Shown here piece after piece: positions 1-51,249 of a stretch of 51,249 bases of DNA. Both the position numbers and the translations under genes were made by a program. Origin of the DNA: Planctomyces sp. (GTDB lineage Bacteria; Planctomycetota; Planctomycetia; Planctomycetales; Planctomycetaceae). The stretch's first letter is position 1. Each line of letters begins with the position of its first letter. The DNA lies in assembly GCA_005778115.1 (NCBI GenBank), contig SXKJ01000063.1:1-51249 (forward strand). Reading direction: 5' to 3'. The notes under the pieces were generated by a model. The model was not told where the DNA came from. It ran no database searches and saw only the letters and a list, made by a program, of their open reading frames with translations.

Positions 1-9
1 GATCCATGA

Positions 10-78
10 GCCAGATTCCTTTCTGACTGAAGCGTTTTCAGTTGGTCCTGTTAGGAATCTGGCTTTTCTTTTCTCTCC
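10..78 (+). terminator. Rho-independent terminator-like hairpin
   Basis: An 11-bp perfect stem, GCCAGATTCCT at 10-20 and AGGAATCTGGC at 53-63, encloses a second short stem (ACTGAA at 26-31 with TTCAGT at 37-42). A T-rich run (TTTTCTTTTC) follows on the plus strand from 64. That is the layout of an intrinsic terminator for a plus-strand gene ending left of the window. Read on the minus strand there is no T tract, so it should not stop the leftward series that ends at 240. Confidence 0.6.
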
Positions 79-162
79 TTCGTTTCTGAAACCCCACTTT
101 CTTCGACGCCAAATCGTTCACGGCGTTGCCTTTCAGGGCTTGAGAGTCCACGACTTCTGTTA

Positions 163-206
163 CCCAGGGCGTTGCCCTGGGCTTTCGAGTGTTGACCCTT
201 CGGGCC
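163..206. repeat. GC-rich palindromic intergenic element
   Basis: CCCAGGGC at 163-170 and GCCCTGGG at 174-181 form a perfect 8-bp stem with a 3-nt loop. A second small stem (CCC TT CGGG type) lies near 195-206. It sits just downstream of the stop codon of the TlpA-domain gene. The overlapping 76-residue minus-strand frame (38-268) has no family features and seems to be read through this element. Confidence 0.45.
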
Positions 207-239
207 AAAGCGCAATCTTTGCCCCATTCAAACTCCTGC

Positions 240-3155
240 TTATTGCGGAGCCTTCGCCGGTTGACCACCGCTCACCACTTCGCGCAGTGCGTCGCGCAAT
301 TGATCGGCCAGCTTCGGGCCACCGCCGACGAACAGGCGCGCGACTTTGCCCTCGCGGTCGATGACCACCGTTTGCGGAATCGCGGTGGCCTGGTACTTGG
401 CGGCGGCCACGCCGTCGATGTCCAGCGCGACGGTGAGTTGCAGCTTGTGACGCTCCAACATTGATGTGATTGTTTTGGCGGGCTCTTCCAGGTTGACGGC
501 GATCAGTTGCACGCCCTCCGCTTCAAATTCGTGAGCCACCTTTTCGACCAGCGGCATCGTCTGCAGACACGGCCCGCACCACGTTGCCCAGAAGTCGAGA
601 ACGATCACCTTTCCCTTCTGATCGGCCAGATGAAACTTCTTGCCGCCGCTTCCCAGCAGTTCGAGATTGAAGTCCGGAGCCGGTTTTCCCACCAACGGCG
701 ACTCGATGCCCGGCGCGCGGCCGTCGGGACTTGAACCATCGACATCCTGTGCGATCTTCGGTTCGATCGCGCGATGCAGTCGCCAACGATGATAGGCCAG
801 GTCCGCCGCAGACTCTTCGATCTCAGCACCGATCAGCAATTGATCGACTTGATCCACTTCCGTCCGGCAATTGCCGAGCACGTCGCTCTTGCCAGACAAT
901 GCCTTGTCGGCGAATTGCTCGGCAACAAACGTCAGCCGGATACCGTCGCTGCGCAACGCCTGCACGCGAGTCGGCCCGATGTTCTTGCCTTGATCTTTGC
1001 CTTCGGCGAGCGGGGCGGCGTCAGCCCCCCGGTCCTTCGGTGTTGAGTTCGTCGCATCGTTCGGCGAAGACACCGGGGGGCTAACGCCGCCCCGCTCGCC
1101 TGTTGTGTTGACTGCATCCGTGAGTTCATCCGGGTGAAACCAAATGATCTGCGAGATGCGATCTCGCGGGATCTTCTTTGTCTCGACGCGGACTTCCAGC
1201 CGCAGCTCTTGGTCGTCCATGTCGATGACTCGCCCGCGCAGGAAGTCGCCGCTCTTCGAGCGGATCAACTGTGTCGGTGGCGAGTCTCGCTGCATACGCG
1301 GCAGAGTCAGCAGCCGTTCGCGTTTCGTCTTGCTGAGCTTCGGCGGACCATCGACGACAGACAGTTCGACCGCTTTGACTTTGTCGTGCGGCACGAACGT
1401 CGCGTCGGACATGTTGGTTTTGAAGTGGACCCCCTCTTCGGTGATCTTGGTCACTTCACAGGGAACCGTGTCACCGCTGCGAAGGTGCATTGTCCGCTTG
1501 CCGGAAGTCACGGCGGCAGCGGCGTTCGGGCCGCCGGCCAATGCCTTCAAAAAGGCATCCGCAAACCCGACCGGCTGTGGCTGCGGTTGCTGCTGCACGA
1601 CCTTGGGCTTCGGCGGAGGAGGATCGCGATAGACGATGCGTCCAGTGACTCCAGTGAGCAACGGGCTGGCCGTCGCGCTGAAGTCAGGATGCCAAACGAG
1701 ACAACTCGCATCGGGCTGTTCGCGTCCGTCTGCTAGTCGGCCGAAGAGACGCAGGCCATCCAACTCCAATCGTCCAGAGCGACCTTCGGGAGGACTTCCG
1801 GCCGCGAACTTCTCGCGGTTCACGACCGCCAAAGAGCGGAGTTCCGACAACGGCAATTTCAACGGTTCTTGAATCGCAGGGTTCGTCAGCCCCAATTGAC
1901 CATTGGCGATGCTTGTGAGTTCACCGCTCAGCCGCGTGCCATCCAGATAGATCACTCGGAATGAACGCGAGGCTTCTTCATTTGGCGGCGAGAGAAACAC
2001 GCCAGCGATCTGATCGGCCGCAACCTGCGTCTCGTCGTTCCCGTCGCGCACAGTGAATTGCTTCTTCTCCGCATCGAAGGCCGCCAGTTGACCGTACACG
2101 ATCGAGCCGTCCGTGCGATGCAGTCGCGATTTGTCCGCCTGCACTTCGCGCGGCGGGACTCCGTTCCAGCGGCTGATTCGTAGCCGTTCCAGTCGCACGT
2201 CGCCGCGTTTGTTGGTCAATCGCAGGCCAGAATGAACCTGCGGCTTGCGCGGCGTGACGTTGATCTGCCCGCGCGGCACACCGCTGGGCGAGTACACCAA
2301 TAATTTTCCCTTCTCTTGATCCAGATACGCCAGGAAGTGTGCTCGGCCCGCGCCAGACGGCGTTTCCTGAACCGAATCGACATCCGCCTCTCGGCCGAGT
2401 TCGCAGCGCACGACCAACTCGTTGTCCCAGATCTCAAACCGAAACGCGCGTTTGAAGACCGACTCATCATCGGAGTCGTTGACTCCCAATGCGAACACGA
2501 AGTCCGGCTTGTTCTTCCACGCCAGTTCAAATTCGATGATCGCCTGAGCCGGGATGCCGAAGTCGCCACGAATGTTTGCTCCCTCCTGGTCTGTGACAGG
2601 CTGACCTCCCTCTTCACGCCACTGCTTGTTGGCTGCGGATTCTTTCCACTCGGTCAGACCGCTGGGGCCGAGATAGATCAAATCCGCGCCGCTGCTCCAA
2701 CGATAGAGCCGCCGGATCTGATCCCGTTTGACATGCACTCGCCCCAACCGAGCGACCTCGATATCGGCCGCGTCATCCGTCAGTGCCAGCAACTCTCCGA
2801 ACAGCACATCACCCGCCGCGAGTTCCAGACAATACTCACCCGTCGGCTTCGGAAGCTTCGACGGAACTACATACTGCACCGCGTTCACCCCAGCCAGCGA
2901 AAACTCAAACGGCCGAGTAAACCGCGAAGACTGCCACCGCATGACGCTCGACTGATCTGAACCCTTCAGTTCGCCAGGCACGAAGCCGCCGTTGGTCAAA
3001 TGCAGAACGGCTTCGTCCGCGCCGAAAGCCGGCACACACAACAAAATGATGAGGCAGGTTTCAACGCAAAGCCTCAAAGTCGCAAAGTTGCAAAGCAGGC
3101 AATCGAACTGGCGCACGATACCGACAAATGGGTTGGGTGTGATTCTCTTCGTCAT
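240..3155 (-). CDS. Large secreted protein with C-terminal TlpA-type thioredoxin domain
   Basis: The predicted protein has 971 residues. Residues about 34-46 form a hydrophobic segment ending in an AFG-ADE signal-peptidase-like site, so the protein is probably exported. The central 700 residues show repeated short beta-rich blocks with no family I recognise. A Pro/Gln-rich linker lies near residue 525. The last 150 residues are a TlpA/AhpC-TSA thioredoxin fold with the active site WCGPC near residue 859 and a cis-Pro region (AIPQTVVID), so thiol-disulfide exchange outside the cytoplasm is expected. An in-frame palindrome (1005-1100) encodes the linker GERGGVSPPV before this domain. The N-terminal residues 20-33 are encoded by a copy of the repeat flanking the GxxExxY gene, so the true start is uncertain. 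It is the last gene of the minus-strand series. Confidence 0.8.
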   Translation of the reverse strand: MTKRITPNPFVGIVRQFDCLLCNFATLRLCVETCLIILLCVPAFGADEAVLHLTNGGFVPGELKGSDQSSVMRWQSSRFTRPFEFSLAGVNAVQYVVPSKLPKPTGEYCLELAAGDVLFGELLALTDDAADIEVARLGRVHVKRDQIRRLYRWSSGADLIYLGPSGLTEWKESAANKQWREEGGQPVTDQEGANIRGDFGIPAQAIIEFELAWKNKPDFVFALGVNDSDDESVFKRAFRFEIWDNELVVRCELGREADVDSVQETPSGAGRAHFLAYLDQEKGKLLVYSPSGVPRGQINVTPRKPQVHSGLRLTNKRGDVRLERLRISRWNGVPPREVQADKSRLHRTDGSIVYGQLAAFDAEKKQFTVRDGNDETQVAADQIAGVFLSPPNEEASRSFRVIYLDGTRLSGELTSIANGQLGLTNPAIQEPLKLPLSELRSLAVVNREKFAAGSPPEGRSGRLELDGLRLFGRLADGREQPDASCLVWHPDFSATASPLLTGVTGRIVYRDPPPPKPKVVQQQPQPQPVGFADAFLKALAGGPNAAAAVTSGKRTMHLRSGDTVPCEVTKITEEGVHFKTNMSDATFVPHDKVKAVELSVVDGPPKLSKTKRERLLTLPRMQRDSPPTQLIRSKSGDFLRGRVIDMDDQELRLEVRVETKKIPRDRISQIIWFHPDELTDAVNTTGERGGVSPPVSSPNDATNSTPKDRGADAAPLAEGKDQGKNIGPTRVQALRSDGIRLTFVAEQFADKALSGKSDVLGNCRTEVDQVDQLLIGAEIEESAADLAYHRWRLHRAIEPKIAQDVDGSSPDGRAPGIESPLVGKPAPDFNLELLGSGGKKFHLADQKGKVIVLDFWATWCGPCLQTMPLVEKVAHEFEAEGVQLIAVNLEEPAKTITSMLERHKLQLTVALDIDGVAAAKYQATAIPQTVVIDREGKVARLFVGGGPKLADQLRDALREVVSGGQPAKAPQ
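1005..1100. repeat. In-frame palindromic element inside the TlpA-domain gene
   Basis: The left arm 1005-1033 and right arm 1072-1100 are complementary at 28 of 29 positions around a 38-nt spacer. The arms begin GGCGAGCGGGGCGGCG and end CCCCCCGGT. The whole element is read through without a stop or frame change and gives a Gly/Ser/Pro-rich linker in the protein. It therefore looks like an insertion tolerated between domains. Confidence 0.85.
3058..3096 (+). repeat. Repeat copy 1 of the GxxExxY-flanking family
   Basis: It contains TTTCAACGCAAAG followed by further CAAAG-type units (CTCAAAG, TCGCAAAG, TTGCAAAG). It is related to the two copies flanking the GxxExxY gene but lies on the opposite strand. 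It is inside the reading frame of the TlpA-domain gene and supplies residues about 20-33, next to the signal-peptide core. Confidence 0.55.
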
Positions 3156-3162
3156 GTTTGCC

Positions 3163-3192
3163 CCTTTTGCGGCTCTGCGTCTTCGCGTTCAA
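3163..3192 (-). repeat. Repeat copy 2, downstream of the GxxExxY gene
   Basis: On the minus strand it reads TTGAACGCGAAGACGCAGAG followed by CCGCAAAAGG. It matches copy 3 (3603-3631) in the same orientation, so the two copies form direct repeats around the GxxExxY frame. It fills the gap between that gene's stop (3198) and the start of the TlpA-domain gene (3155). Confidence 0.7.
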
Positions 3193-3197
3193 GCGCA

Positions 3198-3596
3198 TCA
3201 ATATTCAATCAAGCGATTGACGACTCGATGGATACCGTCTTTGACAAGCTTTTCACCAAACTTAATGACCAATCCCAAATGTAGATCGAAGAGTCTCAAA
3301 TAGGTCAAAAGCTGCACTTCAAAAATGACGTTGTAATCGGTGGTCGCTTTGCACTCGATGAGAACCTTCCCGTTGACTCACAGGTCGAACTTCAACGGAT
3401 GTCCGAGCACTTGCCCTTTGTATCGAATCGGGACTTCCTTCTGCCGCTCGACGATCAATCCGCGCGCCGTCAATTCCCAAGCCAACGCCTCCTCATAAAC
3501 ACTCTCAAGCAACCCCGGCCCGCCCAACACACGATGCACTTCAATTGCCGAATCCACGATCACTTTGCTGATCTCGTTCTCGGCCACCTCAATCAC
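3198..3596 (-). pseudogene. GxxExxY family protein, broken by one in-frame TGA
   Basis: Reading from the GTG at 3596, the first 72 residues contain the family signature GPGLLESVYEEAL. They end at a TGA at 3378-3380 after KFDL. The same frame continues after this stop with VNGKVLIECKA, then VQLLTYLRLFDLHLGLVIKF and a final IHRVVNRL, which is the usual C-terminal half, up to a TGA at 3198-3200. Total length would be 132 residues, normal for this family (about 125-130). A one-base change would restore it. The biochemical role of GxxExxY proteins is not established; a nuclease-like or nucleic-acid role has only been suggested. Family assignment is confident; loss of function is inferred. Confidence 0.85.
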
Positions 3597-3602
3597 TCTG
3601 TC

Positions 3603-3631
3603 CCTTCGCGCCTCTGCGTCTTTGCGTTGAG
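3603..3631 (-). repeat. Repeat copy 3, upstream of the GxxExxY gene
   Basis: On the minus strand it reads CTCAACGCAAAGACGCAGAG followed by GCGCGAAGG, directly before the GTG start at 3596. It is a direct repeat of the copy at 3163-3192. Together they bracket the GxxExxY gene like the ends of a small cassette. Confidence 0.7.
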
Positions 3632-3637
3632 AATGTT

Positions 3638-4804
3638 TTAGCGTTCGTAAATCGGCAGGAACCGGTAATTCAGAGCGATCGCCAACAACGACAGCGTGGT
3701 TGATGTTGCCGGACCGAACTGACCTTTGAAGCTGCCATCGGGTAGTTGCTGAGCTTTGAATTGGCGAATCAGCAGCTTGTTCCACTTCTCCCAGGTTTCG
3801 ACGTCTCCTTGGAACAACGCCTGAGCCTGATAGTAGCGCTGATACTCCATCCAGCCGAAACCGGACGGCCCGGTGAATTCCCACTTGTTGACGAGATATC
3901 CCAACGTCGCCTTGTACTGCGGCAAGTCTTTCCGCCGAGCGACCGCATACACGAGCGTGGCGATCGAGATGCGAGCCAGCGATTCATCGAATCCGCCGAT
4001 CCCGCCGGCATACGCGACCTGTCCCGACGCGGCCGTCATCTTCGTGTAGTACGAGATCGCCTTGTCGATGGACTCATCCGGAATCTCGATACCGGCATTG
4101 CGCGAGGCCAGCAAGCCGACCAACACCGCTCCGCTGACCGATGTATCCGCATCCGTCGAATCGGGTGAGTATCGCCACGCTCCCGTGGGGTTCTTCTTCT
4201 GCGAGGTGATTGCCGCACGCACCGCCAGCTCCAGCGCGGCTCCGATCGAGCGTTGATCCTTTCCCTTGCCCTCTGGCCAGAGATGTCGGTCATCGACGGC
4301 TCCATAAGCCTCGGCCAGGCCCAACATGCCAAAGCCGTGGTGATACATGCTTCCGCCGAGAAACCCGGTGCTTGCGTTCTGCTGCGTGATGATATTGCGG
4401 CACGCCTTCCGCACATGATTGCTGTAGAGCCCAAAGTTCGGGTCTTCCCCCGAAGCCAAAAACACCATCAAACCCAACCCGGTCACGCCCGGCCCTTGCT
4501 CGCCCCCTCCGCCGGTCCAGTCACCGTTCTCCGACTGCGTCGTCGCGAGATACTGCAACCCGCGCTCGTACATCTCCCGCACATCGCGCGGGACGACCTC
4601 ACCAATGCGTGCGTTCGGCGGCTGAGCGGCGGCCGGAGTCGCCATCAAGGCGAATGTCCAAAGTCCCGCGAACAAAAAACACAGTGCAAAGTGGCGAGTG
4701 CAGAGTGCAAAGTGCAAAGTGCCGGACCTCGCACTGCTGTCCCCATTTTGCACTTTGCACTCAGCGCTCAGCACTTTGCACTGCCGTGATCGCAACTTAT
4801 TCAT
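3638..4804 (-). CDS. Secreted prenyltransferase/squalene-oxidase-repeat protein
   Basis: The protein has 388 residues from the ATG at 4804. That ATG overlaps the stop of the upstream gene by 8 bases (ATGAATAA), which suggests translational coupling. The mature region starts after ALMATPAAAQ and carries alpha/alpha-toroid repeats of the squalene-cyclase/prenyltransferase fold (QNASTGFLGG, GAWRYSPDST, SGFGWMEYQ, LPDGSFKGQFG). I see no DxDD cyclase acid motif, so a binding or structural role is likelier than terpene cyclisation. The signal-peptide n- and h-regions are encoded by an inverted repeat (4682-4783), giving odd tandem stretches such as LHFALCTRHFALC. Such proteins are found with MoxR/VWA loci in planctomycetes; this last point is from memory. 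Confidence 0.8.
   Translation of the reverse strand: MNKLRSRQCKVLSAECKVQNGDSSARSGTLHFALCTRHFALCFLFAGLWTFALMATPAAAQPPNARIGEVVPRDVREMYERGLQYLATTQSENGDWTGGGGEQGPGVTGLGLMVFLASGEDPNFGLYSNHVRKACRNIITQQNASTGFLGGSMYHHGFGMLGLAEAYGAVDDRHLWPEGKGKDQRSIGAALELAVRAAITSQKKNPTGAWRYSPDSTDADTSVSGAVLVGLLASRNAGIEIPDESIDKAISYYTKMTAASGQVAYAGGIGGFDESLARISIATLVYAVARRKDLPQYKATLGYLVNKWEFTGPSGFGWMEYQRYYQAQALFQGDVETWEKWNKLLIRQFKAQQLPDGSFKGQFGPATSTTLSLLAIALNYRFLPIYER
4682..4783. repeat. Inverted repeat encoding the signal peptide of the squalene-cyclase-fold protein
   Basis: The arms 4682-4721 and 4744-4783 match at about 35 of 40 positions as inverted copies. Each is built of GTGCAAAGTGC-type units, with a 22-nt spacer. 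The element lies wholly within the coding sequence and encodes KVLSAECKVQ on one arm and LHFALCTRHFALC on the other. The second stretch is part of the hydrophobic signal sequence. Confidence 0.8.
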
Positions 4805-5840
4805 CTTGGTCTCCCTCTTTCGCCAGCGCCCCACTCTGCTTCAACCACTGTTCCAGCCCGCGCACCTGAGCGAACTGCTGATTCAACACTTTCCATTCCG
4901 CATCGCTGAACAGCGGCTTGAGCGTCTTCTCCGGGATCTTCGAGATGTTCCACATCACGATGTAGTAATCCTGCTGCTGGCCGAAGCTGCGGGGTGGTTT
5001 CGTTTCCTCAACGATCAACTCGATGACCTTTTGTCGCTGCTCGTCGCGCAGCGGCAGAGCGTTTTCGAGCATCGCGACGACTAACTCAATCTTGGCGCGG
5101 TACTGAAACTTCCGCCGCTCGTTGTCGATCTCTGAGTACTTCGAAAGCTGCTCCCCCTTGAGCATGTTGCGCAGCGTCTTGTGATAGAACGAGTCCTCGC
5201 TAAACAGCCCGGCCTGAAACTTGACCTGGAGCGGCGAGATATCTTGCCAAATCTCGTTGAACTTCTGCTGATCCTTCCGCACGAGCAGGAACTTCTTGCG
5301 CACGACCTCGACCGACTCGAAGAACCGCAAGATATCCCCTCGTCCGGCCAACAGGAGCTTCTTCTTCTGAGGCTCCGAAAGCTGACAGGCTCGATCCACG
5401 TCGTCCATTTGCAGCGTCAGCATCTGCTCCAACTTCTTCCGCGCCCCGGCCGCCGTCGGGAAATTCTGAAAGACCCACTGATCGAACTGATTCTCCGGCA
5501 TCCAGTTCTGAGCTTGGGGTTGTCCCAAGAGCGCTTCCTCCGGCGGATCGTCGTCGTCCTGAGCGATCGCGGTCGCGCTGATGCTCGTCAGTAATACCAC
5601 GCACACCAACGCGAGAAGCCGCCGACAACTCGATGAGTGCGACCGGCATCCCAAAGTCAGGAGCAACACACGAACCGGACGCACCAACTTGAAAGCCACG
5701 CCCCCCACCGAGCTTGCCTCGGTGGAATCGGGCCTTTGCACTACGAATGAGCCGAACGTAGTGCAAAGGCCCAAAATCCACCGAGGCAAGCTCGGTGGGG
5801 TTTGTGTCAGTGCCGCGCGTTTCTTCGACAACGGTTGCAT
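4797..5840 (-). CDS. Secreted helical protein, tandem paralogue 4
   Basis: The protein has 347 residues from the ATG at 5840; a TTG at 5846 would overlap the previous stop. A signal peptide (RRLLALVCVVLL ending ATAIAQ) lies at about residues 72-95, after an unusually long N-terminal extension encoded in part by the palindrome 5703-5800. An internal GTG or TTG start closer to the signal peptide is possible. The mature part is charged and helical. It shares KKKLLLAGRGDI and SFYHKTLRNMLKGEQ with the next paralogue (KKKLKLAARGDV, SLFRKTLRHTLTGEQ). I recognise no named domain. The pattern resembles LTxxQ-type periplasmic helical proteins such as Spy/CpxP only loosely. Confidence 0.75.
   Translation of the reverse strand: MQPLSKKRAALTQTPPSLPRWILGLCTTFGSFVVQRPDSTEASSVGGVAFKLVRPVRVLLLTLGCRSHSSSCRRLLALVCVVLLTSISATAIAQDDDDPPEEALLGQPQAQNWMPENQFDQWVFQNFPTAAGARKKLEQMLTLQMDDVDRACQLSEPQKKKLLLAGRGDILRFFESVEVVRKKFLLVRKDQQKFNEIWQDISPLQVKFQAGLFSEDSFYHKTLRNMLKGEQLSKYSEIDNERRKFQYRAKIELVVAMLENALPLRDEQRQKVIELIVEETKPPRSFGQQQDYYIVMWNISKIPEKTLKPLFSDAEWKVLNQQFAQVRGLEQWLKQSGALAKEGDQDE
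5703..5800. repeat. Long near-perfect hairpin in the 5' end of paralogue 4
   Basis: The arms are 5703-5745 and 5757-5800, about 43 bases each. They begin CCCCACCGAGCTTGCCTCGG and end GGGCCTTTGCACTACG, differing by a few bases and one indel, with an 11-nt loop. It is open in the frame of the paralogue and encodes part of an extended N-terminus. If the true start is downstream, it would instead be a strong leader hairpin in the coupled operon. Confidence 0.85.
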
Positions 5841-5842
5841 TA

Positions 5843-6895
5843 TCAATCCTTCGCCCCGTCGTTCTTCGAGTCGGGCACGTCATCATCCGCCGCATGCACC
5901 GGCCATTGACCGGATCGGCGGAGCGTTGCTTCGATCTGCTTCGCGTGAGCGATTTGTATCTGGAGCTTTTCCCAAACGTCTTCGTGCAAGATGGGCTTCA
6001 AGCGATCCTCCAGTTTTCCCGCCTCCACCAGCACGAAGTAGTTGATGTAACTGTGCCGAGTTTCCGGCAGGTCGCCGTATTCGACCAGGATCTCGACGAA
6101 TTCCTTCCGGCTGGAAACGGGGATCTTGGCTCCGTTGGCCATCCGCTCCCAATTCAGGATCGCGGATTCGATGGCCGTTTTTCGCCGTTCGCGTTCGAGC
6201 TTCTGCCATTGAACCCGCTGTTCGCCGGTCAGAGTGTGTCGAAGCGTTTTCCGAAACAGCGAGTTCTCGTCAATGATGCCAAACTGCTGGGTCATGCGCA
6301 GCGGCTGCAATTCCTGCATGAGTGCGACGTACTGCTGCTGATCGACCGGCTTCGAGGTCAGCTTCGGCCGTAATTCCGCCGCACGGGAGATGAACTGCTC
6401 GACGTCCCCGCGCGCGGCCAGCTTCAGCTTCTTCTTCTGAGCCTCCGTTAGCGACACATGCCGAGCGACCGTTTCTATCTCGACGCTCGCATTGGCTTCC
6501 ATCCGTTTCCGAAAGACCGCGATCGAGGGTTCTGGGACACGGCGTTGCACAATCTCCTCGGCTTGAACCAACTCGATGACCTGCACGCCGTTGACTTGCC
6601 GGACCACCTGCGCCCTCGGAACCCCTTGTACTCTCTGCACCACCTGCTGTTGCTGTCCGCCAAACACCAATTGGTCGAACTGCTGCTCCGTGATCATGTA
6701 AGTTCGCGCGCCGACGGCTGGCACGGCACCTTCTTCGTCCTCCTCCAGAATCAGCAAGCCCGCGACCGCGTTGATTGACCCGCACAGCACCAGCAACACG
6801 AACGACCTTCGTAACAAGACCGGCAACCGTCGGCCGCTCGGCGCGGCGACGTCTGGGGATTGGCTCGCGAGAATTGGATCGCGGCGATCGGTCAC
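5843..6895 (-). CDS. Secreted helical protein, tandem paralogue 3
   Basis: The protein has 350 residues. The ATG at 6895 overlaps the preceding stop by 4 bases (ATGA), so translation is probably coupled. Residues about 27-47 form a signal sequence or N-terminal anchor (LLRRSFVLLVLCGSI). A Gln/Val-rich segment lies near residues 78-100. The helical part has LTEAQKKKLKLAARGDVEQF and SLFRKTLRHTLTGEQRVQW, nearly the same layout as paralogue 4. No catalytic motif is visible. The function is unknown; its position suggests a partner of the MoxR/VWA proteins encoded upstream. Confidence 0.8.
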   Translation of the reverse strand: MTDRRDPILASQSPDVAAPSGRRLPVLLRRSFVLLVLCGSINAVAGLLILEEDEEGAVPAVGARTYMITEQQFDQLVFGGQQQQVVQRVQGVPRAQVVRQVNGVQVIELVQAEEIVQRRVPEPSIAVFRKRMEANASVEIETVARHVSLTEAQKKKLKLAARGDVEQFISRAAELRPKLTSKPVDQQQYVALMQELQPLRMTQQFGIIDENSLFRKTLRHTLTGEQRVQWQKLERERRKTAIESAILNWERMANGAKIPVSSRKEFVEILVEYGDLPETRHSYINYFVLVEAGKLEDRLKPILHEDVWEKLQIQIAHAKQIEATLRRSGQWPVHAADDDVPDSKNDGAKD

Positions 6896-7938
6896 GGCGA
6901 CTCGTCCTTCTTTTCTGGGACAGCCTTCTCTTGGACTTCAACCTTGATCTGCACGTCCGCTTGGACAGCCGGCTCGGCCACCGCTTCTTCGACTTCCATC
7001 ACTTGAACGAAACCGAAGCCGGCCCAGCCCCAGATTTGGTTGTGCTGTTTCGGGATGCTAGCCCAGATTTGCTTTTGCTTCTCGGTCAGCGATGGCAGAA
7101 CTTGAGCATCGGGGATGACCGGCATGTAGGTGTCGCCGTACATGAAGGTCTCGAGTTGATGGCCCCAGGCGTCGTTCCAATTCGTGTTCAGAGTCTCGGT
7201 CAGCTTGCCCCGTTGATCGACGGTCAGCACCAAATCTTTGTCGAGCTTCGCGACGAGATTCAGCAGTGCCGCTCGCTTGCGGGCCGCTTCACGCTTGCCC
7301 AACTCCGCTTCGTAGCGCTTCGCCTGATCGGCGGACATCGTCTCTTTGACGGTCTTTAGCAACACCTCTGACATCAGTTTGCGAGGGTCGGGCCATTGTG
7401 GCTGCTCGCCGGCCCGCACCCCTTGCTGCATCTTCTTTTGAACCTCGGCGAATTTCTTGACGGCCGTCTTCATGCCGGCGTCGCTGGCGGCTTTGATCTT
7501 CTTGGATTGCTCGGCGTTCGGCTGGCAGACCGCGCGGACGAAGTTCAATTCCGTCTTCGCCAGTGGGCCAAACTGCTGACGAAATTGCTGCTCGAACGGA
7601 TCGCCGCCAGCCGGCAGAGCTTCGCCCGCTTGGACATCGACAAACACTTGACCAACGACGGCGGCCTCGACAGCTTCATCCGCTTCGACGTTGATGGGCC
7701 GCCCGCCCAATGCGGCTCCGAAGACCTCGAACACCTTGCCCAGCGCTTCAATCGTGTCCGCAGCCTGTTTGGCTTTTGCTTCCGGATCGGCCGCGGCTTT
7801 CGGCTCAGCCTTCTTCGCTTCCGGTTTCGCATCGTCAGCCGGCTTGTCTTCGGCGCAGAGAACCATCGACGACAGAAACATCCAGCAACACAGCGATGCC
7901 GCGACACAAATCCGATTTGACGTTTGAATCAACGACAT
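6892..7938 (-). CDS. Secreted helical protein, tandem paralogue 2
   Basis: The protein has 348 residues. The start at 7938 lies one base after the upstream stop (TGA at 7940-7942). A signal peptide ends near residue 29 (SSMVLCAED), and a Lys/Ala/Glu-rich low-complexity stretch follows (residues 30-60). The C-terminal half aligns by eye with paralogue 1: RKRAALLNLVAKLDKDLVL against RKRVAILSLVTRLDHDLRL, then NWNDAWGHQLE against NWRESWGQSLG. Charged helices dominate. The function is unknown. Confidence 0.8.
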   Translation of the reverse strand: MSLIQTSNRICVAASLCCWMFLSSMVLCAEDKPADDAKPEAKKAEPKAAADPEAKAKQAADTIEALGKVFEVFGAALGGRPINVEADEAVEAAVVGQVFVDVQAGEALPAGGDPFEQQFRQQFGPLAKTELNFVRAVCQPNAEQSKKIKAASDAGMKTAVKKFAEVQKKMQQGVRAGEQPQWPDPRKLMSEVLLKTVKETMSADQAKRYEAELGKREAARKRAALLNLVAKLDKDLVLTVDQRGKLTETLNTNWNDAWGHQLETFMYGDTYMPVIPDAQVLPSLTEKQKQIWASIPKQHNQIWGWAGFGFVQVMEVEEAVAEPAVQADVQIKVEVQEKAVPEKKDESP

Positions 7939-7939
7939 G

Positions 7940-8890
7940 TCATTGGCCCGATTTCAAAGCGTTGGGTTCTTGAGGAGCTTTCCCTTCCGCAGGAGGTTCA
8001 TCGTCCGCCATGACTTCATCAACCAGTTCCTCAAGCTCGAAGCCGACCGAATCGTCACCCCAGTTCGATACTTCGCTGTCGTACGGCAACTCGGACAGAA
8101 CAGCAAATTGGACCGGGCTGAGAATCGGCCGCACATCCTCCTCGGCCAGATCGGGCATGAAGTTCGACTCTTCCGAATACGGTCCGAGCGACTGCCCCCA
8201 GGATTCGCGCCAGTTGTCCTCGAACAACTTCGTGAATTGATCACGCTGTGTGGCGGAAAGCCGAAGGTCGTGATCCAGGCGAGTCACCAGACTGAGAATG
8301 GCAACTCGCTTTCGATGTGCGGATCGCAACTGAAGCTCGGTCGAGCATCGCTCCCATTGTTCCGGCGTCAATTGGCACTCGGCGACTTGAGCGACCGCTT
8401 CCCGAATTCGTTGAGGGAGCGGTCTGAACTCGGTCTTTGGCATTTTGCCGTTGTTCAGTTCTTGTTCGAGCTTCTCTTGCTCGGCGATGAATTGCTCAAC
8501 AACACCGCTCAGCGATTTTGCGCACGATTGACTGAGCGTCTGAAATTCTGGTTCCGGCAGATCGCAAGCCTTTCGCACAAACAACAACTCCGGCTTGAGC
8601 ATCGCCCGAAACTCGGCAGACTCGGCGTTGAATTCGACGGCCAATTCGCCATCGACCCACTCATCCCCCGCCGGATTCTCTATGCTCACGTAGGGTTCAA
8701 TCGCTTCCAACAAAATCCACCCGAGTTCGTCGAGAAACTCACGGGCGAACTCTTGCTGCTCTGGAGTGAACTGAACCGGCCGATCCGGAACGAGCCGGTC
8801 GGCCTGGACGTTTTGCGAATCGTCGGCGAACGCTGTCCACAGCGTGACGATGACCGTCAGGCTCGCCAGCGCTCCGACCATTCGTCGCAT
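7940..8890 (-). CDS. Secreted helical protein, tandem paralogue 1
   Basis: The protein has 316 residues from the ATG at 8890, chosen because AAGG lies 7-8 bases upstream; a TTG start at 8911 is also open. The signal peptide is RRMVGALASLTVIVTLWTAFA. The mature protein is acidic and helical, with LTPEQWERCSTELQ and a C-terminal part shared with paralogue 2. It is the first of four coupled paralogous genes and lies 201 bases after the DUF4175-like reading frame. No enzymatic motif was seen. Confidence 0.8.
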   Translation of the reverse strand: MRRMVGALASLTVIVTLWTAFADDSQNVQADRLVPDRPVQFTPEQQEFAREFLDELGWILLEAIEPYVSIENPAGDEWVDGELAVEFNAESAEFRAMLKPELLFVRKACDLPEPEFQTLSQSCAKSLSGVVEQFIAEQEKLEQELNNGKMPKTEFRPLPQRIREAVAQVAECQLTPEQWERCSTELQLRSAHRKRVAILSLVTRLDHDLRLSATQRDQFTKLFEDNWRESWGQSLGPYSEESNFMPDLAEEDVRPILSPVQFAVLSELPYDSEVSNWGDDSVGFELEELVDEVMADDEPPAEGKAPQEPNALKSGQ

Positions 8891-9091
8891 AAGAGTGACC
8901 TTCGATATCAATTAACACTGAGCAATCAGCGCAGATGGCCAACATTCGCCAACCGTCATGCGGATAATTCGTTTCGATCCGCAGCCTGTCTGAATCTGTG
9001 GGGAGTCAACTTTACCCCGTAGATTCAAACACGGCCGCGAGTTTCGGAAGTCCAGACGTGTTGGCAGACAGTGTATGCCTCCGACTTCACA

Positions 9092-9676
9092 CTACTTTCC
9101 GCGAGCTTTCTCTAATCGGTTGAAGTACTCGTCCAAGCCGGTGCGGAACTCTTCGGGCAGCTTCGGTCCCGAATCGCCGGTGGCTTGTGAGACGCCGTGA
9201 TCTTCGCGGTTTTCCTTTTCATTGACGCCGCTGCCGATGAGCGTCAGCGCCGAGTCGTTGGTCGTGCCGCCTCCGCCACCACCGGGATTCGCGCCGCCAC
9301 CACCACCTTTGGGATTGATCCGTTTCGATTGCAGCAACAATTCAATCGCTTCCGTCTCGGCCGCGATCGCCGGCTTGCCGGTGTCGGCTTTGCTCAGAAT
9401 CGTCTTGGCATCGAACATGACCGAGGCCACTTGTCGCAGCAAAGCGATCTCCTTGCCGAATTCTGCCTCACCGTTTTCGAGCGTACGAATGCGATCGACA
9501 ACAACCTCCGTCCGCTCGCCGAGCTTATGCTGTACCTCAGCGAGTTGCTCGGCTTGCTTGGCGTGCTCTTCCGCTTTGATGGCCGGTTTGGCTTGTTCGG
9601 CGACGCGAGTTTCTTCTCGCAGATTCACTTCTCCTTCGAGGATTTGCAGAACTTCCAGAACGATGGATGGCGGCAA
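9092..9676 (-). CDS. C-terminal continuation of the DUF4175-like protein after an in-frame UGA
   Basis: As a separate gene it would start at a TTG (9676) and give 194 residues. The frame is the same as that of the preceding gene, and only one TGA (9701-9703) separates them. The peptide begins PGGKSRGSLPPSIVLEVLQ, then has a charged coiled-coil helix (EETRVAEQAKPAIKAEEHAK), a Gly-rich linker (GGGGGANPGGGGGG) and an acidic C-terminus. There is no signal sequence and no good ribosome site for the TTG. I therefore read it as the distal part of one roughly 1,089-codon gene. Readthrough, selenocysteine insertion or a nonsense mutation could each explain the stop. Confidence 0.65.
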   Translation of the reverse strand: MPPSIVLEVLQILEGEVNLREETRVAEQAKPAIKAEEHAKQAEQLAEVQHKLGERTEVVVDRIRTLENGEAEFGKEIALLRQVASVMFDAKTILSKADTGKPAIAAETEAIELLLQSKRINPKGGGGGANPGGGGGGTTNDSALTLIGSGVNEKENREDHGVSQATGDSGPKLPEEFRTGLDEYFNRLEKARGK

Positions 9677-9697
9677 ACTGCCGCGCGATTTGCCGCC
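9669..9697 (-). promoter_or_regulatory. Perfect hairpin immediately after the in-frame UGA
   Basis: On the minus strand, GGCGGCAAA (9697-9689) pairs perfectly with TTTGCCGCC (9677-9669) around an 11-nt loop. It starts three bases after the UGA at 9703-9701. The size and position fit a bacterial SECIS-like or readthrough-promoting stem, but the loop was not matched to a known SelB target. It may also be a chance palindrome in coding sequence. Confidence 0.4.
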
Positions 9698-9700
9698 GGG

Positions 9701-12361
9701 TCAGGTGCCCCCTTTGGTCGGATCGACCAAATCCTCCGCCCACCGATCCATTGCGTCGGACCAGTACTCGGCTTGAGCGATCGAGAGACCGTTCTCTTTC
9801 TTGAGATCATCGCCGAGTGCTCGTAGCCCGCCGATGACATCCTGCGATCGCATGTCGTCGAGCACCGCCTTGAACGACATCATCCGACGCCGCTCGAAGT
9901 ACGCTTGCAGGTCGTCCATGATGTTGGAAATGGATTGGCTGCTCTTAGCTTCCTGAGCCACCAATTCCGTGAAGAGCTTTGTTGTGGTTTCTTTGGCCGC
10001 AGTCGGAGGCAGGCCAAACGCATCGCTCACCTGATCGCCGATGCGGCCTCCGATCTTGTACTGCAATCGAGACTCCGCCTTCAGCCGCTTGACCAGCGTG
10101 CTCCCTTCGAGATTCGCCAGCACCTTGTTGAGTTCATCGGTGAGCTTCTCGAACTCAGCGAGCAAGTCTTGTTGCTCTTTCACCGCTTCCTCGACCTTCT
10201 GATCGGCGGGGCACTTGTCGTCCCCTTTCTTCGGCGGGCCGATCAGCGTTGTGGTGGCCAGTCCCAAGCTGGGCTTTCCGGATTTGCTCGGAGATTCTGC
10301 CGATCCGTTCTTGTCGTCCTTCTTCGCGAAGCCGTGAGTCGATTCGACATCGTTGATCGACGGGACTTTGGTCGGCGGTTGTTTCTTGGCGTTCGGATCT
10401 GGCTCAGTCGGCTCGCCGGCAGCAGACGCTCGCGTCTCGCCTGCCTTCGGAGCTTTATTGCTGGGCGATTCCGAATTCGACGCGGTCTTCGGAGCCTGCG
10501 AGGCTTGCTTGAGCAAGTCGGCCACCGACGGCATTCGGTTCCCGGAGATGTCTTTCAGGATGCCAAGCATCTCGGCCCATTTTTCGAGATGGCCGACGCC
10601 GATCTCCGGATTACGCATCGCCTGCTTGACCAAGTCTTCGCCGTTAAGCGTGAGGTTCGACAGTCGCCGACCATTCGCTCGTTCGGCAGCCGCTTGGCCT
10701 TCGATCTTTTTACGATTCTCCGGTTGATCCAAGTCGCTGGGGGACATTTCTCGCAGAGCCTTGTTCGTCTCGTGCAGCGCCATCTCCTTGTCGCGGACTT
10801 CCAGCGACTGCCGATGCCACTTGCTGAGCATCTCCGTCACCCAAATCGCGTGCTGCTCGGCGTTGAGCACATAGAACGTGTAGACCGGCGAATAAACTCG
10901 CTCGCGACCGGGGAAGTAATCCTCGACGAACAGCCGCACCTGAATCGGCTGCGGTTCGATCCCCAACGACGTGGCGGAGAACGTGCCAGCCAACTCGAAC
11001 ATTTCTTTCTCGGTGCCACCCGCCGCGAGAATGCGTTCCCCCTTTGCCGGGTTCTTGAAGTTCGTCGTGTCGATCCCCTGCCAGTCGATGCCGACTTGTT
11101 TGACTCCGAAATCATCCTGTGCGCGGACCTTGAAGTTCAGCGCTTCGGAATCGAGCACCACTTTTTGTCTCGGTAAGTCCTCGGTCGAGATCGATGGAGC
11201 CTCGTCCTCGCGGCTGCTGATCGTCAGTGTGAACGGCTCTTTGCCCGCAAGGTTGTGCTGATCCTGCCAAGTGAATTCGACCTTCCGTGATTCCTCGACG
11301 CTGATGCGGGGACTGACGACCTTCTCGCCTGTCGGTACGAGCGGCTGCCCGTCTAACTGCGCGGAGGCCAGCGGCCGAGTTGCCGTCGCGGTGAACGTTG
11401 CGCTGCTCCCTTTCACCAACGAGATGGTGCCGCCTCGCACATCTTTCTTCTGCGGCTGTGAACGGCCGAGATACTCCGGCAGTGCGACCTCCGCTCCAAT
11501 CGAAGCCAATTCCGGCCGCAGCATCGGCTGCACTTGGACTCGTTGAGAAAGATCACCAATGCGAATGCTCAACCAGCCGTTGTCGATCTGGCCGGGAAGT
11601 TCAAACTCGTAGCGTCCCTCGCGCAGCTTGGCCGCGACCGAACGCTGACCGCCAAGTTGGACCTCACCTTGCTCCGGCCGCCACATCGTGTCTTTCGCCA
11701 ACGCGACTGCGACCGTGAAAGGCTCACCGTGAGCGACCACCAGATGTTTCGAGACCGGCTCAATTGAGGTGAACGTGTAACGTGGCGTGTCACCCCACGG
11801 CATCAGCAACCGCGCCCAGGCATTCGTCGCCGCCGCCGGGAACATCGCCAGTAACACAACCGCGATCATTCCGGAGATCCCCGCGAACACCGCGCGACGG
11901 CGATGCTTGGGATTCGGCACCGAGTCGCTGAAGTCCCGCTTCGTAGCGACTTCGGCCACTTGCTGCACGGCCGCCTCGCACAACGCCAACGACCGAGCTT
12001 GCTCGCTCTCGCTATGAACCAACTCAATGATGCCCAACAACTGATCGCCCACGCTCGGATGCTTGCGGCTGAGCAGTCGAGCAATTTGCTCCAGCTTCCG
12101 CTGCCGCCAAATCCAGCGATGCAGGGCCAGCGGGATCAACCCGCAGCCGATCATTGCCGTCACAAAGATGCCGAGCCGGACCTCCCACGGTGTGTCAAAC
12201 ACCCGGTCCAACGCGAACGTCACCAAGTACGCAACAAAAACGCCGATAACCGAGCCACAAACGGCCTCGACCAGCTTGATCGTCCAAACCAGCCGACGAA
12301 AGTCGAGCAACTGCGTCTGTAACGATTCCGGCAACGTCAACCGATGATGAGCAAGACTCAT
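9701..12361 (-). CDS. DUF4175-like membrane protein with coiled coils
   Basis: The protein has 886 residues up to an in-frame TGA; the start ATG at 12361 has AGGAG six bases upstream. Hydrophobic segments lie at about residues 32-55, 68-82 and 157-178. A large extracytoplasmic beta-rich part follows (residues about 185-500), then long charged helices (520-650 and 715-880) separated by a Pro/Ser/Lys-rich linker. This is the layout of the large DUF4175-type proteins found beside BatA/VWA genes. The assignment is by architecture and context, not by a diagnostic motif. The same frame resumes after the stop for about 200 codons (see 9092-9676), so the complete product is probably longer. Confidence 0.7.
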   Translation of the reverse strand: MSLAHHRLTLPESLQTQLLDFRRLVWTIKLVEAVCGSVIGVFVAYLVTFALDRVFDTPWEVRLGIFVTAMIGCGLIPLALHRWIWRQRKLEQIARLLSRKHPSVGDQLLGIIELVHSESEQARSLALCEAAVQQVAEVATKRDFSDSVPNPKHRRRAVFAGISGMIAVVLLAMFPAAATNAWARLLMPWGDTPRYTFTSIEPVSKHLVVAHGEPFTVAVALAKDTMWRPEQGEVQLGGQRSVAAKLREGRYEFELPGQIDNGWLSIRIGDLSQRVQVQPMLRPELASIGAEVALPEYLGRSQPQKKDVRGGTISLVKGSSATFTATATRPLASAQLDGQPLVPTGEKVVSPRISVEESRKVEFTWQDQHNLAGKEPFTLTISSREDEAPSISTEDLPRQKVVLDSEALNFKVRAQDDFGVKQVGIDWQGIDTTNFKNPAKGERILAAGGTEKEMFELAGTFSATSLGIEPQPIQVRLFVEDYFPGRERVYSPVYTFYVLNAEQHAIWVTEMLSKWHRQSLEVRDKEMALHETNKALREMSPSDLDQPENRKKIEGQAAAERANGRRLSNLTLNGEDLVKQAMRNPEIGVGHLEKWAEMLGILKDISGNRMPSVADLLKQASQAPKTASNSESPSNKAPKAGETRASAAGEPTEPDPNAKKQPPTKVPSINDVESTHGFAKKDDKNGSAESPSKSGKPSLGLATTTLIGPPKKGDDKCPADQKVEEAVKEQQDLLAEFEKLTDELNKVLANLEGSTLVKRLKAESRLQYKIGGRIGDQVSDAFGLPPTAAKETTTKLFTELVAQEAKSSQSISNIMDDLQAYFERRRMMSFKAVLDDMRSQDVIGGLRALGDDLKKENGLSIAQAEYWSDAMDRWAEDLVDPTKGGT

Positions 12362-12418
12362 GAGTCACTCCTTCGGCACCAAGTGGAGAAGATAGAACGC
12401 AATTTCGAAACGCTTAAC

Positions 12419-12673
12419 TCATCCGAGGATGGAATCGTATTCGCCGTGATGGCCAATCCAAAACCACAGAAATCCTTCGGCACGTTCTTTGGCCAACGCG
12501 CGATAGTGGAGGCCAACACGCACCGACCAGTAGACACCAACCTTCTTCAATCGCAGTGACGGATGATTCGGATCGCCTTTGGGGATCGTAAAGTTCTTAT
12601 CCGCTAAAGCCTGAACTTCATCGGGGAGTTTTCGGTAGTGAAACCAAAACTCGGGAGTCGCGAAGTGCGTCAT
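12419..12673 (-). CDS. RelE/ParE-type toxin of a type II toxin-antitoxin pair
   Basis: The protein has 84 residues. The ATG at 12673 overlaps the TGA of the antitoxin frame (ATGA), which is classic for these pairs. The sequence has the family pattern: FWFHYRKLPDEVQALADKNF at the start, HPSLRLKKVGVYWSVRVG in the middle and FLWFWIGHHGEYDSIL at the end. Toxins of this fold cleave mRNA on the ribosome or inhibit gyrase; which of the two cannot be decided from sequence. The toxin frame looks intact although its antitoxin frame is interrupted. It lies inside the MoxR/VWA series, in the same orientation. Confidence 0.8.
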   Translation of the reverse strand: MTHFATPEFWFHYRKLPDEVQALADKNFTIPKGDPNHPSLRLKKVGVYWSVRVGLHYRALAKERAEGFLWFWIGHHGEYDSILG

Positions 12674-12867
12674 AGCGGTGTGCAACGTCCCGCCTCAAAA
12701 TGTTCATCGGCCTTTCGGCCAGCAGCATCCAAGCGACCCGCCTGCACGTCTTGCTCGAACCGCCGATCTCATTGATCTGCCCTGAACTCATCGAACCATT
12801 TCGCAAACGTCACCAGCTCGGTCTCAGACAGGCGAGTGACGGTATTTTCGAGTTCTTGCAAACTCAT
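12670..12867 (-). pseudogene. Antitoxin interrupted at codon 33 (probable Trp codon changed to TGA)
   Basis: From the ATG at 12867 the frame gives MSLQELENTVTRL, then LVTFAKWFDEFRADQ, then TGA (12769-12771). It continues with DRRFEQDVQAGRLDAAG and ends EAGRCTPL at the ATGA overlap with the toxin. The complete 65-residue pattern is that of small antitoxins with a DRxxExDxxAGrLD toxin-binding tail. Trp is usual before DRR, so TGG to TGA is the simplest explanation. A GTG at codon 41 could restart translation of the tail. Whether the pair still works is unknown. Confidence 0.75.
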
Positions 12868-12932
12868 TGTTCGGTCCTTTGTCTTCTAATGAGCAAATTC
12901 AACGATGAATCTCGCTTGCGATGGGAAGAGGA

Positions 12933-15140
12933 TCATATCAACCCAATCACCTTCCGACCCACCCAAAATACGCCCAGTAGCAACACTAAAAGACCGGCAT
13001 AAGCCGGGTGGCTCCAGAGTTGGACGCGGCGGATGGACGGTAAAGGTTCCGGCAAATTGGCCAGAGATTGCACAATGTCGTTGAGTTTCGTCGGTTCGAT
13101 GATCTTGCCGCGAGTTACGCGGGCGATTTCTTCGAGCACCTCCGGCCGAGCCGGCTTGCCAACTCGTTCAGCGGCGACTCCTTGCACGAAGAACGAGGTT
13201 TCCAGCGTTGCGTTCGTCTGTTTGCAGAGCAGGGTGACCTCGTGCTTGCCCGGTTCTTCGGCGGTGAAGCGGCTGTGGAAGACACCCCACTCGTCGCCGG
13301 CTGAGAGGAACCGCACGGTTTCGGCCTTGCCGGAGGGAGCCACGATGCGCGCGGTGACATCCCCTTTCGCGAGCGGCTCGCCGCTCCGTTCCATCACGTT
13401 CGCGTGCAGAGCCAGCGTCTGCCGCATCTGCGGCTGATCGGGGGAGTAATACAGTCGCATCGTTTCCCCCTTCGCCATGTTTCGTTGGTAGGCCATCCAG
13501 CGGACGACCTGGCCCCAGAAGCGATAGTGGTATTTGTCTTCGACTCCCTTTCGCCAACGCCACGCACCGTCGGTCCCCATGAACAAGACCTTGCCTGCAC
13601 CGAACGTGCGAGTCACCAGCAACGGCAAGCGGCCGTGCTCGTTGGTGATGTCCTTGTGGACGGCGAGCACTTCGCTGCCCGCTTTCGCTTTGACAACCGA
13701 TGCGTACCACTGGAAGCCAGGGAGGTCTTCCCAGACTTCCATGTTGTCGTCGGTCGTGTCGGCCAGCTTGGTGAGCAAGCTGCGCCGGCCGAGTTCCGTC
13801 AATTCAAAATGTCCCGGAGTGCGCGAACCCCAGCCGCTCGACTGACCCTCATCGAGCAGCACCGGATTGAGATCGTCCAACTCCGTGTCGAGCAAACTGA
13901 ATTGCCGCCCCTGCATCCCCGGCATGAAGACGAGTCCGCTCGCCTGATGCTCAACCAATCCTTTGAGCAACCGACATTGCTCTTCGGTGAGCTGCCCGTC
14001 GTCGATGCCTACGTCTCCCAAGAAGACGACATCGAATTTCGACAACTCATCAAGGCCGGACGGAAACTGTTTGATGTAGTCCTTGTTGCCGCCGCCGACT
14101 TTGCTCAGCCCCGGATGGAACAGCAGGCATGAAACCTCGACCCCCGGATCGCGCGACAGTGCGTTGCGGAGATAGCGGTACTCCCAACGCGGATACGATT
14201 CGACAACCAGAACTTTGAGTTTCTCTTCGCGGATCACGATCGGAGCGGTCAGTTTGTTGTTGTCGATCAGCGTCTCGTCGCTGTGCTTGGGGACATCGAG
14301 CGTCAGCGTGAAGTCGCCGGTCGTCTTCGGTTTCCAGGTGACCGATTCGCTGGTCCGTCCCATCGCGGCGATGCGAACTTCCTTCGTGACCTCGTCGCCG
14401 TCCGATGTCTTGAGCGTCACGGTCGTCGTCGTCTCACGCGGCAGCGAGCTTTCGATCGCAAACGGAATCCGCACGGACTTCCCCGCGATGCCGAACGTCG
14501 GCGCGTCGAGACTGAGCAGTTCCAAATCCGGCAGCCGAGTCGGGCTTCCCACTGGCACCGTAAAGACCGGCACTCCCTTCAACCGCAATCGCGAGGCCGC
14601 CTGCACTGGCGGCGGACCTTCGTTCCAATCGCCGTCCGAGATCAGCACGATCCCCAGCAAGTTCTTGAACTTCTCCGGAGCCTGCGCGAGCGGCTCATGC
14701 AAATCAGTCCCGTGTCCCGGCTGAGGCGAGGCGAACGGCTGAATGACGACATTCATCCGCTCGGTCAGCTTCGCCCAGGCCGATGGTTCAATCATCCCTG
14801 CGATCGCTTCCTTGCGAGCCATCAGCGTTGAATTCGGAGTGCCAAGCGAGCCGCCCGGCACCACGTCCTTTGTTCCCATGCTGGTCGAGTCATCCCACAA
14901 CACGGCGATCGATGGCTTTTCGTCGGGCCGACATTCCTCGACCCATTCCGGCTGATTGAACATCACCGCCGCCAGCACGACGATCACTAGCCGCAAGACT
15001 TCGAGCATCCCAAACGATGGGCGATAACCCGAACGTCGCCACGCCGCCCAGCAGAAGCCGGCCGCGACCAACACCGCGATCACCGACACGGCCAGCGAGC
15101 CGGAAGTCCATAAAAACGTGAGTGAGCGGGTTGCGGTCAT
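12933..15140 (-). CDS. VWA membrane protein with glutamine-amidotransferase-like region
   Basis: The protein has 735 residues from the ATG at 15140; a TTG at 15158 is also open. Two N-terminal membrane segments (residues about 13-33 and 47-62) are followed by a von Willebrand A domain with the metal-site motif D83-x-S85-x-S87 (LWDDSTSMG). Residues about 300-420 resemble the class I glutamine-amidotransferase-like fold often found in such proteins (KVLVVESYPRWEYRYLRNAL). I see no catalytic Cys-His-Glu triad. A C-terminal membrane helix (AGLLVLLLGVFWVG) ends the protein. It follows the BatA-like gene by 44 bases and is likely its partner at the membrane. Confidence 0.85.
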   Translation of the reverse strand: MTATRSLTFLWTSGSLAVSVIAVLVAAGFCWAAWRRSGYRPSFGMLEVLRLVIVVLAAVMFNQPEWVEECRPDEKPSIAVLWDDSTSMGTKDVVPGGSLGTPNSTLMARKEAIAGMIEPSAWAKLTERMNVVIQPFASPQPGHGTDLHEPLAQAPEKFKNLLGIVLISDGDWNEGPPPVQAASRLRLKGVPVFTVPVGSPTRLPDLELLSLDAPTFGIAGKSVRIPFAIESSLPRETTTTVTLKTSDGDEVTKEVRIAAMGRTSESVTWKPKTTGDFTLTLDVPKHSDETLIDNNKLTAPIVIREEKLKVLVVESYPRWEYRYLRNALSRDPGVEVSCLLFHPGLSKVGGGNKDYIKQFPSGLDELSKFDVVFLGDVGIDDGQLTEEQCRLLKGLVEHQASGLVFMPGMQGRQFSLLDTELDDLNPVLLDEGQSSGWGSRTPGHFELTELGRRSLLTKLADTTDDNMEVWEDLPGFQWYASVVKAKAGSEVLAVHKDITNEHGRLPLLVTRTFGAGKVLFMGTDGAWRWRKGVEDKYHYRFWGQVVRWMAYQRNMAKGETMRLYYSPDQPQMRQTLALHANVMERSGEPLAKGDVTARIVAPSGKAETVRFLSAGDEWGVFHSRFTAEEPGKHEVTLLCKQTNATLETSFFVQGVAAERVGKPARPEVLEEIARVTRGKIIEPTKLNDIVQSLANLPEPLPSIRRVQLWSHPAYAGLLVLLLGVFWVGRKVIGLI

Positions 15141-15184
15141 AGGTTTTTGGAACACCAATCTCCACTGATCTGCGCTAATTCTGA

Positions 15185-17236
15185 TTAGCGAAGATCAGCG
15201 GGCATTAGTGTTCTGTCTTTTGCTTTCACTTCTTTTTGAATTGGTTCCGCGAACGCGGGTTGAACAGTCGGTGCAATGCGTGGCAGACACAGCGCCGCCT
15301 CGACAATCAACGCGATGATCATTGCGATGAGGAACAACCGCCAGATTTCTTGAATCAACGCAGCGAGGTTGCCGGCCTTGTCATCGACGCGAGCGAAGTC
15401 CAGTCCTTGAAACAACTCGGCAACTCGCGGGTCGGCCAGGATCGCTGCTTGATCTTCGGCACTCGCGCGGTTGAGCGCCAGCAATCGCTCGCCTCCCGAA
15501 TAGACTCCGCCATGAAATGCAAATTCCGTTGAGAGTGCTTCTGGTGGTCCGGCGAGTTGTTGCCACACGGTCGGCTGCTCGCCAGAGACATCCCCTACCA
15601 CAAGTTGCCGAGTATTCCCCAGCACCGCCGCGCCGAGTCCGAGAGCTCGCTGCACGAGCACATATAAAACGACACCGTTCTCGGCCAGTGACGAGTCGGC
15701 TGCGGCCGGAGTCGTCGCACAGAAGTAGACGCCGCCACGATTTGTCGTCACGCGAGCCAATAACGGTGCGCCCCCTTTGAGTGTCGCCAGCGGAGTGTGT
15801 TCGCCCGACAGCCCACAATGCTTGCGGATCTGCAATTGTCCGACGGGCAACGCCGCGCCGCTTTGAGTATTCGACAGCAAGTCTTGATCGACACGCCATG
15901 TCTCAATCGCAATGCTATCCGGAGATTCGTTCCACGATTGCCAAGACATGCCCGCGAACGAGGTGCTCGTCACGCCCTGAGCCGCAAAGAAGATGACTTG
16001 CCCGCCGCGATCGACGAAGGCTTGAATCGCATCGGCCGCCGCGCCGTCCGGCAGCGCCGCTTGCCACAGTACGAGCGAGACTTGATCCCACTCAACGGTC
16101 GGCAGTTGATCGACCGTGAGCACTTCCGCCGCGAGTTTCATTGTTGGTTCGGGCGAAATCTCCGCCGACAATTGCAGCGGTCGAGCGGCATTCGCGTCAT
16201 CGGCCACGATGATCGTCTGCCTCACCGCCGGTTGGTCGAACACGAAATAGAAATCGTTGTCCGCCGAATTAGCGTCCGCCGGGATCGAGACCTTTCCCCA
16301 GCCCCGATCCTTCGAGCGCTCAATCGGGATGCGATGATCCTTCATCTCAAACGTTGAGCCGCTCATCTCGACGGTGGTTTCTGAGCGTGCCCCTTCGATC
16401 TCGAACGAGACCGGCACCGAGACTTTCTCAGCATCGTCCGCGACCCCTTCGCGGCTCAGTTTGAGCGACACAAGCAATTCGGCTCCGTCGCTGCTTTGTT
16501 GCCGTCGTACGTTTGTGACACGCAACGACAAGTTGCCTGCCGCCGGTTGCGCGTAGGCGAGCAAGTGAAATCGCACACCCTGCGTCAATTCGAGAAACGC
16601 ATCGCGCAGCGTCGCCCAGCGGCCGCTTTCGGAATTCCAATCGTTCGCGCGGATGTCTGAGCAAATCCAAATCTCCGTGCGACCCGACTTGTTTGCCTTC
16701 ACATAATCGTGAGCCGCTTGCAGCATCGCCGGCAGGTCGGCGGACGCGCTGGCCGGTTCGGTTGCGGGCAGATTCATCAACACTTCGGGGGATTCGATTT
16801 CGCGCGGCGTGTTCGTCGTGCTTTCAATCAACACCCATTTGGCCGAGCCAAGCAGCCCCAGTGACCGAGCCAATTGTTGCCGGCCGGTGTCGAGCTTCGT
16901 GCCGACTTGTCCCTCGCCCTGTTGCCTCATGCTCGGCGAACGGTCGAGCAAAACAATCGTCGTGTCCGGTCGGCCTCCCGCAGTCAGCCCCAGCCAACCG
17001 CTCGCCAACGGCCGAGCCACCCCGACGATCAATCCCGCAATCGCCAACGTGCGAAACAGCAGGATTAGCCATTGCCGCAGCTTCGCATACCCGCGCGACA
17101 TCCGATTCGCCGCGAGCAGAAACATCATCGCTCCCCAGCGGATCGTCTGAAACCGACGCTGGTTGATGAGGTGAATCAGAATCGGCAGCGAGATGAGCGG
17201 CAGGCCGGCGAGGAGTAGTGGTTGGAGGAAACTCAT
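15185..17236 (-). CDS. BatA-like membrane protein with VWA domain
   Basis: The protein has 683 residues from the ATG at 17236. Further upstream the frame is only the translated repeat 17249-17377, so that extension was rejected. Residues 1-80 are the aerotolerance-regulator N-terminal (BatA) module with two membrane helices and the characteristic HLINQRRFQTIRWGAMMFL. A VWA domain follows with D98-x-S100-x-S102 (LLDRSPSM). A C-terminal membrane helix lies at about residues 640-660. Such proteins act with MoxR ATPases and DUF58 proteins in envelope-linked assembly or metal-insertion processes. The specific substrate is unknown. Confidence 0.88.
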   Translation of the reverse strand: MSFLQPLLLAGLPLISLPILIHLINQRRFQTIRWGAMMFLLAANRMSRGYAKLRQWLILLFRTLAIAGLIVGVARPLASGWLGLTAGGRPDTTIVLLDRSPSMRQQGEGQVGTKLDTGRQQLARSLGLLGSAKWVLIESTTNTPREIESPEVLMNLPATEPASASADLPAMLQAAHDYVKANKSGRTEIWICSDIRANDWNSESGRWATLRDAFLELTQGVRFHLLAYAQPAAGNLSLRVTNVRRQQSSDGAELLVSLKLSREGVADDAEKVSVPVSFEIEGARSETTVEMSGSTFEMKDHRIPIERSKDRGWGKVSIPADANSADNDFYFVFDQPAVRQTIIVADDANAARPLQLSAEISPEPTMKLAAEVLTVDQLPTVEWDQVSLVLWQAALPDGAAADAIQAFVDRGGQVIFFAAQGVTSTSFAGMSWQSWNESPDSIAIETWRVDQDLLSNTQSGAALPVGQLQIRKHCGLSGEHTPLATLKGGAPLLARVTTNRGGVYFCATTPAAADSSLAENGVVLYVLVQRALGLGAAVLGNTRQLVVGDVSGEQPTVWQQLAGPPEALSTEFAFHGGVYSGGERLLALNRASAEDQAAILADPRVAELFQGLDFARVDDKAGNLAALIQEIWRLFLIAMIIALIVEAALCLPRIAPTVQPAFAEPIQKEVKAKDRTLMPADLR

Positions 17237-17248
17237 GGTTGGAAGCTC

Positions 17249-17377
17249 CAATTTCCAAGACCCAATGTCCAATGAATGTCCAAATTCCAATGTCCAAATC
17301 CCAAACCAGCGCATGTCGCCGTTTGGAATTGGGGACTTCGGATTTCATGGGGCATTGGGATTTGGACTTTGGACATT
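17249..17377. repeat. Imperfect inverted repeat filling the DUF58-BatA gap
   Basis: The left half (17249-17305) is rich in CCAATGTCCAA and CAAATTCCAATG units. The right half (17321-17377) holds the same kind of units in reverse complement (GGGATTTGGACTTTGGACATT is the mirrored form). The element occupies almost the whole intergenic space between the DUF58 stop (17379) and the BatA-like start (17236). The two halves are similar, not exact copies. Confidence 0.65.
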
Positions 17378-17378
17378 C

Positions 17379-18290
17379 TCACCTCGCTCCCTTCGTTCTT
17401 GTTCTTCCGACCAAAAACCGCATCAGCACCTGCTCGAAATTTTCATCGAGGCTGACTTGGTGGTAATCCATCGCAGACTCCAGCACGACTTGTTTCAAAC
17501 CTTCAAGATACTGCTTCAACGCTCTTTGGTAGCGGTCGGCGATCTCGTTGGGTTCGGCGAAGATCGCCGGGCCGCCTTCCATGTCGATGAACCGCATCGG
17601 ACGCCGGAACGTGAAGCTCAGTTCCTGCGGATCGAGCAATTGGAACAGCGCGACATCGTGTTTGCGGAAGTGCAGATGTTGGAAGCAGCCGCGCAGTAGG
17701 TCTGGTTCCACGAAGAAGTCGGAAATTACGACGATCAACGCCCGCTGCCGAATCGTCTCGGCGAGTTCGTGCAGCACCGGGACCAGTTGTGTCTCGCCGT
17801 CGGGCTGCGCTTGTTCGAGGATTTCAAAGACGTTCATCAAATGCGCCGGGCTTCGCTTCGGCGGGATGTTGCGGACGATCCCTTTTGCGACACACGACAG
17901 ACCAACCGCGTCTCCCTGCTGCGAAGCCAAGTAAGCCAATGATCCAGCCAGCTTGCGGGCGTATTCAATCTTCGTGATGCCGGTCGAACCGAAATCCATC
18001 GAGCCACTCGTGTCGAGCACCACGCACAGCCGCAGGTTCGTGTCTGCCTCGAACTCTTTGACGTAGAAGCGATCTGAGCGTCCGTACGCTCGCCAATCGA
18101 GCCGCCGCAGGTCATCGCCGGGGACGTATTTTCGATACTCGGCGAATTCGACGCTGGCCCCACGATGCGGACTGGTATGCCGTCCCGACACGCCACCCAG
18201 CATCGGCCGCCGAGCACACAACGGCACCGCCGCCAAACGCGATAACGCGCCGGTGTCCAAAAAACTGCGAGGTTGACGATCGGCAAACAT
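17379..18290 (-). CDS. DUF58 family protein (VWA-like)
   Basis: The protein has 303 residues from the ATG at 18290; a GTG at 18299 would add three. The DUF58 core is visible as VPGDDLRRLDWRAYGRSDRFYVKEFE. A MIDAS-like D93-x-S95-x-S97 (VLDTSGSMD) follows, then ISDFFVEP and a C-terminal helical part. DUF58 proteins are soluble or membrane-associated partners of MoxR ATPases. Its start is a few bases after the ancestral stop of the EF-hand gene (18304), so the two were translationally close before that gene gained its premature stop. Confidence 0.9.
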   Translation of the reverse strand: MFADRQPRSFLDTGALSRLAAVPLCARRPMLGGVSGRHTSPHRGASVEFAEYRKYVPGDDLRRLDWRAYGRSDRFYVKEFEADTNLRLCVVLDTSGSMDFGSTGITKIEYARKLAGSLAYLASQQGDAVGLSCVAKGIVRNIPPKRSPAHLMNVFEILEQAQPDGETQLVPVLHELAETIRQRALIVVISDFFVEPDLLRGCFQHLHFRKHDVALFQLLDPQELSFTFRRPMRFIDMEGGPAIFAEPNEIADRYQRALKQYLEGLKQVVLESAMDYHQVSLDENFEQVLMRFLVGRTRTKGAR

Positions 18291-18303
18291 CAGAATCACG
18301 CTC

Positions 18304-18399
18304 TCAATAATCGCCGCTGACCACGATCAGCCGCTTGCCGTCGGGAGTCCAGCAGGCATCGGTGTTGTTGCGAGTTTTGTCCTGGCCCGGCACAAGCTA
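18304..18399 (-). other. Detached C-terminal tail of the EF-hand/TolB protein after a TAG
   Basis: After the TAG at 18397-18399 the same frame continues for 30 codons (LVPGQDKTRN, then DACWTPDGKRLIVVSGDY) to a TGA at 18304-18306. WTPDGKRLIVV is a last TolB/PD40 propeller strand pattern, so it was part of the protein before the stop arose. The change could be CAG or AAG to TAG. Confidence 0.7.
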
Positions 18400-20217
18400 C
18401 GGTGGATCGTTCTTGCCTGGGTTGAATTCGTACAACTGCACGCGGCCCCGCTCGGTGCAGGTCATCGCGAAGATGATGCGGTCCCCTTGCGGATGCCAGG
18501 CGAAGTCGGCGTTGACCTGCATCTTGCCGGAGTGATGCACCTTCAGCTCGGGAGCGGTGCCGGTCATCTTCACGGTGGCGACTTGCAGCAACCCCTCCGG
18601 CGTCGTCCCTTTGAAGCACAGTCGTCGGCTGTCCGGTGACCAGGTCATGTTCCAATAGATTTGATTGAACGGCCCATCCAAGTGCGTGACGGTCTCGTTG
18701 GTCTCGACGTCATACGATTTGAGAGCCGTGCCGTCCGTGAAGGCGATTTTCTTTCCGTTCGGTGACCATTGTGCTCCCCAGCCGGGGCAGACGTGTTTGT
18801 GCAGATCCCCTTCGACTTGCATGATCCACACGCCGTACTGCGGAGCACCTCGCGAGCAGGCCAAGCTGCGGCCATCCTTCGACCAAGTCGGCATCATGCC
18901 CGATTCAATCTGTCGAGGATTGCCCCCCTCGATGCTCATCACGAACACCGAAGAGCTTCCCTGTTGCTTGACCGGCCAGGCGTCGAAGGCGATCCACTTT
19001 CCATCAGGAGAAACCGCCAGCGAGCCGCAGGCCGGATATCCCTTGAATAGAAACAACGACCGCCAGCCGGTGCCGTCGGCGTTCATCTCGAAGAACTCGT
19101 CCTGAGTTTTCGTGGTGAACGCGAACTCGGTCGTGTCCAAGACGCCGTCGTGATTCACGTCGAGCTTTTGAAAGTTGATCCAGCGCAACAGCGGAAACTC
19201 GAATTGATCGAATTTGAATTCGGCGAACGTCAGCCCGCCGTCGCCGTCCGGATCGGTGATCGGGTTGTGCCACGGGATGACCATGTTGGCTTGCATCGTC
19301 ATCCGATACTCGGCCAGCGTGAGTACACGGTCCCCATCCTCATCGAAACCGGGGAACACACTGGCGGCGAGCTTCTTTTTCCAATCGGGCGTTCCCGCCA
19401 TCAGTTCGAGCAGATCGACGAGCGCATCCAGATTCGTGTCCAACTGCCGGAACTCTTCCACCGGATCGGTCCACGCGTAAGACCGGATCTGGCACCACTC
19501 GACGAACGACAGGGCGTCGTCTTTGTTGGTATTGGCCTTGTCGAATTCCTCACCCGCTTTGTCACCCAAGAACGATCGTTCGAGGAACTCCGCCCGTTCG
19601 AGCAGATCGTTGCGGTTCAGGTCGGTGTACTGGTAGAGCATGAAATTGTTGACTCGGCCACCCGGTTCACGCAGGAGTCTTCCGTCGCTTCGGCGAACGC
19701 CCAACTGCACCTCCAAGAAGTGCCGAGCCTCATCACGGCTGATCGTTCGATTGCGATCCAAATCCGCTTCAGCGACCGTCGGCCGAGCACCGCCGGTAAA
19801 CGTTCGTGCGAAGGCGGCGATGAATTGGTTCGCGTCGATTTGCACATCGGGCTTCTGATCCCAATTGTCGAACGAGACATCCATCGCGGCCACGGATTTT
19901 TCCAGCCACTCCAACATGGGATCGGACAGCTTGCTGCGGTGCTCGGCAGGGACGACCGTCGGCAGGGTCGAGAATTCATCCTCCGAGAGAAATCCGTCCG
20001 CATCCAGATCGAATAGCTTGAAGTCTCGCTTGGCGATCTCCGCCTTGATGGTGTTCAACGCCAAGAACTCGTCGAGCGACAGCTTTTTGTCTTGATTCTT
20101 ATCCGCCCAGGCCAATGCGTCCGTGACACGTTTCGCGTAGTCCATCTTGGGTTCATCCCCCCAAGCCGACAGGCTCAGCACGCTAGCGAAGGCGACGAGC
20201 AACGCACGGCGAAACAT
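18397..20217 (-). CDS. Secreted multi-EF-hand protein with TolB-like propeller
   Basis: The product has 606 residues from the ATG at 20217, chosen because AGGA lies six bases upstream; ATG 20223 is the alternative. A signal peptide (RRALLVAFASVLSLSAWGDE) is followed by at least eight EF-hand-like loops in the first 370 residues, for example DLDADGFLSEDEF, DEDGDRVLTLAEY, DPDGDGGLTFAEF and DVNHDGVLDTTEF. Several keep the D-x-D-x-D-G pattern expected to bind calcium. The last 230 residues carry WD40-like PD40/TolB strands (VSPDGKWIAFDAW, WSPNGKKIAFTDG, WSPDSRRLCFKG). The protein stops at a TAG, about 30 residues short. It sits between the MoxR and DUF58 genes, an unusual place for a calcium-binding protein. 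Confidence 0.85.
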   Translation of the reverse strand: MFRRALLVAFASVLSLSAWGDEPKMDYAKRVTDALAWADKNQDKKLSLDEFLALNTIKAEIAKRDFKLFDLDADGFLSEDEFSTLPTVVPAEHRSKLSDPMLEWLEKSVAAMDVSFDNWDQKPDVQIDANQFIAAFARTFTGGARPTVAEADLDRNRTISRDEARHFLEVQLGVRRSDGRLLREPGGRVNNFMLYQYTDLNRNDLLERAEFLERSFLGDKAGEEFDKANTNKDDALSFVEWCQIRSYAWTDPVEEFRQLDTNLDALVDLLELMAGTPDWKKKLAASVFPGFDEDGDRVLTLAEYRMTMQANMVIPWHNPITDPDGDGGLTFAEFKFDQFEFPLLRWINFQKLDVNHDGVLDTTEFAFTTKTQDEFFEMNADGTGWRSLFLFKGYPACGSLAVSPDGKWIAFDAWPVKQQGSSSVFVMSIEGGNPRQIESGMMPTWSKDGRSLACSRGAPQYGVWIMQVEGDLHKHVCPGWGAQWSPNGKKIAFTDGTALKSYDVETNETVTHLDGPFNQIYWNMTWSPDSRRLCFKGTTPEGLLQVATVKMTGTAPELKVHHSGKMQVNADFAWHPQGDRIIFAMTCTERGRVQLYEFNPGKNDPP

Positions 20218-20268
20218 GACCATTCCTCAATTCGTGGACGTGAGACGATTCATCCCGACGTTGCTCAG

Positions 20269-21297
20269 TTATCCCTCAGCGTTCGTCTCTTCAATCAGTC
20301 GCCGCACGATCTTCTTGGCGTCGATACCTTCGGCTTGCGCGGCGAAGGTCGTAATGATGCGATGCGTCAGCACTGGCGAGGCGACTTCCTGGATGTCTTC
20401 CAGCCGGACCATGTAGCTGCCCATCAACGCCGCGCGAGCTTTCGCGCCGAGAATCAGATTCTGCACGGCTCGCGGCCCAGCCCCCCAGGCGACGAGCGGC
20501 TTGAGCCAGGCCGGCGCGGTTGAACCGTTCGGCCGAGTTTTTCGCACCAGCCGCGCCGCGAACTGATAGATGTGATCCGGCACCGGCACGCGACGCACGA
20601 GATGCTGATGGCGGATGATGTCTTCCGCGTGCAGCAGGTGGCTCAACTCCGGCAACTCGTCGCCGGTCGTTGTGCGAGCAATCCGCACCTCTTCGTCTTC
20701 CGACGGATAATCCAACTCGATCAAAAACATGAACCGGTCAAGCTGCGCTTCGGGCAGCGGATAAGTCCCTTCCTGCTCGACGGGGTTCTGCGTGGCCAGC
20801 ACCAGAAACGGAGCGTCCAACGTAAACGACTTGCCGACGACCGTGACCTTGCGCTCCTGCATCGCTTCGAGCATCGCCGCCTGCGTTTTCGGCGGAGCCC
20901 GGTTGATTTCGTCAGCCAGCACGATGTTCGCGAAGATCGGCCCATGCACGAACTCGAAATCTCGCTTACCTCCCGCGGTGTCTTGCAGGATGTCGGTACC
21001 GGTGATGTCCATCGGCATCAGGTCGGGAGTGAATTGGATGCGGCTGAACTTCAGCGACATCGTTTCGGCTAGCTTGCTGACCAGCAGCGTCTTCGCCAGT
21101 CCCGGCACGCCCATCAGCAGGCTATGTCCGCGAGCGAATAAGCAGATGGCCAATCGCTCGATCGTGTCCTGCTGTCCGACGATCACTCGGCCAAGTTCTT
21201 TTTGCAACTTCGAGTATACCTCGCGAAGTTGATCAATCGCCTGGACATCATTTTCTGAAAGCCGTTCCGATGACGTGGTCGCAGCGGGTTGTGACAT
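20269..21297 (-). CDS. MoxR family AAA+ ATPase
   Basis: The protein has 342 residues. Walker A is GVPGLAKT (residues 63-70) and Walker B is IVLADE (about 125-130). The MoxR/AAA_3 signature ATQNPVEQEGTYPLPEAQLD is present, with LDRFMF after it. MoxR ATPases act as chaperones with VWA proteins to activate or assemble complexes. It is the first gene of the leftward series, and the 512-bp divergent region upstream should hold its promoter. The family is certain; the substrate is unknown. Confidence 0.95.
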   Translation of the reverse strand: MSQPAATTSSERLSENDVQAIDQLREVYSKLQKELGRVIVGQQDTIERLAICLFARGHSLLMGVPGLAKTLLVSKLAETMSLKFSRIQFTPDLMPMDITGTDILQDTAGGKRDFEFVHGPIFANIVLADEINRAPPKTQAAMLEAMQERKVTVVGKSFTLDAPFLVLATQNPVEQEGTYPLPEAQLDRFMFLIELDYPSEDEEVRIARTTTGDELPELSHLLHAEDIIRHQHLVRRVPVPDHIYQFAARLVRKTRPNGSTAPAWLKPLVAWGAGPRAVQNLILGAKARAALMGSYMVRLEDIQEVASPVLTHRIITTFAAQAEGIDAKKIVRRLIEETNAEG

Positions 21298-21809
21298 GGA
21301 TGAGTTCCCCAGTTGTCGTTCAAGAGAGGTCGGCAGAACGGACGAATGAATGGACCGCGAACGCGGTTCGTAATTGGGGCGGGATTATTTCCGGCGGCGT
21401 CTCGAATATCCACTCGGCACGGCAAAGCCGTCGCGGCGATCCCCAAAAACACAATCGATGAACCGGTCATGGTCGTCCGATGTTCTCAAACCGTCACTCA
21501 CAGAAAATTCCAGCAATACCCTTGGCCCGCTTACGAGTTTTGCGAGCACCGACTTTAATTCAGCGAGTCGGGATCTGGTCCTCGATCGCTTTCACATCTC
21601 GACACAAAGATCCGTGTAGTAGCCTGCTGCCATAGGCTTCATTCATTTTAGGTGACACTATTTCTGAAATCTTCGGCCGCATTGGCCCTTCCACTCCGTA
21701 GCTCGGTTGGTTGGCAAATCAGTTTTTCAGACTGTGTGATCGGCTGCCCTATCGTCTCAGCGAGGTTCACCGCTCCAACAGCCCATACACGTGCGAGAGA
21801 CGCGAGTCG
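21298..21809. other. Divergent intergenic region, MoxR locus / carbamoyltransferase
   Basis: This 512-bp stretch must contain the promoters for the leftward MoxR series and the rightward carbamoyltransferase. A perfect short palindrome ACCGCG-AA-CGCGGT lies near 21356-21369. The carbamoyltransferase frame is open back to 21711, but the extension has no conserved look. No RNA gene, convincing -35/-10 pair or mobile element was found. Confidence 0.4.
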
Positions 21810-23873
21810 ATGCGACAGAAGCTGGCTCGTGGCGAGACGGTATTTGTCGCAGGTTTAGTTCCAGTCAATCACAACTGTGGTATCTGTTTGATCGAAGCCT
21901 CTGCCGCGAACGGCATCCGGTTGCTGGCGAATGACGAGGAAGAACGGTTTACCGGGATCAAGCACTACGACGGCTATCCGAAGCATTCGGTGGCGCTCCT
22001 CAAGCGACGGTTGGATGCACGCGGTCTGACTCCGCGAGATATCCACGCGTTTGTAGCGGGATGGGATTACCCGATCTTGGGGCCTTTCGCTCAGAAGGCA
22101 GTGTTCGAACACTTTCCCCGCAGTCTGCAACTTTTGCATCCGAAGGCATGTCCGAAAGTCAAATTCTGGCCGCTCGGCCCCCGCGTCTGGAGCACTCCCA
22201 AGTTGCTCGCGCGCGATCTGGGGTTGCCCGGGCGCGTGCCGATCATCTGCCTGCCGCATCACGACAATCATGCGGCGGTGGGTTTCGCCGCATCGCCATT
22301 TAGTCGCAGCGACGATCCAGTGATGGTCACCGTACTCGACGGCTTTGGGGACGAGGGAGCGATTTCGCTCTACGTGGCGGAGCAAGGCCAGTTGCGAGCT
22401 CTCCGCAAGAATTACAGCATGGTGGATTCGTTGGGAGCCTTTTATTCGGTCATTAGTTCCACCCTGGGTGGCTGGACGACTCTCAGCAGCGAAGGTCGGT
22501 ATATGGGCGCTGTCGCGTGGGGTGACCACGACCGGTTGACCAACCCCATCTATCGACGTTTGCGACAGATGTTGCACTTCGGCCCCGAGGGGCAGGTGCA
22601 GGTCAATCGCAAGCTGGTGAACTGGCAGAACGCGGGGGAGTTGCAACCGTACAACCGGGCGACGCGCGAGCTGCTTGGCGAACCGATTCCGTCAGAACGG
22701 ATGTGGAACCCGGACGCGGTCCTCAAGGTCGAAGATGTGCAACACTCGGCCATCACACGCGAGCGAGTCGACCTGGCAGCGGCCACGCAGATGGTGTTTG
22801 AAGACGCTCTCTTTCACATTGTTGACCATCTGATTCGTTCCACGGGAAGCGATCGCTTGGTGCTGACTGGAGGCACGGCTCTCAACGGTTTGGCGAACAT
22901 GCAGTTGGCGGAACGATTCGACAATGCGTGGTATCGCCGGAATCTCGGCAAAGACACTTGTCTGCATCTGTGGATCCCACCGTTCCCCAGCGATGCGGGA
23001 GTCGCGGTGGGAGCCTCATACAACTTTGCTCTGCAAGCGGGAGCGAAACCTGGGGAGCCGATGCAGCACGCCTTTTACTGTGGGCTGTCACCGACTCGCG
23101 ACGAAATCATGCAGGCGATCCCGGCCGAACCGGAGATCGGCTGCCTCCCGCTGGGAGACACATCAGCTTCGCAGACATTAGGCGCGTTGGCCGACTTCAT
23201 TGCCTTCGTGCTGTCGCGCGACGGAGTGCTCGGCATCTTTCAGGGAGTTGCCGAATCCGGACCACGCGCGTTGGGACATCGTTCGATCATTGCCAACCCC
23301 TGCAACCCAAAATCGCTGGAGTCCATCAATCTGCGTGTGAAGCATCGCGAGCCGATCCGCCCGCTGGCTCCGATGATGACGCGCGCCGCCGCCGAGCAAT
23401 TTTTTGAGCTCGCGCCCGGTGCGTCCGACGATGACTACAACGCCTACAATTACATGGTCCTGACCGTCCGCACGCGGCCTGAAGCACACGCGAAGTTGCC
23501 GGCGGTCGTTCATCATGATGGAACGGCCCGCATTCAAATCGTGCGTCCCGAGCATGACCCGTTCACTCACGCCTACCTGCTGGCTCTCGGCCGCCGCCTC
23601 GGTGTCGAGGTCAGCGTCAACACGTCGCTCAATGTCGGCAGTCCCATCGCTCAATCGCCGACTCAAGCACTACAGGCCATGAAGCGGGCCAAGGCTCTGA
23701 CGGGACTCATTCTGATTTCTGCCAAAGGAGACGCCTTCCTAACGTGGCACGGCATCGACCAGCCCCCCAAAGATGGCGGCCGACAGATTCGAGAATGGCA
23801 CGACGAATGGAAGGCGAGCCGTCAGAACAGTCAACCCGCCCTTCCTCCAATCGAAGCCGCTGCAGGTGCCTAG
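21810..23873 (+). CDS. Carbamoyltransferase, NodU/CmcH/TobZ family
   Basis: The protein has 687 residues from the ATG at 21810; the N-terminus VFVAGLVPVNHNCGICLIE fits the usual family start. The Kae1-like domain has the metal-binding HHDNHA at 150-155 and LDGFGDEGAISLY. The C-terminal YrdC-like region has ESGPRALGHRSIIANP near residue 482 and VSVNTSLNVGSPI near the end. These enzymes transfer carbamoyl phosphate via a carbamoyl-adenylate to a hydroxyl of a sugar or natural product. The membrane glycosyltransferase 410 bp downstream suggests a glycan or glycolipid acceptor. The real acceptor is unknown. Confidence 0.9.
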   Translation: MRQKLARGETVFVAGLVPVNHNCGICLIEASAANGIRLLANDEEERFTGIKHYDGYPKHSVALLKRRLDARGLTPRDIHAFVAGWDYPILGPFAQKAVFEHFPRSLQLLHPKACPKVKFWPLGPRVWSTPKLLARDLGLPGRVPIICLPHHDNHAAVGFAASPFSRSDDPVMVTVLDGFGDEGAISLYVAEQGQLRALRKNYSMVDSLGAFYSVISSTLGGWTTLSSEGRYMGAVAWGDHDRLTNPIYRRLRQMLHFGPEGQVQVNRKLVNWQNAGELQPYNRATRELLGEPIPSERMWNPDAVLKVEDVQHSAITRERVDLAAATQMVFEDALFHIVDHLIRSTGSDRLVLTGGTALNGLANMQLAERFDNAWYRRNLGKDTCLHLWIPPFPSDAGVAVGASYNFALQAGAKPGEPMQHAFYCGLSPTRDEIMQAIPAEPEIGCLPLGDTSASQTLGALADFIAFVLSRDGVLGIFQGVAESGPRALGHRSIIANPCNPKSLESINLRVKHREPIRPLAPMMTRAAAEQFFELAPGASDDDYNAYNYMVLTVRTRPEAHAKLPAVVHHDGTARIQIVRPEHDPFTHAYLLALGRRLGVEVSVNTSLNVGSPIAQSPTQALQAMKRAKALTGLILISAKGDAFLTWHGIDQPPKDGGRQIREWHDEWKASRQNSQPALPPIEAAAGA

Positions 23874-23890
23874 AAAGGGCTTCCAGATTT

Positions 23891-23954
23891 AGCACGACGC
23901 GCGAGCGAGTGGTCAAGACGTCGAAAAGACAACCACTCGCTTGCGCGTCGTGCT
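23891..23954. repeat. Palindromic repeat, family A, copy 1
   Basis: The arms 23891-23913 and 23932-23954 match at 22 of 23 positions (AGCACGACGCGC then AGCGAGTGGT) around an 18-nt loop. It starts 17 bp after the carbamoyltransferase stop. The same sequence family recurs at 34655-34717. It may act as a transcript 3' end or as a REP-like mobile palindrome. Confidence 0.9.
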
Positions 23955-24283
23955 GGTTTTGAAACGGCCTCAAGTTCTTCAAAGGTCATGAGAGTCGAGC
24001 CTTCGAGCCCCACCGAATTCACCCAAGTTCGTGATGGGACTCGTTGACTCGACCCACCCGACCGCTCCTTCACGGCCGAGCGACCAGCGTTTCGATCCGA
24101 TAAATGGCTGAATCCCGAAAGAGTTGCCCACGTGCCAGCCGACAAGGAGGACATCCACGGTCCTTCGCTTGAGATTCTGGGCCGCTTGTTGAGAATGATG
24201 TTCAGACGGAACTCCATCCGACACACGGAAGTTCTTCGAGAGCGTGCTTGGCCGCTTTCGCCTTCGGTCTGGAGAATTCATCA
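23955..24283. other. Intergenic region before the glycosyltransferase
   Basis: There is no convincing gene in these 329 bases; short open frames here lack family features. GGAGA at about 24271 provides the ribosome site for the glycosyltransferase ATG at 24284. Confidence 0.4.
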
Positions 24284-25540
24284 ATGTCGACGTTCGTGAT
24301 GGGGTTGGCGCTGACGCTGTTGATCTGCGGCTGGATTCAAATTGGATTCGTATTCCGTTACCAGCGTAGCTTGCGAGGCCCCCTTCGCCGGGAAGCTCCT
24401 CCGGTGGGTGATGTGACCTGGACTCCGCGAACGGCGGTCGTCTTGTGTGTTCGTGGGTACGACCCCCTGTTGGATGAGTGCCTGCGCAGATTGCTCAATC
24501 AGCACTATCCGGACTACGTGGTGCATGTAGTCGTCGATTCGGAACATGATCCCGCATGGGCTTCGCTGAAGACCTGGCAACAGCAATATGGTCCGGAGCG
24601 ATTGCGCATGTCAGTGCTGCGTGTTCGTCGCAAGACGTGCAGCTTGAAGTGCAGTTCGCTTGTTCAGGCGGTTGATGAACTCGACGCGTCGTTTGAGGTG
24701 GTCGTCTTGATTGATGCGGACGTGACTCCGCTGCAGAACTGGCTCGGCGCACTGGTTGCGCCGCTGGCCGATCCCAGCGTGGGCCTCTCGACAGGCAATC
24801 GTTGGTTCGAGCCGAGCGGCCAGCGGTGGGGAACTAAAGTTCGCACCGTATGGAACGCCGGAGCCGTCATTCAGATGTTTAACTTTGAGATTCCTTGGGG
24901 TGGCTCGCTGGCCATGCGCCGCGCCGACGTGGAGCAACATCGCGTCACGGACAACTGGGCGCGGTCGTTCAACGACGATGTTCTGCTGCGTGAGCTTTTT
25001 CACCAAGCCGGACAGCGACTCCATTGCGTGCCCCAATTACTGATGGTCAATCGCGAGGAAGTCCCGCTCGCCAAGTTGTGGGATTGGGCGTTGCGTCAGT
25101 GCTTACAGGTCTGGCTGTACCATCAACATGCCCGGCAGGTCGGTTGCTTCAACGTGGCTGTGGCGCTGTTGACGGCAGCACATTTGGTGGGACTGCCAGT
25201 CTTGTTGTACCAAGGGCAGACGAACTCGGCCCTGCTGCTGCTGGCAGGATTGGGCGGCTATCTTCTCAACATCGTCGTGCTGTTTCTGTGGATCGAACAC
25301 TTGGCTCAGCGGTTGCTTCGACTGCAACAACAAACCGTGGCTAGCCTGAGTTGGTCGGCGATCTGGACGATGCCGCTGGTGCATTTGGTGTACTGCTACA
25401 GTTCGGTGAGCATCCTGTTCCGAAGGACGCTCAATTGGCGCGGAGTCCGTTACCGCATTCACGCTCCGCTGCGAGTGGAGGTCTTGTCCGATGCCCCGTT
25501 CACGGATCTGAACCAAGAACTCAACGTCTCCATCATCTGA
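24284..25540 (+). CDS. Membrane glycosyltransferase, GT2/GT21-like
   Basis: The protein has 418 residues from the ATG at 24284, preceded by GGAGA at suitable spacing; an upstream start at 24248 lacks one. A membrane helix covers residues about 4-24. The GT-A catalytic part has VVLIDADV (DAD at 144-146, nucleotide-sugar/metal site), WGGSLAMRRAD and FNDDVLLRELF, resembling ceramide-glucosyltransferase-like (GT21) enzymes. RQCLQVW occupies the place of the processive Q/RxxRW motif but lacks the Arg. Two or three C-terminal membrane helices (about 287-345 and 360-385) follow. Probably it glucosylates a membrane lipid or starts a polysaccharide; the substrate is unknown. Confidence 0.85.
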   Translation: MSTFVMGLALTLLICGWIQIGFVFRYQRSLRGPLRREAPPVGDVTWTPRTAVVLCVRGYDPLLDECLRRLLNQHYPDYVVHVVVDSEHDPAWASLKTWQQQYGPERLRMSVLRVRRKTCSLKCSSLVQAVDELDASFEVVVLIDADVTPLQNWLGALVAPLADPSVGLSTGNRWFEPSGQRWGTKVRTVWNAGAVIQMFNFEIPWGGSLAMRRADVEQHRVTDNWARSFNDDVLLRELFHQAGQRLHCVPQLLMVNREEVPLAKLWDWALRQCLQVWLYHQHARQVGCFNVAVALLTAAHLVGLPVLLYQGQTNSALLLLAGLGGYLLNIVVLFLWIEHLAQRLLRLQQQTVASLSWSAIWTMPLVHLVYCYSSVSILFRRTLNWRGVRYRIHAPLRVEVLSDAPFTDLNQELNVSII

Positions 25541-26369
25541 CGGATGCGCGCGGATCGATTGAGAGAGTTCGGTCTCGCTCCAGAAACTCGCGCCACGCGG
25601 GCACTCCCACGAGCGGAGTTTGACAAGCTCCACGCTCGCAAACGAAGACGGTGAGTGAGCCGGACTGAGCGTGCTTGCCAGAGAGCAATGGCGACAGCGA
25701 TCTAGGCAGACTGCTTTCGTCATCGGTCACTGGGCGACGCGCGACGACTTTATTCGGCCAGAAGCGCCGGTGCAGTTCCCGCAACGCAGCTTCGGTTTCG
25801 ATCGTCGTATTGGCAGGGTCGGCTTCCGACAGCACGATCTCGTGACTCGGCCCCAGCATGAAATCGAGTGCCAACAACGATTGTCCGCTGGCCAGCGCGA
25901 ATTTGTCGAGCTGCCCGGACATTGTTTCCAGCGTCGCATACGCCTTGCCCACAAGTTGCGGCTGTCCGGTGAGCGTGCCCAACCGAGCGAGCGCATACGC
26001 CGCCATGCCGTTGCCTGATGGGGTCGCGTTGTCCTGCGTGTCTTTCAACCGCGCGACGAGTTGCTCGTGATCGCGAGACGTGTAAAAGAATCCGCCTCCG
26101 TGCGGGTCTTCAAAACGCGCGAGCATCTGGTCTGCAAGTTCGAGTGCGATCTCCAGCCAACGCGGCTCGAACGTCGCTTGATAAAGATCAATTAGCCCGT
26201 CGATCAGACAGGCGTAGTCATCGAGATACGCATTGAAGCGCGCTCGGCCATTTTTGAAGGCGTGCAGCAATCGTCCGTCGGAGTCACGCATATTGGTGAA
26301 GATGAATTCGGCCGCCGCGCGTGCCGCCTCGGCGTATCGCGGTTCGCCAAGTATCGCCGCCGGTCGCAC
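25533..26369 (-). pseudogene. C-terminal fragment of YyaL/DUF255 thioredoxin-domain protein
   Basis: The remaining 278 residues match the alpha/alpha-barrel half of these roughly 650-700-residue proteins: YLDDYACLIDGLIDLYQAT, GGGFFYTSRDHE, NATPSGNGMAAYALARLG and a C-terminal VFVCERGACQTP. The N-terminal thioredoxin-like domain is missing. Upstream in the same frame a TAG follows directly, so the fragment only starts at a GTG by chance. It converges on the glycosyltransferase with an 8-bp overlap. The loss probably accompanied the insertion of the neighbouring IS elements. Confidence 0.85.
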
Positions 26370-26448
26370 GAGCTAGCTCGAAGAAAAATCGAATCCCAGG
26401 CAAATCGCCACGCGCGGTTGGAATCGTCACCAAGCGGCAGACTGTAGC

Positions 26449-26760
26449 TCAAGAAACCGAACGAGACGGTTCGATGCTCGCCCCGAATTGGGTCCTAGAA
26501 GACGTCACTCTGATAGCGAATACCGTCACTGGCGCGATGTGGAAATCGTCACGATGCTCGACGATTTCGGTGGCGTCCCCGCGGACGCGCGCGGCGTTGA
26601 CGCGGCGGAATGATTGGTGAGCGTCGCTCGTGGAATCCTCGGCGGCGACCGGGAACAGCCTTCGCAATAGCCGTATTGGGCACATTACCGTGTAGGTGGC
26701 GTGGCCTGCCTGCGTTCCGCGAACGGCTGGGATACTGAACTCGACGACTTCATCGTGGTC
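26449..26760 (-). pseudogene. Probable DndB (DNA phosphorothioation) N-terminal fragment
   Basis: The open frame of 104 codons lacks a proper start and follows a TGA at 26761-26763. It reads EVVEFSIPAVRGTQAGHATY, TVMCPIRLLRRLF, then FRRVNAARVRG, EIVEHRDDFHIAPVTVFAI. From memory, DndB proteins have the same layout: P-A-x-R-G, a YY-x-MCP motif, then R-x-LN-x-RVP-x-IARYI and a YxFSxxT block. After VFAI the frame is shifted and unrecognisable. No dndA/C/D/E is nearby. DndB regulates phosphorothioate modification genes. The family call is by eye only. Confidence 0.55.
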
Positions 26761-26808
26761 TCATCCGGTTCGCAGAAATTAGCTGCGCGTTGGGATGTAG
26801 CTTTTAGC

Positions 26809-27820
26809 TCAGACGGACTTGATCAGTTCGGTGTTGAGGCAGCGTTGGCACCAAGTGCTGGAGGCGACGTAGAAAAGATCGTCGTAATCCTCGTAGGACC
26901 GGTTGGACCAGCAGTGGCGGCGAAGGTAATGCCAGAGGTTCTCGATGCCGTTGAGTTCCGGAGAGTACGACGGCAGCGGAATGAGTGTGACGTTGGCCGG
27001 GACTTTCAAGTCGTTGGCTCGGTGAAAGCCGGCTCCGTCCCAGATCATCGCGGCCTGCACGTCGGGGGCCAGTGCGCGGGAGAACTGATCCAAGAACTGG
27101 TTGATGATCGCCGTGTTCAAGCACGGCGCGAGGATGGCCTCGGCTGGGCCCGTTTGCGGGCTGACAGCACCGATCACCCAGAGGTATTCGTATTCGGTCT
27201 GTCGCACCGCTGTCGGTCGCGAACCACGCTTGGCCCACACGCGAGTCAGCGTCCCCTGCTGACCGAACCGGCACTCATTTTGAAAGCAGACGACGACTTG
27301 TTTGCCGGGATGTTCGGCCTGAATCTTCGCGAGATCTTCGGGGACTTTTTTGGAAAGCGGCAATCGCGTCGGGATCAGACTTCCGATGTTTGGAGCGAGA
27401 CGCCAGCCACTCGTAGCCCAGATCGTGCAACAAGTCATACACCGCCGACAACGACATCCGCTTGCTAAATCGGTCTTCCACGAACTTCTGAAAGTCGAGA
27501 CCACGCAGCGAGCAGACATCTCCCTCTTGCGACCCCTTGTCGAGACGCTGCGCGACGGCCTGCTGCTCCTCCAGCGACAAGATCGGCTTGCGGCCTCGCC
27601 CTGCACGATCTCGCAAACCCGCCAGGCCTTCCTCGTTGTAGCGCTGCCCCCAGTCTTGCACCGTGCGTCGGGCCATCCCAATACCCGCCGTGATCTGCGG
27701 TTCCGTCAGTCCAGACCGAGCCTGCCACACCATCCAAATCCGCATGGATACGCGAGCGTCCTTCTCCCGCCGAAACAACTCCTGCAACTCGTCCACGGAA
27801 TGATGTTCCACAACGGTCAT
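26809..27820 (-). mobile_element. IS630-family element with frameshifted, probably inactive transposase
   Basis: The first frame (from ATG 27820) carries the helix-turn-helix part (LTEPQITAGIGMARRTVQDW, RGRKPILSLEEQ). The second frame (to 26809) carries the DDE_3 part (GAVSPQTGPAEAI, MIWDGAGFHRAND, SPELNGIENLWHYLRR). They meet at an A6 run (27346-27351, minus strand); joining needs a +1 or -2 shift, so it may be programmed frameshifting or damage. The first catalytic Asp, normally FQDE, is FQNE here (AAT for GAT), which should abolish catalysis. The element ends and inverted repeats could not be resolved, so the span given is only the coding part. Confidence 0.8.
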
Positions 27821-28000
27821 GCACAGCCTCCTGCCATGTTGACGGTGATCATTTCATGGACTTGAGTCTGCGCAAATTCCGTGGCGCGGGTGGCGCGCGG
27901 TTATTTATTGGGAACCGGATAATCTATGAACTGCTGGCGACTGTGGCTGCTCGGCATGATTGAAAGATTTGCGAGAGGCCTCACGAACACCCAAATGAGC
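27821..28000. other. Gap between the IS630 and IS3 elements
   Basis: This 180-bp spacer holds the unlocated right end of the IS630 element and a short stretch of unique sequence before the IS3 left end at 28001. I see no gene in it. Confidence 0.3.
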
Positions 28001-28066
28001 TGACCTGCTTCAGGTTTTTCGGACAGTCGGAGTGCTTATTCTGGACTCGACCAGAAGGGGCATCCG

Positions 28067-28378
28067 ATGGGAACACGAAGAGTCTTGGAAGGTAAAAAGA
28101 AGCCGCACCGGCCGCGTCGTCGGTACACGGCGGAGTTCAAGTCGGAGGCGGTTCAGATGCTTTTGAACGGTCACACGTGTGCGAGCGTGTGCGAGCGTTT
28201 GGGGTTGTCGAGTCCGACGCTGCTGTATCGCTGGAAGCAGGACGGTGTGCGTCAGGGCGGGGTGATGGCGGTGGGCCTGGAAGCGCGGGTGCGGGAGTTG
28301 GAAGCCGAACTGCGGCGGGGTGAACGTGAGCGCGACATTCTAAAAAAAGCACTGAGCAATTTCGGCTGCGACGGATAA
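28067..28378 (+). CDS. IS3-family OrfA
   Basis: The protein has 103 residues. The HTH part reads RRRYTAEFKSEAVQMLLNGH and LGLSSPTLLYRWKQDG. A C-terminal leucine-zipper-like helix follows (VRELEAELRRGERERDILKK). At 28342-28348 there is a run of seven A; a -1 slip there changes from the OrfA frame into the OrfB frame and makes the OrfAB transposase, the usual IS3 strategy. Confidence 0.85.
   Translation: MGTRRVLEGKKKPHRPRRRYTAEFKSEAVQMLLNGHTCASVCERLGLSSPTLLYRWKQDGVRQGGVMAVGLEARVRELEAELRRGERERDILKKALSNFGCDG
28342..28348 (+). other. A7 slippery site for -1 frameshift (OrfAB)
   Basis: Seven consecutive A follow CT inside ILKKAL of OrfA. After a -1 slip the frame reads KSTEQFRLRRIRDLYAWID and runs into OrfB without a stop. 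I did not establish a stimulatory structure downstream. Confidence 0.6.
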
Positions 28379-28383
28379 GAGAC

Positions 28384-29265
28384 TTGTATGCGTGGATCGA
28401 CCAGATCGTGCTGACGGAATCGTATCGGGCCTCGGCGGTGTGCGATGTGTTGGAGGTGAGTCGGTCGGGCTTCTATGCGTGGCGCAGCCAGGAAGAGTCT
28501 CTGATAGAGAAAGACGACCAGGAAATGGGTCCGCTGGTGGACGAGATCCTTTGGCATCATCGTCGTCGTTACGGGGCGCGTCGCATTTCGATCGAACTGT
28601 CGCGACGTGGACTGGCCTGTGGGGTGGCGCGAGTGGTCAGACTCTTAAAACTACGAGGTATGCAGGCGATTCAGTCGAAATCGTTTCGGCCCCGTTCGAC
28701 GGAGAGTCGACATCGTTTGGGGTACAACACGAACGTGCTGGCGGATCGCGCCGTGCCGATCAGTATCAATGAAGTGTGGGTGGGAGACATCACATACATC
28801 CCCTTGGGAACGCAGACGTGTGAAGGCCGCTTTGGCTATCTCGCGCTGCTGATGGATCTGTATTCGCGGCGAATCGTGGGTTGGTCTTACCAAGACTCGA
28901 TGGGGGAGGTTCTGGTGCTCGCGGCGCTGCGGCGAGCCATTCGCGATCGCCAGCTAGGCGGCGGGTTGATTCATCACACGGATCGTGGCGGCCAGTATGC
29001 GTCACGGGAGTATCGCGACTTGTTGCGTTGATCGGGGATGGTGCAGAGCATGAGCGCGGCGGGAAACTGTTACGACAACGCGTTCATGGAGTCGTACTTT
29101 GGGACGATCAAGACGGAGTTGGACGTGGTGGAGTACCGGAACGGTGCCGAAGCGCTGCGTGAGCTGGCTTCGTATATCGCGTACTATGGCGGAGAGCGGT
29201 TGCACTCCTCGCTCGGATAAGTGAGCCCGATCGAGTTCGAACGCCAACAACCGGTCCAAAAATAA
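28384..29265 (+). pseudogene. IS3-family OrfB with two in-frame stops
   Basis: The DDE integrase core is complete in content: VWVGDITYIPLG (first Asp), IHHTDRGGQYAS (second Asp) and NAFMESYFGTIKTEL (Glu). A TGA at 29029-29031 lies between the second Asp and the Glu. A TAA at 29218-29220 interrupts RLHSSLG-VSPIEFE, where Tyr is usual. The frame is otherwise maintained to a TAA at 29263-29265. The translated part lacks the catalytic Glu, so the element cannot move on its own unless suppressed. Confidence 0.85.
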
Positions 29266-29297
29266 GCACTTGCACTGTCCGCGCAAACTGAAGCATC

Positions 29298-29711
29298 TCA
29301 CCGGACCAGCAACGCAAACGGATGAGTCGCCTGTTGATCAACGACGTCACTCTGGTGAAGAGAGAGGACCTCGTCGCTCAGTTCTGCTTCAAAGGCTGAG
29401 ACACCAGAACACTCCACCTTCCCGCTCCGCTTCACGCCGGCGAAGCTCTCAAAACGGATGCAGCGATTCTTCAGCAGATCGACCCCCTGCTCAACGAACA
29501 CACTACCGGTGAGATCGCCCGAATCCTGAATGACCAAGCGTTGACCTCCGGAAACCAGCAGCCCTTCAAACTTTGCCCTGACAAAAGCGTAGGGACTGTC
29601 GTTGTTCGACTGCGCCAAATGCACCTTCAACTCGCGCGGCGCGGCCAATACAAATCCAGTCGTGAACAAGGACATGATCAGAACGATTGCCGTGATCGCG
29701 AGGCGTGTCAT
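29298..29711 (-). pseudogene. Secreted protein truncated by the IS3 right end
   Basis: The remaining 137 residues begin with a clear signal peptide (LAITAIVLIMSLFTTGFVLA before APREL). A beta-rich segment follows (LKVHLAQSNNDSPYAFVRAK, GLTGSVFVEQG-like strands). The reading frame runs up to the last base of unique sequence, and the TGA stop is formed by 29298-29300, the terminal triplet of the IS3 inverted repeat. The 3' part of the gene was not found across the element. The family is unknown. Confidence 0.7.
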
Positions 29712-29760
29712 CGCAGTGTCTCCGAGTGACCCGGCGAGGCTCCGCCTCAGCCCATGAGCC

Positions 29761-29823
29761 GGAACGCGCTAGCGTCCGGTTCGAAATGTCGTGAGCCCCT
29801 CGAACCGGACGCTAGCGCGCTCC
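29761..29823. repeat. Palindromic repeat, family B
   Basis: The arms 29761-29784 and 29800-29823 match at 23 of 24 positions (GGAACGCGCTAGCGTCCGG then TTCGA) with a 15-nt loop. A small GAGGC-TCC-GCCTC stem lies just before it. The element is in the 157-bp space between the truncated secreted gene and the DUF1080 gene and shows no coding potential. Confidence 0.85.
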
Positions 29824-29868
29824 GCACTGATATGAAACGCCGACTGAGAGACGAGTCGCGATCACCAA

Positions 29869-30498
29869 TTACTCATTCAAGGGCAGAACTTCGATCCTGC
29901 GGATGCTGACTCGGCTACCGGGGTCGTGCTGCTGGAAGGCGAAATGTCCTTCCTTGAAGGTCAACGCGAAGTCCAGGTACTCGTAGAGTTCGTTGCCATC
30001 GACCGTGACCTTGATCCGCGTCATCTTGCGTCCGCGCCAGATGTCGTCACGAACTTCCAACTCGTAAGTGAACCAGTTGTCCGGCTTCACCAATTGCTTG
30101 TAAACGTGACACATCCCATACAGCGAACCGGTGCGAATCGGATCTTTGTGCGTGCTATCGATCTGGGCTTCGTAACCGTCGGTGAATCCGGGCTTTCTCG
30201 TCGTGCGAAAATAGAGGCCAGAGTTGCCGCCGTCATTGATCTTGATCTCGGCCCGATACCGAAAATTCTTGTACGGCCCCTTCGTGCAGACGAGCATCGA
30301 CGCTGGCCCCGATCCCTGGATCACGCCGTCCTTCGCCTCCCAGACACTCTCCTGATTGCCGACTTTCTCCCAGCCGTCGAGGGACTTGCCGTCAAACAGT
30401 TCGATCCACTTCGCATCGTCGGCGTTCACGGTGGAAACGGTGAAGAGGCTCAATGTCAGCAACGCGCCCAGCATTAAACGAACTTGGAAAATGTGCAT
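29869..30498 (-). CDS. DUF1080 (3-keto-disaccharide hydrolase-like) secreted protein
   Basis: The protein has 209 residues from the ATG at 30498, with AGGAG six bases upstream. The signal peptide is LMLGALLTLSLFTVSTVNA. The jelly-roll domain starts with the family signature WIELFDGKSLDGWEKVGN. It continues with NSGLYFRT, GYEAQIDST and a C-terminal GHFAFQQHDPGSRVSIRRIE. DUF1080 members are laminin-G-like folds, some shown to hydrolyse 3-keto-glycosides. Planctomycetes have many. No operon partner is adjacent. Confidence 0.9.
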   Translation of the reverse strand: MHIFQVRLMLGALLTLSLFTVSTVNADDAKWIELFDGKSLDGWEKVGNQESVWEAKDGVIQGSGPASMLVCTKGPYKNFRYRAEIKINDGGNSGLYFRTTRKPGFTDGYEAQIDSTHKDPIRTGSLYGMCHVYKQLVKPDNWFTYELEVRDDIWRGRKMTRIKVTVDGNELYEYLDFALTFKEGHFAFQQHDPGSRVSIRRIEVLPLNE

Positions 30499-30799
30499 CG
30501 ATGGCTCCTGTATTTCAGAGGTAAAGTTTGGTCCGGGAGTTATTATTGACGTCCAATCGTTCGACATTCCAGTTGGCGAGCGTGTTGGTTGAGGAGTTCA
30601 TTCCGTGTGTCATTCTAGCAGCACAGACCCCGGCGACACCGCCCGCCTCTCGAAGGGCGGCACGAGACCGCCAACGTAATGGCGGACCTCGATCTTGTCT
30701 CGCGACAATTTGCGATGGTTGTTGTGCGCGCTACAGCGGCGTCGGACGTATTGAATCGAATGGATTGAATGGCGACTTCGGAATCACGATGCTGCGGCC
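30499..30799. other. Divergent intergenic region, DUF1080 / pyruvyl-transferase-like
   Basis: This 301-bp region must hold the promoters of both flanking genes. Two small stems are visible, CCGCCC with GGGCGG (about 30642-30663) and CCGCCA with TGGCGG (about 30676-30693). No gene was found. Confidence 0.35.
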
Positions 30800-32077
30800 A
30801 TGAACAACAGACGTCAGTTTCTCCAAACGATGTGTGTCGCGTTGGCGGCATCCCGCGCAGCGTTGTCGCGAGGCGACGACAAACGGCGGCCGTCGCGATT
30901 GTTGCTGCGGTCGTCGTGGCAGACGGTCAACATCGGCGATATCGCACACACGCCGGGAGTGCTGGCGATTCTCGAACGGCACTTGACCGACGTCGAAGTG
31001 CGGCTCTGGCCAAGCAAAGTGGATAACGGCGTCGAGGAGATGTTGCTTACGCGGTTCCCGAAACTTCGCATCGTCAAAGGGGCCGAGGCACTCAGGGCCG
31101 CGTTCACGGAGTGTGACTTCCTCCTGCATGGCTCAGGGCCGTCAATCGTTGCTGAGAAGGACGTCGTGCGTTGGAGCAATGAGACCGGCAAGCCCTACGG
31201 CGTTTACGGTATCACGCTGCCGCTGCAAGGCTCGACGGCGACGTCACCCGCGCCAGATAAACTCATCGATCAAACGGTCGCCCTGTTGAGCGGCGCGAAG
31301 TTCGCCTACTTCCGCGATTCGGTCTCGCTCGAACTGGCGAAGAAGCGCGGCTGCACATGCCCGGTGATGGAGTTCGGTCCGGACGGTGCGTTCGGGACGG
31401 ACCTGCGCGACGACGCGAAGTCGACGGCGTTCCTCAAGGCGAATGGCTTGGAAGAAGGACAATTCCTCTGCTGCATCCCGCGTCTGCGGTTCACACCATA
31501 CTGGACGATCCCCAGCAAGAACGCTCCGTTCGATGAGAAGAAGCACGCTCGCAACGAGGCGATGAAAGAACACGATCACGCGCCGCATCGGCAGGCAATC
31601 ATCGAGGTGCTGCGGCAGACAAAACTCAAAGTGCTCATCTGCCCCGAAGATCAGACGCAGATGGCTGTCGGCAAGGAGTTGCTCTACGACCCGCTCCCCG
31701 CCGACGTGAAACCGCGAGCCGTCTGGCGTCCCGACTACTGGCTCACAGGCGAGGCGCTTTCGACCTACATTCGCAGTGCCGGCCTGTTCGGCAACGAGAT
31801 GCACTCGCCGATCATGTGCATCGGCAACGGCATCCCGGCCATCGTCTGCCGCTGGTCCGAGCAAACAACCAAAGGCTTCATGTGGCGCGACATTGGCCTC
31901 GGCGACTGGCTGTTCGACTTCGATAAGGACGAGGACTGCCGCCGCCTTCCCGAAACCGTGCTGGCCCTCGCGAAAGACCTCCCCGCTGGCCGTGCGAAAG
32001 CCGCCAAGGCACGAGTCTTCGTTGAACAACGGCAACGCGAAACCATGCAGGTCGTGAAGCAGTCGCTCAACGGATGA
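30800..32077 (+). CDS. Tat-exported polysaccharide pyruvyl transferase family protein
   Basis: The protein has 425 residues. [20 protein letters not shown] is a twin-arginine signal (RR at 4-5). The fold signature of PF04230 is seen in [18 protein letters not shown] at the N-terminus, LLHGSGPSI in the middle, [17 protein letters not shown], and the C-terminal [23 protein letters not shown]. Classic members attach pyruvate ketals to cell-wall glycans in the cytoplasm, so Tat export is odd and suggests a different reaction. The SASA esterase follows at once (32140), likely in one transcript. Confidence 0.8.
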
Positions 32078-32139
32078 AACGCATTCTGTCGCAACTCTTC
32101 AACAACTTAACCATGACCATCGGTATCCGGAGGCAATTC

Positions 32140-32901
32140 ATGAAACACTCGTTCGCATTCCTCTTTGCCTTGCTGTTGGCTCCGCTGTCCGCGCTGCACG
32201 CCGCCGACAAGCCCGCTCATCTTTTCATTCTTTCGGGGCAGTCGAACATGGCCGGGATGAATCCCAAGCTGGGGTTTGAGCCTGAAGCGGCGGTATTGTT
32301 CCCAAACGCCAACGTGGCCTACATCAAAGTCGCGGCGGGAGGCCAGCCAATCCGCTATTGGGTGACCGAGTGGGACGAGATCGCCAAGAAGCACGACATC
32401 GATCCCGCGAAGGCTCGTGCTGCCGACAAGAACAAAGGGACGATCTATTACCAGCCAATCCTCGATCAGTTCGCCGAGTTGCTGAAGAAGCATCCGAATC
32501 CGGCCTCGGTGACGTTGTGCTGGATGCAGGGTGAGCGGGACGCCAAGACGAATCTGGATGCCGCCTACAGCGACGCCTTGAAGCAACTGATCGCCAACCT
32601 GCGCCGCGATCTAAAGCAGCCGAACATGAATTTCGTCGTCGGCCGGTTGAGTGACTTCGGTAAACCCGACGATGTTCCTTGGCAGACCGTGCGAAAGTTT
32701 CAGGTCGAGATCGCGAACAGCGACCCGCGTGGTGCGTGGGTGGACTGCGATGACCTCAACAACAAAGAGAAGAACGGCGTCGCCAACAACGACCTGCACT
32801 ACACGCAGCCTGGTTATGAACTGCTTGGTCGTCGCTACGTTCGCCAAGCCAAGGCGCTCATTGATGGCAAGACACCCTCGGACAACGGACGACCGGAGTA
32901 A
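32140..32901 (+). CDS. Sialate O-acetylesterase (SASA/CE6-like) secreted esterase
   Basis: The protein has 253 residues from the ATG at 32140, which has GGAGG eight bases upstream; an earlier start (32074) lacks one. The signal peptide is FAFLFALLLAPLSALHA. The SGNH-like serine is in ILSGQSNMAG (S35). CWMQGERDA and the C-terminal Asp-x-x-His, NNDLHYTQPGY, complete the family pattern. It should remove acetyl groups from sugars outside the cytoplasm. Confidence 0.9.
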   Translation: MKHSFAFLFALLLAPLSALHAADKPAHLFILSGQSNMAGMNPKLGFEPEAAVLFPNANVAYIKVAAGGQPIRYWVTEWDEIAKKHDIDPAKARAADKNKGTIYYQPILDQFAELLKKHPNPASVTLCWMQGERDAKTNLDAAYSDALKQLIANLRRDLKQPNMNFVVGRLSDFGKPDDVPWQTVRKFQVEIANSDPRGAWVDCDDLNNKEKNGVANNDLHYTQPGYELLGRRYVRQAKALIDGKTPSDNGRPE

Positions 32902-33161
32902 TCGACACCATGCGGCACCTCGCTCCGACGATGGAGAATCACGCCTGATAGCGATCCCGATTGGCACTGGGACCGCTTCGACAATCCACCATCGCATCTG
33001 TCCGGCGTGAGAATGATCGCGGCCACAACCAGATTCTGCAGGAGGTTTTGAGGGCAATAAGCGAATCGGCCAGCTTTAAAGACCGGCTCTCTTGCTTTTG
33101 GGCCATGGAATCTCGCGCCTGACAACTTCTATTGGACGGCGCAATCAAATGTGTTTCGGTC

Positions 33162-34490
33162 CTACTTCGACTTCAGCCCGACCGTGTTCACCGCGATAAC
33201 TCGGTACTGATGCGTCTTGCCGGCTTCGGCTTTGGTGTCGGTGAAGCGCATTTCGATCAGCGGTTGCGTGGGGGTGTCGCTGTAAGAGAGGTTTTGGAAG
33301 ATCGGGCGACCGAAAGGGTTCTTGCCTTGCTCTGGGACGTTGGCGAGGAACTGCCCGTCACGCTCGATGATGAAGCTGGCGAGACCGCTTTCGAGGTCGG
33401 CATCGGCGGACCATGTCAGCACATTGTCTTTGACTCGCAAATTGGTCGGAGCCGGTGGAGGCGTGGTGTCGGTCACGGCTGAGTCTTTGACGTACTGTGT
33501 CCACGCGGTTGCCACAGACTCTGTCGGGAGCCACACAGATTTCTCGAGTGCGCCTGCGAACTTCGCGGATGGTACGGGAGCTACGACATTCGCATCACCG
33601 GCATTGAGTGGCGCAAGCCAGCCGTCTTTGCTCGATATTGGCTTTAATGGATCGCTACTTTTCGAAGGCAGACGCGCGGTCAGGCAGGCATCAAACCACG
33701 GCATCGCCAGATAGCGTTGGTTGCCGCAGTCATGGCTCGACAACGGATCGATCGACACTCCGATGAGTCCACTCTTGCTTCGCACTGCCAGAAAGAAGGC
33801 TTCGTTTCCCGGCCAGACTCCGGCGAAGCGGCCTTCCTTGTCAGTGACGCCTTCTTTGGTGCCGAGGTTGACCATGACGGGCACTTGGCAGGCCGCGTCT
33901 GAAATGGTGTAGTGCGCGGGCTTCCCTTCGGCGGCGGCGATCGGTGGCACTCCCGAGCGCAGCCAGGCGGCGGCCACTCGATCGGGGTGTAGCAGCGTCA
34001 TGCCGCCGGCCCAATGTCCGCCACCGCTGTGCCCCCAAAGAGCCCACGGCACGGTGGCCAATTCCGGATGGTTCGACTTCGTGCCCAGCTCAGCCAGCGA
34101 TTTCTGAAACATCGCGTCCGAGCCGCTGCGAGGATCGCACCACAACTGGCAGTTGGCTTTCTCCGGCTGCTCATACACCGGACTCATCAGAGCGCAGCCG
34201 TGCTTCTTCGCCAATGCCTGCCAATGCAAATCGAACGCCCCGGTCTGACCCGACTTGCAAGAGCCTTCGCCGCAACCATGCTGATGCACGATCAACCCAC
34301 GCAGCGATTTGAATTCCGGCGGAATCCAAACGGTGAAGCTCACCGGATAGACCAACTCGCCCGGTTGCGACGAGCCTTCGTAGCGGACTCGGTAGTAGGG
34401 GGGATCGGCGGCCAGAGGATTCACATAAGGCGACTCTTGAGCAGAGACCAAACCAACCATGAGAACAAAGAGCAGTGCAAGCTGACGCAT
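33162..34490 (-). CDS. Secreted alpha/beta hydrolase with C-terminal fibronectin-like domain
   Basis: The protein has 442 residues from the ATG at 34490. The signal peptide is [15 protein letters not shown]. The hydrolase has an oxyanion-like HQHGCGEG and a nucleophile elbow GHSGGG (Ser155). A candidate His lies in [10 protein letters not shown]. Residues about 350-442 form a beta-sandwich typical of fibronectin type III ([50 protein letters not shown]). Such modular esterases often bind polysaccharide. The substrate is unknown. Confidence 0.8.
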
Positions 34491-34654
34491 GAGACTCACC
34501 AAAGTTTGAGGTTCGAGAATTGAGCGGCCGCAATGCCGGAATCACTTTCGTGATTGGCATACGGCGTCATGGCAATTTGGGCGGATGCTTTTGCAACCGG
34601 GGCGATAGCTCGGATTATTCACGGGGTGGGTAAATCCATTGCAAGTGGTTTCGA

Positions 34655-34717
34655 GTTAGCACGACGCGCCAGCGAGTGATTGTGCGAGTAAACCACTCGC
34701 TGGCGCGTCGTGCTAAC
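34655..34717. repeat. Palindromic repeat, family A, copy 2
   Basis: The arms 34655-34680 and 34692-34717 match at 25 of 26 positions (GTTAGCACGACGCGCC then AGCGAGTGAT). They share 20 or more bases with the copy at 23891-23954. It sits downstream of the DUF1501 stop (34772, minus strand), again near a gene 3' end. Confidence 0.9.
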
Positions 34718-34771
34718 TTTGCCCATGAATAATCCTGGCGAGCGCCGCGCGGGCCATTTTCGGAATGTGCA

Positions 34772-36190
34772 TTACGCAAACAGGTCGAGAAGCGGTTCGC
34801 CTGTGGAAAGCGGGCGCGTAAAGCCGTCTTTGCCCAGACGCAGATCGAGTGGGATGCCGAGCGAGTGGAAGATCGTGGCCCCCAAATCCTGTGGACGCAC
34901 TGGGCGGTCCTTGACGTAGGCTCCGTGCTTGTCGGACTCGCCGTATACTCGGCCGCCGCGGATGCCACCGCCGGCAACGATGGTCGAATAGCAGCTTGGC
35001 CAGTGTTGGCGGCCGGGATTGGCGGCACCGTTTTGGTTGATGTTGGGTGTGCGTCCGAATTCGCCAGTGACGACCACCATCGTGTTCTCCAACATGCCAC
35101 GATCGTGCAAGTCGGTGATCAATGCGGAGACACCTTCGTCGAGACACGGCAAGCACCAGCCCATGCCATACGAACCGCTGCCGAAAGCGTTGCCCATGCC
35201 CATCTCGCCGCCGTGCATGTCCCAGCTTGAGGCGGGAGGTCCACCACCACCGTTGGGGGACTGACCGGTCCAGCCATTGACCGTTACAAAGCCGACACCC
35301 GATTCGATCAGCCGCCGAGCCAGCAACAGGTTCTGGCCCAGGGGGTGCATGCCGTAACGATCGCGGACCGATTGGGGTTCGCGATGTAGTTCAAATGGCT
35401 CGCGCCCTTCGGAGCCGCTCGTCAGATCGAACGCTCGACCGTGCAAGTCTTGCCAATCCGTCGTCGAACGATGTGTCGTGATGTCACTGGCTGTCGGGCT
35501 GAGTCCGTCAAGCAGTCGGCGACGCTCGAGCATTCGCTCGGTTGAGACGGTAGCAATCAATTCGTCCGGAGCTTTGAAATTCGGCATCGCCGGATGATTG
35601 GTGGCCGAGCCGACGAACAGCGGGCTGTGCATCGCTCCGAGGTGTCCGCCGTTCCCAATATTCGCCGCACAGAAGACCGGATCGCCGACGCATTTGATGA
35701 GCCAGACATACGGTGCGATGCTCCGCTCGTCCGGCCGAGCTTTCGACAGAATCGATCCGATGTACGGTGCGTCGGCTGGCGCCTGAGCCTGACCGCTCAG
35801 CAGATGGTGCATCGCGTCGAAGTGGTTGCTGATGTTGCCGACATGCGTCATCGACCGAATCAACGCGATGTGGTTCGTCAGCTTCGCCAACCGAGTGTGC
35901 ATCTCGTTGATGCGCATGCCCGGCACGGCCGTCGGGATTGGCTGATACGGCCCGCGAATCGTATCGGGAGCATCCGGCTTCAAATCCCAGGTGTCTAAGT
36001 GGCTCGGACCACCGCAGCACAGGATGAAAATGCAGGACTTCTTCGCCGCCCCTTTTCCCAACCCTTTTTTGGTATCAACTCCGGCGGCAACCATGCCCGG
36101 CAAACCCAAAGGCAAAGCACCGACGCCAGCCGCTTGAAGCAAACTGCGGCGAGAAATCATCGGCTGCATCGTGCTCATTGAGCGACTCAT
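34772..36190 (-). CDS. DUF1501 family protein, Tat-exported
   Basis: The protein has 472 residues from the ATG at 36190; the open upstream extension has no signal features. MISRRSLLQAAGVGALPLGL is a Tat signal (RR 14-15). The DUF1501 pattern follows: IFILCCGGPSHLDTWDLKPD, NHIALIRSMTH, GEFGRTPNINQNGAANPGRQHWP and a C-terminal TGEPLLDLFA. The fold is related to alkaline phosphatase/sulfatase. Usually this gene is paired with a DUF1549/DUF1553 gene; here the PSD1 gene is 3.8 kb away on the other strand, so the pair is split or this copy is an orphan. Confidence 0.93.
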   Translation of the reverse strand: MSRSMSTMQPMISRRSLLQAAGVGALPLGLPGMVAAGVDTKKGLGKGAAKKSCIFILCCGGPSHLDTWDLKPDAPDTIRGPYQPIPTAVPGMRINEMHTRLAKLTNHIALIRSMTHVGNISNHFDAMHHLLSGQAQAPADAPYIGSILSKARPDERSIAPYVWLIKCVGDPVFCAANIGNGGHLGAMHSPLFVGSATNHPAMPNFKAPDELIATVSTERMLERRRLLDGLSPTASDITTHRSTTDWQDLHGRAFDLTSGSEGREPFELHREPQSVRDRYGMHPLGQNLLLARRLIESGVGFVTVNGWTGQSPNGGGGPPASSWDMHGGEMGMGNAFGSGSYGMGWCLPCLDEGVSALITDLHDRGMLENTMVVVTGEFGRTPNINQNGAANPGRQHWPSCYSTIVAGGGIRGGRVYGESDKHGAYVKDRPVRPQDLGATIFHSLGIPLDLRLGKDGFTRPLSTGEPLLDLFA

Positions 36191-36420
36191 TGTCTGTCCC
36201 TCGGCAAGTGACCAAGCGGGCCGCCCACGCCTCACGCGAATCGTCTGGTTACTGTTATCGAACCGGAATGGTATCGAGAACGAGAGTCGAATCAAAACAA
36301 CTTGCGGACGACAACGGTCGCTGTCGCTTTCTGAACGTGGCCCTCACCGCTCCGCATGACGAGCCACATGGCCGAACAGCGTCATAGAAACGTTCGGCTC
36401 GTCACGCAGAACGTTGGCAG

Positions 36421-37863
36421 TTACGAATCCCACTCCGCCAACTGACGGCCGATCGCATCGGTCAATGTTTCTAGTCCGCCCGGAGCCACAAGCGCGACTT
36501 CCGGTTGATAGAGCTGCGCTTTCGAGTACGCCTCGCGTGTCGGCAGGTAACTGCAATTCGTCCCGTTGCCCAACGTGATCGCGATCAGCGGCCGATTCGG
36601 AAACCGTCGCATCAACTCGGACTGCAAGTAGTGATACGGCTCACCCTCAACGGCGATCCAAAACGCATCACCCCATTGCCAGGCCCAGGCCGGACATGGA
36701 TACGTCTCGCCCTGTGGCAACGGACGAATGCGATCCAGCAACCGCCGCTGCCGTTCGACCTTTGCCCGCAACGTCGCAACTTCATCGAGCCGTCCAGCCG
36801 CGCGGGCCGCTTGTTCCGCGGCGATCAATTCGCGATGCAACGGTTCGGCTTCGGCGAGTTTCGGGAGCGAAGCCAGATACGGCAGTGACACGGTCAGCGC
36901 GGTATGTTTCGAGAGCGACGTACTCGCGCAGCGCGAGGCATCCCAAGGTTGATGCCGCCAATTGCCGAGTGTCGCTCCGGAATACACCGGCCCGACGTAA
37001 ACCTGATCGGTCTCGGCAGGATTCATTCCCACCAGAACACTCAGCGCCGCGAAACCGACTTGCCGGCCGTTGCGATCCGCGACCGATGTGTCGCCGACGT
37101 AACCGTCACGCGGTCCAATGTCCCCGCACGGCGCGAGTAAGAAGAGACATAGCGCATTCGTTTCCCGTTCGACGACTTCGCGCAACGCGCCGACGTAATC
37201 GGGACTGATGAGCGTGTTCTCCCACGCCAGCGTCGTCGTGTGACACGGATAATTCACAATCGTCGCAAGGACATCGTTGTCGGCGACTACACGCACGACA
37301 TTCAGCGGCAGTGGAACCGCCTCATCCGGATTGAAGCCGCAGACATAATGCCCGCGTTCCTCATCGAGGTAATCGCGCTGGCATCCCATCTCGCAGGTCG
37401 TCGAACCATACGTCAGCGTTGCCGGCCGCGAGTTGGTTTGCGCCATTCGGAACGCTTCGGAGATCTTTCCCGGAAAGCTGTCGAGATACGGGCCGATCAG
37501 ATCGCCGCCGGGAAAATCGGTGCGATCGCGAGACAAGTATCCCGCCGAGTGCGTGTGCGAAAAGGTGACGAGCAATTCGGAACGGCTTAGTCCGGTGAGC
37601 CGACAAGTATCGCCAAGCAATGCTTCCATCTCCTGCGCACGCAACAAGCAATGGTCGAGCGATACGAGCACCGTTTGCGGTCCACCATCCAACGACCGCA
37701 TCACAACGACGGTCGTTCGCAGCGGCCGATGAATGCCGGTCGAACGATCATGCGCCGCCGCACCCCACATTCTGTGATACATGCCGACGGGCGGTGTGAT
37801 GTCAGTCCAAGCGATGCCAAACGCACACTGTGACGAGGGGGAGTGGACGATTGTCGTGCTCAT
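36421..37863 (-). CDS. Neutral/alkaline ceramidase-like protein
   Basis: The protein has 480 residues; AGGAG is five bases before the ATG at 37863. The N-terminal ceramidase-fold pattern includes FGIAWTDITPPVG, VLVSLDHCLLR, LVTFSHTHSAGY and IVNYPCHTTTL, with His residues likely to bind zinc. The C-terminal part has WQWGDAFWIAVEGEPYHYLQ and LGNGTNCSYLPTREAY. No signal peptide is evident, so it is cytoplasmic or exported by another route. It starts eight bases after the nadE stop, probably co-transcribed. The true substrate could be another N-acyl lipid. Confidence 0.75.
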   Translation of the reverse strand: MSTTIVHSPSSQCAFGIAWTDITPPVGMYHRMWGAAAHDRSTGIHRPLRTTVVVMRSLDGGPQTVLVSLDHCLLRAQEMEALLGDTCRLTGLSRSELLVTFSHTHSAGYLSRDRTDFPGGDLIGPYLDSFPGKISEAFRMAQTNSRPATLTYGSTTCEMGCQRDYLDEERGHYVCGFNPDEAVPLPLNVVRVVADNDVLATIVNYPCHTTTLAWENTLISPDYVGALREVVERETNALCLFLLAPCGDIGPRDGYVGDTSVADRNGRQVGFAALSVLVGMNPAETDQVYVGPVYSGATLGNWRHQPWDASRCASTSLSKHTALTVSLPYLASLPKLAEAEPLHRELIAAEQAARAAGRLDEVATLRAKVERQRRLLDRIRPLPQGETYPCPAWAWQWGDAFWIAVEGEPYHYLQSELMRRFPNRPLIAITLGNGTNCSYLPTREAYSKAQLYQPEVALVAPGGLETLTDAIGRQLAEWDS

Positions 37864-37871
37864 AGAATCTC

Positions 37872-39548
37872 CTATCCAAAGTCGAATTTCGCCGCCATCG
37901 GCATGCGTCGGCCGCTTCCGAAGGCTCGCGAAGTTAGCTTAATGCCCGGCGGCATCTGCCGGCGTTTGAATTCGTTGCGATCCAGTTTCGTCGCGACCCA
38001 GCGTACCGTTTCCGCTGGAAATTGACGGCTGAGCGTCGCGACCGATTCCTCCCGTTCGACCAAACCTTCCAGGATCGCGTCGAGCACCGGGTACGGTGGC
38101 AAGGTGTCTTGATCGAATTGATTCGGTGCGAGTTCCGCGCTGGGGGCTTTCGTGATCGAACTGAGCGGGATGACTTCGCGACCTTCGCGGACGTCGTTGA
38201 TGTATCGTGACACGGCGTAGACGTCTCGCTTGAAAAGATCACATAACACTGCGAAGCCGCCCGCCATGTCGCCGTACAACGTGCAGTAGCCGACCGCCAA
38301 CTCGCTCTTATTGCCCGTCGCTAGCGCGAGCCACCCGTGGCGATTACTACGGATCATTACGAGCGCTCCGCGAATGCGTGCCTGCAAGTTCTGATCGGCG
38401 AGCCCTCCTGGTTGGCTGGCGAGATCCGCTCCCACAAGGTGCGTTGCTTCGTAGGCGCGGTGCATCTCGTCGATCGGGATGATCGCGTGATCGATGCCGA
38501 GATTCTCGGCGAGCAACTTCGCGTCGCCGATGCTGTGCTCGCTGCTGTACCGGCTGGGCATGAGCAATCCGTGGACGTGCTCTTTGCCGGCGGCCTGTGC
38601 CGCGATGTACGCCGAGAGCGCGGAGTCGATGCCGCCGCTGAGTCCCAACACACAGTCGGTGAAGCCGCTCTTCCGCATGTAGTCGCGCAGGCCGAGGATG
38701 AGCGCATCGAGCAGATCGGCCTCGCGCGGGCGGTGGAGAAGAGGGGGAGAAGGGGTGAGGGGGAGAGGGGGAGAGGAAGGCAGGTCAACAATTCGTAGGT
38801 CGGTGTCGAAGGGTTTGAATTGCTCGATGACATTGCCGGCGGAGTCGAGAACTAGGCTGTTGCCGTCGAAGACGAGGTCGTCGTTGCCACCGACTTGATT
38901 CACGAACACGAACGGCTTGCGGTGCCGCGAGACATGCCGTCGTAAGATGTTCAATCGGCGATGCGGCTTGTCCCTTTCAAACGGGCTGCCGGAGAGATTG
39001 ATCAGCACGTCGGCTCCGAACGAAACCAGCTCGGCGACTGGATCGGCCTGTTGCAATGGCCGCTCGTGATAAAACGTGTTCGGCTCGCCGAACCAAGCGT
39101 CCTCGCAGATGTGGACGCCGAGCTTGATCCCGCGCAGTTCCATCGGCCGGACACGCTCGGTCGGCCGGAAGTAACGCTGCTCATCGAACACGTCGTAATT
39201 TGGCAGCAGCGTCTTGTGAACCGTGTCGAGCACCTCGCCATCGAGCAGCAAGCTGGCCGCGTTGGCGATGCGCCCTTCGGTCACGCCCCACTTTGTCGGA
39301 TGCCCAACCAACACCGCCAATCCGCGCGGCAACTCTTTCGCCAAGGCACTCACTGCTCGGTCACACGCATGAGCGAACCCTTCCCGCAGCAACAAATCCT
39401 TTGGCGGATATCCGCTGATAAGCAACTCGGACGTGATCAGCAATTCGGCACCGGCCACCACCGCTTGCTCGGTGGCTGATCGGACGAGCGCGACGTTGCC
39501 GCGCAGGTCGCCGACAGTGGGATTAAGTTGTGCTAACGCGATCTTCAC
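37872..39548 (-). CDS. nadE: Glutamine-dependent NAD+ synthetase
   Basis: The protein has 558 residues from the GTG at 39548, preceded by GAGGGA; the GTG at 39578 is an alternative. The nitrilase-type glutaminase domain has its triad E41 ([11 protein letters not shown]), K112 ([10 protein letters not shown]) and C148 (GVHICEDAW). The synthetase domain has the ATP loop [14 protein letters not shown] and later [20 protein letters not shown]. It catalyses the last step of NAD synthesis, amidating deamido-NAD with glutamine nitrogen. The linker between the domains is encoded by a purine-rich repeat (38732-38780), giving [14 protein letters not shown]. Confidence 0.95.
38732..38780. repeat. Polypurine low-complexity repeat in the NadE linker
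   Basis: The plus strand is almost only A and G (GGGGGAGAAGGGG, GAGGGGGAGAGGGGGAGAGG). It encodes a Pro/Ser/Leu linker on the coding strand, exactly between the glutaminase and synthetase domains. The reading frame is kept. Confidence 0.75.
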
Positions 39549-39667
39549 GAGGGATCCCTCAAGGGTTGCTGTGGGCACCGTCAGACTATCAGAATCCTCA
39601 CGCGGCTGCGAAATGGTCAGCTTGAGAATAGACGTCGCCGCGTTCGCCGACTTTGGAGGTTCCCCCC

Positions 39668-39928
39668 ATGACCGACGAATTCGAGTCGCGCGAACCCAGC
39701 GAACGCTCCGTCAATCACCACGGTCGCGGCTTGACGATCCTCTTCACACTCCTGGTGTGTTACGTGCTCAGCCCAATGCCAATGGTTTGGGGACTTGAAA
39801 AGCTCGGTGTGCTGGACCGCGCCGACGCGGTCCTTGAGATTTTCTATGCCCCTCTCACCTATCTCGTGGAACGCTTTGAGCCTGTCAACAAGTTCTATGA
39901 CTGGCAATTCAGTTTCATTGGCCGTTGA
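39668..39928 (+). CDS. Small single-pass membrane protein
   Basis: The protein has 86 residues from the ATG at 39668, with GGAGG about eight bases upstream. The charged N-terminus is followed by one hydrophobic segment ([21 protein letters not shown]). An amphipathic C-terminal part follows ([21 protein letters not shown]). I do not recognise the family. It lies 22 bases before the PSD1 gene in the same orientation. Confidence 0.6.
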
Positions 39929-39950
39929 TCAATCCTTCCCTCACTGACTG

Positions 39951-42900
39951 ATGGAGTCCCCGGTGAATTCTCGTTTTGGCTGGCTCTTGTTGACGGGTGG
40001 TTTACTCGTCATCGCGTCCAATTTCGCGGTCTCCGCTGCCGAGCCGGAGGAGATGTTTGATCGCGAGATCGCGCCGCTCCTGATCCGTCGTTGTTTGGAT
40101 TGCCACAACGCGACCGAACGCAAAGGCAACCTCGATCTTTCGCGAACGGAGTCGGCCACGAAGGGAGGCGAGTCGGGAGCGGTGCTCGTTCCCAGCAAAG
40201 CGGCCGACAGTTTGTTGTGGCAGCGCGTGCGTGATGGTGAGATGCCTCCCAAGAAGCCGCTGCCAAACGAGGAAGTCGAATTGCTACGGCGGTGGATCGA
40301 CGGCGGAGCCAAGTGGGGCACGTCGCCGATTGATCCGTTCGCGGTCACGACGACTGCGCGGGCTGGTCTCGACTGGTGGTCGTTGCAGCCGGTGCGGCGG
40401 CCGTTGGTGCCAGAACTGAAGTCTGAAATCTCAAAATCCAAATCTCAGATCTCAGATTTCAAATCCGAAGCCAGGAATCCGATCGACCACTTCATCTGGA
40501 AGAAGCTCGCCGAGGAAGGACTCTTGCCGTCGTCACCTGCTGAGAGCCGAGCACTCATTCGACGGCTGTCGTTTGATCTGCTCGGCCTGCCGCCGACACC
40601 AGCGGAGATCGAGACGTTTGAGAAAAACGATTCGCCGCAAGCCTACGAAAACCTTGTGGACCGGTTGCTCGATTCGCCGCACTTCGGCGAGCGTTGGGCG
40701 CGGCACTGGTTGGACATCATTCGTTTCGGCGAGAGCCAGGGATTTGAACGGGATAAGCTGCGGACGAACTCGTGGCGATTCCGAAATTGGGTCATCAGCG
40801 CCTTCAATCGTGACCTGCCCTATGACGAATTCGTGCGGCTGCAACTGGCCGGCGACGTACTGCGGCCGGACGATCCCGAAGCGGTCATCGCTACCGGTTT
40901 TCTAGTGGCCGGGGCGTATGACGAAGTCGGTCAATCACAGCAAAGCGCGGCGATGCGCGCGGTTGTGCGGCAGGATGAGATGGAAGACTACGTCAGCACG
41001 ATCGGCGAGACGTTTCTGGGGCTGACCGTGCATTGTGCTCGCTGCCACGACCACAAGTTTGATCCGATTCCGGCTCGTGACTATTACCGTTTATCTGCCG
41101 TACTGGCGGGCGTCCGTCACGGCGAGCGAGACGTTCCCTCCGGAGACGACGCCTGGCGAGCCTCACAGCAGAAGATCGTGGCGGACTTGAACCGCGAGCT
41201 GAACTCAGTGACTAAGCGGTTGACCGAGATCGAATCAGAGACTCAGCAAACAATCCTCGCGGAACGGCGGACACGCTTTGACAAAAAAGTTCCACCACCG
41301 TCACCGGTTGCACGCTGGGAGTTCAATGACGATCTGAAAGACTCGCATGGCGAACTGCACGTCACGGCCAACGGCGCAAAGCTCAAGGATGGTGTGTTGC
41401 TGGTCAATGGCCGGTTGGCGTTCGCTGCGACCGCGCCGCTGAAGAAGCCAATTAAAGAGAAGACGCTGGAAGTCTGGCTGCGGCTCGATCACCTGAATCA
41501 AACCGGTGGCGGAGCAATCACGATTCAAACACTCGACGGCGGGACGTTTGATTCGATCGTCTTCGCCGAACGGGAACCAAAACGCTGGATGTCCGGCAGC
41601 AACGGTTTTGTTCGCACGCAGAGTTTTCAAGCTCCCGAAGAGACGGAGGCTGACAAGCAGATCGTCCACATCGCGATCGTGTACGACGCGGATGGCACGA
41701 TCACCGGCTACCGCAACGGTCAGTTGTTCGGCCAGCCGTACAAGAGCAGCGTCCCGATCACCTTTGAGGCGGAGAAGTCGCAGGTGTTGTTCGGCCTTCG
41801 GCACAGCCCGGTCGGCGGAGGCAAGATGCTCGCCGCCGCGATCGACCGTGCCGCGTTGTACGACCGCGCATTGGCGAGCGCTGAGGTCGCGGCCTCGGCC
41901 GGTGTCTTCACCGATGCGATCTCTGAGCCAGAGTTGCTGGCTCGCTTGCCGGAACCGTTGAAGCTCGAACGCACTCAACGGAAGTTCGAGGCCGAGCATC
42001 TCCGCAAGCAACTCGCGCGAGCCAATGAGAATCATGTCTATGCCGTAATGCCGAAGAACCCCGAGGCCACGCACCTTTTATTGCGCGGCAATCCGGCGAC
42101 CCCGGCGGAAGAAGTGTTTGGGGGTGGGATCACAGCCATCAGCCGACAGCCATCAGCCGACAGCCAGAATGAAACGCCGTTCGAGTTCAAATTGCCGAAG
42201 GAGGCGTCCGACGCCGACCGTCGCAAGACTCTGGCGAGTTGGATCACCGATCGTCGCAATCCGCTGTTGGCTCGCGTGATCGTCAATCGGTTGTGGCATT
42301 ACCACTTTGGAGTCGGCATCGTCGATTCCCCCAGCGACTTCGGCTTCAGCGGCGGGCGGCCGAGTCACCCGGAGTTGCTGGATTGGCTCGCCGCCGAGTT
42401 GATGGATCACGGTTGGAGTCTGAAGCACATTCATCGACTGATCGTGAACTCGGCGACGTATCGCCAATCGTCGCGCCCGCGAGTCGATGCAGCCAACAAA
42501 GACGCCGGCAATCGGCTGCTCTGGCGCAAGAGTCCGCAACGACTTGATGCCGAGACTCTGCGCGATGCGGTGCTCAGCGTCGCGGGAGAATTGAATCCGA
42601 CCGTCGGCGGTCCCGGCTATCACGACTTCACGACGTTCACGTTCAACTCGCAGTTCTATGACATCGTCGATCCAGCGGGAGCCAGCTTTCATCGCCGCAG
42701 TCTGTATCGGACGTGGGTCCGTTCGGGACGAAATCCATTTCTGGAAGTACTCGACTGCCCTGACCCCTCAACGAAAGCTCCGCGCCGCGCGGTGACGACC
42801 ACTCCGCTGCAAGCGCTGTCGCTGCTCAACAACTCATTCATGCTGCGGATGTCCGAGCAATTGTCGGGCAAGGCCACCGATCACGACGTCGCTCATCTCG

Positions 42901-43031
42901 TCGAGCAGATTCTCGGAAGAAAGGCATCCGCTGCTGAGGCCGCCAAACTGCGTCGCTTTGCCGAGCAGCACAGCCGACCGATGCTGGCGCGAGTGCTCTT
43001 CAACAGCAACGAGTTTCTGTATGTGGAGTGA
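39951..43031 (+). CDS. PSD1-type protein: cytochrome-like, DUF1549, LamG, DUF1553
   Basis: The protein has 1,026 residues from the ATG at 39951 (GTG 39963 is possible). The signal peptide is WLLLTGGLLVIASNFAVSA. The planctomycete cytochrome motif C48-x-x-C51-H52 (CLDCHNATERKG) follows, then DUF1549 with NPIDHFIWKKLAEEGLLPS and RWARHWLDIIRF, a second C-x-x-C-H near residue 361 (HCARCHDHKFDPIP), a LamG/concanavalin-like part (about 440-630) and DUF1553 (RRNPLLARVIVNRLWHYHFG, HPELLDWLAAELMDHGWSL). The role is unknown; a redox-linked surface polysaccharide function has been proposed for such sets. Two low-complexity repeats lie in its linkers. Confidence 0.93.
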   Translation: MESPVNSRFGWLLLTGGLLVIASNFAVSAAEPEEMFDREIAPLLIRRCLDCHNATERKGNLDLSRTESATKGGESGAVLVPSKAADSLLWQRVRDGEMPPKKPLPNEEVELLRRWIDGGAKWGTSPIDPFAVTTTARAGLDWWSLQPVRRPLVPELKSEISKSKSQISDFKSEARNPIDHFIWKKLAEEGLLPSSPAESRALIRRLSFDLLGLPPTPAEIETFEKNDSPQAYENLVDRLLDSPHFGERWARHWLDIIRFGESQGFERDKLRTNSWRFRNWVISAFNRDLPYDEFVRLQLAGDVLRPDDPEAVIATGFLVAGAYDEVGQSQQSAAMRAVVRQDEMEDYVSTIGETFLGLTVHCARCHDHKFDPIPARDYYRLSAVLAGVRHGERDVPSGDDAWRASQQKIVADLNRELNSVTKRLTEIESETQQTILAERRTRFDKKVPPPSPVARWEFNDDLKDSHGELHVTANGAKLKDGVLLVNGRLAFAATAPLKKPIKEKTLEVWLRLDHLNQTGGGAITIQTLDGGTFDSIVFAEREPKRWMSGSNGFVRTQSFQAPEETEADKQIVHIAIVYDADGTITGYRNGQLFGQPYKSSVPITFEAEKSQVLFGLRHSPVGGGKMLAAAIDRAALYDRALASAEVAASAGVFTDAISEPELLARLPEPLKLERTQRKFEAEHLRKQLARANENHVYAVMPKNPEATHLLLRGNPATPAEEVFGGGITAISRQPSADSQNETPFEFKLPKEASDADRRKTLASWITDRRNPLLARVIVNRLWHYHFGVGIVDSPSDFGFSGGRPSHPELLDWLAAELMDHGWSLKHIHRLIVNSATYRQSSRPRVDAANKDAGNRLLWRKSPQRLDAETLRDAVLSVAGELNPTVGGPGYHDFTTFTFNSQFYDIVDPAGASFHRRSLYRTWVRSGRNPFLEVLDCPDPSTKAPRRAVTTTPLQALSLLNNSFMLRMSEQLSGKATDHDVAHLVEQILGRKASAAEAAKLRRFAEQHSRPMLARVLFNSNEFLYVE
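40421..40466. repeat. AT-rich low-complexity repeat in a PSD1 linker
   Basis: It is composed of TCTGAAATC, CAAAATCCAAATCTCAG and ATCTCAGATTTC units with partial dyad symmetry. Its AT content is far above its surroundings. It encodes KSEISKSKSQISDFKSEA between the cytochrome-like part and DUF1549. Confidence 0.6.
42133..42166. repeat. Tandem 14-bp repeat in a PSD1 linker
   Basis: CAGCCATCAGCCGA occurs twice in direct tandem (42133-42146, 42147-42160), followed by a partial third unit CAGCCA. The repeat is read as AISRQPSADSQ in the linker before DUF1553. Confidence 0.75.
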
Positions 43032-43039
43032 AGGGTCGT

Positions 43040-43190
43040 GTGGCTGTGGACCATGCCGATCGAACGCACCGCGCTCCAGCCGAGTTTCTTCAGCGACGCG
43101 GGTGCCGGCAGCGAGACGTACTCGCGAGTTTCGTCGCGACCATGTTTGTTGGACTTCGTGCGTCTCGTGCCGAGTGCCTCGCGGCGGCGG
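43040..43190 (-). pseudogene. Probable ISAs1-family transposase remnant
   Basis: On the minus strand one frame reads NKHGRDETREYVSLPAPASL, KKLGWSAVRSIGMV. This matches the pattern HGRIETR...W.GLKSIG seen in ISAs1 (H-repeat) transposases. There is no start and no further recognisable part, so only a fragment is left. It lies between the PSD1 stop and the fused deletion remnant at 43297. The family call is by eye. Confidence 0.45.
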
Positions 43191-43296
43191 AGCGTCCGAC
43201 TCGAAGTGTTCGATCAGCGTCTCTTGCAGAAGACACAAGTTGTGTCTATTCCGAAAGACGGCATCAACTGTTGAAGACGTTATGAGATCACGCGAA

Positions 43297-43996
43297 ATGA
43301 AACTCAATCGTTTTGTGATTTTGCAATTGATGTTCGTAGCCGCCGCCCCGGCGGTTTCGGCGGAGAAGCTCACGGTGCAGCTCAAGTCGCTGATCGATGG
43401 CCACTGTGTTCATTGCCACGGGGCGGACACGCAAAAGGCTCAATTGCGTTTGGACACGCTGTCTGATGACTTGAGCGATCCGGCTGTCTCGCGGCGGTGC
43501 TCAACTGGTCGAGCGTTCGCGGCAGTGGTACAGCCTGGTGCATCTGGCGTTGCAAACCGATTCCACGCGTGTCGTCTCGCGGTGGCTTAGCACGCAAGAG
43601 CGTCCCGAAATCATGGGCGTGAACGTCGGCCACCACGACGCCTCGCACCACGGACAAGACCCGGAGAAGCTGGACCAACTGGCTCTGATCGAAGAAGCCG
43701 AAATCAAAGTCTTCGGCGAATTCTTTGAGAAGCTCAAGCAGAAGACCGAATGCGATCACTCGCTGCTCGATCGCACGGCGGTGCTCTACGCCAGTAACCT
43801 CGGCAACTCGTCATCGCACGACAACAACAACCTCCCTATCCTGCTGGCCGGCGGCCGTTTCAGGCATCAAGGCCACGTTGCCTTCGACGCGAAGAGCAAC
43901 ACATACCTCTCAAACCTCTTCGTCTGCATGTTGCAGCACAGGGAGATCGAAACCAAATCGTTCAGGGCCAGCAACGGCGTGATCAGCGAGATTTAG
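43297..43996 (+). pseudogene. Deletion remnant: PSD cytochrome (DUF1592-type) start joined to DUF1552 end
   Basis: From ATG 43297 a signal peptide (FVILQLMFVAAAPAVSA) and a CxxCH cytochrome motif (GHCVHCHGADTQKAQLRLDT) are readable up to about 43493 (DPAVSRR). The frame then changes. From 43500 on, the DUF1552 C-terminus is readable (LALQTDSTRVVSRW, HHDASHHGQDPEKLDQLALI, YASNLGNSSSHDNNNLPILL, LFVCMLQHREIETKSF). These two genes are often neighbours in planctomycetes. A single internal deletion of both gene bodies would give this structure. It cannot make a working protein of either kind. Confidence 0.8.
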
Positions 43997-44121
43997 ACCA
44001 CCACGAGCGAAATCGCCGAGCGTAAGTCGGTCAGCACGAGAACCCGAACGCTCTCGGTCCGTTATTCCCGATGAAGAAAGCCAAGGCCAAGAAGACCGCA
44101 TTGAAAGGGGTCGCAACAACC

Positions 44122-45519
44122 ATGAAACCAGCATTCGGATTCATCATCGCACTCGCTATTGCCTTCGCGCCGTCCGTCTTGTTCGCGGTGGAAGATGCGC
44201 CGCGGTCCAAACCAAACATCGTCTTCCTGCTGATTGACGACCTCGGTTACGCGGACTGCGGCTTTAACGGTGGCAAGGACATTCAGACGCCGAACATCGA
44301 CAAGCTCGCCGCCAGCGGAGCCATTCTGGAGTCGCACTACGTTCAGCCGGTCTGCTCGCCGACGCGAGCCGCGTTGATGACGGGGCGGTATGCGACGCGA
44401 ACCGGCGTGTACACGGTCGTTCGGCCGCATGCGAAGTGGGGTCTGCCGCTTCAGGAGCGAACATTGGCCAACGCGCTACAGGAAAGGGACTACACGACCG
44501 CGATTGTCGGCAAGTGGCATCTGGGTGAGTTCGATGCGAAGTACCAACCGACGTCGCGCGGCTTCGAACATCAGCACGGGTTGTTCTTCGGCATGATCGA
44601 CCACTTCACGCACATTCGAGGTGACTCGCACGACTGGTATCACAACGACAAGCCACTGAAAGAGGACGGCTACGCGACGCATCTCATCACGCGCGAAGCG
44701 TGCCGGCTGATCGAGTCGCAGCCGAAGACGAAGCCGCTGTTTCTGTATGTTCCGTACAACGCCGTGCATGCGCCGCTGCAAGTGCCGGAGAGGTACCTGA
44801 AACCTTACGGCGATCTCAAACGAGGCCGGCGAACACTGGCGGGAATGCTGGCCGCCGTTGATGAAGGGATCGGCCAGATCGTCGCGGCGTTGGACAAAGC
44901 GGGCCTGCGAGAGAACACGCTCATCGTTTTCTCGGCCGACAATGGCGGGCCGCCCCCCGGCAACAATGCGCCGCTGCGAGACTTCAAGGGGACCATTTAT
45001 GAAGGAGGCGTTCGCGGTTGCGCCTTCGCCACTTGGCCGGGCAAAATTCCCACCGGGCAGCGCATCAAGGAGCCTATGCACGTCATCGACTGGTATCCGA
45101 CGCTGGTGAAGCTGGCTGGAGGCAGCCTCGATCAGAAGCTGCCGATCGACGGCAAAGATGTGTGGCCGATGCTCACGCAACAGTCTCGTTCACCGCACGA
45201 TGCCATCCTGAGCGTGAAGTCGCAAACGGCCGCCGCGCTGCGCATGGGAGACTGGAAGCTCGTCAGCCAATCCGTCGCTGCCGCCGCAACGACCGACGGC
45301 TCGAAGAAAGCCAACGCCGCCAAGAAAGCCGCTGCGAAAAAGAAACCTCAACCGGCAGCGGGATCCGTCGAACTTTACAACCTCGCCACCGACATCGGTG
45401 AAACCACCAACCTCGCCGAAAAGGAACCCGAGCGCGTCGCCATGATGCAAGCTCGTCTCGCCGAACTTCTGAAGAATGCCGTCCCATCGGAAGCCGTTGG
45501 AAACGACACGACGGAATGA
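44122..45519 (+). CDS. Secreted sulfatase, formylglycine type
   Basis: The protein has 465 residues from the ATG at 44122; an open frame reaches back to 44071. The signal peptide is FGFIIALAIAFAPSVLFA. The metal-site block NIVFLLIDDLGYADCGFNGG and the C-x-P-x-R motif C78-SPTRAALMTGRY (Cys converted to formylglycine) are intact, as are VGKWHLGEF and FSADNGG. A Lys/Ala-rich insertion (KKANAAKKAAAKKKPQPAA) lies near residue 395. It resembles arylsulfatase B-like enzymes that desulfate polysaccharides. The maturation enzyme is not in the window. Confidence 0.93.
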   Translation: MKPAFGFIIALAIAFAPSVLFAVEDAPRSKPNIVFLLIDDLGYADCGFNGGKDIQTPNIDKLAASGAILESHYVQPVCSPTRAALMTGRYATRTGVYTVVRPHAKWGLPLQERTLANALQERDYTTAIVGKWHLGEFDAKYQPTSRGFEHQHGLFFGMIDHFTHIRGDSHDWYHNDKPLKEDGYATHLITREACRLIESQPKTKPLFLYVPYNAVHAPLQVPERYLKPYGDLKRGRRTLAGMLAAVDEGIGQIVAALDKAGLRENTLIVFSADNGGPPPGNNAPLRDFKGTIYEGGVRGCAFATWPGKIPTGQRIKEPMHVIDWYPTLVKLAGGSLDQKLPIDGKDVWPMLTQQSRSPHDAILSVKSQTAAALRMGDWKLVSQSVAAAATTDGSKKANAAKKAAAKKKPQPAAGSVELYNLATDIGETTNLAEKEPERVAMMQARLAELLKNAVPSEAVGNDTTE

Positions 45520-45531
45520 CGGGTTCTCGCC

Positions 45532-46122
45532 TTGAGCATGTGCCACACACTCGCCGATCACGGCCAGAGTTGGACGGTCGGCAAGCCCGGTTACACGGGC
45601 GGCAATGAGTGCCAGGCGGCGCTGCTCGGCGATGGCTCGATCATGCTCAATGTCCGCAACGATCACGAACGCTTCCGAGCAGTCGTCGTGACAAAGGATC
45701 TCGGGCAAACTTGGCAGCCGCATCCGACCAGTCGCAACACGCTCATCGAATCCAACTGCAACGGCAGCCTGTTGCGGTTCGACTACGAACGACGTGGAGA
45801 GAAACAGCGTGTGTTGAACTTCGCGAATCCGCATTCGCAGAAAGGCCGCACGCATCACACCGTACAGGTCAGCTTCGATGACGGGCTGACTTGGCCAGAC
45901 TCGCATCATTGGCTGCTGGATGAGGGACGCGGGGCCGGCTGTCCGAGCCTCACTCGCATTGACCGCGATCATGTCGGGATCGTATATGAGGGAAGCCAAT
46001 CGCATCTCGTGTTCGAGAAGCTGCCGCTCATCGACCTGCTGAAGCCGACGCGCCGTCATGCCTCACGCGATATCTGGCAGCGCGAAGTGCCGGATCAACG
46101 ATCTAGGCAACGCGAGCGGTGA
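45532..46122 (+). pseudogene. C-terminal fragment of a BNR-repeat exo-alpha-sialidase
   Basis: The open frame of 196 codons starts abruptly 12 bases after the sulfatase stop. It contains DHGQSWTVGKPGYTGGNECQ, a BNR Asp-box-like VTKDLGQTW and SFDDGLTW, and a terminal VGIVYEGSQSHLVFEKLPL. Sialidases of this type have about 380 residues, so the N-terminal half, including the first catalytic residues, is missing. About 20 extra codons follow the natural end. It overlaps the aldo/keto reductase gene by 20 bases at the 3' end. Confidence 0.75.
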
Positions 46123-46984
46123 TTTCCGAAACAAGTTCCAGCGGCAATGGCCCGCTACGAGCAGCCGCCAGATTCTCGGCCAGATGAGTGAGGTTGCAGG
46201 TGCCGACGATCGTCGTGTGACAGTGCGGATGCGAGAGCGTGTATCGCAGGATGAATTCCGCACGAGTCATGTCGTTCGGACGCAGCTCTTCGAGCCTGGC
46301 TTTTTCCCAGACCTCATTGAGCGCGGGCCGCTGGATTTCCGCATCCGGGCCACCTTGAGCGATCCCGCCTCGCAGAATGATGCCGGCACCGGATTCGGCG
46401 GCTCGACCGATGAGGTCGTGATGCTGCGGGGCCAGGCAGGAATACGGAATCTGAAACGTGTCGAACACACCCAGGTCGATCAAGGCCGAGAGATTCGGCA
46501 GAGAACTGGAGACGCCGATGAACCGGACCAAGCCCTGATCCCGTAGACTGGTCAGGACATCAATTAGTCCTTCGCGTTGCAGCGTTTCGGCATCACCACC
46601 ATGGAATTGGAGAAGATCAACATAGTCAGTGCGCAGACGCTGGAGACTCGTTTCCAGATTCCGCCGAATGACATCGGGCTTCCAAACGTGATCGAGTTCC
46701 AGATGATCCTCCCGCTGCGTGTAAACACAGCCGCATTTGGTGGCGAGATAAAACTCACGGCGGCGTGACCCGATGAAGCGACCGATCCGTTCCTCGCTGG
46801 CCCCATAATCGGGAGACGTGTCGATGAAATTGATCCCTGCATCCAACACGGCATTGAGAAACCGCTCGGCATCGTGGTCGTTCACCACTCGGACGCCCCA
46901 AGTCCGCGGCCCACGCAACCCCATGCTGCCATAACCAAGCTGTGTGACAGCCAACCCCGTGCGTCCAAGAAGTCGTCGGTTCAT
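46103..46984 (-). CDS. Aldo/keto reductase
   Basis: The protein has 293 residues from the ATG at 46984. The catalytic tetrad is complete: D55 and Y60 (NFIDTSPDYG), K83 (LATKCG) and H128 (LLQFHGG). The C-terminal NADPH-binding part has TTIVGTCNLTHLAENLAA. It should reduce a carbonyl with NADPH in the cytoplasm; the substrate is unknown. It is divergent from the TetR gene at 47161, and the operator-like palindrome in between could affect both. Confidence 0.9.
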   Translation of the reverse strand: MNRRLLGRTGLAVTQLGYGSMGLRGPRTWGVRVVNDHDAERFLNAVLDAGINFIDTSPDYGASEERIGRFIGSRRREFYLATKCGCVYTQREDHLELDHVWKPDVIRRNLETSLQRLRTDYVDLLQFHGGDAETLQREGLIDVLTSLRDQGLVRFIGVSSSLPNLSALIDLGVFDTFQIPYSCLAPQHHDLIGRAAESGAGIILRGGIAQGGPDAEIQRPALNEVWEKARLEELRPNDMTRAEFILRYTLSHPHCHTTIVGTCNLTHLAENLAAARSGPLPLELVSEITARVA

Positions 46985-47126
46985 TGCCCTGAGTTCCATA
47001 GTCCTGAAAGTTTCGACGCGGCCGGATGATTGCCATCGGGAAAGTGTAGCAGGAAGCCATCATCAACCGACTTGTCTCGCTGAGATCGAGGAAGCGGCCT
47101 TGCCATTCCGTCAGGGCGGGAGTATT

Positions 47127-47142
47127 GTGAGCACTCACTTAC
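47127..47142. promoter_or_regulatory. Putative TetR-family operator, copy 1
   Basis: The perfect dyad GTGAG-CA-CTCAC (47127-47138) extends to GCACTCACTTAC (47131-47142). It lies about 20 bases before the TetR start. The 12-base part recurs in reverse complement at 47770-47781, just upstream of the amidohydrolase. Two copies flanking a TetR gene suggest autoregulation and control of the downstream gene. Confidence 0.6.
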
Positions 47143-47160
47143 TTTAAAAAGAACGGTGTC

Positions 47161-47748
47161 ATGATGCCCCGGCCCAGCCAAATCGATGAACAACGCAAAA
47201 AGTTGTTGCCGATCGTCTGCCAGACGTTCAGCGAACTTGGCTATCGGCGGACGACAACAGCGGAGCTGGCGCAACGCTGCGAAGTCCGAGAGAACATCCT
47301 GTATCGGCTTTGGCCGGATAAGAAGGCGATGTTTCTCGCAGCGATTGACGACATCTTTCAGTCGCGCGCCGAGATGTGGGGGCAGATACTGGCTGATCTC
47401 CCTGACCCTGAATCGCGCGTCGAGCGGCTGATCGCTTACGAGGCCCAGCATCAGGGCGAGTTCGGGTTCTACCGAGTGATCTTCACGGCATTGGCTGAGA
47501 CCGATGACGACGAGGTGCGCGATTCCTTGAGCCGCATGTACCGCCAGTTTCACAAGCTCGTCGTGCAGCAAATCACGACGGGCCGAAAGGGTGAGCGTAA
47601 TGACCTCACGGTGAGTGATGCCGCTTGGGGGCTAATCGGCTTGGCCACGATTTCCAATATCATTGTCGAATTGAGCCTGCTCGGCCCCCGCCAGCGCAAG
47701 CAGATGTTTGCCTCGGTGGCGCAGGCATTGGTCAAGGACGCCGGTTGA
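47161..47748 (+). CDS. TetR/AcrR family transcriptional regulator
   Basis: The protein has 195 residues. The N-terminal helix-turn-helix is TFSELGYRRTTTAELAQRCE followed by VRENILYRLWPDKKAMFLAA, with the usual Y-x-x-F/W-x-x-K spacing. The C-terminal ligand domain is helical and unassigned. Putative operators lie upstream (47127-47142) and downstream (47770-47781). It probably represses itself and the amidohydrolase, released by an unknown small molecule. Confidence 0.9.
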   Translation: MMPRPSQIDEQRKKLLPIVCQTFSELGYRRTTTAELAQRCEVRENILYRLWPDKKAMFLAAIDDIFQSRAEMWGQILADLPDPESRVERLIAYEAQHQGEFGFYRVIFTALAETDDDEVRDSLSRMYRQFHKLVVQQITTGRKGERNDLTVSDAAWGLIGLATISNIIVELSLLGPRQRKQMFASVAQALVKDAG

Positions 47749-47769
47749 TCCTCTTTTTTTGCCCGACGT

Positions 47770-47781
47770 GTAAGTGAGTGC
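47770..47781. promoter_or_regulatory. Putative TetR-family operator, copy 2
   Basis: GTAAGTGAGTGC is the exact reverse complement of the 12 bases at 47131-47142. It lies 29-40 bases before the amidohydrolase ATG, where a repressor site would act. Confidence 0.6.
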
Positions 47782-47809
47782 CTACTAAACCTCTTGCTGG
47801 AGTTGAGCC

Positions 47810-48877
47810 ATGAACTACGCTGTGAATCGTCGCTCCTTTTTGATGAGTGCTTTGAGTACGCCATTGTTGGCAAGCCAACTGACGCAGACTAACAGCGTCT
47901 TTGCTTGCGAGCCGCCGCCAACCCTCGACATCCACGTGCATCTGTTTGGAGTCGGAGACGGAGGGACCGGTTGCCGAATTACGAAGTCGATCACGGAGGG
48001 ATTTCAATTCCGCTACCTGTTGAGCCTCCTGCGGCTGCAGGTTCCGAACAAATCGATCGACGAACGATACGAGGAGGTGCTGGTGGAGCAGGTGCAGGGT
48101 TCGGGGCTGAGCAAGGTGGCCCTCTTGGGCCAAGACGCGGTTTATGACGGCAACGGACGGCCGGATTGGGATCGCACTTCGTTTTATGTGCCGAACGATC
48201 ACGTCTTCGCGGTCGTGGCACGGCACTGTGAGTCCATGATCGCGTGTCCGTCGATCAACCCGGCACGAGCCGATGCGTTGAACGAGCTTGCTCGCTGTCA
48301 TGCGATGGGGGCGCGGTTGTTGAAGATTCATCCGCCGACGCAAGGCGTGAATATCGCCGACCGCAAGTACGCTCAGTTCTTCCGCTGCTGCTGTGAACTC
48401 AACATGGTGGTCCTGGTTCACACCGGGCATGAGCACAGTGCTCCGGTGATCGACAAGCGCCTCGCCGCACCACGTCGGTTGGAGTTGGCTCTCGATCAGG
48501 GCTGCACCGTCGTGGCCTGTCACGCCGGAACCGGCTGGATCATCGACACGCCCGATCAACTCCCGGAGTTCGTGTCGTTGCTGAAGCGTTATCCGAAACT
48601 GTGGGGTGACACCGCAGTGCTCGGGACCGCTAAAAGGGTCCGTGATTTTGGTCGTCTGTTGGAGGACGAAGAGTTCGTTCGCAGTCGGCTGCTGCATGGC
48701 AGCGACTTCCCATTTCCGGCCTCGCCGGCGGCCTTTGCGGGTCGTCTCGGAGAGGAAATGGCGCAACAACTCGAACGGGAAACCAATCTGCTGAAAAAAG
48801 ATTTCGCGTTGAAAGAGGCGCTCGGCATTGGGCGAGTCAGCGCTCAGCGAAGCTACGTCGTTGCCAACGTCTGCTGA
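47810..48877 (+). CDS. Tat-exported amidohydrolase (Amidohydro_2)
   Basis: The protein has 355 residues. VNRRSFLMSALSTPLLASQL is a Tat signal. The metal-dependent TIM-barrel motifs follow in order: H42-x-H44 (LDIHVHLFG), GARLLKIHPPTQG (Lys position), VLVHTGHE, VACHAGTG and LLHGSDFPFP (terminal Asp). Such enzymes hydrolyse or decarboxylate cyclic or carboxylic substrates. The TetR regulator beside it and the shared operator suggest an inducible role. Confidence 0.88.
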   Translation: MNYAVNRRSFLMSALSTPLLASQLTQTNSVFACEPPPTLDIHVHLFGVGDGGTGCRITKSITEGFQFRYLLSLLRLQVPNKSIDERYEEVLVEQVQGSGLSKVALLGQDAVYDGNGRPDWDRTSFYVPNDHVFAVVARHCESMIACPSINPARADALNELARCHAMGARLLKIHPPTQGVNIADRKYAQFFRCCCELNMVVLVHTGHEHSAPVIDKRLAAPRRLELALDQGCTVVACHAGTGWIIDTPDQLPEFVSLLKRYPKLWGDTAVLGTAKRVRDFGRLLEDEEFVRSRLLHGSDFPFPASPAAFAGRLGEEMAQQLERETNLLKKDFALKEALGIGRVSAQRSYVVANVC

Positions 48878-48900
48878 ATCTTTCCCATGGTGCGAATCAG

Positions 48901-49809
48901 ATGGCTGCTATTCGGCGACTACTTGTTGTGGTGAATCCTCGCGGCGGAAAGCGGCGTGGGTTGACGATTCTGGATCGGGTCAAGCCGGTCTTCGCAGCGG
49001 CGGGGATCGAATTAGATGTCCGAGTGACTCAGCGTTCGGGGTACGCGCGAGAGATGGCTCGGACGTTGGATATGACTAACGTTGATGGACTCTGTGCCAT
49101 CGGTGGTGACGGGACGGTCCACGAAGTTGTGGACGGCTTGATGCAAAGGAGCGAGCCGATTTCGGTCCCTCTGGGAATCATCCCTGCTGGCACCGGCAAT
49201 ACGCTCGCTCAACATTTGCAATGCGACGATCCAATCGAAGCCGCGCGGAAGATCGTGGCGGGAGAGACTCAGCCGCTCGATGTGGTGCGCGTCTGTCTAA
49301 GCGACGAGGTTGTTTTCTGTGTTGACGTTATCGGCTGGGGAGCGGTGTCAGACATCAATGCCACTGCCGAACGACTCCGGTTCCTTGGTCCATCACGGTA
49401 TGGTGTAGCGGCACTTTGGCAGATCCTGCGAGCCAAACGTCGGCGAGCAACGCTCACCCTCGACGGCCAAACCATTGACGATGAGTTCCTCTTCGTCATG
49501 GCTTGCAACCCGAAGTTCACAGGGTCGGGCATGAAGCTGGCACCTCATGCGGAGATCGGTGACGGCAAACTCGACGTCGTGGTTGTTCGGCGCGCCACGC
49601 GCTGGCAGATGTTGAAGCTGTTCAGCAAGGTCTTCGATGGTTCACACCTGGATTTGGAATTCGTCGAGTATCACCAAGTGCGCTCGTTCGCGATCGCGTC
49701 CCAAGACCACGATCCCCTCGACCTCGACGGCGAGATGAAGGGTCACACCCCGATGTCTGCAGAAGTGTTGCCGTCTGCGCTGCGGATTCTTGCAAAGGAA
49801 TCTTTCTGA
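48901..49809 (+). CDS. Diacylglycerol/lipid kinase, YegS/DgkB-like
   Basis: The protein has 302 residues. VVVNPRGGKRRG and the nucleotide motif GGDGT (68-72) with IIPAGTGNTLAQHL are the hallmarks of the diacylglycerol-kinase catalytic family. The C-terminal beta domain follows (CNPKFTGSGMKLAPHAEIGDGKLDVVVV). It should phosphorylate a lipid hydroxyl at the membrane with ATP. It follows the amidohydrolase by 23 bases, so both may be in the TetR-controlled unit. Confidence 0.92.
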   Translation: MAAIRRLLVVVNPRGGKRRGLTILDRVKPVFAAAGIELDVRVTQRSGYAREMARTLDMTNVDGLCAIGGDGTVHEVVDGLMQRSEPISVPLGIIPAGTGNTLAQHLQCDDPIEAARKIVAGETQPLDVVRVCLSDEVVFCVDVIGWGAVSDINATAERLRFLGPSRYGVAALWQILRAKRRRATLTLDGQTIDDEFLFVMACNPKFTGSGMKLAPHAEIGDGKLDVVVVRRATRWQMLKLFSKVFDGSHLDLEFVEYHQVRSFAIASQDHDPLDLDGEMKGHTPMSAEVLPSALRILAKESF

Positions 49810-49822
49810 CGAGGAATCATTC

Positions 49823-49980
49823 ATGGCAGACCCATTGGTCAATGATGAGTCTCGGAATGCATGGCTGGATGACATCCTGGCCGCCTCAATGCGCGACGTT
49901 TCGCACGGACGGGAATCGATATGATCTCCGCCAGCCACGATCAGACAGCGAAGGTCTGGGACTCAACGCCTCGGCAGTGA
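49823..49980 (+). pseudogene. Deletion remnant of a Ser/Thr kinase-WD40 type gene
   Basis: A 33-codon frame starts at ATG 49823 after GAGGAA and reads NDESRNAWLDDILAASMRDV. This resembles the beginning of planctomycete serine/threonine kinases (an xDExLAxYxRxxExG pattern, from memory). A second readable piece, RRFARTGIDMISASHDQTAK then VWDSTP, ends at TGA 49978-49980 and is the last strand group of a WD40 blade. Everything between the two ends of such a gene would have been deleted. The kinase part is uncertain; the WD40 part is clear. Confidence 0.5.
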
Positions 49981-50055
49981 CTCGCGATAAAAAGGGGAGG
50001 ATTGCACCAGCCGCGTGGGTAGGGGCAAGTCAACGAGAAATGAAACGGAGCGACC

Positions 50056-51075
50056 ATGATGGCGAGTGCCAACGAATGTCGGATTCGAAATGAAATGATT
50101 CACCGTACGGCAATGATTGTGGTCATTTTGGCCGTCGTCGGATTGGGCTGGGATGATCGAAGCGGTCAAGTTTTGGGACAGGAGCCCGAGCTGCTGACGT
50201 TGAATGGACACGCCGAGCCGGTTTACAGCGTGGCGTTCAGCCCGGACGGAAAACGGTTGGCGTCGGCCAGCGTCGATCGGACGGTGAAAGTGTGGGACGC
50301 CGCGAGCGGCGCGGAGTTGCTCACATTGAAAGGGCACGGCGGCATTGTCACGAGCGTGGCGTTCAACTCGGACGGGAAACATTTGGCGTCAGCCAGCTTG
50401 GATAACACCGTGCGGGTATGGGACGCCACGAGCGGTGCGGAGTTGCTCAGTTTGAAAGGGCACACCAAAGAAGTCATGAGCGTGGCGTTCAGCCCAGATG
50501 GGAAACGGCTGGCGTCGGGCAGCGTTGATCAAACGGTGAAAGTCTGGGACGCCGCGAGTGGCGCGGCATCACTCACTTTGAAAGGTCACACCAGCTATGT
50601 CTTGAGCGTGGCATTCAGTTCGGATGGGAAGCGGCTGGCATCAGCTAGCTCGGATCAGACGGTGAAAGTGTGGGACACCACAAGCGGCGCGGAGTCGCTC
50701 ACGTTGAAAGGGCACATGCGAGCGGTCTATGGAGTGGCGTTCAGCCCGGACGGAGATCGGCTGGCATCGGCCAGCGTGGATCAAACGGTGAAGGTGTGGG
50801 ACTCCACGAGCGGCGCGGAGCTACTCACGTTCAAAGGTCACACCAGCGGCGTCATCGGCGTGGCGTTTGGCCCGGATGGAAAACGACTGGCGTCGTCCGG
50901 TGGCGACAAGACCGTCAGAGTGTGGGATGTCACGAACGGCAAGGAGTTGCTCGCACTGCAAGGGCACACCAAGCTCGTTCAGCGTGTGGCGTTTAGCCCG
51001 GATGGAAAAAGGCTGGCGTCAGCTAGTGACGACAAGACCGTGAAGGTATGGGACGTCACGACACCGAGGGAGTGA
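50056..51075 (+). CDS. Secreted seven-blade WD40 protein
   Basis: The protein has 339 residues. A hydrophobic segment (TAMIVVILAVVGLGW) may be a signal or anchor. Seven WD40 units of exactly 42 residues (126 bp) start at 50206 and repeat every 126 bases. Each has GH...VxSVAFSPDGKRLASAS, D-x-TVKVWD and SGAELLTLK. Seven blades make a closed propeller with no other domain, so it is a protein-binding scaffold. The near-identity of units implies recent duplication or gene conversion. The start could be internal at 50095. Confidence 0.9.
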   Translation: MMASANECRIRNEMIHRTAMIVVILAVVGLGWDDRSGQVLGQEPELLTLNGHAEPVYSVAFSPDGKRLASASVDRTVKVWDAASGAELLTLKGHGGIVTSVAFNSDGKHLASASLDNTVRVWDATSGAELLSLKGHTKEVMSVAFSPDGKRLASGSVDQTVKVWDAASGAASLTLKGHTSYVLSVAFSSDGKRLASASSDQTVKVWDTTSGAESLTLKGHMRAVYGVAFSPDGDRLASASVDQTVKVWDSTSGAELLTFKGHTSGVIGVAFGPDGKRLASSGGDKTVRVWDVTNGKELLALQGHTKLVQRVAFSPDGKRLASASDDKTVKVWDVTTPRE

Positions 51076-51119
51076 CGGCGTCGAGTGCAACAAGAGAAGA
51101 AAGCAGACATCGGGTGCAT

Positions 51120-51138
51120 AACAGGAATTCCCTGTTTG
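51120..51138 (+). terminator. Weak terminator-like hairpin
   Basis: AACAGG at 51120-51125 pairs with CCTGTT at 51131-51136, followed by TTGTTGTGTCT. The stem is short, so this is only a weak candidate for the 3' end of the WD40 gene. Confidence 0.3.
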
Positions 51139-51210
51139 TTGTGTCTTGAGTAGTCTGCCGCTGCGGAAATGGATGTTCGCGAGTTGAGCAACGTCAAGGA
51201 GGGACATGAG

Positions 51211-51249
51211 ATGGCGATGACGAAGTCCGTTGAATCCAAACGGGAGGAA
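51211..51249 (+). CDS. Start of a gene running out of the window
   Basis: ATG at 51211 is preceded by AAGGAGG (51196-51202) at good spacing. It opens 13 codons (MAMTKSVESKREE) to the window end. Too little is present to assign a family. Confidence 0.5.
   Translation, partial: MAMTKSVESKREE

Follow-up and report, generated by a model that had tools for sequence, protein, structure and literature searches.

The repeat elements of the window, a 51,249-nt stretch of Planctomyces sp. DNA (contig SXKJ01000063.1), are best read as belonging to several classes of dispersed and presumably mobile repeats, and most of them carry no gene themselves; we give this reading a probability of about two in three. 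One class is linked to 23S_rRNA_IVP/S23 genes (PF05635, hereafter IVP genes), a second to GxxExxY genes (PF13366), and a third resembles REPs. The evidence comes from the repeats that flank these genes, from copy numbers in the genome of origin, and from the equivalent sites of related genomes.

Repeat elements of the window and their copies

A sequence-only reading had listed seven repeats lying in frame inside genes (elements 1 to 7), and all seven were found within open frames (Table 1). The descriptions of elements 2 and 4 needed revision. For element 2, the stretch first described was only one arm of a hairpin that is absent from a general hairpin listing of the window; its two arms scored 15.5 in alignment, where random pairs reached 8.5 at their 95% point and 33 at most. 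Element 4, taken for an N-terminal extension, does lie in an open frame; it is bounded by an ATG near 5840 on one side and the signal peptide on the other, so the choice of start decides whether it is translated. Element 3 likely encodes the n- and h-regions of a signal peptide, as judged by eye, and elements 5, 6, and 7 are arrays with no second arm within the window. The CCAATGT hairpin and the three GC-rich hairpins that follow it in Table 1 were missing from the earlier list.

Table 1. Repeat elements of the window and the GxxExxY gene among them
Feature	Position	Strand	Description and context
Element 1, GC-rich palindrome	1005..1100	-	29-nt arms GGCGAGCGGGGCGGCGTCAGCCCCCCGGT, 38-nt loop; in-frame linker ahead of redoxin/TlpA domain, residues ~686-717
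Element 2, imperfect CGCAAAG-type octamer hairpin	3058..3190	-	Arms 3058-3096 and about 3163-3190; loop contains TlpA start codon
GxxExxY gene (PF13366, PD-(D/E)XK nuclease superfamily)	3222..3575	-	Profile match E 2.5e-32; one in-frame TGA
Octamer repeat	3604..3630	-	Far side of GxxExxY gene
Element 3, AGTGCAA heptamer hairpin	4682..4783	-	5' end of gene 3638-4834
Element 4, GC-rich palindrome	5703..5800	-	5' end of gene 4797-5846
CCAATGT heptamer hairpin	17247..17378	.	5' end of ORF 15185-17314
GC-rich hairpin AGCACGACGCGCGAGCGAGTGGT	23891..23954	.	Outside long ORF 21711-23873
GC-rich hairpin CGGAACGCGCTAGCGTCCGGTTCGA	29760..29824	.	Between ORFs 29298-29711 and 29869-30567
GC-rich hairpin AGTTAGCACGACGCGCCAGCGAGTG	34654..34718	.	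Outside long ORF 34772-36295
Element 5, polypurine octamer array	38732..38780	-	NadE linker, PF00795/PF02540 boundary, residues ~267-282
Element 6, AAATCTC heptamer array	40421..40466	+	Between PSCyt1 and PSCyt2 domains, residues ~158-172
Element 7, CAGCCAT/CAGCCGA heptamer array	42133..42166	+	Ahead of PSD1 domain, residues ~728-739

As the same reading had supposed, the repeats are multi-copy in the genome of origin, a 515-contig draft with 4% contamination. Across 531,923 bases of it (window included), 126 strong hairpins were counted versus 0 in first-order Markov shuffles. With both strands counted, element 1 gave at least 99 match rows from the scoring of 40 among 543 first-look candidates, and element 4 at least 76 (40 of 44 candidates scored). 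Matches to the AGTGCAA pattern numbered 63, four of them the window element, and those to AAATCTC 66, one array giving several matches in either case; CAGCC heptamers occurred 5 times (2 in the window) and CGCAAAG octamers 11 times (3 in the window). The corresponding controls, a reversed pattern for AGTGCAA, all gave 0. The polypurine pattern gave 9 matches versus 11 for its reversal, which is an invalid control for a purine repeat.

Repeats flanking IVP and GxxExxY genes

The low-complexity families, first regarded as unrelated families acting alike, fall into two gene-linked classes, one with IVP and one with GxxExxY genes. The AGTGCAA, AAATCTC, CAGCCAT, and polypurine elements are similar to the tandem arrays of 7-nt (or 8-nt) units found on the flanks of IVP genes, and IVP loci of the genome of origin carry families like those of the window (AGTGCAA, AAATCTC, CAGCC on one side, polypurine, and CCTAATGTCC). 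Period-7 arrays (score of at least 12) were present at 58 of 100 flanks of 50 IVP loci versus 18 of 570 control-gene flanks, and the left and right flanks matched at 27 of the 50 loci, leaving 23 with no such match, versus 0 of 285 control genes. The arms consist of the same unit in inverted orientation, with a distance of 0-1 in 28 of the 41 loci scored for both arms versus 96 of 2000 random pairs. Moreover, similarity of the repeat units was correlated with similarity of the proteins (rho 0.31; 0/500 permutations).

The association extended to named plasmids from six other phyla, where 7 was the best period on both flanks of 18 of 22 IVP genes (17 of the 22 loci being cyanobacterial), the remainder showing period 8 (3/22) or neither period (1/22). 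Control genes in this period test scored 0/30 and 2/36, and on one AT-rich control plasmid the left/right test was passed by 9 of 36 genes. On the IVP protein tree, the period-8 label was carried by 8 of 65 rows and required 4 changes versus a shuffled mean of 7.8 (0/500 as low), with one cross-phylum period-8 clade of five supported at 99/93; 6 of the 65 genes had no array at threshold. Since period 8 arose at least four times on this tree, protein and period are not strictly in step, and period and unit follow the IVP protein in part. Two genomes with no IVP matches had 0 (none in 62 kb) and 10 (1 in 100 kb) arrays per Mb, one with 2 matches had 45, and three with 11, 8, and 6 matches had 29, 46, and 170, respectively; G003, whose sole IVP match is weak and broken, yet has 25 period-7 arrays per Mb. 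A rise of heptamer density with IVP number is suggestive only. IVP was also seen in one phage record.

At the 3' end of glnA, the genomes compared did not yield an empty site to set cleanly against one filled by a complete IVP element. AGTGCAA arms and an IVP gene lie directly 3' of glnA in G000 and G007, G005 has an apparent hairpin remnant of the type found beside the GxxExxY gene of L249, and different sequence is present in G003, G006, G010, and G011. The match in G001 and G008 was at 47% identity only and probably concerns a different copy of the gene. G004 and G009 were unmatched, and the comparison left out two partial rows, from G002 and a second one from G007.

Our profile search returned 85 PF13366 matches. 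The left and right flanks of GxxExxY genes matched (score of at least 22) at 56 of 71 loci, with 15 failing, versus 22 of 1000 random places, and near-identical hairpins stood on either side at some of these loci. The flanks of the window's own copy scored 19.5, under this threshold. Arrays with a score of at least 10 were found in 49 of 132 GxxExxY flanks (66 of the 71 loci), with periods of 8 to 10 in 38 of the 49 and of 7 in 2. The CGCAAAG octamer was discarded as a general mark of GxxExxY genes, the repeat families differing from locus to locus.

Judged by sequence, elements 1 and 4 are dispersed GC-rich hairpins that resemble REP doublets. Neither was found within the middle 1.8 kb of 20 RAYT-like, 70 GxxExxY, or 50 IVP loci. 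The 20 RAYT-like loci, from 97 match rows for PF01797, rule out RAYT as the driver of these two elements at the places covered; 10 of the 20 have matching flanks made of other repeat families. RAYT-like PF01797 genes are present in 12 of 13 genomes.

The IVP and GxxExxY genes might instead be cargo between hairpins moved by a third, unseen enzyme. Neither PF05635 nor PF13366 is a known transposase, which favors such an arrangement, and RAYT-like genes are common enough to be considered. However, the repeats beside IVP genes differ in type from those beside GxxExxY genes, and both unit and period go in part with the IVP protein; a partner would show such behavior, a mere passenger would not be expected to. 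We consider passive carriage unlikely, and still the strongest of the alternatives. Ordinary slippage, with IVP genes merely located in repeat-rich intergenic DNA, is less probable again and already disfavored. The excess of heptameric repeats in bacteria has been ascribed to it (PMC4692102), and array length does differ among species, but slippage makes no inverted same-unit partners flanking one gene family and would not cluster period on a protein tree, and control genes of the same genomes and plasmids are mostly devoid of such arrays. It may still lengthen arrays that elements have brought in.

Placement in genes and turnover among relatives

While 74 of the 126 hairpins would be expected by chance to lie at least 60 residues inside greedy ORFs, 26 did so, and this roughly threefold depletion makes the in-frame copies look like survivors rather than targeted insertions. 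Targeting of hairpins to genes was rejected on the same ground.

Element-free sites were found in relatives, as the insertion of repeats had led the sequence-only reading to anticipate. Among 10 congeners, element 1 was clear in 6, degenerate in 2, and absent in 2, and the octamer element was absent from the TlpA 5' end in G003, G005, G006, and G009, where no other repeats were seen by eye. Different relatives have different repeat families in the NadE linker, in the first PSD1 linker, and in the signal-peptide region, and array length varies across species. No target-site duplication was apparent by eye at the element-free sites, the boundaries of which are much diverged, and no transposition event was seen in the genomes compared.

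Linkers and signal peptides evolve fast anyway, and the in-frame stretches might be host sequence of this kind with no inserted DNA. Element 7 agrees with such an origin: its length is the same in nine relatives, with no change, so that its interpretation as an insertion fails the orthologue comparison. Against it, the repeat families recur at many other places in the genome, and the equivalent sites of relatives either are empty or hold families of a quite different kind. Fast evolution is disfavored for elements 1 to 6, a verdict that does not extend to element 7, and as a general account it is very improbable. Least credible of all is that the repeats arose in the assembly or binning of metagenome-assembled genomes, as the fragmented and slightly contaminated draft might suggest, given that the elements recur at orthologous places of other assemblies and that the gene-repeat link is also present in named plasmid records.

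A possible mechanism and comparison with known systems

Under the preferred reading of dispersed repeat classes, the complete form of the first class would consist of inverted 7-nt or 8-nt tandem-repeat arms enclosing an IVP gene, which encodes a four-helix-bundle protein, and its short forms would be gene-less solo hairpins or arrays such as those of the window. The second would comprise a GxxExxY nuclease gene with a matching hairpin on each side, other such hairpins standing alone at further places, and the third REP-doublet-like GC-rich palindromes for which no driver was found. A gene-repeat linkage on its own is no proof that movement of the repeat is the work of the protein, and mobility through IVP or GxxExxY is what we infer from sequence arrangement. 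The IVP pentamer may bind the repeat hairpin and promote its copying into new sites, GxxExxY could cut DNA on behalf of its own hairpins, and selection would retain only those linker and N-terminal insertions that keep the frame. All three frames are open in a 7-nt array that lacks stops, and for some units one arm translates as hydrophilic and its reverse complement as hydrophobic sequence, so that a hairpin at a gene start could act as a ready-made signal peptide.

We put at even odds the wider proposal that IVP/S23 genes mark a widespread, unrecognised class of mobile elements, with ends made of inverted 7-nt (in some clades 8-nt) arrays of nearly free sequence and with the protein setting the period. 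The heptamer excess would then be their footprint, the 23S rRNA intervening sequence one landing site, and GxxExxY a parallel class, with signal peptides supplied at gene starts and linker families exchanged. If true, the abundance of 7-nt repeats in bacteria would have a testable cause, namely, the ends of IVP/S23-carrying elements, and the GxxExxY nuclease family would gain a candidate DNA partner. The NadE linker and the signal-peptide region are seen to be rebuilt from unlike repeat families in related species with the frame kept, and such turnover offers a direct view of how selfish DNA can become protein sequence. Where linkers or signal peptides are encoded by repeats, the alignment of orthologues and the calling of gene starts may also go astray.

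Like MITEs, the hairpin elements (elements 5, 6, and 7 excepted) are short, gene-less, multi-copy, and bounded by terminal inverted repeats. PF05635 resembles Avd of diversity-generating retroelements (PMC10053308); 2rld and 2gsc are solved relatives. In Borgs, tandem repeats within ORFs are described as building disordered peptides (PMC9879509), with units divisible by three in that description, whereas the units here measure 7 or 8 nt, are often inverted, and are tied to genes. Heptameric simple repeats of cyanobacteria and Xanthomonas are reported as 7-nt tandem units, some inverted, that are over-represented in bacteria (PMC4692102); the available text of that account does not mention the link with IVP genes tested here, cyanobacterial plasmids included. 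Rickettsia palindromic elements lie in frame in unrelated genes (PMC10969869), as do palindromic repeats of the window. The sequence-only reading had drawn this analogy, which is fair for the outcome; REPs in frame within genes were already reported, including in Opitutus terrae, a verrucomicrobium (PMC3733652). Unlike the Rickettsia elements, those described here form several classes and show ties to partner genes, depletion in gene interiors, and turnover of families at the same site between species.

REPINs are short inverted-repeat doublets linked to a partner gene, RAYT (PMC3733652; PMC3116915). Elements 1 and 4 are likewise multi-copy inverted doublets built from a short palindrome, but their arms begin GGCG and CCCC, unlike GTAG/CGTC REPs, and they do not lie beside RAYT at the PF01797 loci covered; several other hairpins of the genome of origin begin GTAG. 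In the gene-linked classes, the partner is IVP or GxxExxY instead of a Y1 transposase, and the IVP arms are tandem arrays of fixed period. In 23S rRNA intervening sequences, the S23p ORF occupies the loop of an inverted-repeat stem and mobility has been proposed; one case has tandem GACAGAT heptamers just upstream of the ORF (PMC4990558). The elements of the window differ in lying in or beside protein genes rather than in 23S rRNA helices, their solo hairpins are gene-less, and arms of many different 7-nt units occur along with gene-less copies. As in these intervening sequences, the IVP gene is enclosed by inverted ends at most IVP loci, both in the genome of origin and in its relatives.

Repeat families in the window and the genome

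All seven palindromic or low-complexity repeats that the sequence-only reading had placed in frame within genes were located at their coordinates. The draft genome to which the window belongs, as contig 16, comprises 7.43 Mb in 515 contigs and is 94% complete. A search of this assembly for multiple copies, which on that reading would favour insertion, showed that the families of elements 1 and 4, AGTGCAA, AAATCTC, CGCAAAG and CAGCC all recur. Element 1 gave 99 matches on both strands with 40 of 543 candidates scored, and element 4 gave 76 with 40 of 44 scored. Pattern searches returned 63 matches for AGTGCAA, 66 for AAATCTC, 11 for CGCAAAG (3 within the window) and 5 for CAGCC heptamers (2 within the window) versus none in each control, these being counts of positions, so that a single array can yield several. 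The polypurine pattern gave 9 matches versus 11 in the control, a count that cannot judge its copies.

Features of the window
Feature	Coordinates	Location or remark
Element 1, GC-rich palindrome	1005-1100	linker before the TlpA domain
Element 2, CGCAAAG octamer arm	3058-3096	far arm of an imperfect hairpin adjoining the PF13366 gene
PF13366 (GxxExxY) gene with one TGA	3222-3575	CGCAAAG octamers on both sides
Element 3, AGTGCAA hairpin	4682-4783	start of gene 3638-4834
Element 4, GC-rich palindrome	5703-5800	
CCAATGT heptamer hairpin	17247-17378	overlaps called start of ORF 15185-17314, whose real start may be downstream (MSFLQPLLL)
Element 5, polypurine array	38732-38780	NadE linker
Element 6, AAATCTC array	40421-40466	PSD1 linker 1
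Element 7, CAGCCAT/CAGCCGA array	42133-42166	PSD1 linker 2
Tandem repeats, unit about 126 bases	50227-51061	within a predicted protein; presumably WD40-type

Strong hairpins numbered 126 in a 531,923-base sample of the genome and 0 in shuffles, and 200-kb samples of two sister genomes held 64 (G004) and 10 (G003). Of the short tandem arrays with periods not divisible by 3, those of period 7 and period 14 are conspicuous. The highest density of period-7 arrays in seven genomes sampled was that of G012 (170 per Mb, or 17 in 100 kb; loci L438-L442).

Hairpin positions were compared with ORFs from a greedy caller, which covers 92% of bases and thus surely over-calls. Hairpins lay inside ORFs in 57 of 126 cases versus 109 expected (24 versus 56 in G004, 3 versus 8 in G003), and 26 versus 74 expected were at least 60 residues from both ORF ends, about a threefold depletion (14 versus 40 in G004, 1 versus 6 in G003). 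Depletion was absent near the 5′ end (20 versus 18 expected; 9 versus 8 in G004), with some near the 3′ end (11 versus 17; 1 versus 8 in G004). On these counts, targeting of hairpins to genes is rejected.

Different repeats at the same linkers and gene starts

The relatives compared were metagenome-assembled genomes bearing planctomycete names (L156-L164, 9 of 19 loci) and G001-G010, which share the genus of the window. At several sites, the repeat present differs from genome to genome.

Repeats found at corresponding sites
Site	Genomes	Repeat
NadE linker	window	polypurine array
	three relatives	GC-rich hairpin starting GAGCGGGGGGCGTCAGCCC or near variant
	one relative	CACCCCAG array
	four relatives	long CCCTCTCCC/GGGTGAGGG hairpin
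	one relative	no clear repeat
PSD1 linker 1	window, four relatives	AAATCTC-type heptamers
	three relatives	AAATCCG/AAACTCG array
	one relative	AAATCAA/AAATCAG array
	one relative	AGTACTC array
TlpA 5′ end	G003, G005, G006, G009	conserved parts of both genes separated by 38-40 bases
	G004, G007	CCAATGT-type hairpin
	G010	CAGCC-type hairpin
	G008	GC-rich hairpin
	G001, G002	other sequence
Gene 3638-4834 start	window, G007, G009, G010	AGTGCAA-type hairpins
	G002, G004, G005	ATTTCAA-type arrays
	G003, G006	CCAATGT-type
	G001	element-4-like hairpin, upstream of start
	G008	none

The NadE linker runs from the amidase domain (PF00795, ending at residue 267) to the synthase domain (PF02540, starting at residue 291), and its reading frame is open in the window and in 9/9 relatives. 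Of 10 congeners, 6 carry a clear element 1 in the linker before the TlpA domain, 2 carry a degenerate form and 2 lack it. Element 7 had been proposed as an insertion; the array in PSD1 linker 2 has the same length in the compared relatives, and it is therefore no insertion relative to them. In the PSD1 gene of L162, about 36 additional residues (GRGPRGEGR...) follow the AELM motif in frame, an insertion confined to this relative among ten aligned.

The octamer element at the TlpA 5′ end was seen in the window only, as compared with G001-G010. At the start of gene 4797-5846, hairpins differ among some congeners and were not seen in others. This gene and gene 5843-6895 (window 4797-6895) gave several weaker matches in syntenic congener regions (L175-L184), as if they belonged to a paralogue family of varying number.

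When N-termini are translated through the repeats, that in G004, for example, reads MTTLQISDFRFQISNHLVLGIWFLGFTASVAAQPPNA and one in the window has a TLHFALCTRHFALCFLF core. One arm of AGTGCAA is hydrophilic (means -0.65 to -0.37) and its reverse complement hydrophobic (+1.07 to +1.64), as also for CGCAAAGA (-3.15 to -2.32 and +1.40 to +2.04); the other three units tried showed lower or no hydropathy contrast, and two of them have reverse-strand stops. A period of 7 without stops leaves an array open in all three frames. The N-termini read from repeats are candidate signal peptides.

Repeats flanking IVP and GxxExxY genes

Low-complexity repeats are firmly linked to genes of the 23S rRNA IVP family (PF05635), which gave 55 matches in 19 of 25 genomes (18 above the curated cut-off), 11 of them in the window's genome. 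A period-7 array (score at least 12) was found in 58 of 100 flanks of 50 IVP loci versus 18 of 570 control flanks, with period 8 in a further 7 of 100, and the two flanks matched, mostly inverted, at 27 of 50 loci versus 0 of 285 control genes. Both arms carried one unit in inverted orientation, the two versions of the unit differing by a distance of 0-1 in 28 of 41 loci. Arms of window-like families occur in the same genome: AGTGCAA (C231, C261, C149), AAATCTC (C246, both sides), CAGCC (C475, upstream only), polypurine (C111) and CCTAATGTCC (C510).

The association extends to named plasmids, sampled as 22 of 46 matches (17 Cyanobacteriota and one each of Chloroflexota, Spirochaetota, Bacteroidota, Pseudomonadota and Gemmatimonadota). 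The best period was 7 on both sides in 18, 8 in three and neither in one, versus 0/30 control genes on a Nostoc plasmid and 2/36 on a Bernardetia plasmid; flank matching was less specific there (15/22 versus 0/30 and 9/36). Unit similarity tracked protein similarity (rho 0.31, 0/500 permutations). In an IVP tree built from few columns, with many forks unresolved, the period-8 label was clustered yet needed at least four changes, and a five-member clade takes in both Planctomycetota and Cyanobacteriota (support 99/93). At the cyanobacterial plasmid loci L397, L398, L407, L412 and L414, IVP genes with arms adjoin cas genes or separate them (cas2/cas1, cas6/cas4, cas10/cmr3), and a four-helix-bundle gene adjoining cas genes may thus be an inserted element rather than a cas gene.

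Hairpins are firmly linked to GxxExxY genes (PF13366; 85 matches in 17 of 25 genomes). Left and right flanks matched (score at least 22) at 56 of 71 loci, including the window's own and two that are pieces of one gene, versus 22 of 1000 random places; the window's own pair scored 19.5, below the threshold. Of three plasmid genes analysed from six matches, two passed and one scored 20.5. Flank families vary locus by locus, with periods mostly of 8 to 10, and several resemble, by eye, solo hairpins of the window's genome.

Possible mobilisation and known systems

Our best reading is that IVP and GxxExxY genes would mobilise their repeats, on the model of RAYT and REP. Palindromes 1 and 4 were absent from the middle 1.8 kb of 20 PF01797 (RAYT-like), 70 PF13366 and 50 PF05635 loci. 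In the open-access literature, covered mostly as titles and abstract starts, we found no paper tying IVP genes to dispersed heptamer hairpins. Heptameric repeats are reported as over-represented in many bacteria and attributed to slippage (PMC4692102). The PF05635 family has been likened to Avd, a protein of diversity-generating retroelements (PMC10053308). Xanthomonas S23p is described as a homopentamer of four-helix bundles, tandem heptamers precede the S23p ORF in one 23S rRNA intervening sequence, and such intervening elements were earlier proposed to be mobile (PMC4990558). REPs in frame inside genes (PMC3733652) and the palindromic elements of Rickettsia (PMC10969869) are already known.
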